A stretch of 64,000 bases of DNA, from contig NZ_FXTP01000005.1 in assembly GCF_900182705.1 (NCBI RefSeq), positions 1 through 64,000 on the forward strand, written 5' to 3'. Below are positions 1-64,000 of the stretch, in pieces (within the stretch, counting starts at the first letter, position 1; every line of letters begins with the position of its first letter). The DNA comes from Gracilimonas mengyeensis (GTDB lineage Bacteria > Bacteroidota > Rhodothermia > Balneolales > Balneolaceae). Below the pieces are notes generated by a model, which did no database searches, was not told the origin of the DNA, and saw nothing but the letters and a program-made list of their open reading frames with translations. Both the position numbers and the translations under genes were made by a program.

Positions 1-197
1 GCCGTGGCAATGGTGATACCGCGCTCACGCTCTTCAGGAGCGTTATCGATATCTGCAAATTGCTTGGCCACTCCACCATAGGTCTTAGCCATTACCGTAG
101 TAATAGCTGCTGTCAAAGTAGTCTTCCCATGATCTACGTGTCCAATTGTTCCCACGTTCACGTGAGGTTTATTGCGTTGAAAGGTCTCTTTAGCCAT
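1..197 (-). CDS. tuf: Elongation factor Tu, N-terminal part (cut by window edge)
   Basis: EF-Tu is the GTPase that carries aminoacyl-tRNA to the ribosomal A site in the cytoplasm. Only the first 65 codons lie in the window, starting at ATG 197-195. The translation opens [20 protein letters not shown] and shows the P-loop GHVDHGKTT and the effector-loop region [12 protein letters not shown], both diagnostic of EF-Tu. The gene follows fusA after 33 bases, completing the classical rpsL-rpsG-fusA-tuf order, so cotranscription is expected. The rest of the gene lies to the left of the window. A second tuf copy elsewhere cannot be excluded. Confidence 0.97.
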
Positions 198-230
198 TGT
201 TCGTTCGTTATTTCTTAGTGTTTAATTTCT

Positions 231-2372
231 TTATGATTGCTCTTCAATAATTTCCTGAGCAAGAGTTTCAGGAACTTCAATGTAATCATGGAATTCCATG
301 GAGTATACCGCACGCCCCTGGGTAGCTGAACGCAGATCGGTTGAATATCCGAACATTTCAGACAGAGGTACGTGAGCTTTTACAACAGAGCCCTCTTTGT
401 TAGAGTCCATGCTCTGCATGATTCCACGGCGGCTGTTCAAGTCTCCAATAACATCACCCATATATTCTTCTGGTGTGATAATCTCAACTTTCATTACCGG
501 TTCTAGAATTTTTGGAGAAGCTTTACGTGCAGCATTACGGAAACCGAGTTTAGCACAAAGCTCGAAACTCAACTGATCCGAATCCACATCGTGATATGAA
601 CCATCATACAGGCGGAAACCAACGTTCTCTACTGAATAGTTGGCTTGAATACCACCACTCAGTGCCTGCTGAAAGCCTTTCATTACGGATGGAATAAATT
701 CACGAGGAATATTACCACCTACAATTTCATTAATGAAGATAAATCCTTCTTCGCGGGTAATGCGGTCTTCATTGCCATCATAATCCTCAAAGTCTTCAAT
801 AGGACCCATTTCAAAAGAAATGTCGGCAAATTTACCACGACCACCCGTTTGCTTCTTGTAGATTTCGCGGTGATCCACTTTCTTGGATACCGTTTCACGA
901 TAAGAAACCTGAGGAGCACCTACGTTAGCTTCTACTTTAAATTCACGCTTCAGGCGATCAACAATAATCTCAAGGTGAAGTTCACCCATACCGGCAATAG
1001 TAGTCTGACCGGTTTCGTGATCTGTCTTAACCTGGAAGGTCGGATCCTCTTCAGCAAGTTTTTGAAGACCTGTTGACAGCTTCTCACTATCAGCTTTGGT
1101 CTTAGGCTCTACAGCCAGCTTAATTACAGGCTCTGGGAACGTAATTTGCTCCAAAATTACCGGGTGATCAGGATCACAAAGGCTATCACCCGTGTGCACT
1201 TCCTTAATACCGATAATAGCAGCAATGTCGCCAGCCTGAATATAATCCAAATCTTTTTTGTCGTTGGCGTGCATCTCAAGGAGACGACCAACACGCTCTC
1301 TGTTTCCAGTAGAAGCGTTCAGGATGTAAGATCCTTTTTCTAATCGACCAGAGTATACGCGGGCAAACGTCAGCTTACCTACATAAGGATCGGTCATAAT
1401 TTTGAAAGCCAAGGCAGAGAAAGGCGCGTTTACATCAGGAGCCTTCTTAACCTCTTCTTCTGTTTCAGGATCGATACCTTTTACCGGAGGAATGTCCAAC
1501 GGATTAGGCATAAAGTCCAGCACGCGGTCGAGCAACACCTGAACACCTTTGTTCTTAAGTGCAGTACCCAACATTACCGGAGTAACATCTTTAGCAATAG
1601 TCGCCTCACGAAGAGCTTCAATAATCTCTTCTTCACTAATTTCTTCTTCCATCAGATACTTCTCCATAAGAGAATCATTCTGATCGGCAACCGCTTCAAG
1701 CATGATAGCGCGATATTCCTGGGCTTTAGCTTTCAGGTCTTCAGGAATCTCAACCACTTCGTACTTGGCACCAAGTGACTCATCATCCCAAATAATAGCC
1801 TGCATATTGATCAAATCAACAACACCCTGAAAATCGGCTTCAGCGCCGATAGGAATCTGAATAGGAATAGGATTGGCGTTGAGCTTTTCATCAAGCTCTT
1901 CTACTACATTATAGAAATCTGCTCCTACTTTATCCATCTTGTTTACGAACGCCATACAAGGCACTTCGTATTTATTAGCCTGACGCCATACGGTTTCAGA
2001 CTGCGGCTGAACAGCACCAACGGAATCCAACACAAAAACAGCTCCATCAAGTACACGCAATGAACGCTCTACCTCTACGGTAAAGTCAACGTGACCAGGA
2101 GTATCAATAATGTTAATGCGGTGATCTTTCCATATACAGTGTGTAGCAGCAGATGTAATAGTAATCCCACGCTCCTGCTCTTGCTCCATCCAGTCCATAG
2201 TAGCAGCACCATCGTGCACTTCACCTAAGCGGTGACTACGACCGGTATAGAAAAGGATACGCTCGGTTACGGTTGTTTTACCGGCATCAATGTGAGCCAT
2301 GATACCGATGTTCCGCGTCCGACGGATCTTATCTAAAATTTTTGGATCTGTTTTTGACTTCGTTTCAGACAT
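231..2372 (-). CDS. fusA: Elongation factor G
   Basis: EF-G is the 713-aa GTPase that drives ribosomal translocation and, with RRF, ribosome recycling. The G motifs are intact: AHIDAGKT (26-33), RGITITSAA (68-76), DTPGHVDF (90-97) and NKMD (144-147). Domains II-V follow at normal length. The start is ATG 2372, 20 bases after the rpsG stop, so translation within the str operon is closely spaced. Bacteroidota can carry two EF-G paralogues, but the position inside the str operon marks this as the translational copy. Confidence 0.98.
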
Positions 2373-2392
2373 AAGTATTCAAATAATATTCT

Positions 2393-2860
2393 TTAGAACC
2401 TAAAGTGAGCAAAAGCTTTGTTAGCGTCTGCCATGCGGTGTGTTTCATCTTTTTTACGAACAGCACCACCTTCGTTATTGGAGGCATCCATCAATTCTCG
2501 TGAAAGACGAATGGACATTGATTTATCATTCCTGGAGCGCGCAGCCTTAATCAGCCATCTCATGCCGAGAGCTGTACCACGCTCTTGCCGAACTTCAACA
2601 GGTACCTGATAAGTGGCACCACCTACTCGTCGTGATTTAACCTCAACAACGGGAGTAGAATTTTGAAGCGCATTGCGGAATACATCAATTCCGGTTTCAC
2701 CGGTTTTCTCTTCAATTACTTTAAAGGCCTGATATACAATTTTGCGAGCTACATTTTTCTTACCATCTCGCATCAGGTTGTTCACAAACCGAGTTACCAG
2801 CTTATCCTCAAAAATAGGATCCGCTTGTACATCTCGTTTTTCTGCTGTCTTTCTACGCAT
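2393..2860 (-). CDS. rpsG: 30S ribosomal protein S7
   Basis: S7 is a primary 16S rRNA-binding protein that nucleates assembly of the 30S head and contacts the E site. The 155-aa length is typical for the family, and the N terminus MRRKTAEKRDVQADP plus the internal VGGATYQVPVEV segment are characteristic. The gene lies 26 bases after rpsL and 20 before fusA in the str operon. S7 is the translational repressor of this operon in E. coli; no equivalent mRNA site was recognised in the short spacer here. Confidence 0.98.
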   Translation of the reverse strand: MRRKTAEKRDVQADPIFEDKLVTRFVNNLMRDGKKNVARKIVYQAFKVIEEKTGETGIDVFRNALQNSTPVVEVKSRRVGGATYQVPVEVRQERGTALGMRWLIKAARSRNDKSMSIRLSRELMDASNNEGGAVRKKDETHRMADANKAFAHFRF

Positions 2861-2886
2861 ACTCGATTAATCTTAAATTCTTAATG

Positions 2887-3261
2887 TTACCCTTTTGGCT
2901 TCTTGGCGCCATACAAGCTGCGGCTCTGGGTTCTACCCTCAACACCGGCTGTATCAAGCGTTCCTCTAATAATATGGTATCGAACACCCGGTAAATCTTT
3001 TACTTTACCGCCACGGATCAATACAATACTATGTTCTTGTAAGTTGTGACCCTCACCCGGAATGTAGGCCGAAACCTCAATACCGTTTGTGAGACGTACA
3101 CGAGCTACTTTACGCAGAGCCGAGTTCGGCTTCTTTGGCGTAGTTGTATAAACACGAGTACAAACACCTCGCTTCTGCGGGCAATTTTGCAATGCAGGAG
3201 CGGTTGTCTTACTTACCTTACTTTTTCTACCTTTTCGTATGAGTTGTTGTATAGTTGGCAC
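2887..3261 (-). CDS. rpsL: 30S ribosomal protein S12
   Basis: S12 sits at the decoding centre of the 30S subunit and controls accuracy. It is 124 aa, the usual length. The sequence [11 protein letters not shown] (41-51) and KDLPGVRYH (88-96) are the two loops where streptomycin-resistance substitutions occur; the lysines at both sites are present, so the protein looks streptomycin-sensitive by sequence. Asp89 is the residue that is methylthiolated in E. coli. It is the first gene of the str operon, divergent from recG across 192 bases. Confidence 0.98.
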
Positions 3262-3453
3262 AGTTCAAAATGTTTGGTTATTGCCATCGAATCGAGAGCT
3301 GACAAATATAGGGGGGTTTGCCACACGAATGCAAAAAATTTATCCAGATTATTTCCTTTTTTCTCTAAAACACCCTAAAAGCCGTGGTTTTTTCTAAATA
3401 AACCCACCAAATCAGGGATTTATCTATTAAACCGATATATAACTTTATAACAG

Positions 3454-5523
3454 TTGAAGCTTACAGATATACCATATTTAAGTACCAAACGACTACAAGC
3501 TCTTAGCTCTGAAGGCATCCATTCTGTCCGTGAGCTATTGAACTTTTTCCCCCGCCGCTACCTGGATCGTAGCAACACCCAAAAAATGAAATACCTGGCT
3601 GGCTCAGGCGAAGAGGTAACCGTGGCAGGACGTGTCAGTTCTATTAATACGGCCGGTTATGGCAAAAAAAAGCGGCTTGAAGTAACCTTGAATGATGGAA
3701 CAGGAACGGTAAAAGGTGTTTGGTTCAGAGGTGTGGGTTATTTCAGCAAGTTTTTTAAGGAAGGTGAAACCGTTGCTTTTTTTGGTGCAGCCAAACGCTA
3801 CGGCAAAAATATCAGTATTGCCCACCCTGAAGTAGATAAGATTTCGTCCGAAGGTGATTTGGATGCGTTCTCTCGAATTGTTCCTATCTATCCGGGAAGT
3901 AAAGAATTCGGGAAAGCCCGCATTAATAGTACGCTGGTACAAAAATGGATGAAGGAGATACTGGCTCATTTACAGATAGATGAATTTCTGCCAGAAGCTG
4001 TGCGAAAGGAGTTAAACTTTCCTCTACGTTCGGAAGCCTACCGTATGATCCATTTTCCGGAAACCCATAATGAACATAAAAATGCCTTGAACAGGTTTAA
4101 GTTTGAAGAGCTGCTGCTATTTCAGCTGAGCATGGAGAAAATCCATCATACCGTCAAGGAGCGGGAAAGCGGACACGTATTTACAGAAACCGGCAATTAC
4201 ACGGCTCGCTTTTTCAATGAGTTGTTACCCTTCACCTTAACTGATGGACAAAAGTCTGCTTTGGCAGAGATTAAGCAGGATGTTCGATCAGGCAAGCAAA
4301 TGAACCGGTTGATACAGGGAGATGTGGGCGCCGGGAAAACAATCGTTGCCATCGGAGCCATGTTAATGGCCTTGGATAATGGATTTCAGGCTGCATTTTT
4401 AGCCCCCACTGAAATTTTGGCTGAACAGCACTACCGCACCCTATCTGAACATCTCAAAAAACTGGATATCAATGTTCGCCTGCTTATTGGCTCCCAAAAG
4501 AAAGCCCTGCGCACCGACATCCTTACCGATTTAGCCGGAGGTGGAGCCCAAATTGTGGTAGGAACCCATGCCATTATCCAGGACGAAGTTCGATTTCACA
4601 ATCTTGGCTTGGCCGTTATTGATGAACAGCACCGTTTTGGAGTGAAACAACGAGCCGACTTATTGAATAAAGGAAGTCACCCACATATGCTGGTAATGAG
4701 CGCCACCCCCATCCCTCGCTCGCTGGCCATGACGGTGTATGCTGATTTGGATGTCTCAGTAATTCGTGATTTGCCGGCAGGCCGAAAACCCATCCGAACC
4801 GCAATTCGATCACAAAAGAAAAGGGAAGATGTCATGCATTTTGTCCGGCAGGAAGTGGAAGATGGTGGACAAGTGTATGTGGTCTATCCATTGGTAGAAG
4901 AATCAGAAGCTTTGGATTTAAAAGATGCCACCGCCGGTTTTGAAAAATTAAAGAAACGATTCCCGGAATTTACCATTGGTCTGTTGCATGGCCGCATGAG
5001 TACCGAAGAAAAGGAAGAAGTGATGCGCCGTTTTATTGATCATGAGGTGCAAATCCTGGTTTCAACTACTGTGATTGAAGTGGGTGTGGATGTACCCAAT
5101 GCATCCATCATGATTATTGAACATGCCGAGCGATTTGGGCTATCGCAACTGCACCAGCTGCGTGGACGTATTGGCCGGGGCGAACGCCAAAGCTACTGCA
5201 TCCTGATGCCGGATGTGAAGGTGAGCAAAAATGGAGCAGTCCGCCTGAGAACTATGGAAAAAACTACCGACGGATTCCGGATTGCCGAAGCCGACTTGGA
5301 ATTACGCGGCCCCGGGGACTTCCTGGGAACCAAACAAAGCGGCCTCCCTGACTTTAAGCATGCCGATATTCTCGAAGATCAACACCTACTTGGGCAAGCC
5401 AAACAGCAAGCCCACCGTATTCTGAGCAATGACCCTGAGTTGAAGCTTCCCGAGCATACATCCCTCAATAAAATTTTTACTCCATATTTTGAAGAAAAAG
5501 TTCGCTTTTACGGTTTAGGATAA
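3454..5523 (+). CDS. recG: ATP-dependent DNA helicase RecG
   Basis: RecG reverses stalled replication forks and branch-migrates Holliday junctions. The 689-aa protein has an N-terminal wedge/OB domain, a superfamily 2 helicase core with Walker A GDVGAGKT (289-296), DEQH box (390-393), the STTVIEVGVDVPNA segment and motif VI QLRGRIGRG (568-576), and a short C-terminal domain. The start is the unusual TTG at 3454: an in-frame TAA lies only one codon upstream (3448-3450), and the first internal ATG would remove about 44 conserved residues. No clear Shine-Dalgarno is visible. Confidence 0.95.
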   Translation: MKLTDIPYLSTKRLQALSSEGIHSVRELLNFFPRRYLDRSNTQKMKYLAGSGEEVTVAGRVSSINTAGYGKKKRLEVTLNDGTGTVKGVWFRGVGYFSKFFKEGETVAFFGAAKRYGKNISIAHPEVDKISSEGDLDAFSRIVPIYPGSKEFGKARINSTLVQKWMKEILAHLQIDEFLPEAVRKELNFPLRSEAYRMIHFPETHNEHKNALNRFKFEELLLFQLSMEKIHHTVKERESGHVFTETGNYTARFFNELLPFTLTDGQKSALAEIKQDVRSGKQMNRLIQGDVGAGKTIVAIGAMLMALDNGFQAAFLAPTEILAEQHYRTLSEHLKKLDINVRLLIGSQKKALRTDILTDLAGGGAQIVVGTHAIIQDEVRFHNLGLAVIDEQHRFGVKQRADLLNKGSHPHMLVMSATPIPRSLAMTVYADLDVSVIRDLPAGRKPIRTAIRSQKKREDVMHFVRQEVEDGGQVYVVYPLVEESEALDLKDATAGFEKLKKRFPEFTIGLLHGRMSTEEKEEVMRRFIDHEVQILVSTTVIEVGVDVPNASIMIIEHAERFGLSQLHQLRGRIGRGERQSYCILMPDVKVSKNGAVRLRTMEKTTDGFRIAEADLELRGPGDFLGTKQSGLPDFKHADILEDQHLLGQAKQQAHRILSNDPELKLPEHTSLNKIFTPYFEEKVRFYGLG

Positions 5524-5548
5524 TCTAATATTAAATCTACTTCCTTCC

Positions 5549-5577
5549 TTGACAAGAAAAACACATTCATCTATAAT
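5549..5577 (+). promoter_or_regulatory. Perfect consensus sigma70-type promoter
   Basis: TTGACA at 5549-5554 and TATAAT at 5572-5577 are separated by exactly 17 bases, a full match to the E. coli housekeeping consensus. It lies 26 bases after the recG stop and about 260 bases before the start of the secreted protein at 5847, so it would give a long 5' leader. A perfect inverted repeat ATTACAG/CTGTAAT follows at about 5598-5623. Activity is inferred from sequence only. Confidence 0.7.
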
Positions 5578-5846
5578 TAAAGCGTACAATAAATTATAAT
5601 TACAGGGTTACGGGCTTCTGTAATGGGATACAATATTTTCGCTTATATATAGCATTTAAAAAAAATATGATATGTTTTTCATTTTGGATGTTTCAGTATT
5701 ACTGGGATTAATCCGCTTTGAGAAGAAAGGGTACTAAAAATACGGAGTGCAAGAGATACTGACTGCGACTGAATCCTTCTTTCCATTTGCGATAATAATG
5801 AAAATATACCCTACACAGCAGCCTTCCTAAAAATACGGGTCAAAAG
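5578..5846 (+). other. Long 5' leader region with a hairpin, possibly a small RNA
   Basis: This gene-free region follows the consensus promoter. It carries a 7-bp perfect stem ATTACAG...CTGTAAT (about 5598-5623) and then A/T-rich sequence. No known riboswitch core was recognised and there is no convincing terminator T-tract after the hairpin. It may be an untranslated leader of the 903-aa protein or encode a short RNA. Confidence 0.35.
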
Positions 5847-8558
5847 ATGAATAAACGTCTACTTTCATTAAGTGAAATATGCCTCACAGGTAAGATTATC
5901 AGGTACTTGATGGGCTGTATAATAGGCTTAACGCTACCTCTTTCCATCCAAGCCCAGACCACCATCAGCGGGGCGACTGGCACATACCCCACCGCTGCCA
6001 CATTAGATGCAGATGCCAATATTTATACCGTACAGTATGATACAGGAGGAGATCACTATGATGTAGTAAAATACACTTCAACAAGTGGATATTCATCCTC
6101 CAGTGTCATTTATAATGGATTATACTACGATGGAGAGTATCCTACCGACATAGAAGTAGCTTCTAATGGAGATGTATATGTCGCAGATGGTTTTGATGAG
6201 CCTGCCAGTACTGGGGCTATTCTCCGGCTGGATGCTTCCAATGGCTATAGCTCAACCTCCATTCCTCTTTTGGGAAGTTATCCAACAGCTTTGGGAATCG
6301 ACTGGAATGATGATATTTATGTTTCCGAATATGATGGATCAAGTACTTATCAAGTTGTAAAATATGATGTATCATCCGGTTATGCCGGCAGTGTTATTTA
6401 CTCTGGATTAGGTAATGATAACATATATTCAAGAGGATTAACCATAGATCCTGATGGCAATGTGTATGTATCTACAGACTTCAGTGTTGATGGAGCTAAT
6501 GGGAAAATATTAAAACTCACGGCTCCAGATTATAGCATATCTACTTTAGATCAGGGAGACTATTATGTAGGATTGGCTGCAAATGGAATCGGAGACTTAT
6601 TTGCTACCGCGTACAACGCGGCTTCCGATAATTACGAAATCGTAAAATATACCGGAGGTACAGGGACACCCACATCAGTAATTACTGGGCTCACCTACAC
6701 CGGATCCAATTATCCTACAGGTCTTGGCTCAAACCTTGCTTTAGGTGATATAGTGACACCTGACCGCACTTGGGCTAGTAATAACGGACGGCTACTTTAC
6801 TTAGATCAACCTGAACCATTTTTCCCTCCCACTGTCTCAACTATATCCGCTTCAGGGATTGGCACCAACAGCGCCACCCTTAGCGGAGAAGTGACCGATG
6901 ACGGCAACGCTTCCGTTTCTGAACACGGTATTGTCTGGTCTACTACCTCTTCCCCGGATGTGAATGACCATAAAATAAGTTTAGGCTCGGGTACCGGAAC
7001 TTTTAGCACTACCCAAAACTTGTTTCCTTTTGGCACTCAAATATACTTTCGCGCCTACGCTACCAACAGCGAAGGCGCGGCTTACGGCAGTGAAGAAATG
7101 TTTACGACCAATAGTGAAATATCCCGGGATTTAACCGGAAATGCAGGATGGCGGTTACTTTCGGTTCCTGCCAATGTAAGTCTCTCTGATTTTCTAAGCC
7201 CTATTTGGACCCAAGGCATAAGTACGGGTGCAGATGCTGATTTTGGCAATCCCAATGTCTTCACCTGGGATATAAACTCAACAGGCCATTCTTCTGCTGG
7301 TTGGCAAGCCGTTGACGATCTTACGACCACTCTTTCTGCCGGTCAAGGTGTTTTGGTGTATGTGTATGAAGATGCCGACTATAACGGTCCACAATCACCG
7401 GGTTTTCCGCAAACCTTAACAATAAATAGCAGCGAGCATATTGCGCCGGTATCACCTGTCGACATGAACACCAATACAGACGGCTGGACACTTTTGGGCA
7501 ATCCTTTTTCCGTTCCTGTTAGCTGGGATGCTATCAGCCGAACCGATTTAAACGACGCCATTTATGTCTGGGACCCCAATGACGATACGGGTGATGGCGG
7601 ACAAGCCAATCAAAGCAGCGGAAGCTGGAAAACCAGAGTAAATGGTGTGGGAGACTTTGATGGTACTATTGCTCCCTTCCAGGGCTTTTTTGTACAGGCA
7701 GATGGCAGTGGCTCCCCCTCAATAAGTTTTGAGCAAGACGACAAAACAACCGGCAGCGCAACGTTTCTTGGAAAAAGTGGCGAACCGGATGCTTTAGTTC
7801 GCCTTGAACTTCGCGGACACTCCATGACTAACTCAACCTGGCTTAAATTTTCCAATGAGGGCAGTATGCAGAAAAACAAAGGGGATGCTTTTCAACTTGA
7901 GCCTTTCTCTGCAGATTACGCGCTACTTTCCACAAAAAAAGAAGATGGCAGCTTACTGGATATTGGCCATTACCCAACCGGGCATAATCAGATAAATATT
8001 CCACTTACCGCCTCAGCCTCTAAGTCTGGTGAGTATTCATTAACACCTACTAATTGGTCATTGCCTGACGACATGAAATTATTTTTAAATGACCGTGAAA
8101 ATCAAAAGAGTATCCTCTTGAAAAAAGCTGCAAGCTACTGGTTTTCCATTGAAGCTCCCGCGACCAAGAAAACTCAAAAAATGGCTGTAAAGAACCTGAC
8201 CTCATACCCGGATTCTACAGAGCGTTTTTCTCTTTCCTTTCAGCCAATATACGCAGATGCCGTTTCGAATGAGCCGAATAAAAGCATTCCTTCCAGCTTT
8301 AGTCTGCAGCAGAATTACCCCAATCCGTTTAACCCGGTAACGGAAATAAGCTATAAGCTCCCCAACCAAACTAATGTGCAATTGGAGGTTTTTGATGCCA
8401 TGGGCCGAAGCGTAAACGTGCTCGTTCACAACAAGACACAAGCGGCCGGCTCCCACTCTGTAACTTTTGATGCCAGTCACCTGTCTTCGGGAGTATACCT
8501 GTACCGTCTGAAAGCCGGCGACGTTGTACTCACTAAAAAACTGACTCTCATAAAGTAG
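5847..8558 (+). CDS. Secreted beta-propeller-like protein with T9SS type A sorting domain
   Basis: A 903-aa extracellular or surface protein of unknown function. Residues 1-37 form a signal peptide ending ...LSIQAQ. Residues about 40-320 show repeated YPT/ANG/VYVS blades typical of NHL/Vgb-like beta-propellers. Residues about 328-425 resemble a fibronectin III-like segment (NSATLSGEV, YFRAYATNSEG). The C-terminal ~80 residues carry the QQNYPNPFNPVT motif and end GVYLYRLKAGD...KLTLIK, the Por/type IX secretion C-terminal sorting domain, so export by T9SS and surface attachment or release is expected. It sits behind the consensus promoter at 5549. The substrate is unknown. Confidence 0.85.
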   Translation: MNKRLLSLSEICLTGKIIRYLMGCIIGLTLPLSIQAQTTISGATGTYPTAATLDADANIYTVQYDTGGDHYDVVKYTSTSGYSSSSVIYNGLYYDGEYPTDIEVASNGDVYVADGFDEPASTGAILRLDASNGYSSTSIPLLGSYPTALGIDWNDDIYVSEYDGSSTYQVVKYDVSSGYAGSVIYSGLGNDNIYSRGLTIDPDGNVYVSTDFSVDGANGKILKLTAPDYSISTLDQGDYYVGLAANGIGDLFATAYNAASDNYEIVKYTGGTGTPTSVITGLTYTGSNYPTGLGSNLALGDIVTPDRTWASNNGRLLYLDQPEPFFPPTVSTISASGIGTNSATLSGEVTDDGNASVSEHGIVWSTTSSPDVNDHKISLGSGTGTFSTTQNLFPFGTQIYFRAYATNSEGAAYGSEEMFTTNSEISRDLTGNAGWRLLSVPANVSLSDFLSPIWTQGISTGADADFGNPNVFTWDINSTGHSSAGWQAVDDLTTTLSAGQGVLVYVYEDADYNGPQSPGFPQTLTINSSEHIAPVSPVDMNTNTDGWTLLGNPFSVPVSWDAISRTDLNDAIYVWDPNDDTGDGGQANQSSGSWKTRVNGVGDFDGTIAPFQGFFVQADGSGSPSISFEQDDKTTGSATFLGKSGEPDALVRLELRGHSMTNSTWLKFSNEGSMQKNKGDAFQLEPFSADYALLSTKKEDGSLLDIGHYPTGHNQINIPLTASASKSGEYSLTPTNWSLPDDMKLFLNDRENQKSILLKKAASYWFSIEAPATKKTQKMAVKNLTSYPDSTERFSLSFQPIYADAVSNEPNKSIPSSFSLQQNYPNPFNPVTEISYKLPNQTNVQLEVFDAMGRSVNVLVHNKTQAAGSHSVTFDASHLSSGVYLYRLKAGDVVLTKKLTLIK

Positions 8559-8583
8559 AAAGAACTTTTTGAAGCTGGCCTGA

Positions 8584-8808
8584 ATGAAATTCAAAACTCA
8601 AATTTATTCTCTCATGAAACTTTTCTATATCACAATTCTTACCGTTATTCTCTTACTATTTACCTCCACTCTCTTACTCGCGCAGCCCCCGGGGCTCCCC
8701 GCAACTCCCGATCAGGCTCCTATCGATGGTGGCCTGGGATGGCTGGCATTGTTTGGAGGTGGATACGCCCTTAAAAAGCTAAAGGACCGCCGGAGTGTTT
8801 CAGAATGA
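8584..8808 (+). CDS. PID-CTERM small sorting-signal protein
   Basis: A small protein of 74 aa from ATG 8584, or 64 aa if the internal ATG at 8614 is used; the latter gives a cleaner signal peptide (MKLFYITILTVILLLF...). After the signal sequence come a proline-rich stretch, then PIDGGLGWLALFGGGYALKK and a basic tail (KDRRSVSE). PxDGG, a hydrophobic helix and a KK/R tail make up the PID-CTERM putative sorting motif known from Bacteroidota. Mature protein is almost only the sorting signal. It lies 25 bases after the T9SS-type gene, so it may be cotranscribed with it. Confidence 0.7.
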   Translation: MKFKTQIYSLMKLFYITILTVILLLFTSTLLLAQPPGLPATPDQAPIDGGLGWLALFGGGYALKKLKDRRSVSE

Positions 8809-8878
8809 GGGTTATATTCAATCCCCCTTATACGGGTTGAGTTTACTATATTTTGATGAGCAATCTTTATCTATCTGA

Positions 8879-10153
8879 TTATGTAAACGTACTACTAGGC
8901 CCTCTTTGATTACTTTTCTGAAACTGCAGTTGTATGAGATTCATATTCTTATTCTTCGTGACATTTAGCACACCCTGCAGCTGGGAGCATAGCGTTTTAA
9001 TGATTAACGCACCAAAAGTATCTGAGTGTTCGGGTTTAAGATACATTTCTTTCATACCTCCGCTAAACTTGACCTCAATCTGCACCTCTCGTTCATCTTC
9101 TTCAAGATTAATCCCAATTTCAGGATTGTTGCTATCTGTAAGCGACCTCACAAACACCTCCAGTAAAATTTCGTTACACAGTAAGCCCGCCGGCACCGCC
9201 TGGTTTATGTTCAGATTCACAGGAGCGACCTGCTTTTTCATTTCTAACCTTCCTATTTCATCTTTAAACGTATGATTTATAAAACTGATTAGCTCATTAA
9301 GATATTTACCGAAATCAATATGAGCGCTGTGCTCTTCGGCGGTATACGATTCGTGGATCAGCGCCAGGCATTTAACCCGCATTTGGCTGTCGTTTAATAT
9401 GGTTTTTACCTTCTGATTTTCAGCAAACAAAGTCTGCAACTCAAACAGTGCTGATATCAACGCTAAATTATTACGCACCCGGTGATGAACTTCCGCCAGC
9501 AGTATATTTTTTTCGTTCAGGGATTTTTTCAGGGCAGATTCGGTCTCTTTTTTTTCTGAAATATCCTCAAGCATTATCACCATATGAGAAGGTTTTCGTT
9601 CGTGGTCAAACACCACAGACTTCGATAACATCCCGGTGAAGTAAGTACCATCTTTTCTACGACACCTCTTCTCTACCCTGTAAAAACTTTGTTTCCCCTC
9701 CATTAGCAGTTCGTCCAGATCTCTTGCGTCCTTTAAATCTTCTGGATGTATAAAATCTTTCAGCCTTAATTTCGTCAGCTCTTCTTTGCTGTATCCCAGC
9801 ATATTGCAAAAGGTCCTGTTAACCTGTTCCAGCTCTTCATTCGGGGTGTAGCGTGCAATACCCATCGGAGCATATTCAAAAGTAGTTCTAAACTCATCCC
9901 TGCTTTTTTTCAGCTTATTAAAGGCTTCATTTAAAACAGTGTTATGCATATTGACCAGCAAATAGATACATGAACCGCTCAGAGCTACAAAAACCCATCC
10001 TTGATATGCTTGCACCGTTGACAGTAATTCAGGATCTTGTATGAGAGCTTTTACAGCCTTATCTGAAAATAGTATCCATAATCCCCCCGCCAGCATGTAT
10101 AGTAAACTCATGACCAACGGGCTATTTTCAAGTATAGCTCTTATTCGTTTCAT
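8879..10153 (-). CDS. PAS-domain HisKA_2-type sensor histidine kinase
   Basis: A 424-aa membrane sensor. Two hydrophobic segments (about 12-32 and 50-66) precede a PAS domain (about 85-205, ending in the DISEKKE linker). Next is a HisKA_2 dimerisation domain with EVHHRVRNN; His223/His224 hold the phosphoacceptor. The C-terminal ATPase-like part is degenerate: the N-box region reads CNEILLEVFVRSL and the usual DxGxG position reads FSGG, so ATP binding is doubtful. No response regulator is adjacent; it is transcribed away from the MauE-like gene. It could be an active divergent kinase or a phosphotransfer relay. Confidence 0.75.
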   Translation of the reverse strand: MKRIRAILENSPLVMSLLYMLAGGLWILFSDKAVKALIQDPELLSTVQAYQGWVFVALSGSCIYLLVNMHNTVLNEAFNKLKKSRDEFRTTFEYAPMGIARYTPNEELEQVNRTFCNMLGYSKEELTKLRLKDFIHPEDLKDARDLDELLMEGKQSFYRVEKRCRRKDGTYFTGMLSKSVVFDHERKPSHMVIMLEDISEKKETESALKKSLNEKNILLAEVHHRVRNNLALISALFELQTLFAENQKVKTILNDSQMRVKCLALIHESYTAEEHSAHIDFGKYLNELISFINHTFKDEIGRLEMKKQVAPVNLNINQAVPAGLLCNEILLEVFVRSLTDSNNPEIGINLEEDEREVQIEVKFSGGMKEMYLKPEHSDTFGALIIKTLCSQLQGVLNVTKNKNMNLIQLQFQKSNQRGPSSTFT

Positions 10154-10467
10154 TTTAACCGACCTGCACGTTCTGGTATTTTAACTTTTGTTGGAGGATA
10201 GGCACATATCATCGCCTCAATGTCATGTAAGGCAGTAAGTAAAAAAAAGTATTTATCATTTCAATGATATCAACAATGCAACTTCTTGTGCCACTATTCA
10301 TTGCCTGCCTTAGTCAAGAGTAACTCAAGGGCTTAATGTTACATTTTAATTTTAATCAATTTCCGCCTTCCTCTCTAAAATAAATCTGCTTCATTCCATA
10401 ATTCTTGTTACTCTATTGTCGTGACTTCATTGCTTCTTAATAATAAAAAGTCATTTTTTTCGGTGTT
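10154..10467 (+). other. Divergent intergenic region, nothing specific seen
   Basis: This 314-base spacer separates the minus-strand kinase and the plus-strand MauE-like gene and must hold both promoters. Only a short A/T-rich dyad around ATTTCAATGATATCA (about 10258-10272) was noticed. No RNA gene or longer ORF is supported. Confidence 0.4.
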
Positions 10468-10929
10468 ATGAATGAAAAAATAAAACGATTTATTCCCAAA
10501 CTTCCCCGCTACATTATTGGAATAACTTTTGTGCTTTCGGGAATTGGAAAAATGTTGGATCCGGAGGGTGCCAAGTATTTGGTTGAACTGATGGCCTCGG
10601 AATTCTACTGGCTGGTGGAGTGGGAAGGGGAAATAGTATTCAGTGTAATACTGGTTGAACTCCTTCTGGCCGGCTTTCTGCTTTTGGGTAAACAAAGCAG
10701 CTGGTTGTATGTAATTTCTTTTCTTTTTGTAGGGATGTTCACCTCCATCATAAGCTACTTTTTACTTGCCGGCTTTAATGTGGAATCCTGTGGTTGCTTT
10801 GGTGCCTTCGGACTTTCCGGTGGATTAGAAACCACGCTCATCCGTAATATTGTCTTGCTCATTCTGATACTCGCCGGCTTTTTGATACAAATATCACACC
10901 ATTCTGAATCCAGCCCGCAGCCGGAATGA
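10468..10929 (+). CDS. MauE/DoxX-family redox-associated membrane protein
   Basis: A 153-aa integral membrane protein with about four transmembrane helices. The motif SCGCFGAFG (about 110-118) between helices, following a helix with LSGIGKMLDPEGA, is characteristic of MauE/DoxX-like proteins that handle disulfide or quinone redox in the membrane. The fold is shared with DoxX and the C-x-C pair is a candidate redox site. No thioredoxin partner is adjacent, so the substrate is unknown. The start is ATG 10468; the upstream region is A/T-rich without a strong ribosome binding site. Confidence 0.75.
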   Translation: MNEKIKRFIPKLPRYIIGITFVLSGIGKMLDPEGAKYLVELMASEFYWLVEWEGEIVFSVILVELLLAGFLLLGKQSSWLYVISFLFVGMFTSIISYFLLAGFNVESCGCFGAFGLSGGLETTLIRNIVLLILILAGFLIQISHHSESSPQPE

Positions 10930-11140
10930 TTGACGACCTAAACCTTCGTCACAGTTCACAAAATGTCGGCTGTAATCATGTACCAGTCAGACATGCATGC
11001 ACATGCTATCATTTTGTTCCTTTGAATCAACACTTCCACTCATCTTTTGCTTTTGTAAGTCAGGATTGGAAATAAAAGCAACCGCCTTGGCACAGCTTTA
11101 GCCATTATTTGGCACACCTTTCAGGGGTACTTCACTTAGG

Positions 11141-11186
11141 TTGAGGGCGAACCTACAAACGAGTTGAGGGCGAACCTACAAACGAA
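11141..11186 (+). repeat. 23-bp tandem duplication
   Basis: The unit TTGAGGGCGAACCTACAAAC plus three bases occurs twice in tandem at 11141-11163 and 11164-11186, with one mismatch in the last base. It lies just before a weak 70-codon ORF. It may be a replication slip or a double binding site. Confidence 0.8.
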
Positions 11187-11196
11187 GTGAATCGCT

Positions 11197-11409
11197 ATGA
11201 ATATCATGTTGTTTGATCATTCCAAAGTGGTGGCCGTTTGCTTTCTGCTATTCTTTTCGACGACAGGAAGTAGCACACACCATCACACAAAATTTAGTAA
11301 AGAAAAGACTTTCTCTTCTGCCATTCCCCCCTCAAAAGAAACTCCAGCTCCGGCCCAGAAGAGTTCCGGGCAATGGGGAAAATACACGTTCTTCGTTGTG
11401 AGTTCATAA
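11197..11409 (+). CDS. Doubtful small ORF with a hydrophobic N terminus
   Basis: A 70-aa reading frame starting MNIMLFDHSKVVAVCFLLFF, followed by a His/Ser/Lys/Pro-rich tail and no recognisable domain. A signal-peptide-like start is visible, but a second frame (11213-11401) is equally open, the region has no clear ribosome binding site, and the codon pattern is not convincing. It could be a short exported peptide or non-coding. I do not recognise it. Confidence 0.25.
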   Translation: MNIMLFDHSKVVAVCFLLFFSTTGSSTHHHTKFSKEKTFSSAIPPSKETPAPAQKSSGQWGKYTFFVVSS

Positions 11410-11467
11410 CCGGTTTGAATTGGACGGCACTCAAGCAATTTGTAACCTTAGTATCAAAGGAAGAACT

Positions 11468-12511
11468 CTAAGCTAATTTCTGAACCCCCAGCCCCGGATT
11501 GTCGGAAAGTAATACAGCTCCTTTTTCATTAATCCGCAAGCCGCTGAAGGGGTCGTTATTTATCAATAAATGCCCGTCCTGATCCGCATAATTTGCTTTC
11601 AAAGCCAACAAAGAGCCTGCAGCATTCGCAAGCGAACTTTCTATCATACAGCCGATCATTACTTTCAGCCCCAGTTCACGCGCTTGTTCTAACACTTTAC
11701 GAGCTCGCACCAAGCTGCCTATCTTCATCAGCTTGATATTGATCACATGAAAAGCTTCCGCTATCTCTTCCAGGTTTTCATCGCCTGTAAAACTCTCGTC
11801 GGCAACCAGCGGCAAGGGCGACCATTTACTTAATTCTTTCATTTTTTCCAGGTCGGCAGCCGGCATAGGTTGTTCTATAAGCTCCACATTTTGGCTGGCT
11901 AAAAAGGCAATTTCTCTTTTGGCCTGTCCCAGTGTCACCCAGCCCTCGTTAGCATCTACCCGTAAAGGTTTGCTGGTTACTTCCCGGATAGCCGTAATAA
12001 TTTCCCGGTCATCTCCACTGCCCAGTTTAATTTTGTATAAAGAATATTCCGGTGCGTCTAATATCTTCTGCTGCATCTTTTCAGGAGTATCAATCCCAAT
12101 GGTAAAGGATGTGACCGGCCCTTCGGCACTACCGTAATCCCAAAGCTTCCATAAGGGCTGCTCTTGTGATTTCCCCCACCAATCCAGCCACGCCATTTCC
12201 AGCGCAACCCGTGCAGATTGTACCGGTTCGTGTTCTATATCATCAAACTTTTCAAAAAGTTCATCGGGAGTGTGTACATCCTCAAAAAAACCAGCTGGAA
12301 TGGCTTCAATGTATTCCACCACTTTATCCGATGTTTCCTGGTATCGAATATTTGGCGCCGCCTCCCCGTAACCCGTATAGCCGTTTTTCGACAAGGAAAT
12401 GAACACATTCCCTACTTCTGATTTTGATCCCCTTGAAATGGTAAAAAGTTCTTTTAGCTGTAATGGAATAATCTGCCAGCTAAGTTTAAAATGTGACATA
12501 ACCAAACCCAA
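11468..12511 (-). CDS. Dipeptide epimerase (L-Ala-D/L-Glu epimerase-like, enolase superfamily)
   Basis: A 347-aa enolase-superfamily enzyme, probably epimerising L-Ala-D-Glu from recycled murein in the cytoplasm. Catalytic features: Lys160/Lys162 in YKIKLG, Mg ligands Asp186 (VDANEGW), Glu213 (IEQPM) and Asp238 (ADES), and second base Lys260 (INIKLMK). The IGCMIESS motif near 286-293 is typical of Ala-Glu epimerases. The true start may be ATG 12499 (MSHFKLSW); either start overlaps the end of cdsA, so the gene is the last of a tightly packed operon. Specificity for other dipeptides is possible. Confidence 0.85.
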   Translation of the reverse strand: MGLVMSHFKLSWQIIPLQLKELFTISRGSKSEVGNVFISLSKNGYTGYGEAAPNIRYQETSDKVVEYIEAIPAGFFEDVHTPDELFEKFDDIEHEPVQSARVALEMAWLDWWGKSQEQPLWKLWDYGSAEGPVTSFTIGIDTPEKMQQKILDAPEYSLYKIKLGSGDDREIITAIREVTSKPLRVDANEGWVTLGQAKREIAFLASQNVELIEQPMPAADLEKMKELSKWSPLPLVADESFTGDENLEEIAEAFHVINIKLMKIGSLVRARKVLEQARELGLKVMIGCMIESSLANAAGSLLALKANYADQDGHLLINNDPFSGLRINEKGAVLLSDNPGLGVQKLA

Positions 12512-13310
12512 TAATTATACTAATGTAAACATACACAGCCGGAGCGGCCAATATCAGTGCATCAAAACGATCAAAGAAACCGCCATGCCCCGGTAACAGT
12601 TTAGAAGAATCCTTGACCCCGGCCTTACGCTTCATTTTGCTTTCAATTAAATCTCCAATAGGCCCAAAAGTACCCACCAACAAGATGAGTGGACATAACA
12701 TCACAAAAGAAAATGCGCTGTCTAAGGGGATCGCATACATTGCCAGTGCCAAACCAGCTACGCACCCCACGTAACCGCTTAGAAACCCTTCTACCGTCTT
12801 ATTTGGGCTGATTAGAGGAGCCAACGGGCGCTTACCAAAAGCCTTGCCGCCGAAATACGCAAAAACATCATCCCCCCAAACCATTAAAACCGTTGCAACC
12901 GTCAGCAAAAATCCGTTTGGATGACTTCCTGTCTCCCTTATTAACATCAACGCTAACAAACCGACCGGAGCATATAATCCTGCAAAAAAGGTAGTACTCA
13001 ACTTAGTGATACTATCCCCTGACTGATCAAAAGTTTGCAGGGCAACAAACAGCAACATAATGGCCAGACCTATTTCGAAGGGGAAGGGTAGCACGGGAAA
13101 CAACATCACCCACAAGCCAATGGTGTAAGGAAACCATGCATCGGTTATTTGTCCCGAACCATCAAGCAACCGGATGACTTCCTGTTGTATAAAGAAGCCA
13201 ATTAATATGATAAACCCCTTAAAGTACCAGCCCCCCATCCAGGTCACAAAAATGAATAAAATGGCGGCCGGCACGGCAAAAAGCACCCGTTTCGTGAGGT
13301 CGCTGGCCAT
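12486..13310 (-). CDS. cdsA: Phosphatidate cytidylyltransferase
   Basis: CDP-diglyceride synthase makes CDP-diacylglycerol from phosphatidate and CTP, the committed step to all membrane phospholipids. The 274-aa protein is polytopic (about seven to eight helices). The family signature appears as ISPNKTVEG mid-protein and HGGFFDRFDALILAAP near the C terminus, the usual site of the CDS signature. It starts two bases after the DUF2007 gene ends and overlaps the epimerase at its 3' end, so it is cotranscribed with both. Confidence 0.93.
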   Translation of the reverse strand: MASDLTKRVLFAVPAAILFIFVTWMGGWYFKGFIILIGFFIQQEVIRLLDGSGQITDAWFPYTIGLWVMLFPVLPFPFEIGLAIMLLFVALQTFDQSGDSITKLSTTFFAGLYAPVGLLALMLIRETGSHPNGFLLTVATVLMVWGDDVFAYFGGKAFGKRPLAPLISPNKTVEGFLSGYVGCVAGLALAMYAIPLDSAFSFVMLCPLILLVGTFGPIGDLIESKMKRKAGVKDSSKLLPGHGGFFDRFDALILAAPAVYVYISIIIGFGYVTF

Positions 13311-13311
13311 A

Positions 13312-13629
13312 TCAGTCTTCCTTTCCCTGGTCGCCCGTATCGCCGTTATTTTCCTCGTCGTAGCTAAAATCCGGCTCTTCGTGTTCCAATTTTGCTAGTG
13401 CCTTTCGGGCTTTTTTCTCAAACTCTACCGGAACATATAGATACACCAGTGCCATCTCCCCCACATTCAGGCTATAGGCAGAGTCCCGCTTGGATAAGAT
13501 ATTGGAAGGAATTTTGAGATTGGAAAGGTAGTTCTGGGCCATTTCCACTTCCAGGTCGGTATTGGCTTCCAGTACGCACACCCAATTATCAATGTCATTC
13601 GGGCTTGGAGATCCGGAGAAAAAACTCAT
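13312..13629 (-). CDS. DUF2007-like putative signal-transducing protein
   Basis: A 105-aa soluble protein with the pattern WVCVLEANTDLEVEMAQNYL followed by a short beta-alpha-beta core and VYLYVPVEFEKKARKAL, which resembles the DUF2007 family (PII-like small domain of unknown function). The acidic tail (EENNGDTGDQGKED) is unstructured. Its ATG overlaps the stop of the CPBP protease gene by four bases (ATGA), a mark of translational coupling. No direct function can be assigned. Confidence 0.7.
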   Translation of the reverse strand: MSFFSGSPSPNDIDNWVCVLEANTDLEVEMAQNYLSNLKIPSNILSKRDSAYSLNVGEMALVYLYVPVEFEKKARKALAKLEHEEPDFSYDEENNGDTGDQGKED

Positions 13630-14579
13630 GCTGATCCGTTTTCTGTTTTAAAGGTTCTTATCCAATAAAGTAAAATTACCGTTAAACCGATACTTCCAAT
13701 TACAAGTAATACAGGGATATCCATATCCGGGGTAATACGTTCATCCAGCATTTCCGGATAAAAACTACTGGCTATCACCTGACCTCCATTGTTCACAAAG
13801 TGAGCTATCATGGCAGGGACCAAGCTATCTGAAATGTAGGTTACATAGGCCAGAAATACGCCAAGCGTTGCCAGGGGCAAAAAGTTGGTAACCTGCAGGT
13901 GATATGCTCCGAAAACTGCTCCGGATATCAGGATAGCGGCTGTAATACCCCAGCTTTTTTCCATGGCCCGCTGCACGTAGCCCCGGTACATAATTTCTTC
14001 GCAGATGGCGGGAACCAACCCAATATGAAAAACGCCAATCAACAGGGCGTTATCGGATTTCAGAAAGTTGGAGATCATCTCGGCCATGGTTTCCTGCATC
14101 TCGGCCATATAATCAGGAACAGGCACAAAAGAATTCAACCACCCTAAAAACATGATGGTTGGTTGTGCCACTACAAATAAAACAGCGGCCAGTGCGGCTA
14201 CCTGCCAGGTATTTTTGGTTATCTTGAGCCGAAGAAAATCCTTTCGGCCTTGTTTTGCTACGTGCAGACGAACTACCAAGAAGGTAGCCAGCGCCATTAT
14301 CAAAATCTGACCCGATGTGTTTGCTAAAAACAGCACATCATAGTTGGTGGAGAGCTGTTCCATCATGGCTTCCATGTTCAGCCCATCTGTAGTGGCAACA
14401 ATACCTATTACTGCCACTATACCACCTACCACATTAAAAGCGACCAGGGCAACCAACACCCACACCAAGGCCATCGCCCAATGGGCAAAACCGTTACGTT
14501 CTACCCATGGTGTAGGTAAAGAACTTTGATAAATCTCGTTGTATTCCTGTCCTTCATTCGTAGAATTGTCCTGCTTCAT
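13626..14579 (-). CDS. CPBP family intramembrane metalloprotease
   Basis: A 317-aa polytopic membrane protein (about eight helices) of the CAAX-protease/bacteriocin-processing (CPBP, ABI) family. The three catalytic motifs are present in order: EEIMYRG (EExxxR), FGAYH (FxxxH) and AHFVNN (HxxxN), which bind the catalytic metal within the bilayer. The N terminus of about 30 residues is cytosolic and charged. It is coupled by a 4-bp overlap to the following DUF2007 gene. The substrate is unknown; neighbours suggest a general envelope role rather than bacteriocin immunity. Confidence 0.88.
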   Translation of the reverse strand: MKQDNSTNEGQEYNEIYQSSLPTPWVERNGFAHWAMALVWVLVALVAFNVVGGIVAVIGIVATTDGLNMEAMMEQLSTNYDVLFLANTSGQILIMALATFLVVRLHVAKQGRKDFLRLKITKNTWQVAALAAVLFVVAQPTIMFLGWLNSFVPVPDYMAEMQETMAEMISNFLKSDNALLIGVFHIGLVPAICEEIMYRGYVQRAMEKSWGITAAILISGAVFGAYHLQVTNFLPLATLGVFLAYVTYISDSLVPAMIAHFVNNGGQVIASSFYPEMLDERITPDMDIPVLLVIGSIGLTVILLYWIRTFKTENGSA

Positions 14580-14589
14580 CTATTACTTT

Positions 14590-15177
14590 TTATTCTTCGG
14601 ATGCAAAAATTTTGGCACCGATCATTCCTGAAATTGCATTTACGATACCTAAGCCTACTAAAGAGCCAATGGCACCGTATAAAATGTTTTTCAAAGAATT
14701 GGGGTCTCCCATACTTTCAATCATTTGCTCTTTTGCTTCGTCGGGCATTTGCATAGCCTCTGTATTTTGGATATTCCAGTCCATCAGTGCTTGGGTATAA
14801 CTTGGGTCAATCAAATTCCATAACTGTGTAAAAACAATCGAAAATATGGTGGCCCCTACAGCTACATAGAGTCCTAAAAGAGCCCCTTTTCCAATTTTAT
14901 AAGTTACCCCGTATTCTTTTGCATAGTGCCAGTTTACAATAATACCTCCAATAGAACCTACCAAACAGCTAAGTGCTCCAGCAAACAAAAGAGGGCTAAA
15001 CATCCCTCCTGAGGGTTCTGAATTTAATGTCATATAGCCACTCACTAAAGAGATAATTACCACAATAATAGCGGTGATTAATGAGGCTATAAGTACCGAA
15101 TTCCAGTAACTGGGTTGTGCTTGTTCATTTTCAATATCCATATCCATACTCCGATTTGTTAAAAGTGAAAAATTCAT
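14590..15177 (-). CDS. DUF4199 membrane protein
   Basis: A Bacteroidota-typical DUF4199 protein of up to 195 aa with four hydrophobic segments (two near the N terminus, one in the middle, one glycine-rich at the C terminus). The 15177 start overlaps the DUF2085 gene by 47 bases; the downstream ATG at 15147 (MDMDIENEQ) gives a shorter overlap and is my preferred start. Function of the family is unknown. It is part of the thioesterase-DUF2085-DUF4199-CPBP run. Confidence 0.75.
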   Translation of the reverse strand: MNFSLLTNRSMDMDIENEQAQPSYWNSVLIASLITAIIVVIISLVSGYMTLNSEPSGGMFSPLLFAGALSCLVGSIGGIIVNWHYAKEYGVTYKIGKGALLGLYVAVGATIFSIVFTQLWNLIDPSYTQALMDWNIQNTEAMQMPDEAKEQMIESMGDPNSLKNILYGAIGSLVGLGIVNAISGMIGAKIFASEE

Positions 15178-15616
15178 TGGCTAAGAGCGCCATCAGGCAC
15201 CAACCGAGTACCCCACCCAAAACCAATCTCAAGACGTGGGTATTCGTCCATAAACCAAAATAGTTACCCACTACATCTATCAAATTTAACAGAATAGCAG
15301 CAATTAACCAGTACTTTTCTTTAGCAGAACCCTTCTTTGCAAAAAAACCGTAAATGGGCATGGTTAACCAACCAACTAAAAAAGCCCCATAAATCCCAAT
15401 ACAACGGGCACAAACAGCCATTTGCACTCCGGATATATTAAATGATCGGGTCGGGTCTTGATGGCAAAGATCTTTAAAAATCATATACTGCCACTGGTTT
15501 GTGTATGCGGTATCACCAAATAAGCCCGGCCCCAAAGCTGCAATCACTGTAAAACCAGCCAATCCCAACGTAATGGCATACAGCTTTTGATTATGCATTT
15601 TGAGCAGGCCATTCAT
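15131..15616 (-). CDS. DUF2085 family membrane protein
   Basis: A 161-aa membrane protein with about four helices. The motif CHQDPTRSF, followed by VCARCIGIY, is the conserved cysteine/histidine signature of DUF2085, suggesting metal or redox chemistry at the membrane face, though no activity is established. Its ATG at 15616 overlaps the thioesterase stop by one base (TAATG), indicating translational coupling in the same operon. Confidence 0.82.
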   Translation of the reverse strand: MNGLLKMHNQKLYAITLGLAGFTVIAALGPGLFGDTAYTNQWQYMIFKDLCHQDPTRSFNISGVQMAVCARCIGIYGAFLVGWLTMPIYGFFAKKGSAKEKYWLIAAILLNLIDVVGNYFGLWTNTHVLRLVLGGVLGWCLMALLANEFFTFNKSEYGYGY

Positions 15617-16056
15617 TACGCCTTAAGCCCATCTTGCATGCTTTTGATAAAGGACTCGGGTGCACGGCAAGGGCGCCGGCTTTCCCGGTCCACAAAACAG
15701 AGGCTAACTTCGCCCTGAGCATGTACTTTATCAGACGCGGCCGTAGTTACTTCGTAGTAGGTGCGCAGGCGTACCGAGGGCACTTCAAATACCATCACCT
15801 TAATAAACATCTCTTCGTCGTACAGCACGGGCACTTTGTAATCTACCTCGGCATGTACCACAGGGAGCATCACTCCGGAATCTTCCAGCTCCCGATAGGA
15901 AACGCCCATGGAACGGATCATCTCAGTCCGGGCTACTTCAAAATATTCCAGGTATCGCCCGTAATACACGTATCCCATGCGATCGGTTTCGCCATAGCGG
16001 CTACGCATTGGGTGGGTGAATTCTACTACGGGCTCTTTATCTGGGAACTTCATCAT
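15616..16056 (-). CDS. Acyl-CoA thioesterase, 4HBT/YbgC-like
   Basis: A 146-aa single hotdog-fold enzyme that would hydrolyse acyl-CoA thioesters in the cytoplasm. The active-site segment ETDRMGYVYYGRYLEYFEVAR (about 21-41) matches the 4HBT family pattern with the catalytic Asp (Asp23). Length is normal. It lies about 110 bases downstream of accA on the same strand and is coupled to DUF2085, linking it with fatty-acid metabolism. Substrate chain length cannot be read from sequence. The start could be ATG 16053, the next codon. Confidence 0.88.
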   Translation of the reverse strand: MMKFPDKEPVVEFTHPMRSRYGETDRMGYVYYGRYLEYFEVARTEMIRSMGVSYRELEDSGVMLPVVHAEVDYKVPVLYDEEMFIKVMVFEVPSVRLRTYYEVTTAASDKVHAQGEVSLCFVDRESRRPCRAPESFIKSMQDGLKA

Positions 16057-16168
16057 TTACTTTTGAAGTATTGCTTCTATCAAATACATCATTGGCGTTC
16101 CAACGCGGAGCGTGTGGAACGAGAGGAAATATACAGTCACTTAATTGCTTTGAGGGTAAAACTGTACG

Positions 16169-17125
16169 CTATTTAATGGTTTTCCACTGCCCCATGGCGG
16201 CGTACTTGTCAATACGCTGCTCAACCAGTTTTTCAGGCTTCAATTTTTTTAGCCGCTTCAAGCTTTCCTTTATTTGCTTTTTCAGGGACGAGGCTGCCTG
16301 ATCGTAATCACGATGGGCACCGCCTAATGGTTCAGGGATCACGCCGTCAATTACTTTCAATTCTTTAAGGTCGGGTGCGGTAAGCTTAAGAACGGCGGCA
16401 GCTTGCTCTTTATAATCCCAGGTTTTCCAAAGAATGGAAGAACAGGATTCGGGCGAAATCACCGAGTACCAGGTATTTTCCATCATATACACTTCGTTGC
16501 CCATGCCAATACCGATAGCACCACCACTGGCCCCTTCCCCAATAACAATACTTATGAAAGGCACTTTCAGGGTCGCCATCATCTTCAGGTTTTTGGCGAT
16601 GGCTTCGGCTTGTCCTCGTTCTTCGGCTTCCAGGCCGGGATAAGCGCCGGGGGTATCCAGGAAAGTGATAATGGGGATCTCAAATTTCTCAGCCAGTTTC
16701 ATTAGGCGGTATGCCTTGCGGTAGCCTTCCGGGTTTGCCATCCCAAAATTGCGATATTGCCGGGCTTTGGTATCCCGCCCCTTCTGGTGACCAATAATCA
16801 TCACCGATTGACCGTCAACAGAAGCCAAACCACCTACAATAGCCTTATCATCAGAATGGTACCGATCGCCGTGCAGCTCAATAAACTCATCCGTGATACG
16901 ATCGATATAATCCAGCGTATAGGGGCGATCAGGGTGGCGCGCTAGTTGTACACGCTGCCAACGGGTAAGATTGGTAAAGATAGATTCACGGAGGTTATCA
17001 ACCCGCTTTTTGAGGCTTTTAATTTCTTCGTCCAGCACGCCGTCACTTACATTGGAGAGATTTTTTAGTTCTTCAATCTTTCCTTCCAGATCGGCAATAG
17101 GTTGTTCAAAATCTAAATACTGCAT
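16169..17125 (-). CDS. accA: Acetyl-CoA carboxylase carboxyltransferase subunit alpha
   Basis: The alpha subunit of the carboxyltransferase that forms malonyl-CoA, first step of fatty-acid synthesis; it works as alpha2beta2 with AccD. The 318-aa length equals the family norm. Recognisable are the N-terminal [17 protein letters not shown] coiled coil, [28 protein letters not shown] and the oxyanion-hole glycine run [12 protein letters not shown]. accD is not in this window, as is common. The gene heads the downstream thioesterase run. Confidence 0.97.
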
Positions 17126-17180
17126 ATGTACTCTTAGTTTAAAACTCTTAGATAGATAATATAGCTAATTGCGAATTGCC

Positions 17181-17909
17181 CTACAGTGTTCCGAATAAAC
17201 TACGAAATTTGAGTGACCAAACCCGCCAGATGGCCTCTCTCACTATGGCTTTAGACATTTTGGAAACTCCTTCTTCCCGCTCGCGGAATACGATGGATAC
17301 TTCTTTGATCTTAAAACCGGCTTTCCAGGCACGGAAATGCAATTCTATTTGAAAGGCATAGCCGTTGGATTTGATACGCTGTATGGAAATGTTTTTCAAT
17401 ACCTTGCTATGGATGCATTTAAAGCCGGCGGTAGTGTCGGCTACGGGCAGACCGGTTACCACTCTTGCATATATATTCGCACAATAAGACAAAATTAACC
17501 TGCTTAATGGCCAATTGATGATACTAATGCCGTTGGAATAACGCGAACCAATCGCCAGGTCTGCATCGCCAGAAGCTACCTCACCCACCAAACGAACAAT
17601 ATCATCCGGATCGTGGGAGAAATCGGCGTCCATTTCACATACGTACTGGTATTCTTTTTCAAGGGCATATTCAAAGCCGCGAACGTAAGCGGTCCCCAAT
17701 CCCAGTTTACCGGACCGCTCAATCAGTGCCACACGATCATCATATTTTTGTTGGCATTCTTTTACTTTATCGGCGGTTCCATCTGGAGAGCCATCATCAA
17801 TGACCAACACATCAACCTGTGTTTTCAAGTTCATAAGACGATCGATAATACGCCCGATATTATGCGCTTCATTATAGGTAGGAACAATAACCAAAGCATC
17901 CGACATCAT
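17181..17909 (-). CDS. GT2 polyprenol-phosphate mannosyltransferase-like glycosyltransferase
   Basis: A 242-aa family 2 glycosyltransferase resembling polyprenol monophosphomannose synthase, which transfers mannose from GDP-Man to a lipid phosphate carrier at the inner membrane. Seen: VIVPTYNEAHNIG at the N terminus, VIDDGSPDGT, EMDADFSHDP (the DxD metal site) and SRYSNG. There is no C-terminal membrane domain, as in the short form. It is preceded after two bases by the undecaprenyl-phosphate sugar transferase gene, so both likely serve surface glycan or glycoprotein synthesis. Confidence 0.85.
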   Translation of the reverse strand: MMSDALVIVPTYNEAHNIGRIIDRLMNLKTQVDVLVIDDGSPDGTADKVKECQQKYDDRVALIERSGKLGLGTAYVRGFEYALEKEYQYVCEMDADFSHDPDDIVRLVGEVASGDADLAIGSRYSNGISIINWPLSRLILSYCANIYARVVTGLPVADTTAGFKCIHSKVLKNISIQRIKSNGYAFQIELHFRAWKAGFKIKEVSIVFREREEGVSKMSKAIVREAIWRVWSLKFRSLFGTL

Positions 17910-17911
17910 AA

Positions 17912-19321
17912 TTATTGTCCCTTTCCTTTTAAGATTGTGATTACAGTGTTGATAAGTATTTTAGCGTCCATGCGGAGTGATGCATTTTCGATATAAAACA
18001 GATCGAATTTGGTTTTTTCTTTTACGTCGTCCAGTGAAGTATCGTATTTCCACTTTACCTGCGCCCAACCGGTAATACCCGGCCTTACCCGCAAGCGTCG
18101 TGTATATAACGGAATTTGCTGGCTAAATTGTTCTACAAAATGAGGACGTTCCGGCCGGGGCCCTACCAGGCTCATATCTCCTTTTAATACATTTAAGAGC
18201 TGTGGCACTTCATCAATACGCAGCTTTCGTAACCAGTAGCCAAGCCCTGTTACACGGGGATCGTCTTTGGTGGCCCAGGTTGGCCCGCTATGCCGTTCTG
18301 CATCATTCAGCATCGTTCTATATTTGTAGATGGTAAAGAGACGACCGTTCCGCCCCACCCGTTCCTGCCTGTAAATGGCCGGGCCCGGTGAACTCAGCCG
18401 TACCGCCAGTCCTATCATCACTAAAAAAGGAAACGTTAGCACCAGCACAACAGCCGATACCAAAATATCAAAAGCCCGTTTGATGGTTTTTTCCCAAAGT
18501 GGCATGGGCTCGGGAGAAATCTCCACCAGGGGCATCCCAAAAATCTGGTTGGTTTTGCTTAAGCCACTCACCAGTTGATAAAAATCCGGCAACAGTTTAA
18601 GGGAAACATCAGGAGAGTCCACTTTAGAAATCACCTCTACGAGATCCTGCCGGCGGTCTGGTTCCAGCGCCACAAGGATATCCTGAACCTGGCGGTCCTG
18701 GATAATACTTTCAATATCATTTAGGCGCCCGATTACTTCTTCCTGCTCAATACCAGAATCCGGGTCTGGCGCTTTACCGTTTACCTGTATAAATCCCAAC
18801 ACTTGCATCCCCAACGTTTTATTCCGATTTAAATCGTCGTAGGCCACTTTAGCCGTCTGGCCGGTTCCAACAATAATGGTGCGGTGTAATCCTTTACCTT
18901 GTTGGGCATAATATCTCTGTACGGTACGCACCACAAACCGGTTTAAAGCCAACAACATAAAGATGGTTGCCCAGTAGGCGATTATAATTACCCGCTGGTC
19001 ACTGATAGATATGCGCTCATTTACATTGATAATGAAGAACAGAATCAATGACCCGAGCAAACTGGCCTTTAAAACCTTTATAAATTCATCCAGACGAGAT
19101 ACCAGATACAGTTTTTTGTAAGATCCCATTACCACGAAAATAACCATCCAATATAAACTAACCAGCAGGCCCCCGGATATAAAATCCAGATTAAAATCCT
19201 GCATTAGTATGTTCATTGTATTCGGGTAAAAAGAATGAAATACAAACCAACTGGCCAGTATGATCAGAAAATCCAATATACTGGTAAAAATAACTTCCCT
19301 GTATCTTTTTAACTTCAGCAC
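17912..19321 (-). CDS. Undecaprenyl-phosphate sugar phosphotransferase (WcaJ/WbaP-like)
   Basis: A 469-aa initiating enzyme of exopolysaccharide or O-antigen synthesis that transfers a sugar-1-phosphate to undecaprenyl phosphate. Four to five N-terminal transmembrane helices are followed by a CoA-binding-like domain (TIIVGTGQTAKVAYDDL) and the C-terminal bacterial sugar-transferase domain beginning KRAFDILVSA and containing the KYRTM, LRKLRIDEVPQL, GDMSLVGPRPERP and RPGITGW motifs. It lies two bases upstream of the GT2 gene in a minus-strand pair. The sugar is not predictable, and no polymerase or flippase is adjacent. Confidence 0.9.
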   Translation of the reverse strand: MLKLKRYREVIFTSILDFLIILASWFVFHSFYPNTMNILMQDFNLDFISGGLLVSLYWMVIFVVMGSYKKLYLVSRLDEFIKVLKASLLGSLILFFIINVNERISISDQRVIIIAYWATIFMLLALNRFVVRTVQRYYAQQGKGLHRTIIVGTGQTAKVAYDDLNRNKTLGMQVLGFIQVNGKAPDPDSGIEQEEVIGRLNDIESIIQDRQVQDILVALEPDRRQDLVEVISKVDSPDVSLKLLPDFYQLVSGLSKTNQIFGMPLVEISPEPMPLWEKTIKRAFDILVSAVVLVLTFPFLVMIGLAVRLSSPGPAIYRQERVGRNGRLFTIYKYRTMLNDAERHSGPTWATKDDPRVTGLGYWLRKLRIDEVPQLLNVLKGDMSLVGPRPERPHFVEQFSQQIPLYTRRLRVRPGITGWAQVKWKYDTSLDDVKEKTKFDLFYIENASLRMDAKILINTVITILKGKGQ

Positions 19322-19416
19322 GATACCCTACATTTAGGCCGTTTCGATTTCAAGATTGCCAAAATAAGCAATTTTATATAGGCTGCATAACCACAAAATC
19401 TAAAAACTTCTTCAAT

Positions 19417-20544
19417 TTGTACACCCTAAAAAGCACTGCATCTACAACCAAAGCTCGCCTTGGACAACTTGAAACCGCTCATGGAGTTATTGAAACTCCC
19501 ATTTTTATGCCTGTAGGCACTTTAGGAACCGTTAAGGGGGTTTCGCAGGATATTCTCAAAGAGCGCGTAAAAGCTCAGATTATTTTGGGGAACACCTACC
19601 ACCTGTATCTGCGTCCGGGTTGCGACATTATTCGCGAGGCCGGAGGATTGCACCAATTTATGAACTGGGACCGTCCCATCTTGACAGATTCGGGTGGATA
19701 TCAGGTTTTTTCACTCTCAGATAACCGCGAGCTGGATGAAGAAGGCGCGCACTTTAAAAGCCATATTGATGGCTCCAGCCATTCCTTTACCCCGGAAAAT
19801 GTGGTGGAAACGCAGCGCATCCTGGGCTCCGACATCATGATGCTGCTGGATGAATGCCCACCATACCCCAGCTCCCATGAGTACGCCAAAAACTCAATGG
19901 AACTCACCCACCGGTGGGCCAAGCGCGGACGAAAAGCTTTTCTTGAAACCGAGCCACTTTACGGACACAAACAAGCGCAATTCGGGATTGTGCAGGGAGG
20001 AACCTATAAAGACCTGCGCATTGAATCGGCAAAGTTTATGGCCGATCAGGATTTTGAAGGCATTGCCATCGGGGGCTTGAGCGTGGGCGAGCCTACCGAA
20101 CTGCTCTACGAATTTACCGATCTAAACACTGACTACCTCCCTAAAGACAAAGCCAGATACCTAATGGGCGTGGGAACTCCAGCCAACCTGTTGCACGGGG
20201 TCGCGCGAGGTGTTGACATGTTTGATTGCGTGATGCCCACCCGTAATGCCCGCAACGGATCCATTTTTACCCGTCATGGCAAAGTGAACATCCGAAATGC
20301 ACAGTGGAAAGAGCATCATGAGCTCCTGGATCCTGATTTCCCCAGTGACCTGTGCAGCAAATACACCATGGCTTATGTGCATCACCTGATCCGCAACAAT
20401 GAAATTTTTGGGCTGGTGCTGGCTTCCATCCATAACCTGACTTTTTATTTATGGTTGATGGATGAAGTGCGCCGCCGCATTGCGGATGATACTTTTGGAG
20501 ACTGGTACGAGGGCATGGCCGAAAAGCTGGATGAGAAGCTTTAA
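19417..20544 (+). CDS. tgt: Queuine tRNA-ribosyltransferase (Tgt), zinc site altered
   Basis: Tgt exchanges guanine 34 for preQ1 in tRNAs with GUN anticodons. The 375-aa protein shows TDSGGYQVFSL (Asp91), GGLSVGE and FDCVMPTR (nucleophile Asp270). The usual zinc cysteines CxCxxC become Phe308, Ser310 and Cys313, while the His ligand position (SIHNL, His339) is kept, so two of three Zn cysteines are lost; from memory this occurs in Bacteroidota Tgt. The start is TTG 19417: the frame begins there and the N terminus aligns with the family, with no suitable ATG before the conserved core. The gene is divergent from the sugar-transferase gene. Confidence 0.93.
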   Translation: MYTLKSTASTTKARLGQLETAHGVIETPIFMPVGTLGTVKGVSQDILKERVKAQIILGNTYHLYLRPGCDIIREAGGLHQFMNWDRPILTDSGGYQVFSLSDNRELDEEGAHFKSHIDGSSHSFTPENVVETQRILGSDIMMLLDECPPYPSSHEYAKNSMELTHRWAKRGRKAFLETEPLYGHKQAQFGIVQGGTYKDLRIESAKFMADQDFEGIAIGGLSVGEPTELLYEFTDLNTDYLPKDKARYLMGVGTPANLLHGVARGVDMFDCVMPTRNARNGSIFTRHGKVNIRNAQWKEHHELLDPDFPSDLCSKYTMAYVHHLIRNNEIFGLVLASIHNLTFYLWLMDEVRRRIADDTFGDWYEGMAEKLDEKL

Positions 20545-21007
20545 GCTGCGTTCGATTGATAAGCCACCCTGCCCTGAAAGTGCAGGGGTTTAGTTTAGGA
20601 CTGAAGGTCGCTGTATCCTATCCACACGGTCATCCCCGAGGATACCTCCGAAGGATCTTGCATTTTGCAGAGCATCCGAACATCATTCCTAAACCACTAT
20701 TTCCAGTGATTCTTAGGGCATTTACTTTGGCCAGTTGGTAATCATTTTCTGGCTAAGGTTCTTCGGGAGTACCCTCTGAATGACCTCATAATTTTAGCTC
20801 AGATTTCTTCGGAATACTAAAGTGCAGGGTTCTAAACCCAAGACTGGGACCAATAAACTATTTCCTGATAAGTCTGATTACTCATCCCCCGTGAGACCGA
20901 AATCGAATTGTATTAGTTCTGCTACTGATTTATTGGCGACAATAAGATTCCTGCCTTCGCAGGAATGACTAGTGTAGGCTTTTGTGGGTATTTTACACGA
21001 ACTCAGC
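20545..21007 (+). other. Intergenic region with hairpins
   Basis: This 463-base gap follows tgt. A weak stem CCCTGC/GCAGGG at 20567-20587 with a T-rich run after it may end tgt transcription. A perfect 8-bp hairpin ATTCCTGC-CTTC-GCAGGAAT occurs at 20947-20966; this palindrome type is common as dispersed repeats. No convincing ORF or RNA gene was seen. Confidence 0.45.
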
Positions 21008-21574
21008 TTAATTCAGTGATACTTCCTGCCAGTGGAGATCATTTTGCACAAAGGTTGAAAAAAGCAGCACGTTTTGTGCCTGCCAGTAATTTCGTATCCC
21101 CTGCATTGGATCCTGGTACGAAAAGGAGCGGGTGCTATCCCCGTTAAACACCTCAAAGCTATACACGCGCCGGGGTAACTGACCTGAGTTGGGAGCCCAG
21201 CCTTCTATTTGGTGCTGCGGTGGAATTTCATAGATATCTAAAAAATCTACAAAGGCATCAAAATCATTCCAGGTGCTGTCATTGGCGGAGACATACTTGT
21301 TTTTGATTACTTTTTCATCGTTCTCATTTAGGGTGTAGAGGGTAAGACTCCCCGTCCAAACCGTGTCACTTTTTTCAAATTCAAAATACACCGCTTCATT
21401 GATGTTCAGGGAAATGCGTTCATCGGGTTGACCGGGGACTGGAGTACTTTCCGATGTTTTTTTGGGCTGAGATGAGGCACAGGAAACCGTCCATCCCACA
21501 CAAACCATCAACCCAAATAAAAAAAACAGGCGTCGTATATCGAACATTTTTGGTAACGGGGAAAGATCAAACAT
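21008..21574 (-). CDS. Putative lipoprotein of unknown function
   Basis: A 188-aa exported protein. A second in-frame ATG ten codons in (MFDIRRLFFLFG) gives a better signal peptide, ending at a probable lipobox TVSC with Cys near residue 32, so it is likely lipid-anchored to the envelope. The mature part has alternating beta-like segments (AVYFEFEKSDTVWTGSLTLY) and no recognised domain. The 21574 start overlaps the HsdR-N gene by eight bases; a 21547 start would not. I do not recognise the family. Confidence 0.6.
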   Translation of the reverse strand: MFDLSPLPKMFDIRRLFFLFGLMVCVGWTVSCASSQPKKTSESTPVPGQPDERISLNINEAVYFEFEKSDTVWTGSLTLYTLNENDEKVIKNKYVSANDSTWNDFDAFVDFLDIYEIPPQHQIEGWAPNSGQLPRRVYSFEVFNGDSTRSFSYQDPMQGIRNYWQAQNVLLFSTFVQNDLHWQEVSLN

Positions 21575-22511
21575 AATTCAAGAGTAGTTTTTGGATTGAT
21601 TGTGCCAATTCAGCAGCCTGCATGTTTGTACTGAAGTCTGCTTCTTTTTTCAGATCAATGGTTTGAACACCTTTGGAAGAATGAACTTCCGCGTTGGGAT
21701 GTTCGGCCTTAGTTAACAAATCGAGTGAAGCCGATACAAATGCGGTATTCGCCCCTCCCTGGTTTAAGACGCCGTTAATATGTGTAGCTCCATATGGATT
21801 TGCTGAAAAAGTCAGGGCTATTTTTGCCTGCTTTTCAAAAGCAAAAATTCGGTAGTAATGTTCCAGAGCCAATTCTGGTGAAAAACCGTCGAACGCCAGG
21901 TATTTAACCGGCTGGTGCGCATCGCCAAACATTTGGATGCAGTTCTTAACGGCGAACTTCCTTATTTCCGGTTGTAATTTTTCTCCTAAAAATACACGCT
22001 GCTGCCAGTAGTTAAAATCACAGTGCGGCTGTTTTTGTTCCTGAAAAGACGTGGGCACTTCAGGCATTGGAGTAGCTTTTTTGTCTTGATTCTGAAACCA
22101 AAAGTCGAACGTGCCGTTGCTTACCAGCAAATAAGGAGCTCCAACCTCTTGGTTATACCGGGCAATCTGGACGGCTGCTTTTTCATCCAGCTTGATATCG
22201 GGCGCTTTGCATTCTGCCAGCAGCAGCGGTTCAAAATTTTTATTGTAGCAAATCAAATCAGTCCGCGAAGTGTTGGCTGTGCTCTCTAACTTTACGGGAC
22301 TTTCAAAAGCGATGCGGTGAGCAGAAACTTCACTTTTCCGGGTTAGATAATCTACTAAAGCCAATCGTACCCGCTCTTCCGGCCGGTTTACAAATGCTTT
22401 TTTTAGAATTGGATTCCACAGCTTCTTTTTGCCTTGTTCAAACCGAAATTGTGGATACTGAGCGAGTGCTTTACTAAGCAATTTCTTTTGGTTGATGTTT
22501 GTTGGCTGCAA
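21567..22511 (-). CDS. Orphan type I restriction HsdR N-terminal domain protein
   Basis: A 314-aa protein whose N-terminal half matches the HsdR_N_2 nuclease fold: NRPEERVRLALVDYL, then TDLICY and LLLAECKAPDIKL, giving the PD-(D/E)xK pattern Asp...Glu-x-Lys. Full HsdR has a helicase; this one has none and no hsdM or hsdS nearby. Similar stand-alone proteins are widespread in Bacteroidota and are not clearly restriction enzymes. The last ~150 residues are an unrecognised extension. Function is unknown; a DNA-repair or nuclease role is possible. Confidence 0.75.
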   Translation of the reverse strand: MQPTNINQKKLLSKALAQYPQFRFEQGKKKLWNPILKKAFVNRPEERVRLALVDYLTRKSEVSAHRIAFESPVKLESTANTSRTDLICYNKNFEPLLLAECKAPDIKLDEKAAVQIARYNQEVGAPYLLVSNGTFDFWFQNQDKKATPMPEVPTSFQEQKQPHCDFNYWQQRVFLGEKLQPEIRKFAVKNCIQMFGDAHQPVKYLAFDGFSPELALEHYYRIFAFEKQAKIALTFSANPYGATHINGVLNQGGANTAFVSASLDLLTKAEHPNAEVHSSKGVQTIDLKKEADFSTNMQAAELAQSIQKLLLNYV

Positions 22512-22619
22512 CAGTTTAAAAGTACGGTATGTAGCAAAAAAGCCCTAATAGAATAGGTTAACAATTTGGCCCTATTAACTAAGGTGAGTTCGAGATAAGA
22601 ATGATGTAAAAATAGGCTG

Positions 22620-22760
22620 GTCATCGCGAGGAGCCCACTTTTTTGGAATTAGCTGTTTTTTCTTCCGACGAAGCGATCTCCCGAACAAAGCTCAGAGGCA
22701 TTATCCAGGAGATTGCCACGGTATTTGCTCCCCTTCGGTCGCTGAATACCTCGCAATGAC
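22620..22760. repeat. Dispersed inverted-repeat element (GTCATTGCGAGG type)
   Basis: A 141-base intergenic element bounded by GTCATCGCGAGG (22620-22631) and CCTCGCAATGAC (22749-22760), inverted repeats with one mismatch. Inside, GAAGCGATCTCC and GGAGATTGCCACG form a second, imperfect inverted pair. Ends of the type GTCATTGCGAGG are a known kind of dispersed bacterial intergenic repeat. It lies between the sixA and HsdR-N genes. No ORF is present. Confidence 0.65.
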
Positions 22761-22835
22761 GAGTTTTATATCGAACTGACGTTAACTAAATCACCCTATA
22801 CTAAAAGTAGCCCCGGGCTGGGACAAGTTAGTCTG

Positions 22836-23354
22836 CTACCATTCTTTCTGCAACTTCCTGGCTACTTTTGGAATCATCATCCATTTAAGCTGGCAACTGC
22901 CCTGCGATATTGCCGACCAGCTATCGGCAAAACTTTGCAGGCAAACCAGGGCGGCCGTTGGCATTCGTATGGCTGCCCGTGCGCCACCGTCGCAAAGCCT
23001 GGTGGCAGTGCTTTCCATCAATGGATTATGCCCCACCAACATCACCCGCTCAATATCGTCATCTGCCTCACGGATCGCATCGAGATAATCTTCCCCGCCC
23101 CCATAATACAGGTTGCTATTCCAGAGTATCTTATCACCAATCTGAGCGCTTTCACTTACTAACTCAGCCGTTTGGCGTGCCCTTTCGGCCGTTGAGGAAA
23201 TAATGATAGCCGGTTTGTAGCCGGCTGCCCGAATAAATTTTCCCATCACTGGCGCATCATCCTGCCCTCTCTGTGCCAAAGGGCGATCAAAATCTTCCAA
23301 GCCCGGGTTTTCCCAGCTTGATTTAGCATGGCGCATCAAAAGTATTTGTTTCAC
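22836..23354 (-). CDS. SixA-like histidine phosphatase
   Basis: A 172-aa histidine phosphatase superfamily enzyme, likely a phosphohistidine phosphatase acting on signalling proteins. The catalytic RHG-type motif is LMRHAKSSW (phosphohistidine His9), with the SixA features EDFDRPLAQRGQ, ERARQTAELV and the second catalytic VMLVGHNP. It has no signal peptide. It is upstream of the repeat element and downstream of brkB on the same strand. Substrates could be HPt domains or small metabolites. Confidence 0.82.
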   Translation of the reverse strand: MKQILLMRHAKSSWENPGLEDFDRPLAQRGQDDAPVMGKFIRAAGYKPAIIISSTAERARQTAELVSESAQIGDKILWNSNLYYGGGEDYLDAIREADDDIERVMLVGHNPLMESTATRLCDGGARAAIRMPTAALVCLQSFADSWSAISQGSCQLKWMMIPKVARKLQKEW

Positions 23355-23385
23355 TATCCTTTCCCTCTACAATTGTTCATGTTAT

Positions 23386-24270
23386 TTAAAAATCTACCAT
23401 TTTTATTCGTTTGGCATATTTCCCAGCTCTGATCTCTCCTTCCCAGCGTTCTGCCAATACCTTCACCAATTCCATCCCAAAAAAGAGAAAACTGCTGGAA
23501 TAGTATACCCATAACATCAAAATAATAACAGAAGAAGAAGCACCGGTAAGATCGTTTAAGGCACTATTTCCTATTAACAAGCCAACTACAAATTTCCCGA
23601 TTACCAGCATCAATGTAGTGACAAAACTGCCCACTACCAACGGGCGCCTTTTTAATTTCACATCCGGGAGAATGGCAAACATCAACAACAAGGCAAAATA
23701 GATGATGAGCAGGCTTAATAAGTTGCTACCCAAGCCTGCATAAATAATCTCAATGGCATTCACGCGCTCAGCAAGTAGTGTTAGCAGCGAATCAAGAACG
23801 AGCGAGAGTACCATTACGGCACCAAGCAACAATATCATTCCAAAGGAAATCACACGATCCAGCAAAACTTTTAGAAAGCCGGTTTCGGGGCGTACCGTAA
23901 CTTTGAATATCTGGTTGAAGGAATCCTTGAATTGAACGAAGACCGTAGTGGCTGAAAAAATCAGAAAGAATACACTTATTGCAAGATACAGCACATTTTT
24001 GTTGTTGGTGTTGATGGTTTCTACCAGCATAAGCATGGCCCGGCTGCCTTCTTGCCCAAATGATTCATCCAAAAAACCGGAGAGAGAGGAAAGCACTTGT
24101 TCGTTACCCACAAAAAAGCCTGCAGCAAATACCGTAATGATGACAATAGGAGCCAACGAAAATAATGTGTAAAACGAAACAGCCGCACTATACTGAAAAC
24201 ACCGGTCTTCAATAAATTCATTTACCGTCTTGGTGATTATTTTTGCAACACTCTTAAAAAGTCTGATCAT
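23386..24270 (-). CDS. YihY/BrkB family membrane protein
   Basis: A 294-aa inner-membrane protein with about six helices. The conserved RCFQYSAAVSFYTLFSLAP segment near the N terminus and LMLWVYYSSSFLFFGMEL near the C terminus mark the YihY/virulence factor BrkB family. A proposed transport role is unproven for most members, including this one. It precedes sixA by 31 bases on the same strand; divergent from the DUF4153 gene. Confidence 0.85.
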   Translation of the reverse strand: MIRLFKSVAKIITKTVNEFIEDRCFQYSAAVSFYTLFSLAPIVIITVFAAGFFVGNEQVLSSLSGFLDESFGQEGSRAMLMLVETINTNNKNVLYLAISVFFLIFSATTVFVQFKDSFNQIFKVTVRPETGFLKVLLDRVISFGMILLLGAVMVLSLVLDSLLTLLAERVNAIEIIYAGLGSNLLSLLIIYFALLLMFAILPDVKLKRRPLVVGSFVTTLMLVIGKFVVGLLIGNSALNDLTGASSSVIILMLWVYYSSSFLFFGMELVKVLAERWEGEIRAGKYAKRIKMVDF

Positions 24271-24463
24271 TGAAGTAATCTTGTGATCCTGATACTGATA
24301 ATTTTGAATCTATCTTTTGGTACTAACTACAACTAAATTTATGCCTGACATCATTTCGAATAATAGCAATACTTGCTCAAACGTATATATAATGCTTTTT
24401 AAATAACGATATTCCAATAACAGATAACATGTCGTTTTCATCCCTTTACTACCCGGTAGTGCT

Positions 24464-26311
24464 ATGAAGATCCGTTTTCCATCTCTTTCTGATTTTTTGA
24501 TCCGCAGTCATCAAACCGTAAAACGCTTTCCTTTTGTGCTTGCGGCAGCCATCATTGGCTCTTTTTCGGTAGTCTGGCTTATCGATATACAAGAAGGAGC
24601 TGCAGAGTTCCAGCATTTAATGCGCCTGGGATGGGTAAGTGCCTTAAGTATCCCCTCATTTTTAGCCGCTGCTATCTTTGCCGAAAGCCGAAACTGGTCC
24701 TTGCTCCGAAGTGTGCTTTTAAAATCCGCGCTATCGGCCTTACTGATATTCTACTACTTGCAGCTTCCTTCCGATTTCCCGCAGGAAAACTCCCAGCCCT
24801 TATACCGGTTCTTACTTTTTGCCATCGCGGCCCATCTTTTGGTTTCTTTCTCCCCCTATTTTAATCCCACCAACAAAGACAACCATTCATTTTGGGCTTA
24901 TAACAAGAGCTTATTTTTACGGATCATCATGTCGGGTTTATACACCATGGTGCTTTTTGCCGGCTTGGCCATCGCCCTTCTATCCATTGAAAACCTGTTG
25001 GAGTTTGAATTGGATAGCAAGCGATACGGCCAGCTGTTTGTAATGCTGATTGGGATTTTCAATACCTGGTTCTTCTTGGCCGGTGTTCCCAAACCACTTC
25101 AACTAACAAAGAAAGAGCGAGCCTATCCCAGCGGACTAAAAGTATTTGTGCAATACATTCTAATTCCCCTGGTGGTTATTTACATCCTGATTTTATATCT
25201 CTACACGGGAAAAATAATCCTGCAATGGGCCTGGCCCGATGGCTGGGTAGCCAACCTGGTACTGAGTTTTTCTATTGCCGGAATATTAGCCTTACTTCTG
25301 CTCTACCCGATCCGAGACCAGGACAAAAACCGGTGGATTCACTTATTTTCTAAAGGATATTATTTAGCCCTGATTCCCCTTATCATACTGCTAATCCTTT
25401 CCATTTGGGTGCGAATTGATGAGTATGGAGTCACCGTGAACCGTTATTTCGTGGCCACGCTGGCTGTATGGCTCACCGGCCATGTGCTGTATTTTTTATG
25501 GAAACAAGAAGTCCAGATCAAAGTCATTCCCATATCATTGTGTGTAGTAGCACTGATCGTTTCATTTGGTCCCTGGGGAGCTTTCCAGGTATCCGAACGC
25601 AGCCAGCTGAACCGTTTTGAGCATCTGCTGCAGACACACGAAATGCTATCGCCACAAAATACCGTCATCCCCAGCCAAACCGCATTACCCCTGGATGACC
25701 GCAAGCAATTCAGCTCCATTGTGCGGTATCTGTTGGAATTGGAAGGCCCCGAAACTTTGCAGCCCTACTTTGAGGAAAACCTGACTAAAGTTTTAGAACA
25801 GCAACCTGACAGTACCAGTTATGATCCCAGCGACAGCAGAAAAATCACCAAACTAATGGGAATTGAATATGCATCGGAGTGGGAACAACCCAATACCCGA
25901 AATCCTGAGGATACTAACTTCCGGTTTTCCCTGGAGGAGAACACAAGCATCCCGGTAACCGGTTATCAGTATTATCTGGGGACCTTTCACTTTGGGGATC
26001 AAAAAAACGAACCGATTCAGGTTTCACTGAGTGATGGGTCTACTTGGAATATCAGATATAATGAAAACTCTCAAAGCCTCTCCTTGTATTCCACCGCAAC
26101 TACTGAGCCGGATTCGATTAGCCTGAACTTACTTCCATTAATTGAGCGCCTCCAAAGCTACGAAACCACTCTAATACCGCTAGAAACCATGACCCTTGAG
26201 AGCCACAATGAGTCGCTTAGAATAAAGGCCGTGATACAAACTCTAAATGGGAGTTCAGATCCGGAGGTAAGAGTGAATTTTATCACCGTTGCGCTTTTTG
26301 CTGATTTGTAA
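24464..26311 (+). CDS. DUF4153 membrane protein
   Basis: A 615-aa protein with a polytopic N-terminal part of about twelve helices (to about residue 375) and a C-terminal, probably extracytoplasmic, domain of some 240 residues rich in Ser/Thr/Pro and beta-type sequence. The helical part fits the DUF4153 family of Bacteroidota. Function is unknown. It is a single gene, starting at ATG 24464 with no strong ribosome binding site and ending before a terminator that serves the convergent DUF7282 lipoprotein gene. Confidence 0.75.
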   Translation: MKIRFPSLSDFLIRSHQTVKRFPFVLAAAIIGSFSVVWLIDIQEGAAEFQHLMRLGWVSALSIPSFLAAAIFAESRNWSLLRSVLLKSALSALLIFYYLQLPSDFPQENSQPLYRFLLFAIAAHLLVSFSPYFNPTNKDNHSFWAYNKSLFLRIIMSGLYTMVLFAGLAIALLSIENLLEFELDSKRYGQLFVMLIGIFNTWFFLAGVPKPLQLTKKERAYPSGLKVFVQYILIPLVVIYILILYLYTGKIILQWAWPDGWVANLVLSFSIAGILALLLLYPIRDQDKNRWIHLFSKGYYLALIPLIILLILSIWVRIDEYGVTVNRYFVATLAVWLTGHVLYFLWKQEVQIKVIPISLCVVALIVSFGPWGAFQVSERSQLNRFEHLLQTHEMLSPQNTVIPSQTALPLDDRKQFSSIVRYLLELEGPETLQPYFEENLTKVLEQQPDSTSYDPSDSRKITKLMGIEYASEWEQPNTRNPEDTNFRFSLEENTSIPVTGYQYYLGTFHFGDQKNEPIQVSLSDGSTWNIRYNENSQSLSLYSTATTEPDSISLNLLPLIERLQSYETTLIPLETMTLESHNESLRIKAVIQTLNGSSDPEVRVNFITVALFADL

Positions 26312-26359
26312 TGAGATATTTTAGAATGCAAATCATCATCGCATAGAATTCATAAACAT

Positions 26360-26389
26360 AAAAAAGGCCACCGGAAACCCGGCAGCCTT
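26360..26389 (-). terminator. Rho-independent terminator of the DUF7282 lipoprotein gene
   Basis: Read on the minus strand, AAGGC-TG-CCGG, loop GTTT and CCGG-TG-GCCTT form a hairpin with a TG/TG internal loop, followed by a T run. It lies 30 bases past the stop of the 26419-27930 gene and could work in both directions with the convergent gene. Confidence 0.85.
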
Positions 26390-26418
26390 CTGAGCTATCA
26401 ACCTAACAACGATGTATA

Positions 26419-27930
26419 TTACTGAATGGTAAATTGTACCATTACAATATCGTCGAAGGCATCAAAAACGGGGGGATCGTCTGAGCCTTCAGAACCATCG
26501 AAATCATAAGAGCCGATCGTTCCGTTGTCGATATGTAGCATAGCCCACACCTTATCGCCGGTTTCAAGCGTCTCTCCATCATTAAGTTCAATCATGAGGT
26601 CAGTATTTTGACCTGTATACACTTGTCCATGACCGATGCTTGCTGGTACTACCGGAGTATCCTCACCGGTATCGCGGTGCAGCACTACAAAACCAATCTG
26701 GCTGGTCATCGCTTCATCAATCGTGATCATGCCATTCTCAACCATTTGGTCACTTACCATTACGGAAGGTGCTGCTGAGCCGCTTACGGTAATATTGGTC
26801 ATCAGAATACCATCGGCGGTAATAACGGGTTGATCATGCGGGTTAACGCCGTCAAATTCATAGGCACCCATTTCGCCGGTATCATAATGTACCATTGGCC
26901 AGAGTTGTTCGCCGTCTTCCACTACTTCGCCTTCTGCAAAGGTAATCTCTACATCAGTATTCATTCCTTCCTGAATAGGTGCTTTTCCGATAATCTCAGG
27001 AATCTGCGGACCGTTTCCTTCCGCATTTGAACGGTGAACCACGACCCAACCATCGGTATTTGAATTCACATCTACGGTGATGGAATTGTTCTCCACTACC
27101 TGGTCTTCAGCCATTAGCGTAGAGGTATTTGGTTGTACCTCAAAGGACTCCAGTACGATGTTTCCTTCAAACATTACCGGTAGGTCTAAGCCATTTTCAC
27201 CGTCAAATTCGTAAGCACCTGTTTCGCCTGTATCATAGTGAAGCATAGGGAAGAGGTTATCTCCTGCGGATACTTCAGCATCTTCATTCAGCACAATTTC
27301 CACATTTTGGTTGGAACCTGCGGTTACAGGAGCTTTGCCAATGATCTCGGGAATTTGCGGACCGTCGTTACTGGCATTGGGCCCGTGAATTACAATCCAG
27401 CCATCTTCTGCAGCATCTACAGAAACGGTGAAGATGTTGCCTTTATTAACCTGATCCATCGCCATGATTACAGGATCGGTCTGCGTGATCATGAAAGAGG
27501 ACATCACAATTTCTTCCTCGAAGGTCACGGGGAGGTCCAGGTCGTTCTGGCCGTCAAATTCATATTCTCCGGCTGTCCCGGTATCCTCGTGGAGCATGGC
27601 CCACAACGTTTCATCGTTGGCCACGCCTTCCTCCAGCTGAATGGTTACATCGGAATTGGAACCTGCATCCACCATGGCTTTGCCAATGATCTCTGGCACT
27701 TGCGGGCCATTGACTTCAGCATTAGAGCGGTGAATAACAATCCATCCGTCTTCAGGAGACTCCACTGATGAAATGGTCACCTGATTACCATCCATGGTCC
27801 CCTGTGTATTGGTTTCCACAGTGGGCATAAACGGATCTTCGTCATCCATCGGGCTATTACTGTTTGAGCTGCAGGCTGCAAAAGTGGTTGCAACCATCGT
27901 GATCAGAAATATTTTTCTAAATAACTTCAT
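26419..27930 (-). CDS. Lipoprotein with four tandem DUF7282-like repeats
   Basis: A 503-aa exported lipoprotein. Signal peptide and lipobox TFAAC put the anchor Cys near residue 20, followed by an S/N/D-rich linker. Four tandem ~110-residue repeats follow, each with a DGWIVIH(R/G) core, (G)PQ(V/I)PEIIGKA, a D-rich loop and W(A/P)M(L/V)H.DTG..GAYEFDG; the fourth is most diverged (QIGFVVLHRDTG). This matches the DUF7282 repeat arrangement known from archaeal and bacterial surface proteins. It is likely a surface binding protein of unknown ligand. Highly acidic mature sequence (many Asp/Glu). A clear terminator follows. Confidence 0.8.
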   Translation of the reverse strand: MKLFRKIFLITMVATTFAACSSNSNSPMDDEDPFMPTVETNTQGTMDGNQVTISSVESPEDGWIVIHRSNAEVNGPQVPEIIGKAMVDAGSNSDVTIQLEEGVANDETLWAMLHEDTGTAGEYEFDGQNDLDLPVTFEEEIVMSSFMITQTDPVIMAMDQVNKGNIFTVSVDAAEDGWIVIHGPNASNDGPQIPEIIGKAPVTAGSNQNVEIVLNEDAEVSAGDNLFPMLHYDTGETGAYEFDGENGLDLPVMFEGNIVLESFEVQPNTSTLMAEDQVVENNSITVDVNSNTDGWVVVHRSNAEGNGPQIPEIIGKAPIQEGMNTDVEITFAEGEVVEDGEQLWPMVHYDTGEMGAYEFDGVNPHDQPVITADGILMTNITVSGSAAPSVMVSDQMVENGMITIDEAMTSQIGFVVLHRDTGEDTPVVPASIGHGQVYTGQNTDLMIELNDGETLETGDKVWAMLHIDNGTIGSYDFDGSEGSDDPPVFDAFDDIVMVQFTIQ

Positions 27931-28285
27931 AATGTACTACTGTTGTTTTTTTTATTTGCTGTTCAACAGTTAGTACGAAGGCTAGAGATTACCGGATGGG
28001 GAAAAATTTGGATTAATTCTGGTGGGATTTGAAATCCTAAAAAGGTTGTACGATAAAGCGAGCGACAATCCCAGATTGCACGGATTGCACTGATAGGTTT
28101 TTCAATTCCTTTGAGGTCGTGATTGATTATTTTCGATTGTTGATTGCTGATTTGTTGTCAATTCTTCTAAGGTTCTCGCGAAGTGATACCTGCGGGAAAT
28201 TATTCTGATGGTTATTTTAACACTATCAACAAAGGCCCTCTGCCCATACCAAAAAAATATCCATAATTTCAGCCTCCAGCCTGTT
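27931..28285. other. Trailer-side flank of array 1 with decayed repeats
   Basis: This region has no gene. Two decayed copies of the CRISPR repeat are visible: 28099-28128 (TTTCAATTCCT then TTGAGGTCGTGATT) and 28155-28175 (TCAATTCTTCTAAGGTTC). Copy starts are 56 bases apart, and the second is 131 bases from the degenerate repeat at 28286, about two repeat-spacer units. Confidence 0.6.
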
Positions 28286-30421
28286 GGGACAATTCCTCTA
28301 AGGTGCGATTAAAACTCCAAATTGATCTCGCAGGTAGACCAGGTTGTAGTTCTTTCAATTCCTCTAAGGTTCGATTAAAACCTGAACAAGCAAAATGTAT
28401 TAGAAGTAGATACAAGCTTTCAATTCCTCTAAGGTTCGATTAAAACCGCCCTTGTAGGGGATGATATAGGCAAAGCCAAGGTCTTTCAATTCCTCTAAGG
28501 TTCGATTAAAACGATGATTCAAGCCGTTCAAAGCGGGCAATATATGCCTTTCAATTCCTCTAAGGTTCGATTAAAACCAATTGTTAACGGGCAACGAAGT
28601 GAGTTTCGGCAGGCTTTCAATTCCTCTAAGGTTCGATTAAAACTCCAGTCCAGGATTATAACGGAGAGGGTAAAGCCCCTTTCAATTCCTCTAAGGTTCG
28701 ATTAAAACTAGCAGAAATGGGCTATCCTCAATTTTCAAAAATGAGCTTTCAATTCCTCTAAGGTTCGATTAAAACAAGGCGATTGTTCATTTGCGATTAG
28801 CTCATCAATCACTTTCAATTCCTCTAAGGTTCGATTAAAACCACAGGAAGATAAAAATATGTTGATTGGTTTAGCTGCTTTCAATTCCTCTAAGGTTCGA
28901 TTAAAACTCGCCAGTAACGTGCCTTTCTTCAATATGATTTAAGCTTTCAATTCCTCTAAGGTTCGATTAAAACACTCTATAATTGGCCTGTACTGCGTCA
29001 AACTGGTAACTTTCAATTCCTCTAAGGTTCGATTAAAACTTGAACTTCATTAATTTTTAAATCACTAAAAACTTTCTTTCAATTCCTCTAAGGTTCGATT
29101 AAAACAAGGATGCACCAAAGGCAATGTTTCTGCTAACGTGCTTTCAATTCCTCTAAGGTTCGATTAAAACCGGGCTTAATACCTGCTGCAATGTCTTTCA
29201 GTGTGTCTTTCAATTCCTCTAAGGTTCGATTAAAACTGTGAATAACACGAGAATGATGAATGTTAATAGATTCTTTCAATTCCTCTAAGGTTCGATTAAA
29301 ACTAGCAGAAATGGGCTATCCTCAATTTTCAAAAATGAGCTTTCAATTCCTCTAAGGTTCGATTAAAACGATTTACCCAAACTTCAGTAGGAATTTGTGT
29401 CAAACTTTCAATTCCTCTAAGGTTCGATTAAAACGAGGAAATGGCTACCTATCCGGCAAAGTGGAGCGTCTTTCAATTCCTCTAAGGTTCGATTAAAACG
29501 CTGTTTGCTGAGATATCATTGCCTTGGCTGTCTTTCTTTCAATTCCTCTAAGGTTCGATTAAAACTTACCCCGTTAAAAAAATATACAATGAATGATAAC
29601 CTTTCAATTCCTCTAAGGTTCGATTAAAACTTGAAGTACCTAAAGTGTTCATCCTGGTAGTTTTCCCTTTCAATTCCTCTAAGGTTCGATTAAAACCAGG
29701 CTATCACATAAACTTCATTTTTGATTTTTCCACTTTCAATTCCTCTAAGGTTCGATTAAAACCCGTGCATCGCAATATTACTGCCTTGGGCGATATTCTT
29801 TCAATTCCTCTAAGGTTCGATTAAAACGAAAAAATTTGGATGGACAGTCGGTGCGGTTATCGCTTTCAATTCCTCTAAGGTTCGATTAAAACGGGCTACT
29901 CGATGAATGTAAATGTAAGTGAGGTTATCTTTCAATTCCTCTAAGGTTCGATTAAAACCAGGATAAATATGGAGCAAATGATTCACCAACGATACTTTCA
30001 ATTCCTCTAAGGTTCGATTAAAACTATGATTAAGATTCCGACGTACAGCCCGAATAATCCCTTTCAATTCCTCTAAGGTTCGATTAAAACGAAAAGAAAA
30101 TGCGGCCGCAAACATCGATATTCCCCCTTTCAATTCCTCTGAGGTTCGATTAAAACCCGCCCGTCAATACCGGGCCACTCCCGGATATTTACTTTCAATT
30201 CCTCTGAGGTTCGATTAAAACGAAGCAGTGGAAGCCCGGTTCATCTTAGGATGATTCCTTTCAATTCCTCTGAGGTTCGATTAAAACATTGAAGGCGGAA
30301 AGGTTTGTGTCCCTGAATACCTACTTTCAATTCCTCTGAGGTTCGATTAAAACTAACAACTTCCTGACCCTTGAGCCTGAACCGGATTATTCTTTCAATT
30401 CCTCTGAGGTTCGATTAAAAC
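28286..30421 (-). CRISPR. CRISPR array 1 (33 repeats, 32 spacers)
   Basis: The repeat is 30 bases; in crRNA sense it begins GTTTTAATCG, has CCTTAGAGG in the middle and ends ATTGAAAG, the typical I-B-like 5' handle. Units are 65-67 bases with spacers of 35-37. The leftmost repeat (28286-28315) is degenerate, marking the old end; the right end next to the conserved leader is the new end. The five rightmost repeats (30127-30421) share one A to G change (plus strand CTCTGAGG), absent from the others. One spacer occurs twice (28709 and 29303) and two are shared with array 2. Confidence 0.99.
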
Positions 30422-30679
30422 ACGTTGGAAAATCAACGTCTGTTGGCTGTAAATACTATTTTTTTGGAAAAAATGATACTGTTCTGTCGTCTGGTGGAGA
30501 AACCGTAATATAGGCGCGGGGCTGACGATCGCCCAAAAAGGCCTCCATAACTCTTCTGACCTAGGTTTTTAAAATTGAGGCATATTTTCACCCAAACGAC
30601 TGCTCTAAACTTTCAGGGGCGACGAGTTTTTATTGAGTGATTGGTTCACTGAATCATTGAGTCAATTGGTCAATGAGTA
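30422..30679 (-). promoter_or_regulatory. Leader of array 1
   Basis: The leader touches the last repeat at 30421. It opens with a dyad ACGTTG-gaaaat-CAACGT (30422-30439). An ungapped 71-base comparison with the array 2 leader gives 44 identities by hand, including TAAATAC at offset 29, AAATG at offset 50 and TCGTCT at offset 66. On the minus strand TATTTA (30455-30450) is a candidate -10; the -35 (GTATCA) is weak. The outer part near 30633 holds TTGAGTGATTG-type repeat sequence next to cas2. Confidence 0.8.
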
Positions 30680-30943
30680 CTAAACAAAATTGTCTACGTC
30701 GTTTTTCTCTACGCCCAGTACTTCGCGGTTGCTCCAGCGCTTGCTACCTACGCAGTAGATGATGATGGAGTCTTCTTGTTTATTCATCAGTTCCGTGATC
30801 TTGTATTTTAACTCTTCGAGTTGGGCATCGGTGAGTTCACCTTCAAACACGGAATTCTGCACATGGTTCATATATTCGCGCACCAGCTTCAGCATTTTGG
30901 CTACGCGTTTCACGTTGACGTCGTATACGAGGATGTAGTACAT
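30680..30943 (-). CDS. cas2: CRISPR-associated endoribonuclease-like protein Cas2
   Basis: Cas2 forms the structural core of the Cas1-Cas2 integrase that inserts new spacers at the leader end. It is 87 aa, the normal size, with the ferredoxin-like start MYYILVYDVN and conserved Asp8 after beta1. The gene is last in the cas operon, 67 bases after cas1, and its stop is 259 bases from the last repeat of array 1, so the array leader directly abuts it. Note TTGAGTGATTG-type repeat sequence just past its stop. Confidence 0.95.
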   Translation of the reverse strand: MYYILVYDVNVKRVAKMLKLVREYMNHVQNSVFEGELTDAQLEELKYKITELMNKQEDSIIIYCVGSKRWSNREVLGVEKNDVDNFV

Positions 30944-31010
30944 ATGTATTCTTTTTAGTAGAAGACCTGTCTGGTTTTAAAAACCTGACAGGTCTATTAA
31001 TTCTATACAT

Positions 31011-32105
31011 TCACCACCAAGCCTTAAACGGCTCGTAGGCCTCAGCATCAGTGATGTGCTTTACCAGCTTGTAGCATTCCAGCCGAATGAGCCGCCGATA
31101 GGATACTTTGCGGTTCAGCTTGCGGTGCATGATGGTGGTTTGGAGTTTTTCTTCAAAAGCTTTCACAAAGGCCTTGCGTCCTTTTTTGCTTAAATGGCAG
31201 AAATTAAGGTCTTCTTCAAAATCAGAATGTTTGATGCGGCCTTGGTTCAGGCAGGTAAAAATCACGCGGTCTGCCAGCAGCGGTTTAAAGATCTCGGCTA
31301 AATCCAGGGCCAGCGAATAGCGGCGGTCGCCCGGTTCATGCAAAAAAGAAACGAGCGGCGATAATTGCGTGCGGTAGATTTCAGTAAGGCAAGTAGTGTA
31401 CACCATGGCATTGCCAAACGAAATGAGTGCATTTACGGCATTATCCGGTGGATTTTTGACACGTTTTTCAAAATCATACTTTTCTCCTAAAATAGTTGGA
31501 AAAGCCGCATAATAGCTTTGGCGGATGTTGCCTTCCAGTCCCATGAGTTGCTGAATATCTTCTGCCAGCGGCACTTCATCCATGTGCTTTTCAATCTTGG
31601 TGATATGCTCGGTCAAATCCCCGGCTCGTCCGTTATAATATTTCAAATTCCGGAGCATATTATATCCCGATCCCATCACCAACTGCAAAGCCAGCCGTAT
31701 ACGTTTTAGCCGACTTTTATAATGCTCTACCTGGTTCACCAATAAAAAACCACTCAGCAAATATTCCCGCGGATAGTAGCTGCCACTGTAATGGCCATAG
31801 TAATTGAACAGGTGCGCCGGAATGTTGTTTTTGGAAAGGAAGCGTAGCATCCGAGCATTGAAATTGATTTCACTGAATATCATCAGCGAGTCAACATCGT
31901 CGATGGGAATCACCCGCTTGTTTAGCGACTCAAAGTCTTTTTTAAATTCCCCGGCTTCGGTGATGAGCTCCCACTCGGTAAAACTCTTTTCTTCCACTTT
32001 GGTTGCTTCCAGCAATTCTTCCTCTTCTTTATAAGGCAAAAAGAACAGGGTATTTTGCTTTCGCATTAATTTTCCAGAGGTAAATATGTAGTAGGGGCGT
32101 TTCAT
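31011..32105 (-). CDS. cas1: CRISPR-associated integrase Cas1
   Basis: Cas1 is the metal-dependent integrase that joins prespacers to the leader-proximal repeat. At 364 aa it is slightly long, in line with subtype I-B Cas1. The metal/active residues are in place: Glu191 (LEGNIRQ), His256 (FLHEPGD) and Glu271 (DLAEIF). The N-terminal beta domain starts KRPYYIFTSG. The neighbours are cas2 downstream and a four-helix-bundle gene upstream, where cas4 would normally be adjacent. GC is visibly higher here (47-55% in two counted lines) than in cas3-cas7. Confidence 0.97.
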   Translation of the reverse strand: MKRPYYIFTSGKLMRKQNTLFFLPYKEEEELLEATKVEEKSFTEWELITEAGEFKKDFESLNKRVIPIDDVDSLMIFSEINFNARMLRFLSKNNIPAHLFNYYGHYSGSYYPREYLLSGFLLVNQVEHYKSRLKRIRLALQLVMGSGYNMLRNLKYYNGRAGDLTEHITKIEKHMDEVPLAEDIQQLMGLEGNIRQSYYAAFPTILGEKYDFEKRVKNPPDNAVNALISFGNAMVYTTCLTEIYRTQLSPLVSFLHEPGDRRYSLALDLAEIFKPLLADRVIFTCLNQGRIKHSDFEEDLNFCHLSKKGRKAFVKAFEEKLQTTIMHRKLNRKVSYRRLIRLECYKLVKHITDAEAYEPFKAWW

Positions 32106-32124
32106 GAATTGAGTGATTTAATGA

Positions 32125-32150
32125 TTGAGTGATTGAGTCAATGAATCAAT
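32125..32150 (+). repeat. 26-bp direct repeat, left copy, flanking the IVP gene
   Basis: The copy opens TTGAGTGATTGAG and ends AATGAATCAAT. It matches the copy at 32555-32580 at 24 of 26 positions. It lies between the cas1 start and the IVP stop. Related TTGAGTGATTG sequence occurs at 30633 beside cas2. Confidence 0.8.
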
Positions 32151-32153
32151 AGT

Positions 32154-32525
32154 TCAATGAGCCAATCCTTCGCCGGCGGTGTGCTTCGACTTTGCCACAA
32201 TAGCCAGGATTTCTTCTCCTTCCGACATTAAAGAATCAACAACTCTTTCCGCAGCCAGTTTTGCATCTTGGATCATTTCCAGCCAAAAAACCGTCTCATC
32301 AGCTTCCTCAACTACAATACATATTTTGGCATAAAACTCTTTTGCCGACCGTCCCCTGCAGGCAGCCCGATAATTCGCTGCTACGGATGTCGCCGATTTT
32401 ATAATTTGATAACTGATCACATTTGCTTCCCTGCTCTTAGGCAATTTCCGAGATAACTCTATGACAGCTAAAGCAAATGCCTTGGTTCTTTTTTGCATCT
32501 TTTGGGCCAAATCAAGCTTATTCAT
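32154..32525 (-). CDS. Four-helix-bundle protein (23S rRNA intervening-sequence type, S23)
   Basis: A 123-aa all-helical protein of the S23/IVP family, with FALAVIELSRKLPKSREANV, QIIKSATSVAANYRAACRGR and the VEEADETVFWLEM core that typify it. Members are found in 23S rRNA intervening sequences and as free cassettes; the fold is shared with the Avd accessory protein of diversity-generating retroelements, but no reverse transcriptase or template repeat is near. It sits between cas4 and cas1, bracketed by 26-bp direct repeats, as if inserted. A role in adaptation is not shown. Start ATG 32525. Confidence 0.85.
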   Translation of the reverse strand: MNKLDLAQKMQKRTKAFALAVIELSRKLPKSREANVISYQIIKSATSVAANYRAACRGRSAKEFYAKICIVVEEADETVFWLEMIQDAKLAAERVVDSLMSEGEEILAIVAKSKHTAGEGLAH

Positions 32526-32554
32526 AGTTTTTTATTTAATGATAGGTTTTTTTA

Positions 32555-32587
32555 TTGAGTGATTGAATCAATGAGTCAATCACTCAA
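32555..32587 (+). repeat. 26-bp direct repeat, right copy, with a 12-bp inverted repeat
   Basis: The second copy runs 32555-32580. It extends into a perfect inverted repeat with arms TTGAGTGATTGA (32555-32566) and TCAATCACTCAA (32576-32587) around a 9-base loop. It lies between the cas4 stop and the IVP start. Confidence 0.85.
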
Positions 32588-32590
32588 TTC

Positions 32591-33148
32591 TCAGCTATAA
32601 CACAGCTCATTATAAGAGCAGCTTTTGCAGATTTCCCACTCTACGGTTTTGGGTGGTTTGTCGCGGTTTTTGATTTTTCGGATGTTAGGTAGAATTTTGT
32701 TTTCCAGCTCTTCGCGATCGGCTTTGGATAGCACAATCCGTTCCGTTTGGCGGAGTTTGGGATAATTCAGCTCACCGATATAACCCCGTTTTTCGGGTTG
32801 ATCCGGGTAGTTTTCCATTGATCCCTCATCGGCAATGTGCATGCCCTTTTGCTCCAGGTACCACATATAATACTTCAGCTGCCAGGTATGCGCCTTATCC
32901 ATGCTGGCCGATTTTTTTACTTCGTGAATGATCTTCTCCTCATGATCCATCCAATCCACCACGATCACCCCGTCGATGGACACTTCTTTCTTTTCACGCT
33001 TGTAGCTGGTTTCATGGATATGCTTGCCCAGGCGTACGGCATCACTTTCCTGCTCGCACTGTATGTTATGTGCAAAAAACCACAGCTTGCGGGCGCAGAT
33101 AAAATAGTAGGCCACTTCGGTTCCGGTGATGGGGGATGGTTGGTTCAT
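32591..33148 (-). CDS. cas4: CRISPR-associated exonuclease Cas4
   Basis: Cas4 is a RecB-like nuclease that trims prespacers and helps select the PAM before integration. The 185-aa protein keeps Cys18 (YFICARKLW) and Cys174, Cys177 and Cys183 (CKSCSYNELC) for the 4Fe-4S cluster, and the nuclease residues Asp65, Glu76 and Lys78 (HEVKK) with Gln90 (QLKYYMWYL). In most type I-B loci Cas4 precedes Cas1 directly; here an IVP gene separates them and a REP-associated transposase gene precedes Cas4. GC in a counted line is 53%. Confidence 0.95.
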   Translation of the reverse strand: MNQPSPITGTEVAYYFICARKLWFFAHNIQCEQESDAVRLGKHIHETSYKREKKEVSIDGVIVVDWMDHEEKIIHEVKKSASMDKAHTWQLKYYMWYLEQKGMHIADEGSMENYPDQPEKRGYIGELNYPKLRQTERIVLSKADREELENKILPNIRKIKNRDKPPKTVEWEICKSCSYNELCYS

Positions 33149-33160
33149 GGTTTTCCTTTA

Positions 33161-33195
33161 TAAACCTCCAAGGTTTCCAAAACCTTGGAGGTTTA
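33161..33195 (+). repeat. REP-like palindrome, class A, downstream of the transposase
   Basis: A 16-bp perfect inverted repeat with arms TAAACCTCCAAGGTTT (33161-33176) and AAACCTTGGAGGTTTA (33180-33195) and a CCA loop, between the RAYT stop and the cas4 start. Confidence 0.95.
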
Positions 33196-33203
33196 TATTT
33201 TGT

Positions 33204-33836
33204 TCAAGATTCAAATAAGGTGATTGATTTCCCAAAATTCATTTCACTGTGGATACCCTTAAAATTCTCCATAGTCCCAAACCACTGCATCGCTTCAGCT
33301 TTACTCACATTGGTTAATTTATCTAACACATATGCATTCCAGCTGCTGTATGGCCAATCGTTCAGGTTTTTAGTAAAACCGTGGTGGATGGGGTTGTTGT
33401 GGATATAGGCAATGAGTTGGGTGAAATATTGGTTGGAGTTGATGAGTTTGCGGTTGAAGTTTGGCATAAACAGGCTGCCTTTACGATTGTATTTTTTGTT
33501 GTAAGCTTTTGTATAAGCGTTAAAAAGATTGGAAAATTGTTGACTTACTAAACCTCCAAGGTTTTTGAAACCTTGGAGGTTTTCCCCTTCGGCTCCATTT
33601 TTCTTCTTTAAAAACTCTACTAAATGCTCCTCATTTTTCACCCGCACCATCAAATGCAAGTGATTCGGCATCAGGCAATACGCAAAAGTATCAACCACTG
33701 GGTAGACGTGATGCAAATATCTTTCCAAGAAATAATTATAGTTCTCCTCGCTGCGGAACAAGTTTTCATCGCCATTGGCGTGTGTCCAAATATGGTAGGT
33801 GTACCCCGGTTGTAATGGAATGCGTTTTTGTGGCAT
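33204..33836 (-). CDS. REP-associated tyrosine transposase (RAYT, IS200/Y1 family)
   Basis: A 210-aa single-strand HUH transposase. Catalytic His59 and His61 lie in MPNHLHLMV; a C-terminal helix with QYFTQLIAYIHNNP contains the candidate nucleophile Tyr137/Tyr144. RAYTs move or maintain REP palindromes, and here class A palindromes (TCCAAGG/CCTTGGA) flank the gene and one (33550-33582) lies inside it, adding the residues ENLQGFKNLGG (85-95) in frame. The gene splits cas3 and the 148-aa gene from cas4, cas1 and cas2. No terminal IS ends are visible. A Cas-type transposition role is not indicated. Confidence 0.93.
   Translation of the reverse strand: MPQKRIPLQPGYTYHIWTHANGDENLFRSEENYNYFLERYLHHVYPVVDTFAYCLMPNHLHLMVRVKNEEHLVEFLKKKNGAEGENLQGFKNLGGLVSQQFSNLFNAYTKAYNKKYNRKGSLFMPNFNRKLINSNQYFTQLIAYIHNNPIHHGFTKNLNDWPYSSWNAYVLDKLTNVSKAEAMQWFGTMENFKGIHSEMNFGKSITLFES
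33550..33582 (+). repeat. REP-like palindrome, class A, inside the RAYT coding sequence
   Basis: Arms AAACCTCCAAGGTTT (33550-33564) and AAACCTTGGAGGTTT (33568-33582) with a TTG loop, perfectly paired over 15 bp. It is read in frame within the transposase (residues about 85-95). Confidence 0.95.
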
Positions 33837-33865
33837 GGTTAAGAATTTATTTGTCGTTCTTTACC

Positions 33866-33898
33866 AACCCTTCCGGGGTTTGGAACCCTGGAAGGGTT
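33866..33898 (+). repeat. REP-like palindrome, class B, upstream of RAYT
   Basis: The left arm AACCCTTCC-GGGG-TTT pairs with the right arm ending CCTGGAAGGGTT, with mismatches against the intact class B copy at 34500-34532. It lies in the spacer between RAYT and the 148-aa gene. Confidence 0.8.
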
Positions 33899-33976
33899 CA
33901 TACAGGTTGAACTGTACTTGTATTAGTAAGAGCGCCGAAAACCCAATTCCTTACAAAAATTTTTTAGTCGTGGGCT

Positions 33977-34007
33977 AACCTCCAAGGTTTTTAAAACCTT
34001 GGAGGTT
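33977..34007 (+). repeat. REP-like palindrome, class A, upstream of RAYT
   Basis: Arms AACCTCCAAGGTTTT and AAAACCTTGGAGGTT pair perfectly over 15 bp with a one-base centre. It lies just past the stop of the 148-aa gene. Confidence 0.9.
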
Positions 34008-34024
34008 TAATGTATAAGCGATAA

Positions 34025-34471
34025 TCACACATCCCCTTCCCAAATTTTGAGGCATGGACAGTACTCCTTCAGTTTGCAGCCCGGGGCGTAGCCGGTGCAG
34101 AAATCGAATACAAACATGCCGGTATGTACCGGGGTGCATTCATGATCCAGCAAGCCCACCATCAGTTGATACTTTCTGTGCAGGGGTAGCTCATCAGGCA
34201 AATCCACATGAAAGCCCCAGGAGTTGAGCATGGCCGTAAAGGCATCGCATATTTTCTGAATCTCCTCCTCAGTGAGTTGGTCATGCGGGGGAAAGGCCGC
34301 TGCTTTCAGGCCGCAATGGTAACTTAACGTATGCTCGGCATCGCCGGAAAGCCACCGCTCAACTTCCCTGAAATGCTCTTCGAGCGAGTCAGACTCCAAC
34401 TCTTCTTCCGGAGAATTTACCCGGTGGGCAGCCTGGATGTCAGCCAGTAAGTGGGAGAGGTATAAGGGCAT
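34025..34471 (-). CDS. Cysteine-rich C-terminal hypothetical protein inside the cas operon
   Basis: A 148-aa cytoplasmic protein of unknown function. The N-terminal two-thirds are helical and acidic (PEEELESDSLEEHFREVERW). The middle has AFPPHDQLTEEEIQK, and the C-terminal 25 residues carry four cysteines in DFCTGYAPGCKLKEYCPC, spaced C-x6-C-x5-C-x-C, which could bind metal or an Fe-S cluster. It lies 94 bases after cas3 and is followed by REP palindromes and the RAYT gene. I do not recognise the family. Whether it is a cas accessory or an insertion companion cannot be told from sequence. Confidence 0.65.
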   Translation of the reverse strand: MPLYLSHLLADIQAAHRVNSPEEELESDSLEEHFREVERWLSGDAEHTLSYHCGLKAAAFPPHDQLTEEEIQKICDAFTAMLNSWGFHVDLPDELPLHRKYQLMVGLLDHECTPVHTGMFVFDFCTGYAPGCKLKEYCPCLKIWEGDV

Positions 34472-34499
34472 GGTTTAAAGAAATTATGATTTTGAAAGT

Positions 34500-34532
34500 A
34501 ACCCTTCCAGGGTTTGGAACCCTGGAAGGGTT
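34500..34532 (+). repeat. REP-like palindrome, class B, between cas3 and the 148-aa gene
   Basis: Arms AACCCTTCCAGGGTT (34500-34514) and AACCCTGGAAGGGTT (34518-34532) pair perfectly over 15 bp with loop TGG. Confidence 0.95.
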
Positions 34533-34565
34533 AGTCTTTGCGAGCAATTTTAGCTTGTGATTTTT

Positions 34566-36821
34566 TTAAACAAAACTATCTTCTTGCGGTTTTTCCCTTT
34601 TTAGGTTCAGAATTAAACCTTCAGTGGGTGAATAAATACTTGTATAGGGCAGAGTAATTTCCTCATCATCTACAGAAAACTTTATTTCCTGAGCACGACT
34701 TAGTTGTTTTCCTTTTTCAATTTGCCATATCGGACATGAAATTCCATGTTCTAATTCAAAATCTCTGTACTCTCCATATGTATTAAAATCATATGGTTTT
34801 TGAGTGAGTACTATACGTTGAGGAGGAATATCCCGACTTAACCATTCAGAAGTTTCAAAATCATCATCTTTAGATTCAGCTTTTGGTAAAATCAGCCAAT
34901 TCATCGAGAGGTGCTCATTCAGAGCCATTTTATTTAAGGATGCTTTATCACTAAAAGGTTTCTGTTCAGGGTATAAATAGTTTACAGCATCAACAAAATC
35001 TTGGGCTGAATATGCTTTTTCTTCCAAAATTTCTTCTGTTTTAACAAAAGCCTCAGCCGGAACCCAGTTTTTCTCATCCCGATCAAAACTCCCATATGGT
35101 GCTGAGTAAACTGCTCCATCTTTGGTAGGTGTAATTATATGTACATCTCCTGTGGCCATTCCTTCAAACCTGCTGAGTCTTCCTACTCTTTGAGTTAATC
35201 GGTCCATAGGACATAGATCGCTAATCATGAAGGGAGCACTGATATTTAAACTCATTTCTCCAATCTGCGTTAATATTGCAACTCCACTTGCATCGTTACT
35301 TTCCCAAGCTTTTTTGCCCAAAGCATCAATTAAGTCTCCTTCAATCCTTTTTTTGTCATATTCAGTAAAACGTGAATGATATAGAATCGGACTAATACCC
35401 TTGCCTTTGAACCAATCCAAATATTTGAGCGCTCGGTTTACCGTATTTGCATAGATAATTGCTCGCGGAATAGGTTCTTCAAGAATTGACAGTAAGACAC
35501 CTTCTATGTCTTCAAGATTTTCAATATTTCCCTCAATCTTTATTCTACACCTCTTGCGGTTAGCTTCCTCACGAGCTTTACTATTTTTTTTCGCTTGTTT
35601 TGAGGTATAGGGATCTATTACATTTTGAATGCCATAAAGATCTTTAGCAGATTCTGGAACCGTGGCACTCATGATCATTACCCTGATATCAAATACACGA
35701 AGTACTTCTAACAGTTTTGTGATGTTGGCTTGAATAAATTCATCATAAAAATCAGCCTCATCAATTACTACGCACGAATGCATTAAACTAAAAAAGATAC
35801 TATGATGGTCTTCCCGGGTTCCTGTTAGAGCCATTAATAAATGATCAATAGTAGTGACTGTAGCTGGCATTAAAAGTAGACGAGCAGCTTCAATTATATC
35901 TTTTACTCCTTCATTATTTCCTGCTTTTTTATAGCGGGCATACCAAGCGCTTGAATGGTAAAGGCCGGTAGCACTTATGTCTTTAGATATATCTAAATCC
36001 AATGAGGTTGATGTAAACCGAGTAGGCATGGCGATTACGAGCCTATCGGCAAACCCATTTTCTATTTGTTCCTTAGCCCATAATAAAGCTGCATCTGTTT
36101 TCCCGCTTCCTGTTGGAGCTCGTAAAATAATCTCCTGTTTATCGCTGTGTTCTAATACCGCTTGTTGAACGGGCCTTTTGCTGGCATATTTAAATTCATA
36201 GTCAAAACTATAATTAAGAGGAGCCAATTCAATCCCAGCTTCTCTTTTACTGGCTCGGTGATCAGCAAGCTGTAACAAACTACGCACTCCAGCAACTTGA
36301 TACCTCTTTAAAAGAGCTTCTTTGGGTAATTGCTGTCTAAGCAGATCCGTGTTATAAACTTCCCGGCAAAACTCTTCCCAAAAGTCAATAAATGCTCCAT
36401 TATCATCATTTTCCCACCTATGTTGATGCTTAAAACTTAGCTTTCTGTGGTGTGCTGCTATAGCTGCTTTTTCGGCAAGAGTTATTGGAATATTCTGTTT
36501 ATCAAGCCACCATAATGAAGCAAATTCATGGCGAATCCCAGAATTTCTTAGGTTTTTAGATTGCTCTTTTCCAGTTTCAAGATAGAATTGGCGATCTTTT
36601 TGACAAGCTCGTTGCCAAGTATCATGCGCTTTTCCCTTATCATGATATTTGGCCGCATTTATGAGCTGCCCTCCTAAATCAGTGCCTGTAATACGTTTAT
36701 ACTTTACAGACCAATAAGGAAAAGTATCAAGTAACGTTTTGGCTTCATCAATTACATGCTGAGTATGATCTTCGAGTGTAATAGGATTTCTACCAAATGG
36801 CTTTGCAAGTATCCTATTCAT
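34566..36821 (-). CDS. cas3: CRISPR-associated helicase-nuclease Cas3 (HD-fused)
   Basis: Cas3 is recruited by Cascade to unwind and degrade invader DNA. The 751-aa protein has an N-terminal HD nuclease domain (His19; His60-Asp61 in KYHDKGKAHD; His98; His124-His125 in AAHH) and a superfamily 2 helicase with Walker A APTGSGKT (235-242), DEAD box (354-357), and motif VI RVGRLSRFEG near 545. All catalytic residues look intact, so the system should be interference competent. Its ATG overlaps the cas7 stop by eight bases. The coding sequence is AT-rich (38% GC in a counted line), unlike cas1 and cas4. Confidence 0.96.
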   Translation of the reverse strand: MNRILAKPFGRNPITLEDHTQHVIDEAKTLLDTFPYWSVKYKRITGTDLGGQLINAAKYHDKGKAHDTWQRACQKDRQFYLETGKEQSKNLRNSGIRHEFASLWWLDKQNIPITLAEKAAIAAHHRKLSFKHQHRWENDDNGAFIDFWEEFCREVYNTDLLRQQLPKEALLKRYQVAGVRSLLQLADHRASKREAGIELAPLNYSFDYEFKYASKRPVQQAVLEHSDKQEIILRAPTGSGKTDAALLWAKEQIENGFADRLVIAMPTRFTSTSLDLDISKDISATGLYHSSAWYARYKKAGNNEGVKDIIEAARLLLMPATVTTIDHLLMALTGTREDHHSIFFSLMHSCVVIDEADFYDEFIQANITKLLEVLRVFDIRVMIMSATVPESAKDLYGIQNVIDPYTSKQAKKNSKAREEANRKRCRIKIEGNIENLEDIEGVLLSILEEPIPRAIIYANTVNRALKYLDWFKGKGISPILYHSRFTEYDKKRIEGDLIDALGKKAWESNDASGVAILTQIGEMSLNISAPFMISDLCPMDRLTQRVGRLSRFEGMATGDVHIITPTKDGAVYSAPYGSFDRDEKNWVPAEAFVKTEEILEEKAYSAQDFVDAVNYLYPEQKPFSDKASLNKMALNEHLSMNWLILPKAESKDDDFETSEWLSRDIPPQRIVLTQKPYDFNTYGEYRDFELEHGISCPIWQIEKGKQLSRAQEIKFSVDDEEITLPYTSIYSPTEGLILNLKREKPQEDSFV

Positions 36822-37743
36822 CTACTTGTTCTGCAAACTGTTCAAAGGGTATTGGGTCCGCTCCATCTGTTGGATCGACAAGAGATTCTAAGCTTTCAGC
36901 AGCTTTTTCGTAGGCTTCAAAAACTGTCAACCCATCTTCTGTTGTATCATCTCCAACAAAATATTGGGCTTCTCGGGCGTCTAATTCCTTTTGGAAGTTA
37001 TTCTTCTCAATCTCTGTCATTTCAAAGAAACGAGCTCCTTTTCGAGATAGTCGATTATCCAATACTATCAAAACTTTTTGGGGTTCACCGGTTGTCGCAT
37101 TCCGGGCTTGGTTTGCATAATCGGTTAAGTAGCGGGTTCCTTCTAAAAATAATTTTGCTCTTCTTTTTCTTTCATCATCGTCAACATGTTTAACATATTC
37201 TGTTTTTACATGTCTTTCGTCTTCATATTTAAACCCTTTGCTAATTGAAAGTGCCGAAGCATCGAGATGGAAGCTCATTTGCATGGTGTCAGACTGACTA
37301 AACTCATTGGTAGCAAGAGCCTGTTTTTGTTCCGAGTCAGCATTTGGGTCTTGTTTTAGTCGAATTAACAAATCCCGACCAATATCACTTTCATCAAGAG
37401 ATACAGCCATTGTTGCACTAACAGGAGCTGTTCGTCGTCCAGAATAATCTCCTTGGGATGGATGCATAAAACCGCCCATATCAGCCCGCAAATCTTTTTC
37501 AATTATATTGGTAGTACCATCACCATTGCTTACATACGTATTGCCCCGTTCAGAACTTTCAAGATTTAAACGTTCGATTGCGCTGAACAATGCTTGTCGC
37601 TGCATTTGTCCAGAAATATACACTCTGCCATCCGGCCGGCGTTTTATAGAGGAAGCATTTCCCAAAAGCTTTTCCCCTCCGTTTGCAATATGGTTGTCCA
37701 TTTTAGCTAATATGGTTACCGAAATTCCTTTTACGTTTTCCAT
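36814..37743 (-). CDS. cas7: Cascade backbone protein Cas7 (DevR/Cst2-like)
   Basis: Cas7 subunits coat the crRNA spacer in Cascade. The 309-aa protein starts VKGISVTILAKMDNHIANGGE and shows YISGQMQRQALFSAIERL and RRTAPVSATMAVS, the RRM-type core with the G-rich thumb of the DevR/Cas7 superfamily as in type I-B and I-C systems. A charged insertion (EDERHVKTEYVKHVDDDERKR) lies mid-protein. It starts 18 bases after cas8 ends and overlaps cas3. AT-rich (35% in a counted line). Subtype assignment by Cas7 alone is uncertain. Confidence 0.88.
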   Translation of the reverse strand: MENVKGISVTILAKMDNHIANGGEKLLGNASSIKRRPDGRVYISGQMQRQALFSAIERLNLESSERGNTYVSNGDGTTNIIEKDLRADMGGFMHPSQGDYSGRRTAPVSATMAVSLDESDIGRDLLIRLKQDPNADSEQKQALATNEFSQSDTMQMSFHLDASALSISKGFKYEDERHVKTEYVKHVDDDERKRRAKLFLEGTRYLTDYANQARNATTGEPQKVLIVLDNRLSRKGARFFEMTEIEKNNFQKELDAREAQYFVGDDTTEDGLTVFEAYEKAAESLESLVDPTDGADPIPFEQFAEQVDE

Positions 37744-37761
37744 AATTTTCTCTTATAAAGT

Positions 37762-39288
37762 TTAGTTAGTTGTGAATGTTTTTCCCTCTGCAGTAGAAGC
37801 CTCATCTTCCGATTTAGCCGATTTTTTACCTTTAAGCCTCATATAGGCTAAGATTAGCTGCTTTGCGGTATCAATAGATATTTTACCTGTGTTGGTTGCT
37901 TCCATAAATGCAGAGGCACCTCCCGGCACATCTCTATTTGACATACGACCAGCTTGCACATTTAAGCGAGCAAATAATTCAGTAGATGTCTTGCAGCTCA
38001 TTGCGGTGCTTTCCAATTGAGCTAATACCCTTGCCTTAGCTTCAAATTCATTCTTGCCGGTTTGTTTATTCTCAGCTTCATTCTTGCCAATTAAATAGGC
38101 AACTAAATTTAGATATGAACCATAAACTCTTGCGGATTCTATGATTTCTTTTGAGATGTTTGCTTCATTCATAAAATAATCCTCCAGGATTGGTGAAAAT
38201 GAGTGTGGATATTGAAGGCGAAAAGCCAAAAAATCTTTAAACGCCGATTTGGAGTAGAGTTGAAGGAATCGACTTGACATATCCAAAAATAGTAATCGTG
38301 TCGGATTGTCTCTTCTGTTATGCTCTGGATTATAAAAATCTGCATAGTACAATCCATTAATAGCTTGAGGTAGATTCTGTTCCTTGGCTAATCTTGCTAT
38401 ATGGTGCCCTAAATGGATTTGTTTAAATAGACTAGCTTCGTAGCTAACCAAATAAATAGGGTTATTTACCAGCTTAGCAATAACCTCATCCATTTGATCA
38501 AGAATATTTACCTTCTTAGCCCAAACGCCCATCGCGCCAGCTAATCCCACAGGACCGAAAACCGGGGTGTTTGGTGCATTTGGATAGTTACCATTAAAAA
38601 GAGGTGGACGATAATTTTTATTTCCTGCTTTTAACTCCCGCACTTTGAGATTTTCTGTTTCCCATGACCTCATCTTATTAAAAAGATCGATAAATAAGAG
38701 AAGGTCATTTAGTGGTAGATCAGGAATTATTACCTGATTTTTAAAATCTAACTGTGCTGCTGGTTTATATTGAGTTAGAGTAGCCGCCATTGTAAAACCA
38801 GCTTGTAGCAATGTAGCTTTCGGATTGCTTAGAGTTTTTGAGCCTTCATTAATTTTTGTGGTAAATGGTGAAAAAGACCTTTTCAGTTGAACTGTTTTAT
38901 CTAAACCTTTTCCTTTAGAAAGCTTTTTAACCATTTTTTTCGCTTCCCCAATGAGCCTATTTGCACTGGTATCGCCGGTTGCAATGTGGGGAGCTAAATA
39001 ATATAAGTTTGAGGAGTCCTGTCCAGCAGACTTCTTTGTTGCTAATTCATCAGCTTCAAGATACCTGTACCGTAACTCGGTGTCTGCATTATCAAGGGGC
39101 TTATCTTCAGTATGTAGTCGATATGTATGAAGAGCATCATTTATAAACTTTCCAGCTAAGTCAGCCAATTCTTCTTTTCTTGGAATTGTGTTAGGTGTAA
39201 CGGTTTTTATTTCCGCATGATATAAAACTGATGCTAAGCCATAGCGAGGATATGGATGGTCAAAATAAATCATACTAAATCCTCCCAA
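37762..39288 (-). CDS. Cascade large subunit Cas8-like (subtype not assigned)
   Basis: By position between cas5 and cas7 and by length (508 aa, or 503 from the preferred ATG at 39273) this is the Cascade large subunit, which normally recognises the PAM and recruits Cas3. It has no zinc-type CxxC pairs as in Csh1/Cst1 and I do not recognise a standard Cas8 family. Seen: MIYFDHPYPRYGLASVLYHA at the start, a basic middle (KKMVKKLSKGKGLDK), FGPVGLAGAMG, a helical C-terminal part and an acidic/Ser tail. The 39273 ATG overlaps the cas5 stop as ATGA, a coupling arrangement that supports that start. Confidence 0.75.
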   Translation of the reverse strand: MGGFSMIYFDHPYPRYGLASVLYHAEIKTVTPNTIPRKEELADLAGKFINDALHTYRLHTEDKPLDNADTELRYRYLEADELATKKSAGQDSSNLYYLAPHIATGDTSANRLIGEAKKMVKKLSKGKGLDKTVQLKRSFSPFTTKINEGSKTLSNPKATLLQAGFTMAATLTQYKPAAQLDFKNQVIIPDLPLNDLLLFIDLFNKMRSWETENLKVRELKAGNKNYRPPLFNGNYPNAPNTPVFGPVGLAGAMGVWAKKVNILDQMDEVIAKLVNNPIYLVSYEASLFKQIHLGHHIARLAKEQNLPQAINGLYYADFYNPEHNRRDNPTRLLFLDMSSRFLQLYSKSAFKDFLAFRLQYPHSFSPILEDYFMNEANISKEIIESARVYGSYLNLVAYLIGKNEAENKQTGKNEFEAKARVLAQLESTAMSCKTSTELFARLNVQAGRMSNRDVPGGASAFMEATNTGKISIDTAKQLILAYMRLKGKKSAKSEDEASTAEGKTFTTN

Positions 39289-40058
39289 CTTGCTTCAACC
39301 CATCCGTCATTCGTACCCAAATAAATGGGTGAATTCGGATTGTTCAAAGCAAGTTCAATTTTATCTTTTAGCAGCTTTGTAGTTTTTACTGAGAAAACAT
39401 ACTCACCTTTTGGAATAACATACTCTCGTGGAGTTGGACTTGTATAATATTGCGGAAAGTGAGGGCGAATAGCATTGAAGTGAACCTTGTCATCATCTGA
39501 TACCCCAACAAGTTCTTTGGGATCTCGAATATTATGCTTTGCTGAATCCCCAAAACTTATAAGGTTCAGTTTTTCCATATTTACTATTCTTTCTAAAGAG
39601 ACATCATAATTTCTACTTCCACCAGGAAAAGTAGCTCCACTGCCTCTAACGTGACGAGCCCACAAATCATCAAAGTGTATAGTTTCAGGTTCAATATGTG
39701 GGCCAACAAATTTTAAGTGATGCTGTAGAATACTTTTAAAACCTACTCCAGACTCATCATCTTCTTTTCCGGTAATCCACTGTGATTTTTTTAACGGGTC
39801 ACTCCGGTCTAATTTTTTCTTTGCAGCCTTTCTGATTTCCTTTAAAATCGTTGTCCGATCTTTTGGCCCAAAATGCCACCCCAATGCATTTTCAAGCATA
39901 CCGTAAAGCATATTAACGGTTGGAGCTGACTGACTTCTGTAATACGTTCCCGGTTGGGTAGTAGTCATTGAAAGAGGTGATAAAGCCTCGATTACAATTT
40001 TACCCTTTTCGGTTAATTCAGGTGGTTCCAGGAAAAAGTTTAAATCTATGTTCTTCAT
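39270..40058 (-). CDS. cas5: Cascade protein Cas5
   Basis: Cas5 caps the 5' handle of crRNA in Cascade. The 262-aa protein has the N-terminal RRM motif IEALSPLSMTTTQPGTYYRS followed by APTVNMLYGMLENALGWHFG, matching the conserved sTLyGxLenxlG helix of Cas5, and the GEYVFSVKTTKLLK strand near the C terminus. It begins 14 bases after cas6 ends and overlaps cas8. Since a dedicated Cas6 is present, Cas5 is not expected to process crRNA as in type I-C. Confidence 0.88.
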   Translation of the reverse strand: MKNIDLNFFLEPPELTEKGKIVIEALSPLSMTTTQPGTYYRSQSAPTVNMLYGMLENALGWHFGPKDRTTILKEIRKAAKKKLDRSDPLKKSQWITGKEDDESGVGFKSILQHHLKFVGPHIEPETIHFDDLWARHVRGSGATFPGGSRNYDVSLERIVNMEKLNLISFGDSAKHNIRDPKELVGVSDDDKVHFNAIRPHFPQYYTSPTPREYVIPKGEYVFSVKTTKLLKDKIELALNNPNSPIYLGTNDGWVEASWEDLV

Positions 40059-40072
40059 ACTTAGTACTCCTT

Positions 40073-40747
40073 TTAATCTATAGCCCCAAAACCACTTCCG
40101 GTTAATTCTCCAACTCCAACATTCCAGGCAAACTTTACCGCTTCTGGAGAGCCTTCAATTTTAACGGGGCATACACTGGCTCTTAATTTGGTTCCTTTTA
40201 TGTCGACTAATTTTGTTTGAGGATTAGGATAGCTTCTGTCAAAAGAAATGCTGATATCAGACTCCTTTTCGTTGAAGTTGGCTGCCTCCAATTTTGCCTT
40301 CATGCGTCTTGTTAAAATTTCATCAGATTCTTTCTCACCGTATAGCAAATGCTTACGAGAACCATCATCTTGATTGGAACGAACCAACACCGGACTTGCT
40401 ACTTTGAATCTGTAATCCTTCCCAAATTCAGGAATAGCTTGTTCTTTTACTTTATCAACGTTCATTCCAAAAATCACTTCCGGTTTCTTTAGAATCCCAT
40501 TTTTCAGTTTCTCTGTATGCTCATCTTCCCAAAAACTAATAAACCACCTTGCCCCATTTGGGAAATTCAACCCGCCATCCACACGCTCAACCTTCCCCCG
40601 CAGCCACGAAAAAGAATACAGCGAAATTTTATCGTGCAACTCATTTTCCCCCAGCCATTTGTGAAGCACCCCGGTTAATTGATGTTGATAGTTGAATGGT
40701 ACCGGCTGCGTATTCGGTGTAAGTGTAAGATGTAGTCTCATAAACAA
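40073..40747 (-). CDS. cas6: crRNA-processing endoribonuclease Cas6
   Basis: Cas6 cleaves the repeat of pre-crRNA, leaving the 8-nt handle. At 224 aa it carries the C-terminal glycine-rich loop GVGELTGSGFG (211-221) and an N-terminal tandem RRM with YQHQLTGVLHKWLG (20-33), where His22 or His29 may be catalytic. A shorter start at ATG 40741 (MRLHLTLTP) is also possible. It is the first cas gene, behind a TATAAT at 40776-40771. GC changes within the gene from about 50% (5' end) to 33-40% further in. Confidence 0.92.
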   Translation of the reverse strand: MFMRLHLTLTPNTQPVPFNYQHQLTGVLHKWLGENELHDKISLYSFSWLRGKVERVDGGLNFPNGARWFISFWEDEHTEKLKNGILKKPEVIFGMNVDKVKEQAIPEFGKDYRFKVASPVLVRSNQDDGSRKHLLYGEKESDEILTRRMKAKLEAANFNEKESDISISFDRSYPNPQTKLVDIKGTKLRASVCPVKIEGSPEAVKFAWNVGVGELTGSGFGAID

Positions 40748-41206
40748 AAATTTCCCTTTAAGTGAAGTGCATTATAATCCCCAACAGTGACAAAACCCGT
40801 CACCCCAAAAACAAAAAAATCCCAAAATCTTTTCATCAAAACGCATGGAACATTAATATTAATTGAGTTCATGATTTTTTGAGTTATTGATTAGCTGAAT
40901 GAAACCAACAAATCAAAAATCAACCATCAACAATCACATGTCCTTCCATGCTGCTAATACGCAGGTAAGCTAACTTTTTTCGAAAACCAACATTGCTTTT
41001 TCAGGCGTTTTCGCCTCTCCTTGAATTAAGTTTATTTTGAACTTAGTTGCAAGTTTTACTAATGGATTTAGTTAATGAATCAATGAGCTAATTACTAAAT
41101 CACTTAATTAAGCAGCCTTGTATATGTTTTTTATTTCTATTAGAATTTATTCATCCCACTATCACTTATTGAATAGAATCTTCATAGCATCACAAATCTT
41201 TTTGTT
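40748..41206. promoter_or_regulatory. Cas operon promoter region and repeat-bearing spacer
   Basis: This 459-base region separates cas6 (minus) and the UPF0158 gene (plus). On the minus strand TATAAT at 40776-40771, 24 bases before cas6, is a good -10; no clean -35 is seen, but a dyad GTGAC-aaaaccc-GTCAC (40787-40803) covers the -35 position. Further right, AATGAATCAATGAG-type sequence (about 41070-41090) resembles the direct repeats around the IVP gene. No ORF or RNA gene is supported. Confidence 0.55.
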
Positions 41207-41905
41207 ATGGCCAATTCGTCAAGATTATCTCTCAGCGACCTTTTCCTTCAGGAACTTGAATCAGCCTATAACGAAAGCAGCTACATGATGCACTGGTACA
41301 TCGACCTACAGCAAAACTCCGTCACCTTTATCTCCGAAGATTATAGTGAAGATGAAGACTTGGTTGACCTGATTGAAAACGATGTGGACCAGGAACGCTT
41401 CATCCCCATACCCCGCTGCAACTCCAGGGAGGGCTACCGGCAGATGGAGCGGTTTATTGAGGCGCTGGATGATGCCCACAAACAAGAAGTGCTGTACTCC
41501 GCCATTGACGGTAAAGACTCCTTCCACCGGTTTAAAGATGCCGTGTACCGAGTGGGACTGTCAGACCAGTGGCACGAATTCAAGAATCGTGAGGATCGCG
41601 CCGACGTGCTTCAGTGGCTCCACGGGGAAGGTTTGATTGAAGAAGCCGACATTGAAAAAGGCTCACAGATGTACGAGAAGAACCTGGCCTCCCGCAAACG
41701 CCGGGAAGCGAACCTCCAGAAAATGGTGAAAGGCGCTACGGTAATTTGCTCCGGGAATTCCGGACATGTTGAACAAGTTACCCCAGGGAAAACCTATGAA
41801 GTACTGGACGAACAGCAACAACAGCTAAACATCCGCATCAGGGACGATCGCGACCGCCTCATTTGGATACCCAAAGCGCATTTTGAGTTAGTGACTGAAG
41901 CTTAA
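41207..41905 (+). CDS. UPF0158 family protein with SH3-like C-terminal extension
   Basis: A 232-aa soluble protein. The N-terminal ~150 residues match the UPF0158 family: WYIDLQQNSVTFISEDY, FIPIPRCNSREGYRQMERFI, AIDGKDSFHRFKDAVYRVGL and WLHGEGLIEE. The C-terminal ~60 residues (VTPGKTYEVL...RLIWIPKAHFEL) look like a small SH3-type barrel that is not part of the usual family. Function is unknown. It stands alone on the plus strand between the cas operon and array 2, transcribed opposite to the cas genes. It is not a known cas gene. Confidence 0.75.
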   Translation: MANSSRLSLSDLFLQELESAYNESSYMMHWYIDLQQNSVTFISEDYSEDEDLVDLIENDVDQERFIPIPRCNSREGYRQMERFIEALDDAHKQEVLYSAIDGKDSFHRFKDAVYRVGLSDQWHEFKNREDRADVLQWLHGEGLIEEADIEKGSQMYEKNLASRKRREANLQKMVKGATVICSGNSGHVEQVTPGKTYEVLDEQQQQLNIRIRDDRDRLIWIPKAHFELVTEA

Positions 41906-41991
41906 AGATGATACTTTATCCTTTGCTTCCCAAAAGGGAATCGTAGTAAATCTATCTTCTAACATCTTCTCTTCACCAAATATCCCTCGCA

Positions 41992-43200
41992 GTGCCTGCA
42001 AAATTTCAAGACATTAAACAAAGCTGTTTACGCAATCAGGAGCTCACCCGCCGGCTTATTGATGAGTTTTTGCTCTATTATGCGGCCGACCGCTTTAACA
42101 TAGACCGGGAAGTACACAAGCAATTTGCCCGATACCGGCATTTTATTAAAGATGCACCAGAGCGGTGGATCAATATGATGAAGGCTCAATATATCGCGCA
42201 TCGTATCTTTAAAGAAGACGGGTTAATTAACCGGATTATCAACCATCGCACATTATCTCATTTGGAAGAAGAGGAAGTAGCCTTTTTACGCCAAAACCAG
42301 CGCAATCCCTGGCGATTTTCTTTCAGTCTGATTATAGATACTCCCGCTAAAGATTTTTTTGAGATGGAGGATGTGTTTACGGGCGATCGTTTTTTGCTGT
42401 ATTCTCCCGGAACCTCCAAGGGCCGCCAAAACCGGGAACCTCTGCTTTGGTTCAACCTGATTAATTTTAATGGAAAATGTTGGGAAACCTACGGGGTCAT
42501 CAACCCCTTTCATGGCTTTGAGCCGGAAGACATGCTATTTTATGCGTCACAGCTTCATCCCCATACATGGATAGAAGATTTCGACGAATTCACGCAGCTG
42601 GTAGAAACGGATCCGGTTCCTTTTATGCTTTTATTTTTAAAGTCGGATCTTCCTTTGATTGTGAACGATACGGATCAATTTGTGCAAAATACTGCGGAGT
42701 TTTTGGATGACACGTTTAACAGTTCCGCCCTTAAGCCCTCCTTTACCATAGAATATGCCCATGATGTGTACCGGCTGTCATTGAAAGACTGGAGCTCGTT
42801 CCCTCATTTTAGTATAGCTTATTATGATGAGAAGGAGCAGCTGCTCTTTTTATCGGCTACATCCGACCGTGGATACAACACGTTAGTGGATGCGCTGAAT
42901 GACTGTGGCTATGAGCTGCCACACAATCCAGACTTCAGGGTAAATATGGGGATGCTGGCAACCGTACAGGAAATTCTCAGGAAAGATATTAGGCTGAACC
43001 CATATGAAGCCATTTTTGACGATGTTGCGGAGGATGAATCGGGGCGAATGGATAACGTTAATAACATGCTGTCTGCCATCATTCCAGACATCAATGCCGG
43101 CAAAAAACCGGATGCTGAAAAGTTAGCTCAGCAATACGATGTAGATGTGGAAACGGCCCGAAAAATCATCAACGAAATTTGGAAGAAATATGGCAGATAA
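41992..43200 (+). CDS. Hypothetical protein of 402 aa between cas locus and array 2
   Basis: I do not recognise this protein. The frame starts at GTG 41992; an ATG at 42176 would cut ~61 residues. The N-terminal third is helical and basic (QELTRRLIDEFLLYY, QFARYRHFIKD); the middle has mixed alpha/beta with WRFSFSLIIDTPAKDFFEMEDV and LFLSATSDRGYNTLVDAL; the last ~35 residues (KKPDAEKLAQQYDVDVETAR) resemble a small helix-turn-helix. It follows the UPF0158 gene by 86 bases and ends 74 bases before array 2, whose trailer end it faces. DNA binding is inference. Confidence 0.6.
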   Translation: MPAKFQDIKQSCLRNQELTRRLIDEFLLYYAADRFNIDREVHKQFARYRHFIKDAPERWINMMKAQYIAHRIFKEDGLINRIINHRTLSHLEEEEVAFLRQNQRNPWRFSFSLIIDTPAKDFFEMEDVFTGDRFLLYSPGTSKGRQNREPLLWFNLINFNGKCWETYGVINPFHGFEPEDMLFYASQLHPHTWIEDFDEFTQLVETDPVPFMLLFLKSDLPLIVNDTDQFVQNTAEFLDDTFNSSALKPSFTIEYAHDVYRLSLKDWSSFPHFSIAYYDEKEQLLFLSATSDRGYNTLVDALNDCGYELPHNPDFRVNMGMLATVQEILRKDIRLNPYEAIFDDVAEDESGRMDNVNNMLSAIIPDINAGKKPDAEKLAQQYDVDVETARKIINEIWKKYGR

Positions 43201-43214
43201 ACCAACAGCTTGCT

Positions 43215-43276
43215 GGTGTAATTTCTCTAGTGTACTACTAAAATGGTTCAATGACTTAGTCACCCAATGAACCATT
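43215..43276. repeat. Possible fossil repeat and 9-bp inverted repeat at the array 2 trailer
   Basis: A weak match to the CRISPR repeat (AATTTCTCTAGTGTACTACT...) lies at about 43215-43244, 60 bases before the degenerate first repeat. It overlaps an inverted repeat AATGGTTCA (43242-43250) / TGAACCATT (43268-43276). Confidence 0.4.
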
Positions 43277-45944
43277 GATAATTCCTGTAAGGTTCGATTA
43301 AAACTTTATAGCAGAGGTGAATGAACCGGACATAGAGCCCGCTTTCAATTCCTCTAAGGTTCGATTAAAACCATTGCAACGAGCTGATAAAAGAAAGCTA
43401 CGACGCCTTTCAATTCCTCTAAGGTTCGATTAAAACTCCCTTGCTGTCTTGAAAACCGATATTGGCGTACATCTTTCAATTCCTCTAAGGTTCGATTAAA
43501 ACTGCTATTGGTGGCGATAAGGGCAACCGCATAGACACTTTCAATTCCTCTAAGGTTCGATTAAAACTTCCCTGTCAGCATCCACTCCATGTACTTTTCG
43601 TATCTTTCAATTCCTCTAAGGTTCGATTAAAACGAAGCCAAGCGCCGCGCCGCCAAACTCGAAACCAAGCTTTCAATTCCTCTAAGGTTCGATTAAAACG
43701 TATACTGCGTTCTCGGGTGCATAATGAATAATGTCTTTCAATTCCTCTAAGGTTCGATTAAAACCTGGCATGCAATACGGTTTGTACCTGTGGGCAACCG
43801 GCTTTCAATTCCTCTAAGGTTCGATTAAAACGTAGCTTTTGTGGAATTCTTTGGTTTGAAATTCTTCCTTTCAATTCCTCTAAGGTTCGATTAAAACGTA
43901 TGGAACCTGATCAGCTACATGCCGCTTCTGATTGCTTTCAATTCCTCTAAGGTTCGATTAAAACACTGGGTGTATTTCTGGACGCGACATCCAAAGCAGC
44001 TTTCAATTCCTCTAAGGTTCGATTAAAACTAATGAAGATGGCGGAATGCTTCTACTTGTGGTTACAGCTTTCAATTCCTCTAAGGTTCGATTAAAACTAC
44101 ATCACACACCGCACGGCTTCATCCTATATCTTCTTTCAATTCCTCTAAGGTTCGATTAAAACCAATATCATCCCATCGTGCCGGTTGTTTTAACCGACTT
44201 TCAATTCCTCTAAGGTTCGATTAAAACATCTGCCTGTAGCTGGTCCACATCGTCCCAGGGCAGCTTTCAATTCCTCTAAGGTTCGATTAAAACTATCACT
44301 CATTATGTGGGTACGGCTACAGGGGTTACTTTCAATTCCTCTAAGGTTCGATTAAAACTTAATGGCGCTTCCAAAAGCAGTTACCGCTTCATATCTTTCA
44401 ATTCCTCTAAGGTTCGATTAAAACCGTCCAGGCCGCCGGTTTGTCCAGTATCATTCGTGCCTTTCAATTCCTCTAAGGTTCGATTAAAACTCGGAAAAAG
44501 CAGCCTACGCAGAGCAATACGAGATGCTTTCAATTCCTCTAAGGTTCGATTAAAACCAAATGGCAGATACAAGGTTACATGTGGCTACTTGATCTTTCAA
44601 TTCCTCTAAGGTTCGATTAAAACGGCGCCTGGTCTTGGTAAAGTTAAACCTGAAGGGCCTTTCAATTCCTCTAAGGTTCGATTAAAACCTGGCATGCAAT
44701 ACGGTTTGTACCTGTGGGCAACCGGCTTTCAATTCCTCTAAGGTTCGATTAAAACTTTTTTTATTTGCCCTGGTGTAATTTTCCCAGGTATCTTTCAATT
44801 CCTCTAAGGTTCGATTAAAACTTTACCCCGTTAAAAAAATATACAATGAATGATAACCTTTCAATTCCTCTAAGGTTCGATTAAAACGGAATTAAAGGAA
44901 TTATACAAAGCCGGTTTGGACCGCTTTCAATTCCTCTAAGGTTCGATTAAAACGCAGTTGATAAGTTTCCATGATCGTTATTTTTCTTAACTTTCAATTC
45001 CTCTAAGGTTCGATTAAAACGGATTTACCCAAACTTCAGTAGGAATTTGTGTCAAACTTTCAATTCCTCTAAGGTTCGATTAAAACCCAGCATCTTCATT
45101 TTGATTATCCCGCAAGGTGCGCCTTTCAATTCCTCTAAGGTTCGATTAAAACTGCACACCGAACGTATAAAAAAGCATTAAAGAAATACTTTCAATTCCT
45201 CTAAGGTTCGATTAAAACTCAAACTGGTTCAAACGGTGAAACCGTTGAGACTGGCTTTCAATTCCTCTAAGGTTCGATTAAAACAATTGTAACCCAATCA
45301 TTGAAGATGCGGGGGTAGGACTTTCAATTCCTCTAAGGTTCGATTAAAACCTCGGTTGATGCTGATTCTTCCTGGAAAGGTTATTCCTTTCAATTCCTCT
45401 AAGGTTCGATTAAAACAAAGCCGTGAAAAAAAATATCATTGTCGCGAATCTACCTTTCAATTCCTCTAAGGTTCGATTAAAACCCCGCTCGTTTTATCAA
45501 TACTTAGCCGGTAAGCATTCTTTCAATTCCTCTAAGGTTCGATTAAAACTGCAAAGGATATATTTATCACCCAAGGTCGGGTCGGCCTTTCAATTCCTCT
45601 AAGGTTCGATTAAAACGTACTCACAAGGCGAGGCGACCATCAAGGAAATAACTTTCAATTCCTCTAAGGTTCGATTAAAACCTTTTGTTTATGCTCGGCC
45701 CGTACTGCATAACCCCGCTTTCAATTCCTCTAAGGTTCGATTAAAACCGGCTTTGCATTTCAGCCCTTCAAAGGAAAGCTTTTCTTTCAATTCCTCTAAG
45801 GTTCGATTAAAACCGCGTCCAATGTTACCTGAATGGCTTGGTGAGGGACTTTCAATTCCTCTAAGGTTCGATTAAAACCGGCTTGAAGAAGTGCGGGGCC
45901 ATAATGAGGAACTCCTTTCAATTCCTCTAAGGTTCGATTAAAAC
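43275..45944 (-). CRISPR. CRISPR array 2 (41 repeats, 40 spacers)
   Basis: The repeat is identical to that of array 1 and of the same orientation (crRNA on the minus strand, ends ATTGAAAG). The leftmost repeat (43275-43304) is degenerate, so the left is the old end; the right end abuts the leader at 45945. All other repeats are uniform and none shows the A to G variant of array 1. A spacer starting ctggcatgcaatacgg occurs twice (43765, 44689). Spacers at 44822 and 45021 match array 1 spacers with one extra base each. Confidence 0.99.
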
Positions 45945-46192
45945 ACGTGAGATAATCCACGTTGAGAGCCATTAAATACACTTTTTGCTGGGTAAATGTC
46001 AACTTTTTCTCGTCTACCTTTAATTCTGTGATTACCCCACTTGGCCGACGACCTGAGATTTCGGCGTCTAGAGTTACCTGAGGAGGTATTCTTCTGATGG
46101 TCTACATTTCAAGTAGATCACTATTTCCTAATACGGCACCCCGACGATTTATTGGATATCTGATTATCAATTCAACAAATCAGTAAATCTCA
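45945..46192 (-). promoter_or_regulatory. Leader of array 2
   Basis: The leader begins at 45945 with the dyad ACGTG-agataatc-CACGT (45945-45962), the same position and size as in leader 1. On the minus strand TTGACA (46002-45997) and TATTTA (45978-45973) with an 18-base spacer form a good promoter for pre-crRNA. TAAATAC, AAATG and TCGTCT occur at the same offsets (29, 50, 66) as in leader 1. The remaining sequence up to the 46193 gene shows nothing else. Confidence 0.8.
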
Positions 46193-46789
46193 TCACTCCC
46201 CCGGAAAAAACAAATCTCTCACATAAGTATAGTTAGCAGCAAGACGTCCGATGGGATCGTATTCGTCGTAGTTCACTTTTTCCCCGGCCAGGTATACTTC
46301 ATCTTTGATGTGATAGCATACCAGTTCTCCAATCACCTGGTTAAAATCTCCCAGCTGCATCACCCGCTCCAATTTACATTCCATGCTGATGAGTGCTTCG
46401 TCTACCCTGGGGGCTGAGACCAACCGGCTATCCACTGGCGTAAGTCCTGCTCTTTCAAATTCACTCTCTTCTTTAGGATAGATGGAGCTGGATATCTGCA
46501 TCTGCTCGGCCTGTTTAGCCGATACCATGTTGATCACAAAGTCACCGCTCTCTTTAATATTGGCCAGGGTATCCTTGTCTCCGTCTTTCCCAACCTTATA
46601 GCCCTGCCCGATAGCAATCATAAACAATACAGGGTCGTGTGAAATCACATTGAAATAGCTAAAGGGAGCAAGATTCGGTACACCGGTTTTCCCCTGAGAA
46701 GAGATCCATGCAATAGGACGCGGAACTACCGTACCCTTTACAAGTTTCGCAATTTCACGTTCAGAGAATTCAGATTGTTCTATAATCAC
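46193..46789 (-). CDS. Flavin reductase-like (DIM6/NTAB) family protein
   Basis: A 198-aa FMN-binding split-barrel protein, probably an NAD(P)H:flavin oxidoreductase of unknown partner. The conserved starts are VKGTVVPRPIAWISSQ, NLAPFSYFNVISHDP and SGDFVINMVS, with the family's ECKLERVMQLGD and VCYHIKDE strands. The substrate is not predicted. It is just outside the array 2 leader, on the minus strand, marking the return to normal chromosomal genes, and is 73 bases downstream of hslO. Start ATG 46789. Confidence 0.85.
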   Translation of the reverse strand: MIIEQSEFSEREIAKLVKGTVVPRPIAWISSQGKTGVPNLAPFSYFNVISHDPVLFMIAIGQGYKVGKDGDKDTLANIKESGDFVINMVSAKQAEQMQISSSIYPKEESEFERAGLTPVDSRLVSAPRVDEALISMECKLERVMQLGDFNQVIGELVCYHIKDEVYLAGEKVNYDEYDPIGRLAANYTYVRDLFFPGE

Positions 46790-46862
46790 GGCTGTTTTTT
46801 TGGGTTGATCCTGGACGCCGGAATGGCATTCTTTTTTTCCTCAGTTATGTTTACCCAACCGG

Positions 46863-47765
46863 TTAATTCATTTTGGCCTGGGCATCCATGATTATTTTTT
46901 CTACTTCTTCCTTAGAGATTTTCTCTTTCCGGTTGCAATATTGGCAAACCACTTCCTGTCCTTCGCCTTCCATATCTTTCAAATCATCCAGGTTCAGCAT
47001 GCTCAATGCATTGATGAAACGTTTGCGGGAGCAACGGCAGAAGAAATCCACCGGCTGGCGGTTGAGTTCTTTTACTTCCAGCGGAGAAATAGCCTTTTTC
47101 ATGATTTCGTCGATATACTGCCCGTCAGCCAAAAGCTGATCAATGGGAGCAAAAGAACCAAGCCGTTCCTGAAGCATATCAATTTGCCCGTCTGGTGCAT
47201 CTGGCAAGCGTTGTATTAAAAGTCCGCCGGCTTCGGTTACATTGCCGTCTTCATCTATCCCAACATCCACAAGCATGGCAGATGGAATTTGTTCTGACTG
47301 TGCCAGGTAATGGGCTACGTTGCTGGTTACATCACCGTTAATAAGCTGTATGGTGCTCACTCTTGGTTCTGCTTCATTATACAACACTTTGGATAACCTC
47401 AGCACTCCTAAACCGATACCATCGCCGAGGGTTACATCGTCCCGGGAATAATCAAGTTCGGCATTGGGGTTGTTCACATACCCCCGGATTTCGCCTACTG
47501 AATTTGCTTCAGCTACCACGGCGCCAATGGGACCGTCACCATCCATCCGTAATTGAATGCGCTCCTCTCCTTTCAGCTCGGAAGCAAGCAGCATCGTAGC
47601 CGTAAGGGCTTTACCCAGCACCACGGTATTTAAAAGGGATAGCTGATGTTTTTCTCGGGCTGTTTTTACTACTTCGGTGGTCTTTACCACAGAAATCTTA
47701 AAATGTCCGTCTTTGGTAATTCCTTTTATCAGACGATCTTTAAATTGGTAATCTTCGAGATTCAT
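46863..47765 (-). CDS. hslO: Redox-regulated chaperone Hsp33
   Basis: Hsp33 is a cytoplasmic holdase activated by oxidation and heat. The 300-aa protein has the N-terminal chaperone domain (VVKTAREKHQLSLLNTVVLGKA, RMDGDGPIGAVVAEA, GVLRLSKVL) and the zinc-binding redox switch Cys243-x-Cys245 (FCRCSRKR) and Cys274-xx-Cys277 (CQYCNRK), all four cysteines present. The length is typical. Upstream of the flavin reductase gene; whether cotranscribed is unclear. Confidence 0.95.
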   Translation of the reverse strand: MNLEDYQFKDRLIKGITKDGHFKISVVKTTEVVKTAREKHQLSLLNTVVLGKALTATMLLASELKGEERIQLRMDGDGPIGAVVAEANSVGEIRGYVNNPNAELDYSRDDVTLGDGIGLGVLRLSKVLYNEAEPRVSTIQLINGDVTSNVAHYLAQSEQIPSAMLVDVGIDEDGNVTEAGGLLIQRLPDAPDGQIDMLQERLGSFAPIDQLLADGQYIDEIMKKAISPLEVKELNRQPVDFFCRCSRKRFINALSMLNLDDLKDMEGEGQEVVCQYCNRKEKISKEEVEKIIMDAQAKMN

Positions 47766-48114
47766 GGATATACAATCTTATTAAATTCGCTCTTTCTTAA
47801 TTAGCTTGAGTTCGGGCTAAACCTAACGACATCTTCGCAGTACTTTTTCAAGTTACCGGGCCGTATAACCTCTTGGTGAATGACCTCAGGATTGCTTATT
47901 TGTGCTATTTCAAAAAGTCCTTATATCGAACTCAGGGTATTTATCTTGTCAATTGGAAAACATCAAAGATACGGAGAAAATTTACGCTTTTAAGCATTCA
48001 CTGTACTAAATTTTATCGTCTTTGTTTATCAGAGAATAAGTATAGCTCAATAATGAGTAGTGTTAAACAACCTGTGTTTTCAATGTGATGAGCTAAAGCC
48101 AACCAGAACGTCTT
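47766..48114. other. Intergenic region between hslO and the hybrid kinase
   Basis: The 349 bases between the hslO start and the hybrid-kinase stop carry the hslO promoter region. A 71-codon plus-strand frame (47873-48088) has no domain or ribosome binding site and is not supported. No RNA gene or repeat was recognised. Confidence 0.4.
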
Positions 48115-49953
48115 TTATTTTTTCAGAATCTCGGTGAGCTTGCGCTCCAGATCGGCTGGGTTGAAAGGTTTGGTAACAAAAGCGCTCATTCCCGCGGCAA
48201 AAACTTTCTCTCTCACTTCTTTAAGCGCAGCAGCCGTCAAGGCAATAATAGGTATTTTCCGTTTGTAGGGATCATCAAGTTTACGAATAGTTTCTGTTGC
48301 CTCGTAACCATCCATTTCGGGCATTTGAAGATCCATCAGAATTAAATCATACATTTCCTCATCCAGGGCTTCAATGGCCTGCCGCCCATTATCCACCACC
48401 TTCATATCCACGCCCCAGCGTTCTAAAAAGCGAATCATCACTTTCTGGTTTACCAGGTTATCTTCAGCTAAAAGAATACGAACGCCATTTAACTCACTTT
48501 CTTTTTGGGCATTTTTGACCAGCCTCAGTGGTTCTTCCCGGACATCCGCTTTTTCAAAATCCAATTCGACCGTAAAAGTGCTGCCTTCTCCGGGCTCACT
48601 TTCCACAGCTATGGAGCCACCCTGCAACTCTATCAATTGTTTACTGATGGTTAGCCCCAAACCTGTACCCCCAAACAAACGCTTGGTATTATGTTTGGCC
48701 TGGGTGAAGCTGTCAAAAATGGAATCCATTCGTTCTTTCTTTATGCCTATACCGGTGTCAGAAATAGCAAACTGCAGGCGCACTTTATCATCTTGTTCAG
48801 GAAGCGGTAACTGCCTCACCTCAAGTTTAACGGAACCTTCCTCCGTAAATTTAAGCGCATTGCTTACCAGGTTATTCAAAATCTGCGTCAGGCGCGCCGG
48901 ATCTCCTTTTAGCTTTTTGGAAACATTATCGTTGATTTCTGAGCTCAGCTCAATGCCTTTGTTTTTAGCCGTTACTTTAAAGCTATCCATGATCACATCC
49001 ACCAGCTTATACACTCTGAACTCCACCGTCTCGAACTCTATCTTACCGGCTTCTATCTTGGAAAAATCAAGGATATCATCAATAAGACCCAACAATGTTT
49101 TACCTGAAAAATCGAGAATATTGATGGGTTCGATCTGATCTTTGCGGGGGTTATCTTGCTTAAGCAGATGGGTCATCCCCAAAATAGCATTCATGGGGGT
49201 ACGAATTTCGTGACTCATGGTAGCCAGAAACTCTGATTTAGCCCGTGCACTTTTTGATAATTCGTTGCTGGTATCTTCTAACTGGCTGATGTACTCTTCC
49301 AGCTTTTCTTGCTTATTGCTGAGTTCCCGGTTTAACTCTTGCTCTTTTTTTAGCAGTTCCAGGGTTTGATGCTCGGCATCTTCCTTAAATTCAGAAAAGG
49401 TGTTAAAAATGAGCCAGGTAGTTACAAAAGCTCCGGAAAGCATACTCCACCGGATGAGAGAATAGCCGTCTTCTGTCATACTGATACGATCAAAAATGAT
49501 ATAGTCTAGTATGAAGAAAGAAACCACCGATAGCATAATGCCCAGGTTTCTCAGCCTCAGCTCATTTTTATCAAATAACAGAATCGATAAACCTACGGCT
49601 GGTACAAAAAAGGCTTGTATCATGGCTTCATCCCCAAAAACCGAACTTAAAATAATGATACCTATGTCAGCGTAAGCAATTAGCAAGAATTTGGAGGTTT
49701 TCTCAAAACCCTGTCTGGCCAATAAGGGGATCAGTAAAAATGCGACGGCTTCGGATAGAAAAAACCAGGTAAGAGAAACCGATTCGTTAATTTGAAAAGC
49801 AATCAAAAAAAGCACACTTACGCCTGCCAGAAAAAACGAAACAGAATTCAGCACCGTAAGACTGTCCCTTTTACCAGCCACAGCATGCTCCTGCCTGAGA
49901 TCTTTTCCCAAAGCAATGTCGGAGAGGCCGGTTAAGGAGAATTTGGAACTCAT
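48115..49953 (-). CDS. Hybrid sensor histidine kinase with seven-helix-like sensor and REC domain
   Basis: A 612-aa membrane hybrid kinase. About six helices (38-200) form the sensor, followed by a long coiled coil (200-240), the HisKA domain with phosphoacceptor His248 (MSHEIRTPMNA), an HATPase domain (N box NLVSNALKFT, G boxes SDTGIGIKKER and GTGLGL), and a C-terminal receiver with Asp541 (LILMDLQMPEMDGYEA). All catalytic boxes are intact. No partner response regulator is adjacent, so the downstream phosphorelay is unknown. Located between hslO and sufE; single gene. Confidence 0.92.
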   Translation of the reverse strand: MSSKFSLTGLSDIALGKDLRQEHAVAGKRDSLTVLNSVSFFLAGVSVLFLIAFQINESVSLTWFFLSEAVAFLLIPLLARQGFEKTSKFLLIAYADIGIIILSSVFGDEAMIQAFFVPAVGLSILLFDKNELRLRNLGIMLSVVSFFILDYIIFDRISMTEDGYSLIRWSMLSGAFVTTWLIFNTFSEFKEDAEHQTLELLKKEQELNRELSNKQEKLEEYISQLEDTSNELSKSARAKSEFLATMSHEIRTPMNAILGMTHLLKQDNPRKDQIEPINILDFSGKTLLGLIDDILDFSKIEAGKIEFETVEFRVYKLVDVIMDSFKVTAKNKGIELSSEINDNVSKKLKGDPARLTQILNNLVSNALKFTEEGSVKLEVRQLPLPEQDDKVRLQFAISDTGIGIKKERMDSIFDSFTQAKHNTKRLFGGTGLGLTISKQLIELQGGSIAVESEPGEGSTFTVELDFEKADVREEPLRLVKNAQKESELNGVRILLAEDNLVNQKVMIRFLERWGVDMKVVDNGRQAIEALDEEMYDLILMDLQMPEMDGYEATETIRKLDDPYKRKIPIIALTAAALKEVREKVFAAGMSAFVTKPFNPADLERKLTEILKK

Positions 49954-50022
49954 ATTTTAACTATCTATACGTAGCCCTTTGTTACAGGAATTAAACGATT
50001 TATTTGATGGCGTACAATTAAA

Positions 50023-50451
50023 TTACGATAACGTTGCCTTGCTCTTAAAGGCCATCGCATATATTTTCATTTGCTTCACCATAGAGGCCAGTCCATTGGC
50101 CCTTGTGGGGGACAAATGCTTCGCCATTCCAATTTTTTCGATAAAGTCAGGAGAGGTATTTAAAATCACATCGGGTTCACGCCCGGAATAGAATCGTACC
50201 ATAAGAGCCACTAAACCCTTTGTGATGGCAGCATCACTGTCTGCCTTAAATACTACTTTATCGTCATCGAGTTCCGCTGTTAACCAAACCTGGCTTTGGC
50301 ATCCTTTTACCAGATTCTCCTCCACCCGGTCTTCTTCGGGCAAGGGTTCCAACTTTGTGCCTAATTTTATAATGTACTTATAGCGTTCGGGCCAGTCTTG
50401 CAACAGCTCAAATTCTCGTACTATTCGGTCTTGTGTTTCCTGAATATCCAT
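50023..50451 (-). CDS. sufE: SufE family cysteine desulfurase activator
   Basis: SufE takes persulfide sulfur from SufS for Fe-S cluster assembly. It is 142 aa with the catalytic Cys51 in VKGCQSQVW, preceded by PEEDRVEENL and followed by FKADSDAAITKGLVALMV and SPTRANGLASM, all standard. It is monocistronic here; sufS and sufBCD are not in the window. The hybrid kinase lies downstream, the terminator of the PAS gene upstream. Confidence 0.95.
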   Translation of the reverse strand: MDIQETQDRIVREFELLQDWPERYKYIIKLGTKLEPLPEEDRVEENLVKGCQSQVWLTAELDDDKVVFKADSDAAITKGLVALMVRFYSGREPDVILNTSPDFIEKIGMAKHLSPTRANGLASMVKQMKIYAMAFKSKATLS

Positions 50452-50491
50452 ATTTTTAATCTAAATATACGGGTTCCGGCAGTTGGTATAA

Positions 50492-50520
50492 AGAAAAAAG
50501 CCCGTACAATAACGGGCTTT
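50492..50520 (-). terminator. Rho-independent terminator of the PAS protein gene
   Basis: Arms AAAGCCCGT (50497-50505) and ACGGGCTTT (50512-50520) form a 9-bp stem with a six-base loop and a T-run on the minus strand beyond it. It lies 54 bases past the stop of the 50575-51840 gene and may act in both directions. Confidence 0.9.
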
Positions 50521-50574
50521 AAAATTAACAAGATCAATCTTGTTTAGATATCGTCTTCTGTTGAAGCTGATGAA

Positions 50575-51840
50575 TCAGTCTTCAACCTCCATTTCAATCA
50601 TTGCCACACTTTTAACGCTTTTCACCGTTTCATTATCGGCAGCTAAATCCGGCTTGAATGATTGAATAACAGAAATATATTCGCCTTCCGAAGTCTTATA
50701 CTTACAGTTTACACTCGACGTTTCACCGTTAAAGGCCTTCTCAAGGGCTTTTTCAACCTCTTCCAGATTATCGGAATGGATCACTTCAGCGAGATCTTTA
50801 TCCAATACAATATCTGGATTCAATCCGGTGATATTGGTAAAGTTATCGGAAACAAACTTGCAACCGGCTCTACCTTCTTCGTCTACTACAAAGCGTAGTG
50901 TGAACTCATCTTTCTTTCCGACAATCTCATTAAAGTTCTGCTTCTTCTTTTTGAGCGTCTCAATAATGCGGTTTCGGAGCGTAAGATTATCAAAGTGTAT
51001 TCGAATAATGGTTTCTTCGTTACTTACAAAGTAACTGATATCCGCTTCCAGCTCTACAATTTCATCATCCTTCTGGATAAAATCCCATTTATAAGGGTGA
51101 TCTTCAATATTCTTTGAATCAAAGTCTTCGAACAAATCCTTCAGTTCAGGTTTATGCTCGTCCGTTACCAAATCCCAGATTTTCACCGTCTTCAACTCAT
51201 CGGCATCATATCCCATTAAACTTTTAAAAGAGTTATTGGAAGAGATAATGTTACCTTGCACATCCAAGTCAATGTATGTCTTCTTCGATTCTTCCACTAA
51301 GTTGTCAAAGTCGAGATTGGAATCGAATACCAACTTACTGCTTTCCTTGCGTTCGGTGATATCACGCTGGTAGGATACCCAATGCGTTATTTCACCTTTT
51401 TTATTGGTAAGCGGGTGTATATCCCATTGATTGATAAATTCCGAGCCATCTTTTCTGTAGTTCACGGTATGGCCAAAAAAGGCTTGCCCTTCAATAAGTC
51501 GTTTTTTTAGCCGGTCAAGCACATGCCGATCTGTTTTTTCTCCCTGAAGCATGCGTGGCGTGTTGCCAATTGCTTCTTCTTTGGTATAACCGGTCATGCG
51601 GGTAAAGCCCTCATTTACATATACAATTTTGGGACCGGGCTTCTCTAGATTCAGGTCGGTAATTAAAATAGAGTCATAATCATGCTTGATCGCCTGTTCG
51701 AGAAGTGAAAGCTGTTTCTTAACATTATTAAATCGCTGATATAGCTCTCCGACCAATTCCTCCAATTTAGAATATGAGGCTTCATCTTTGCTACACTGTT
51801 TAAGCTGATCTAATAGCTTGGAGTCTAAATTCTGTTCCAT
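50575..51840 (-). CDS. Multi-PAS domain protein without output domain
   Basis: A 421-aa cytoplasmic signalling protein with a short coiled coil (1-45) and three PAS domains: PAS1 about 50-165 (IVYVNEGFTRMTGYTKEEAIGN and GSEFINQWDIHPL, then DITERKE), PAS2 about 180-285, PAS3 about 295-410. There is no histidine kinase, GGDEF or other output. PAS1 resembles LOV domains but has TPRMLQG where LOV has NCRFLQG, so the photoactive cysteine is absent. Expected partners are other signalling proteins. Followed by a strong terminator; monocistronic. Confidence 0.8.
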   Translation of the reverse strand: MEQNLDSKLLDQLKQCSKDEASYSKLEELVGELYQRFNNVKKQLSLLEQAIKHDYDSILITDLNLEKPGPKIVYVNEGFTRMTGYTKEEAIGNTPRMLQGEKTDRHVLDRLKKRLIEGQAFFGHTVNYRKDGSEFINQWDIHPLTNKKGEITHWVSYQRDITERKESSKLVFDSNLDFDNLVEESKKTYIDLDVQGNIISSNNSFKSLMGYDADELKTVKIWDLVTDEHKPELKDLFEDFDSKNIEDHPYKWDFIQKDDEIVELEADISYFVSNEETIIRIHFDNLTLRNRIIETLKKKKQNFNEIVGKKDEFTLRFVVDEEGRAGCKFVSDNFTNITGLNPDIVLDKDLAEVIHSDNLEEVEKALEKAFNGETSSVNCKYKTSEGEYISVIQSFKPDLAADNETVKSVKSVAMIEMEVED

Positions 51841-52221
51841 TCTTTACCTTTGAACTACAATTATGTCAAATTTCTGCACAACTAAAACTCTGTATAGTTT
51901 CTCATCATTCCATTTTTGTCAAAAAAGTTTAATTTATTGAACAAGATAGCACCTGAGGCGGTAATGAGTTGTTACTGAAAAACTTACCGCTTTATCAAAT
52001 TCAAAAACAGATGGCAGTATCTAAAAATTTGTCTCCTTTTTTAAAATAAATTCCCCAAATGTTTCTCTTTTTCTCCCTAACTGTGCTTGAACCACCTGTT
52101 AACCACTTAGTTCCATTTTTAAACCAGATGGTATAATAGAGGTATTGAGATTAGCATAACATCAGCACAAAAAATAACCCAAAATAAAAAGGGGGACCGA
52201 AGCCCCCCTTTTCTCACTCAC
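51841..52221. other. Intergenic region between PAS and acyl-CoA dehydrogenase genes
   Basis: A 381-base gap holding the promoter region of the PAS gene and, at its right edge, the dehydrogenase terminator. No ORF of note, no repeat and no RNA gene were recognised in the rest. Confidence 0.45.
52187..52212 (-). terminator. Rho-independent terminator of the acyl-CoA dehydrogenase gene
   Basis: GGGGG (52191-52195) and CCCCC pair around ACCGAAG, with flanking A and T runs that give AAGGGGG/CCCCCTT. On the minus strand a T-run follows. It lies within ten bases of the gene stop. Confidence 0.85.
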
Positions 52222-53385
52222 TCATCGAAGTAGCAACTTAGCAATAGTGCTGAGTTGCATATTCGTCGTTCCCTCGTAGATTTTACCGATTTTGGAGTCG
52301 CGGTAATATTTCTCTACAGGGTATTCTTTCACATATCCATATCCACCAAATAAATCTACAGCCATAGAACTCACTCTCTCGGCAACTTCTGAGGAATAGA
52401 ATTTCGCCATGGCCGCCTCTTTTAAAAATGTTTGTCCGGCCATTTTCATACGGGCTGCATTATACACTAGTAATCGGGCAGTTTCAATATCTGTTGCCAT
52501 TCTGGCCAATTGGAACTGAATGCCCTGAAATTCGCTAATAGCTTTACCAAACTGCTTTCTTTCCTTCACATAACCCAAAGCCGCGTCAAAAGCTCCCTGG
52601 GCAATGCCGATCATTTGTGCGCCAATTCCAATCCGGCCTTCATTCAACGTTTCAATAGCTACTTTATAGCCTTTGCCAATTTCTCCCAGTACATTTTCTT
52701 TGGGAACCCGGCAATCTTCCAGTAAAATTTCGCAGGTAGAACTGGCTCGGATACCTAATTTGTTTTCCTTTTTGGAAACAGAGAAACCTTCCATCTCCCG
52801 CTCTACCACAAAAGCTGTAATACCTTTATATCCTTTATCAGGATTGATAGTAGCGAATACAAGAAAAATATCTGCTTCATTGGCATTGGTGATCCAAAGC
52901 TTGGTACCGTTTAATACAAAATGGTCGCCTTCTTCTTTGGCTGTGGTTTTAAGAGCAAAGGCATCACTACCCGAGCCCGCCTCAGAAAGACAATAGGCAC
53001 CTACCTTCTTTGTAGCCAGTTGGGGCAAATATGCTTCCTTAAGATGATCGGATGCAAAATTCACAAAGGTATTATTAACCAATGTGTTCTGCACATCCAT
53101 AAAAACACCGGCTGATGCATCTACTTTTGATATTTGCTCAATAGCCAGCACAGACATCATAAACGTACCACCACCTCCGGCGTATCGCTCGGGAATATCA
53201 ATGCCCATAAGGCCCATCTCAAAAAATTCCTTAATCAGGCCGGGGTCCAGTTTTGCATTTTCATCCATTTCTTCCACTAAGGGTTTTAGTGAAGCTTGGG
53301 CAAAATCGGCAGCAGCATCTCGAAGCATTTGCTCATCTTCAGTAAGCTGCGTTAACGGCGGAATACGTTCTTCAACTTGATCCAT
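52222..53385 (-). CDS. Acyl-CoA dehydrogenase (short/branched chain type)
   Basis: A 387-aa flavoenzyme oxidising acyl-CoA to 2-enoyl-CoA and passing electrons to ETF. FAD-binding signatures AYCLSEAGSGSDAF and LWITNAN, and the C-terminal RDSKIGKIYEGTTN with catalytic base Glu371, are intact; Glu in the YEGT context is the short-chain (butyryl-CoA) type. The family length is normal. It lies divergent to mutA, suggesting degradation of branched amino acids, odd-chain acids and propionate. ETF genes are not in the window. Confidence 0.92.
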   Translation of the reverse strand: MDQVEERIPPLTQLTEDEQMLRDAAADFAQASLKPLVEEMDENAKLDPGLIKEFFEMGLMGIDIPERYAGGGGTFMMSVLAIEQISKVDASAGVFMDVQNTLVNNTFVNFASDHLKEAYLPQLATKKVGAYCLSEAGSGSDAFALKTTAKEEGDHFVLNGTKLWITNANEADIFLVFATINPDKGYKGITAFVVEREMEGFSVSKKENKLGIRASSTCEILLEDCRVPKENVLGEIGKGYKVAIETLNEGRIGIGAQMIGIAQGAFDAALGYVKERKQFGKAISEFQGIQFQLARMATDIETARLLVYNAARMKMAGQTFLKEAAMAKFYSSEVAERVSSMAVDLFGGYGYVKEYPVEKYYRDSKIGKIYEGTTNMQLSTIAKLLLR

Positions 53386-53587
53386 CTAATAAAAAAAAGA
53401 AGTAAGTATTTTGTGTTCGTTTAAAATCGGGACTGAATATACAAATTGAAAGCGCTTTTTTGCTAATTAAAACCTTATTTTTTACATAACATTCAATCAG
53501 TACCTTCAACGACGGTAATTTCATCAATTATTCATGAAGATTTTGTCAATTTATTAAAAACAAAATCCCTTAATCCCCCTTGTAATC

Positions 53588-54964
53588 ATGGATTTTAATA
53601 GCACACTGCATTTTAACGAGTTCCCTCCCATATCTACCGAAGAATGGGAAGAGGTCATTCAAAAAGATCTAAAAGGCAAAAATTATAAAGAAGTACTCCC
53701 TTGGAAATCTCCGGAAGGAGTTGATATTCTGCCCTTTTACCGGCGCGAGGATGTAAAAAATTTATCCCATCAGCCAAATCCTGTGCTTAAAAAGGGGGAA
53801 TGGCGCATACTTCAGTATATTGAAACGTCGGACCTTAAAGAGGCCAATCGCCTGGCATTGGAAGCACTTGAAAACGGGGCCTCGGGACTATTTTTTGATC
53901 AGCCCAAAGTGGCTTCCCGGCAAGAGCTTGAAAAGCTACTGGATGGAATACAGCTTGACATCATTACCCTGAAGTTTGGACCCGCACTTTCTACGCCCAA
54001 AGTAGCTGAATGGCTGGCAGAAATCACAGAGAGCCAAAATATCAATGTTGCTGAGCTTGAAGTCTTTTATTCGTTTGATCCGCTTAGCTACTCCCTTCTA
54101 TCCGGAAAACTTCCCGCTAAAGAGAGCTTGAGCAAACTTCCCGGCGCCATTTCACCTGCTGTACAGGCTGTGGTGTTTGGTAATGCAGGCGCCAATATTC
54201 CGCAACAGCTGGCTTTTGCCTTAGCTGCAGCAAATGAATATTTAGGATTGAACCCTGATTTTGCGCGTTCCTTGCACTTTAATTTTATCGCCGGCACTTC
54301 CTATTTCCCTGAGATAGCAAAATTCAGGGCCTTCCGTCTGCTTTGGGACAGAGTACTCAAAGAATATAAAGCAGAAGATGCTCCCGTTCGTCTTTTTGCT
54401 GAAACCGCACTTTGGAATAAATCCCAAACCGACGCGCATAACAATATGCTGCGGGTAACCACCGAAGCCATGTCTGCCGCTTTGGGAGGATGCGAAGCCA
54501 TTACGGTGCACCGATATGACGAACATTTTGCAGAAAGCTCCGGTTTTGCCCAGCGCATAGCCCGCAATACTCAGTTGCTTCTACAAGAAGAAGCCTACCT
54601 GAATAAAGTAGCCGATCCCGGAAGCGGATCCTATTATATAGAGACGCTCACAGACAAACTGGCTGAAGAAGCATGGAACTTATTCCAAACTATCGAAAGT
54701 AAAGGCGGCTTTTATACAGCTATTAAAAACGGTTTTATTCAGGAAAAAATCAGGAAAGCCCGCGACCAAAAAATAGACGCCTATCGTGAAAAGAAAGAAG
54801 TAATGGTTGGTGTGAATAAGTACCAGCCCGAGAAAATCGTTGAAGACCCGGCGTCTAAAATACAACCCAAGAGCCCCCCGGTTTTTGATGAATTTGATCT
54901 AATTGAAATTGAATCTATCGAGCCATTAAACATGGAAGTTGAACTGCAAAAGGGAGATGCGTAA
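53588..54964 (+). CDS. mutA: Methylmalonyl-CoA mutase small (beta) subunit
   Basis: The 458-aa small subunit of methylmalonyl-CoA mutase pairs with MutB in propionate metabolism. It aligns with the MutB TIM-barrel part ([30 protein letters not shown]). It lacks the C-terminal cobalamin-binding domain, so it is non-catalytic and structural, as usual in heterodimeric mutases. It is followed two bases later by mutB and then meaB, an operon on the plus strand. Start ATG 53588. Confidence 0.9.
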
Positions 54965-54966
54965 CC

Positions 54967-57120
54967 ATGAAGAAAGATTTTTCAAGCGTTGAACTTAACC
55001 TTAAAGAACTAACAGAAACTAAAAACGCCGAAAGCAGCGCCCCTGAGGCCTGGCATACTCCCGAACAGATCCCTGTTAAACCACGGTTTAGCGCCAAGGA
55101 TCTTGAAAAGCTGGAGCACTTGGATTATGCAGCTGGCATTCCTCCTTACCTGCGCGGCCCCTATTCTACCATGTATGCGGTGCGTCCGTGGACTATCCGA
55201 CAGTATGCAGGTTTTTCCACCGCCGAAGAGTCTAATGCGTTTTACCGGCGAAACCTGGCTGCCGGTCAGCGCGGTCTCTCGGTTGCTTTTGACCTGGCCA
55301 CCCACCGTGGCTATGATTCCGACCATCCCCGCGTTTCCGGTGATGTAGGTAAAGCCGGGGTTGCCATTGATTCGGTAGAAGACATGAAAGTTCTCTTCGA
55401 CCAAATCCCCCTCGATAAGATGTCGGTATCCATGACCATGAATGGTGCCGTAATCCCCGTAATGGCCTTTTACATTGTTGCGGCTGAAGAGCAAGGAGTA
55501 AAACCTGAGCAACTGGCTGGAACCATCCAAAATGACATCCTGAAGGAATTCATGGTACGGAACACGTACATCTATCCGCCCGAGCCTTCTATGAAGATTA
55601 TTGGTGATATTTTTGAGTACACGTCTCAAAATATGCCACGATTTAATTCTATCTCTGTAAGTGGTTACCACATGCAGGAAGCCGGTGCTACTTCAGATAT
55701 TGAGCTGGCCTACACATTGGCCGACGGACTCGAGTACCTCCGACGTGGCATCAAAGCCGGGATGGACATTGATGAGTTTGCTCCCCGCATCTCCTTTTTC
55801 TGGGCCATTGGCATGAACCACTTTATGGAAATTGCCAAGATGAGAGCCGCACGGTTGCTATGGGCCAAAATTGTGAAGTCCTTCAACCCAAAAAACCCCA
55901 AATCGCTTTCACTGAGAACGCACTCTCAGACTTCCGGCTGGAGCTTAACGGAGCAAGACCCGTTCAACAACGTAGCCCGAACCACTATTGAAGCGATGGC
56001 TGCTGCACTGGGTCACACGCAGTCGCTGCATACCAACGCGCTGGATGAAGCTATTGCACTGCCTACTGATTTTTCTGCGCGTATTGCTCGTAACACGCAG
56101 ATTTTCTTACAAGAAGAAACCGGTATCACCAAGGCTGTTGATCCATGGGCCGGCTCCTATTATGTGGAATATCTCACTGATAAAATTGCGCGTCGCGCAT
56201 GGTCGCTGATTGGCGAAGTGGAGGAACTGGGTGGCATGGCTAAAGCTATTGAAACCGGTATCCCCAAAATGCGCATAGAAGAAGCTGCGGCCAAAAAACA
56301 GGCCCGCATCGACTCTGGCAAGGACACCATCGTTGGCATCAACAAATATCAAACCGACGAGAAATCCGAGATTGAGATACTGGAAGTCGACAACGAAAAG
56401 GTTCGCAAGTCTCAGATTGAACGGATCAACAAGATGAAGGCCGATCGCAACGATGATGACGTGCAACAGGCTCTCGCTGCTATCACAAAATGTGCTGAAA
56501 GTGGTGACGGAAATTTATTAGCTTATGCCGTGGACGCCGCCCGCAAACGTGCCACCCTTGGCGAGATTTCTGACGCCATGGAAAAATCGTTTGGGCGCTA
56601 TAAAGCAACCATTAAATCCATATCCGGCGTGTATTCTTCTGAATTAAAAGATGACGATCACTTTAAAGCCGCACTGAAGCGTGCCGATGAGTTTGCGGAA
56701 CTGGACGGCCGGCGTCCCCGCATCATGGTCGCCAAAATGGGACAAGACGGACACGATCGTGGAGCTAAGGTAATTTCTACCAGCTTTGCCGATCTCGGAT
56801 TCGATGTGGATATCGGTCCGCTTTTCCAAACTCCGGAAGAAGCGGCCCGCCAGGCTGTTGAAAACGACGTTCACGTGCTGGGCGTATCCAGCCTCGCTGC
56901 CGGGCATAAGACCCTAGTGCCACAAGTAATCGAAGAGCTCAAAAAATTGGGCCGGGAAGACATTATTGTGATTGCCGGCGGAGTTATACCTCAGCAGGAT
57001 TATCAATTCTTGTATGATGCCGGAGTAACTGCCGTATTTGGTCCCGGAACCGTTATTCCCCGCGCCGCCAAGCAAATTCTGGATGTTTTGATTGAAAACT
57101 ATTCGGATGTATTGGACTGA
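54967..57120 (+). CDS. mutB: Methylmalonyl-CoA mutase large (alpha) subunit
   Basis: The 717-aa catalytic subunit interconverts methylmalonyl-CoA and succinyl-CoA with adenosylcobalamin. An N-terminal TIM barrel ([52 protein letters not shown]) is followed by a C-terminal cobalamin domain with the base-off motif [13 protein letters not shown], His596 being the axial ligand. Usual length. Cotranscribed with mutA; meaB is 162 bases downstream. Confidence 0.97.
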
Positions 57121-57282
57121 TCTATTGTCGTATGATTTACAACCTCTCTGCTCCCACGCCATGCACAGGGGCGAGAGGTTTTTTGATTGGATAGAAAAAA
57201 GCTGTACCTGGATTTTCAAGAATTCTTTGCTCTGCACAGCAATTAACATACTTTGCGTTCTTCGCGTCTTTGCGGTTAAAAA
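57121..57282 (+). other. Spacer with CTTTGCG-type repeat
   Basis: The mutB-meaB spacer contains the phrase CTTTGCGTTCTTCGCGTCTT followed by TGCGGTTAAA (about 57251-57280), a form of a widespread dispersed bacterial intergenic sequence. It precedes the meaB start. Significance is unclear. Confidence 0.5.
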
Positions 57283-57294
57283 GTGGAGCTTTAC

Positions 57295-58290
57295 ATGAGT
57301 CGCAATCTCCCCTCAAAACAAGAATTTATCGACGGCATCCTTTCTGGCAGCCGTATGCTGTTAAGCCGGGCCATCACCCTGATCGAAAGCACCAAAGAAG
57401 CCCACCAGGATTTGGCGCAAGAGATTATTGAAGGCTGTCTTCCCCATTCAGGACAGTCCGTTCGGATTGGCGTTACCGGGGTGCCCGGTGTGGGAAAAAG
57501 CACTTTTATTGAAGCTTTTGGCAACCACGTAATTGAGGAACAAAACCGGAAGCTGGCCGTGTTGGCCGTGGATCCTTCCAGTTCGAAAACCAGGGGAAGT
57601 ATTCTGGGTGATAAGACCCGGATGGAAACGCTGGCCAATAATCCCAATGCTTACATTCGACCTACCCCTACTTCCGGCTCATTGGGCGGCGTGGCGCGTA
57701 GCACCCGGGAAACCATCACTTTGTGCGAAGCGGCCGGCTTTGATACCATTCTGATTGAAACTGTGGGCGTGGGACAGTCAGAAACGGCCGTCCATTCCAT
57801 GGTCGATTTCTTCCTTTTGCTGATGCTTGCTGGCGCAGGTGATGAACTGCAAGGTATCAAACGGGGCATCATGGAGATGGCCGACGCCATAGCTATCAAT
57901 AAGGCAGACTCTGGCAACGAAGATGCTGCCCGGCGCGCTATGAGCGAATACAAAAACGCCCTGCACCTGTTCCCACCAACTGAATCAGGATGGATACCAA
58001 AAGTTACTACCTGTTCAGCATATCACGAAAAAGGCATTCCTGAGGTCTGGAACATTGTGGATGAATATCTTCGTCACACAAAAGCCAAAGGGTTTTTTGA
58101 TCAAAAAAGAAAACAGCAGGCTGCCTACTGGCTTAATGAAAGTATACAGCAGGAGTTACATGCTGCTTTTTACAACAATCCTGCTCTAAAGGTAAAACTG
58201 GAAGGCTATCGTCAACAGGTGCAGGACGGAGAGATTTCTTCTTACAAAGCGGCCAAGGATTTAATCAGGCTGTTTTTGAATCATTCGTAG
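57295..58290 (+). CDS. meaB: Methylmalonyl-CoA mutase-associated GTPase MeaB
   Basis: MeaB is the G-protein chaperone that loads and protects the cobalamin of MutB. P-loop GVPGVGKST (62-70) and LAVDPSSSKTRGSILGDKTR are typical. The frame is open from GTG 57283, but the ATG at 57295 is preferred: it has GGAG (57285-57288) six bases upstream as a ribosome binding site. The protein would be 331 aa. Third gene of the mutA-mutB-meaB group. The fold is the ArgK/MeaB SIMIBI GTPase family. Confidence 0.93.
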   Translation: MSRNLPSKQEFIDGILSGSRMLLSRAITLIESTKEAHQDLAQEIIEGCLPHSGQSVRIGVTGVPGVGKSTFIEAFGNHVIEEQNRKLAVLAVDPSSSKTRGSILGDKTRMETLANNPNAYIRPTPTSGSLGGVARSTRETITLCEAAGFDTILIETVGVGQSETAVHSMVDFFLLLMLAGAGDELQGIKRGIMEMADAIAINKADSGNEDAARRAMSEYKNALHLFPPTESGWIPKVTTCSAYHEKGIPEVWNIVDEYLRHTKAKGFFDQKRKQQAAYWLNESIQQELHAAFYNNPALKVKLEGYRQQVQDGEISSYKAAKDLIRLFLNHS

Positions 58291-58374
58291 GATATAGCAC
58301 CGGCATTCCACTTTTTTTGTAAGGATTTGCTTTGAGATTGCTCTTACTCTGAAAGCAAACCAATTACAGAAATT

Positions 58375-59091
58375 ATGGCCTACGAAGAATCTTTTTCCAT
58401 CGAAGACTTCCATAACCGCACCGTCAAAGACATGCAGCCTGATGAGCAACCCCGCGAAAAGCTGATGCGCTACGGAGCTGAATCCCTTTCTGATTCCGAA
58501 CTTTTAGCTATCCTGTTGCGCACCGGCACCAAAAAATTGAATGTCATAGAAACAGCCAAAGCTTTGCTGGAGCATTTCGGAGGCTTACATAGCCTGGTAC
58601 GTAAAGACTGGCAGTCGCTTAAAGTGATCCCCGGCATTGCCAAAGTAAAAGCCATTACCCTGGAGGCTGCTTTCGAATTGGCGCGACGCATGCAGATTGC
58701 CGAGCTGGGCAATGAGATTACGGTGACCTCCCCCGAAGATGTAAACGCCTATTTTGCGCCTAAACTTCGGCATCTCACCAAAGAAACTTTCATTGTAGCC
58801 TTTCTTGATAACACAAAGAAGCTAACCGGTTACCGCTCCATCAGCACCGGAGGAAAAACAGCCACTATCGTAGATGCTTCCGAAGTAATGCGCCAGGCCG
58901 TGCTGCATGAAGCCAACTCCATCGTGCTGGTTCACAATCATCCCTCGGGCCATAACAAAGCCTCAACGGCGGATATTCAGCTAACCAAACGGCTGGCAGA
59001 ATGTGGTAAGCTGTTTGGAATCCCTGTAGAAGACCATGTCATTATTGCCGGACATCAGTTCGTGAGTCTACGAAGTAATGGGGTTTTTTAG
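58375..59091 (+). CDS. radC: RadC family JAMM-domain protein
   Basis: A 238-aa protein with an N-terminal helix-hairpin-helix-like part and a C-terminal MPN+/JAMM metalloprotease fold. The motif His187-x-His189-x10-Asp200 in VLVHNHPSGHNKASTADIQ is complete. The historical DNA-repair name is not supported for this family; the real role is unknown. The gene stands alone, 84 bases after meaB. Confidence 0.88.
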   Translation: MAYEESFSIEDFHNRTVKDMQPDEQPREKLMRYGAESLSDSELLAILLRTGTKKLNVIETAKALLEHFGGLHSLVRKDWQSLKVIPGIAKVKAITLEAAFELARRMQIAELGNEITVTSPEDVNAYFAPKLRHLTKETFIVAFLDNTKKLTGYRSISTGGKTATIVDASEVMRQAVLHEANSIVLVHNHPSGHNKASTADIQLTKRLAECGKLFGIPVEDHVIIAGHQFVSLRSNGVF

Positions 59092-59424
59092 CACTGAGAA
59101 AATCTCGCATCGAAATTCGATCTATCGTAAATCTCTCTTATTAAGGCTTTCGGTTGTAATTGGAAGGAAGAATTTATTACTCAGCTTTATAGTTCTCTTG
59201 AATCAACAGAATAAACTTCTAAATTCGAAAGCTAAGGTCTTTGGATGAGCGAATGATCGATTAGCGACTAGCGAACTGCGAACACTTCTAACTTCAATGT
59301 TCCTTATTGAATGTTCGATGTTCGAATTGTGGAGAGGGAGGGATTTCCCGCATAGCTTATAATCTGAAAGCATCCCAATCTTAAGCGGGACAGGCTTCCC
59401 ATCCCTGAATTATTTTCCGAACAT
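59092..59424. other. Intergenic region downstream of radC
   Basis: About 330 bases with no gene and no recognisable repeats or RNA. It contains several stop codons in all frames. The right edge meets the tRNA-Ser terminator. Confidence 0.4.
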
Positions 59425-59463
59425 AAAAAAACCACCAGACAGTGAATGCATGCATGGTGGTTT
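59425..59463 (-). terminator. Rho-independent terminator of tRNA-Ser
   Basis: Arms AAACCACCA (59429-59437) and TGGTGGTTT (59455-59463) form a 9-bp stem; a T-run follows on the minus strand. It lies 11 bases past the tRNA 3' end. Confidence 0.9.
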
Positions 59464-59474
59464 GAAATCTACAG

Positions 59475-59563
59475 CGGAGAGGGAGGGATTCGAACCCTCG
59501 ATACCTCGTTGGAGGTATACTCCCTTAGCAGGGGAGCGCTTTAAGCCGCTCAGCCACCTCTCC
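59475..59563 (-). tRNA. tRNA-Ser (anticodon GCT)
   Basis: The 89-base tRNA reads on the minus strand with acceptor stem GGAGAGG/CCTCTCC and discriminator G. The anticodon stem-loop CTCCC-CTGCTAA-GGGAG gives anticodon GCT, serving AGC/AGU codons. A long variable arm (about 20 bases, TATACCTC...GAGGTAT) and T arm GAGGGTTCGAATCCCTC fit class II serine tRNA. CCA is not encoded. It is the only tRNA seen in the window. Confidence 0.97.
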
Positions 59564-59640
59564 GTTTTTTGAAGGGCATCAAATATAGCGACCTTTACCG
59601 ACTAATAGCAACCCTTTTCGACGATTTAATCGGAAGGATT

Positions 59641-62600
59641 TTAATTTCTTTCTGAGATACCTTTTTCTGAAGCATTAAGTCCCGCTACCGGCAAGCGAAC
59701 GGTGAAAGTTGTACCACGACCCTCTTCGGTATCAATGAGTATGGTGCCATGGTGCATCTCCGTCATTTCCTGGCAAATCAACAGCCCTAAACCCGATCCC
59801 TTTTCGTTATCGGTGCCGTAACGGGAAGTATTTACGCCCAGTTTTAGCAGCTCATTAGCCATTTTAGCGCTCATACCGATGCCATCATCTTGCACCGAGA
59901 TATCATAAAATGATTCCTCCTTTTTTACCTCTAAATGGATGTTACCGCCAATGGGAGTAAACTTCAGTGCGTTGGATGTCAGGTTTCTTAATACGGTTTG
60001 GAGCATATTTGAATCGGCAAAAATCGTGTAAGAATCATCTGCAGTATAGCTAAGCTGTATTTTTTTCTGCTTTGCAACCGGCTCAAAAATATGAGCGATC
60101 TCAATAACCAGTGCCTTTAAGTTCACCGTCTCTGGTTCTGGCTTTATTTTGCCACTCTGCAGCGAAGCCCAGTTTAATAGGTTCTCTACCAACCTGAGCA
60201 GTGACTCCGACGAGCCGTGAATATATGCCATGCTTTCCCATAACTCGGGGTCTTTTTCGCGATCAATATCTGAAAGCAAGATATCGCTATAGCCAAGTAT
60301 TGCCTGAAATGGATTCCTTAAGTCATGGGCAATCAGCGAAAAGAATTTATCTTTGGTACGGTTACTTTCTTCTAATTCCTCGGCCTGCTGCTGTATAATC
60401 TTGTTCTTCTCTTCCAGCTCGTTTTTCTCCTTTCTGATCTCTGCTGTCTGATCTTCAATAACCCGCTTAAGTTTATGCTGTCGGTTCAAAAGATACCGGT
60501 ATCGCAATTGAGAGGTACCGTAATAACCAATTCCTATCAACAGTAAAATAAGCCCTATAAACCAGGGCTCTTCGTAGATAAAGGGTAATACAGTAATGGA
60601 TATTTCTGCCGGCACCTCATTCCAGCTCCCCTGATCATTGGCAGCCGTCACCTCGAATGTATAGAAGCCCGCCGGTACGTCTACAAAGGAAATGGAGCGG
60701 TCTCCGTATACTTCTTCCCATTCATCGGAATATCCCACCAAGCGATACCGATAACGTGTTTTCTCCGGGGCATTAAACGTTAGTGCATGGTAATTAACCC
60801 GAAAGCTTTTATTCCCTCTTTCAATTTGTATCGCATCCTGGGCGTCATATATCCGCCCGCCGGCTTCAACACTATTTATTACCACATGAGGGGGGACCGT
60901 ATTGCTTCCATTTTGCGAAGCATCAAAAATGGCAACACCTTCTTGGGTGGCAAACCAAAAGAAGTCATTCTCTGTTTTTAGTCCTGCTTCCTGGAATGAG
61001 CCATTCGCTTCAGGGTTTCTCATGCCTTCCGTACTGCTGTAATGCATGAGGCTAAAACTATCGTTGCGGCCATCCATATAGCGGTTCAATTCATCTTTTC
61101 TGATTTTGACAATCCCCTTGTTTGATGAAATCCAAAGCCACCCGAAATTATCCTCAGAAATCCAGTGGACGATATGGTCGGGCAGTCCGTCATCCCTATT
61201 CACATAAGCAATCTCGCCATCCCGAATGCGATTCAAACCATTATTTTCGGTACCTACCCATACAGTACCTGTATCTTTTTCATCGATATAGATGGAGCGC
61301 ACATTATTTGAAGACAAACCTTCTTCCGTAGTAAAATTGGTAAATGTGCCCTTATAATACCTGCTGACTCCTCCATCCAGGCTTCCCGTCCATAATCCTC
61401 CGTCCGAATCTTTGGTAATGTATCTAATCTTGACGCCACTTAGCCCGTCTTCTTTACCGTATATCCGCAGGCTGTCATTCACAGGATTCCACTTTAGCAG
61501 CCCACCATACGTACCTATCCAAAGTTCTTCTGAACTTTCGGAATGCATAGCACGGACATCGTTCATTCCCGGCCGATCCGAGAATTTGTGGTTTTTAAAT
61601 TCAGAGCCGGTCATCAAATCAAGCCCTTGCTGATGATACCCAATCCAGATATTACCGTTAACATCTTCTTCAATAGATTGAACGATATTGCTCGCCATCC
61701 CATCACGGATATCGTAGTTATAGACTTCCTGCCCTTCCACAATATTCAAACCATCTCCTCTTGTGCCCACCAGAATTCGATTTTGGTGATCTTTCTCCAG
61801 AGCAAGGATATTATCGCCAGAAATACCCTCTGGCACCCCAAGTGTACGTACTTTTGATTTACTCACCTTGATCAGACCATGACGGCTGGTCCCAAACCAG
61901 AGATTACCTTCACGATCTTCGTACATACAGGCATATTGGTAATCCTGCATCCCTTCAATTCCCTTGAACGGCACCAAGCGACCATCCTTATAAATACTAA
62001 GTGTTCCGGTGGTGCCAATAAACCAGAGTACACCGTCTGAGTCCCTGCGGACCTTCCAATAAATCTCTTTTATCTGGAGGTTGTCTTCTTCGATTCTTTG
62101 AATTTTGGCTGAACCGGGAACTTCTCCAAACACACGCCCGTCCGAAATGTAAATAGTGGTTTCTTCATCTCTGTATATATTGTAGATATTAAGGCCATCC
62201 AGTACCCGAAATTTCGGCGGCGATACAAGTTCCCACTCCTGAATCTGATACATCTTTCCGACAGAAGATACATTTATCACACCTTGGTCATCCTGAAACA
62301 ACGCAAAAAAACTGTTCTCAGCAATACCATTACCAAGGTGGTACTCTTTAATCAACCGGCCATCATAATGCAAATGATACAAGCCGTTATTCGTGGCCGC
62401 CCAAATAGTGTTGGTAGAGAAATCTTCGAGTAGCTTGTTTACCCTTCTACTCTGATCATCATCTTTGTTTATGTACTGTGAAAATTGCCCTTCGTGATAA
62501 ACGTACAACCCGCCCTGGGTAACAAAAAACATACGCCCGTCAGCCGTTTCATGCATTTGGGTAATATCCAGGTCAGTAAAACCTTCTTCGTTGCCGTAAT

Positions 62601-62973
62601 GGGTAAATTCACCATTTTTCATCAGCATCACACCGCCATATTCCAGCGAAATCCACATTCCCACTCCTTCTTGAATATGTAGCATAGTGGTGCGGTTATG
62701 CGGCATTTCCGGTGTGTTGGAATAGTTAAACACTTTGAAATTAAGCCCGTCAAAACGTACCAATCCATCGTAGGTATTTACCCAGAGATAACCAAGGCTG
62801 TCTTGTGAAACCAATCCCACCGTGTTTACCGGCAATCCGTCTTCAATGGTCCAGGTTTGTGCAGTAAGCGTATCCAGTTTTTGTATTATTGGATATTGAA
62901 AAGCATTTGCCGAATGAGCCCCAAATGCCCATAGCAAACCCACCGTAAATAATATTACACGTTTCTTATTCAT
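59641..62973 (-). CDS. Two-component sensor: Reg_prop propeller, Y_Y_Y domain, histidine kinase
   Basis: A 1110-aa envelope-spanning sensor. Signal peptide (1-25), then about 14 seven-bladed-propeller-type Reg_prop repeats (e.g. WVGTRGDGLNIV-like, SDGGLWTGSLDGGVSRY) over ~60-720, a Y_Y_Y domain (~735-800, TRYRYRLVGYSDEW), a single TM helix near 815, a coiled coil, HisKA with His883 (IAHDLRNP) and HATPase (NLTSNALKFT, QDDGIGM, GSGLGL). It ends without a DNA-binding or receiver domain, unlike many hybrid HTCS. The ligand would be periplasmic, often a glycan in related proteins. No response regulator adjacent. Confidence 0.9.
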   Translation of the reverse strand: MNKKRVILFTVGLLWAFGAHSANAFQYPIIQKLDTLTAQTWTIEDGLPVNTVGLVSQDSLGYLWVNTYDGLVRFDGLNFKVFNYSNTPEMPHNRTTMLHIQEGVGMWISLEYGGVMLMKNGEFTHYGNEEGFTDLDITQMHETADGRMFFVTQGGLYVYHEGQFSQYINKDDDQSRRVNKLLEDFSTNTIWAATNNGLYHLHYDGRLIKEYHLGNGIAENSFFALFQDDQGVINVSSVGKMYQIQEWELVSPPKFRVLDGLNIYNIYRDEETTIYISDGRVFGEVPGSAKIQRIEEDNLQIKEIYWKVRRDSDGVLWFIGTTGTLSIYKDGRLVPFKGIEGMQDYQYACMYEDREGNLWFGTSRHGLIKVSKSKVRTLGVPEGISGDNILALEKDHQNRILVGTRGDGLNIVEGQEVYNYDIRDGMASNIVQSIEEDVNGNIWIGYHQQGLDLMTGSEFKNHKFSDRPGMNDVRAMHSESSEELWIGTYGGLLKWNPVNDSLRIYGKEDGLSGVKIRYITKDSDGGLWTGSLDGGVSRYYKGTFTNFTTEEGLSSNNVRSIYIDEKDTGTVWVGTENNGLNRIRDGEIAYVNRDDGLPDHIVHWISEDNFGWLWISSNKGIVKIRKDELNRYMDGRNDSFSLMHYSSTEGMRNPEANGSFQEAGLKTENDFFWFATQEGVAIFDASQNGSNTVPPHVVINSVEAGGRIYDAQDAIQIERGNKSFRVNYHALTFNAPEKTRYRYRLVGYSDEWEEVYGDRSISFVDVPAGFYTFEVTAANDQGSWNEVPAEISITVLPFIYEEPWFIGLILLLIGIGYYGTSQLRYRYLLNRQHKLKRVIEDQTAEIRKEKNELEEKNKIIQQQAEELEESNRTKDKFFSLIAHDLRNPFQAILGYSDILLSDIDREKDPELWESMAYIHGSSESLLRLVENLLNWASLQSGKIKPEPETVNLKALVIEIAHIFEPVAKQKKIQLSYTADDSYTIFADSNMLQTVLRNLTSNALKFTPIGGNIHLEVKKEESFYDISVQDDGIGMSAKMANELLKLGVNTSRYGTDNEKGSGLGLLICQEMTEMHHGTILIDTEEGRGTTFTVRLPVAGLNASEKGISERN

Positions 62974-63036
62974 TGCCTTTAGTTAAGCAGCCCGTTTGGG
63001 GGATGCTTCAGCCCGGAGAATCAACCCAGACTGTAT

Positions 63037-63603
63037 TTATTTTTCATCATCCAGCACATAAATTTGGGACAGGTTACGTCCTTCCTGAGCGTAATCCAAT
63101 CCATAGCCAAGCACAAAAGCATCCGGGATTTCGAAACCTACATAATCCAATTGCACGTCATGTCTGGTAGCTTCTTTTTTATGAAGCAGCGTACATACAC
63201 TCACTGAAGCGGGGTTTTCTTCCTTCATTCGCTTCACCATATACTGCATACTTAAACCGGTATCCACAATATCTTCAATCAGTATCACATGTCGTCCTTC
63301 AATTTTCGCGTCAATATGCTTGAGCTCCGTAACCTGCCCCGATGATACTTTTTCATCACCATAGCTGCTGAGCTTCATAAAATCCACCTCGCAGGGAATG
63401 GTAACGTGCCGCATGATATCTGCCAGAAAGATAAAAGCCCCATTCAATATGCCAATAAATATCGGACGCTTGCCATCAAAATCTTTATTAAGCTGCCGCC
63501 CCATCTGCGCCAGACGCTCGTCTATTTGTTCTTTGGTGATAAATATCTTAAAAAGCTCTCCGTTACAAGTTACTTTATCGGGCTGATGGAATCTTGAACT
63601 CAT
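63037..63603 (-). CDS. hpt: Hypoxanthine phosphoribosyltransferase
   Basis: Purine salvage enzyme converting hypoxanthine (or guanine) and PRPP to IMP (GMP). The 188-aa protein has the PRPP loop VILIEDIVDTGLSMQYM and the N-terminal GRQLNKDFDGKRPIFIGILNG. Length is normal. It follows tilS by only one base between stop and start, an arrangement (tilS-hpt, often with ftsH) conserved in many bacteria. Cotranscription is expected. Confidence 0.95.
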   Translation of the reverse strand: MSSRFHQPDKVTCNGELFKIFITKEQIDERLAQMGRQLNKDFDGKRPIFIGILNGAFIFLADIMRHVTIPCEVDFMKLSSYGDEKVSSGQVTELKHIDAKIEGRHVILIEDIVDTGLSMQYMVKRMKEENPASVSVCTLLHKKEATRHDVQLDYVGFEIPDAFVLGYGLDYAQEGRNLSQIYVLDDEK

Positions 63604-63604
63604 A

Positions 63605-64000
63605 TCAAATTGAAAGATTAATAGTCAAAAATATTTCGGTTTGGGGATGATAACGGGCCTCCTCAGCCACGGCTCCCCACTCGTTGTTTTCTGCCTTCAC
63701 GGGATAGATAATGGCGTAAATAGTACCATCTGATCCGCACAATACCAAAGCCTTTTCCTTTAAATGAGCGGGTATTTTGCGGGATGTCAGATGTTTGGCA
63801 ATGTTTTGGGATCCTGATAAACCTAAAGGCGTAAAGCGATCTCCCTCTTGCCATTCTCGCAAAGTCAGGGGCCATTGCAGCTTGTCTGCGTCTACTTGCA
63901 AATTTGCCGACTGGCTGCGTGAAGATACAAGTTTTAGCGATACCGGGCCCGTCTTAAAATCACTCTCCACTTCACCCCTTTTAAAAGTGTAGCTGATGGA
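63605..64000 (-). CDS. tilS: tRNA(Ile)-lysidine synthase, C-terminal part (cut by window edge)
   Basis: TilS modifies C34 of tRNA-Ile2 to lysidine in the cytoplasm. The reading frame is open to the window edge at 64000 and continues outside; only the C-terminal ~130 residues are seen. They match the TilS C-terminal domain: REWQEGDRFTPLGLSGSQNIAKHL, then SRKIPAHLKEKALVLCGSDGTIYAI. The catalytic PP-loop lies outside. Position just before hpt agrees with the identification. Confidence 0.88.
   Translation of the reverse strand, partial: SISYTFKRGEVESDFKTGPVSLKLVSSRSQSANLQVDADKLQWPLTLREWQEGDRFTPLGLSGSQNIAKHLTSRKIPAHLKEKALVLCGSDGTIYAIIYPVKAENNEWGAVAEEARYHPQTEIFLTINLSI

Follow-up and report, generated by a model that had tools for sequence, protein, structure and literature searches.

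Adaptation in type I-F CRISPR systems is carried out by Cas1:Cas2-3 without Cas4. Passages of a report on Pectobacterium describe a PAM-distal cut that is loose during type I-F adaptation, with most off-length spacers mapping to canonical PAMs (PMC5059440). One-base slips on the PAM side are also reported for type I-F in part of another source (PMC4117759), and therefore type I systems do not always have a fixed PAM end. For Cas4-Cas1-Cas2 of type I-C (PMC6519985) and Cas4/1 of type I-G (PMC10504553), sections of the two papers describe a precise Cas4 cut at the PAM end, with the non-PAM end handled separately and I-G overhangs of 6-8 bases. A fixed PAM end combined with a loose distal cut is already known from other type I experiments. 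In passages on Sulfolobus islandicus, spacer matches of different length or offset, including an unequal-length pair given as an example, were read as independent acquisition, and a consecutive exact match was judged unlikely to be independent (PMC2946923).

The window analysed here, a 64,000-nucleotide stretch of the Gracilimonas mengyeensis genome, holds two arrays that share spacers of unequal length. The locus resembles Pectobacterium in its probable loose PAM-distal cut, whereas that work, in the passages concerned, used a Cas1:Cas2-3 complex and laboratory acquisition from plasmids and these are natural type I-B arrays (PMC5059440). The type I-C and I-G evidence, in the sections cited, is biochemistry with designed substrates and includes no repeated capture in a natural array (PMC6519985 and PMC10504553). 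Our reasoning is the same as that applied to S. islandicus, but the pairs in the relevant passages were found between strains and 37 of 41 were offset, whereas here both copies lie in one genome and the PAM-side end is common (PMC2946923). The capture of one protospacer twice and independently, as we propose below, is described in part of a study of type I-C priming in Legionella, although in laboratory clones and with no comparison of spacer lengths in that part (PMC5071653).

Array 1 (28286-30421) contains 33 repeats and 32 spacers in the repeat/spacer table, and array 2 (43275-45944), with the same repeat and orientation, contains 41 repeats and 40 spacers, giving 72 spacers in total, of which 68 are distinct. 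A single cas cluster lies between them, entirely on the minus strand: cas2 (30680-30943; TIGR01573, E 1.9e-13), cas1 of the type I-B form (31011-32105; TIGR03641, E 3.7e-132), cas4 (32591-33148; TIGR00372, E 6.9e-19), cas3 (34566-36821; TIGR01587 and TIGR01596), cas7/csp1 of I-PGING (36814-37743; TIGR03489, E 5.3e-125), a cas8c/csp2-like gene (37762-39288; TIGR03487, E 9.6e-75, 252 bits and so below the curated cut-off of 462), cas5p (39270-40058; TIGR03488, E 7.2e-33) and cas6 (40073-40747; TIGR01877, E 6.8e-29). The presence of cas6, cas5, cas8, cas7, cas3, cas4, cas1 and cas2 with csp1, csp2 and cas5p corresponds to type I-B in its I-PGING form, with the csp2-like Cas8 of this set scoring under its cut-off. 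A 30-base repeat ending, in the crRNA sense, in ATTGAAA[N] with spacers of about 35-38 bases is typical of that form, and both features are found here; similar repeats are present in related arrays.

Because the repeat reads GTTTTAATCG...GGAATTGAAAG in the crRNA sense and the cas genes are also on the minus strand, the crRNA of both arrays was taken as the minus strand. The left-end repeat is degenerate in both arrays (five mismatches each) and the right flanks are similar beside the repeat; therefore, the leaders were placed on the right, on the minus-strand flanks 30422-30641 of array 1 and 45945-46164 of array 2. Both leaders end in T in the crRNA sense. An A-to-G variant marks repeats 29-33 at the leader end of array 1.

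Two spacers, A and B, occur in both arrays, with an identity over 35 bases that is far beyond chance. Spacer A has 35 bases in array 1 (29370-29404, minus strand; rank 15 from the leader end, 0-based) and 36 in array 2 (45021-45056, minus strand; rank 13), where 45022-45056 is identical to the array 1 copy. Spacer B likewise has 35 bases in array 1 (29566-29600, minus strand; rank 12) and 36 in array 2 (44822-44857, minus strand; rank 16), with identity over 44823-44857. The extra base, at 45021 and 44822, is at the left end on the plus strand in both spacers, and reads C for A and A for B in the crRNA sense. With the crRNA taken from the minus strand, the common boundary corresponds to its 5' (PAM-side) end, and the extra base lies at its 3' end. 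The sequence-only reading had given these lengths, the shared 5' boundary with a PAM-distal extra base and the opposite order of A and B in the two arrays; the coordinates matched exactly, the boundary was confirmed with the crRNA taken from the minus strand and the reversed order was borne out by the repeat/spacer table. Its relative ages, with A older in array 1 and B older in array 2, hold provided that the leaders lie to the right. The neighbours of A and B are unrelated between the arrays and form no common block.

Comparison of the 72 spacers all against all, ungapped and on both strands, recovered four repeated pairs: the two already reported by the sequence-only reading, and two that it had missed, each repeated within one array at 37/37 bases. 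Spacer C lies in array 1 at 28709-28745 and 29303-29339 (minus strand), the second copy adjoining shared spacer A, and these two copies are the only 37-base spacers of that array. Spacer D lies in array 2 at 43765-43801 and 44689-44725 (minus strand). In none of the four repeated pairs do the two copies have the same neighbours, and none therefore shows a block duplication with adjoining spacers copied in order and length. Constant-length copying probably explains some other repeated spacers, perhaps C and D among them.

We consider it probable, at roughly 0.87, that the same two protospacers were captured separately into each array with loose PAM-distal trimming, as the sequence-only reading had proposed. 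Each shared spacer combines the same sequence with unrelated neighbours, and the PAM-side boundary is common with variation at the PAM-distal end only. Under this mechanism, a single Cas4-Cas1-Cas2 machine would serve both arrays and take up the two protospacers separately for each. The PAM-side cut, probably set by Cas4, would fix the crRNA 5' boundary, the PAM-distal side would be trimmed less exactly, to 35 bases on one occasion and to 36 on the other, and the integrase would then attach this distal end to the first base of the repeat that had until then been nearest the leader; the extra base would then derive from the protospacer. Two independent draws from the length distributions of the two arrays are equal only 40% of the time, and therefore unequal lengths are often expected from re-capture. 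Both longer copies are in one array, array 2, and chance alone would put them in the same array half the time. The ranks of the four copies (12, 15, 13 and 16) fall within a band of five, with a probability of 0.0047 under random placement for a measure chosen after the data were seen, and suggest captures in one lineage, perhaps in one run of infections. Whether both arrays took up spacers side by side from one invading element during a single stretch of infection, with distal wobble separating re-capture from copying, we regard as an even bet.

The sequence-only reading had suggested mapping the spacers to phage and plasmid genomes, and no source element was found there. Among 50,697 phage records nothing matched either array with an E value below 0.6, and array 2 alone, compared with 72,556 plasmid records, gave five hits with E values of 0.02 or higher, of which three have matches of 71-73% that may be to repeats. 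Neither the exact 35-base spacers A and B nor protein-degenerate patterns (one frame each of B, C and D, two of A) matched viral contigs, and a repeat-pattern search of genome contigs returned nine stretches, all from other named organisms. When all 68 distinct spacers were compared with 92 family genomes, including the one that holds the window, and the four repeated ones with 244 class genomes, the matches listed were to the arrays themselves or were partial (18-25 bases) and judged near chance; these searches scored at most three candidates per genome and were not exhaustive, the class search listing five of eight known own-genome copies. It is unlikely, though the least unlikely of the alternatives, that the two arrays were built up in separate cells or strains hit by the same element and were later united by horizontal array exchange. 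With one genome per species compared, array history is not traceable, and among the matches listed the spacers were not seen in the 91 other family genomes, which leaves room for such a history, but the common repeat, the similar leaders, the one cas cluster between the arrays and the matching depth of A and B suit growth side by side.

Repeated spacers were then surveyed among 5172 spacers from two sets of genomes, the window's own included. Exact, non-block and non-adjacent pairs numbered 53, of which 35 were equal in length, 17 were unequal with a common crRNA 5' end and one was shifted at both ends. The 17 pairs come from 10 genomes, differ by one base (14) or two (3), include the window's two and represent 15 separate comparisons, two spacers each being in two pairs. 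The 5' end was thus common in 17/18 unequal exact pairs, in 15/16 with the window excluded and in 6/7 in the second set alone; with adjacent pairs included, 2 of 22 exact unequal pairs lacked it. Among 30 pairs with substitutions, 19 were unequal with the 5' end common, four were unequal and shifted and seven were equal. Length was kept in 13/13 block pairs. Pairs across arrays numbered three, two of them the window's.

Set 1 was counted without four array calls, G432 (46-base repeat), L043 (doubled), G207 (irregular) and G092 (37-base repeat), and spacers outside 28-46 bases were excluded from the counts. Set 2 covered repeats of 25-33 bases on the cas1-downstream side, several contig-end loci being omitted. 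Set 1 was oriented by repeat-end likeness to AATTGAAA, a weak guide that differed by fewer than 3 of 8 between strands in 41/60 arrays; it agreed with the cas1 strand in 42/50 arrays and disagreed in eight (three of them ties), none of which holds an unequal exact pair. Set 2 was oriented by the cas1 strand, with which the repeat end disagreed in 2/34 arrays, including G525, the source of the sole shifted exact pair. Two SKYG123 pairs that differ by one base at the 3' end were counted as substituted, the repeat having been called one base short.

A PAM-like motif adjoins the 5' end in many of these other genomes, not in all. Among overlapping spacers of the first set, CC preceded the 5' end at positions -3/-2 in 12/17 rows and was absent in 5/17; G201 and G161, the source of three CCN rows, are among the eight orientation-disagreeing arrays. 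In the second set, G564 showed TTA/TTG in 5/5 rows, G467, G480 and G711 showed TCN in 7/7, and the motifs were irregular in the other 17/29 rows, those from G525, G527 and G653. Overlap offsets between spacers of one genome peaked at 14-17 bases in the first set (12/17 rows), but only 8/29 overlaps of the second set fell there, and the peak was dropped.

Two captures at the same PAM, each followed by loose distal trimming, would give a shared 5' end with 3' differences of one or two bases, a pattern predicted neither by later mutation nor by repeat-mediated copying. The survey also bears on the quite improbable reading that repeat recombination copied A and B between the arrays, with the one-base difference arising afterwards by gain or loss where spacer and repeat meet. 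Exact equal-length pairs exceed the expectation from independent draws (21/32 against 10.2, and 14/21 against 7.9 in the second set), and therefore many of them are probably copies and copying probably occurs in such arrays, as the window's own in-array repeats at 37/37, with no other 37-base spacer in array 1, would also suggest. The repeats around A and B are identical, so a crossover would leave no mark. Copying would nevertheless require two one-base indels at the same junction in two spacers, each copied singly and with their order reversed. Random indels would fall anywhere, whereas 17/18 unequal pairs differ at the crRNA 3' end only, and block copies did not change in length. Exact pairs of equal length were not significantly different in array-relative distance from exact pairs of unequal length (p = 0.28) or from substituted pairs (p = 0.16), and therefore distance fails to separate copying from re-capture. 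That a shifted leader-repeat cut duplicated the last leader base, the extra base not coming from the prespacer, is highly improbable: it would place the added base at exactly the observed position, but both leaders end in T, and the extra base is C in one spacer and A in the other.

Read as separate captures, the window pairs are a clear natural record of two-sided cutting, with one end fixed and the other loose by one or two bases. What is gained is a method together with a clear example, not a new system. Across many arrays, the cutting rule helps to part repeated capture from recombinational copying, which are hard to distinguish in nature; if it is true, distal wobble could measure how often Cas4 systems retake one protospacer.

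The cas gene cluster, of type I-B (I-PGING), lies on the (-) strand, comprises cas6-cas5p-csp2-csp1-cas3 and cas4-cas1-cas2, and has an array at either end, namely array 1 (28286-30421, 32 spacers) and array 2 (43275-45944, 40 spacers), both built on the same 30-base repeat. Genome-wide, 72 matches to this repeat were found at ≤3 mismatches, every one inside the two arrays. Because the left-end repeat is degenerate in both arrays and their right flanks are similar beside the repeat, both were assumed to add spacers at their right end, giving a crRNA that reads leftwards. In array 1, the five repeats closest to the leader (30127-30421) have one common A-to-G change, absent from every array 2 repeat, as expected if the leader-end repeat serves as the template copied at each addition. 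Additionally, a 23S rRNA-intervening-sequence (four-helix-bundle) protein (32154-32525 (-); PF05635, E 2e-15) is encoded between cas1 and cas4, and a protein with four DUF7282 stretches (26419-27930 (-)) adjoins array 1. The ORF between cas3 and cas4 (33204-33836 (-)) had no Pfam match and bears a likeness to a REP-associated transposase; short palindromic 'cctccaaggttt' elements were spotted by eye close to and within it.

The sequence-only reading had claimed two spacers common to both arrays, each 35 bases in array 1 and 36 bases in array 2, and both pairs were found as claimed: spacer A (29370-29404 and 45021-45056) and spacer B (29566-29600 and 44822-44857). Its placing of the shared boundary at the crRNA 5' end, with the additional base at the 3' end of the array 2 copy, was likewise borne out for both; in the crRNA sense, this base is C in spacer A and A in spacer B. 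Comparison of all 72 spacers on both strands revealed two additional repeats, one within each array, both of 37/37 bases with unrelated neighbours: spacer C in array 1 (28709-28745 and 29303-29339) and spacer D in array 2 (43765-43801 and 44689-44725). The two cross-array pairs, 35/36 in both cases, are consistent with separate capture. For the in-array pairs, the evidence is ambiguous and tilts towards recombinational copying over re-capture, since array 1 otherwise contains no 37-base spacers and array 2 has 8 of 40 with its pair counted in; identical repeats conceal any crossovers in these arrays.

The usual appearance of repeated spacers was surveyed in two sets. Set 1 was drawn from family genomes, genome contigs carrying similar repeats (Bernardetiaceae, Fulvivirga, Chitinophaga and others, which belong to Bacteroidota) and neighbourhoods of type I-B-form cas1 genes in the phylum of the window (matched in 57/394 genomes); 60 of 64 array calls, from 49 genomes, were kept, with 3233 of 3301 spacers. 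The set 2 search, in one class of that phylum, matched 78/391 genomes, many already in set 1, and the 40 new regions contributed 34 kept arrays with 1939 spacers, drawn from 30 genomes. Our literature searches, which were not aimed at such a survey, turned up no comparable one of spacer pairs within genomes, and its underlying ideas are already in print. Several long arrays of 138-281 repeats (L104 in genome G385, L105 in G436, L154 in G564 and L131 in G124) hold many repeated or overlapping spacers, with some pairs substituted, as if evolving elements had been sampled over and over.

Among the combined 5172 spacers, block duplicates were of equal length in 13/13 pairs. The exact non-block, non-adjacent pairs (n=53, four from the window) comprised 35 equal pairs, 17 unequal pairs with a common crRNA 5' end and one shifted at both ends; without the window pairs (n=49), the counts were 33, 15 and 1, and with adjacent pairs included (n=68), 46, 20 and 2. 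The 17 unequal pairs, which represent 15 separate comparisons as two spacers each occur in two pairs, differed by one base in 14 cases and by two in 3. Meanwhile, the substituted pairs (n=30) comprised 7 of equal length (2 of these shifted), 19 unequal with a common 5' end and 4 both unequal and shifted; by eye, some shifted ones look like small indels near the 5' end. Compared with independent draws, equal length was in excess among exact non-adjacent pairs (set 1, 21/32 vs 10.2 expected; set 2, 14/21 vs 7.9) but not among substituted pairs (5/20 vs 6.8 and 1/9 vs 2.8). The non-adjacent equal-length shares were 35/53 for exact and 6/29 for substituted pairs (Fisher p = 1.6e-4, the pairs not being fully independent). 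Therefore, exact pairs of equal length are probably of mixed origin, with many copies among them, and those of unequal length behave like separate captures.

Published work describes a precise Cas4 cut at the PAM, with the opposite end processed separately, in type I-C (PMC6519985) and type I-G (PMC10504553), and for type I-F names a loose distal cut as the chief origin of length variants (PMC5059440), along with occasional slips in the PAM-side position (PMC4117759, PMC5059440). As the non-PAM end is reported for type I-C to be the one joined to the repeat on its leader side (PMC6519985), the loose end falls exactly at the observed extra base. A slipped leader cut is disfavoured as its source, as this predicts a duplicated last leader base, T, whereas the actual bases are C and A.

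PAMs were read where two spacers of one genome overlap with a shift, so that one exposes the bases ahead of the other. In set 1, CC stood at -3/-2 in 12/17 overlap rows; the others were TCT (G357), TCA (G421), ATA (in one of the three G341 rows) and, in G385 and G436, two pairs that are nearly identical but for a shift of 3-4 bases. A wider overlap search yielded two further rows, CCG in G161 and TGT in G385. In set 2, TTA/TTG was found in 5/5 rows of G564 and TCN in 7/7 rows of G467, G480 and G711, with no common motif in the other 17/29 rows (G525, G527, G653). As PAM-like motifs adjoin it in overlap rows, the fixed crRNA 5' end is the PAM side in genomes where a motif is readable. The window arrays hold no overlapping pair, so their PAM is not readable this way and all motif rows come from other genomes. 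For another type I-B system, that of Clostridioides difficile, the reported PAM is CCN (PMC8406132).

Non-exhaustive searches of phage and plasmid records, viral contigs, and family and class genomes did not find the source element of the shared spacers. With the leader-end spacer taken as rank 0, array 1 has spacer A at rank 15 and spacer B at rank 12, and array 2 has them at ranks 13 and 16, respectively, so that all four copies lie inside a band of five ranks, which random placement gave in 0.47% of draws, a measure picked after the data were seen. With array history read from one genome per species, this suggests, without proving, that the two arrays took up spacers from one element in the same period.
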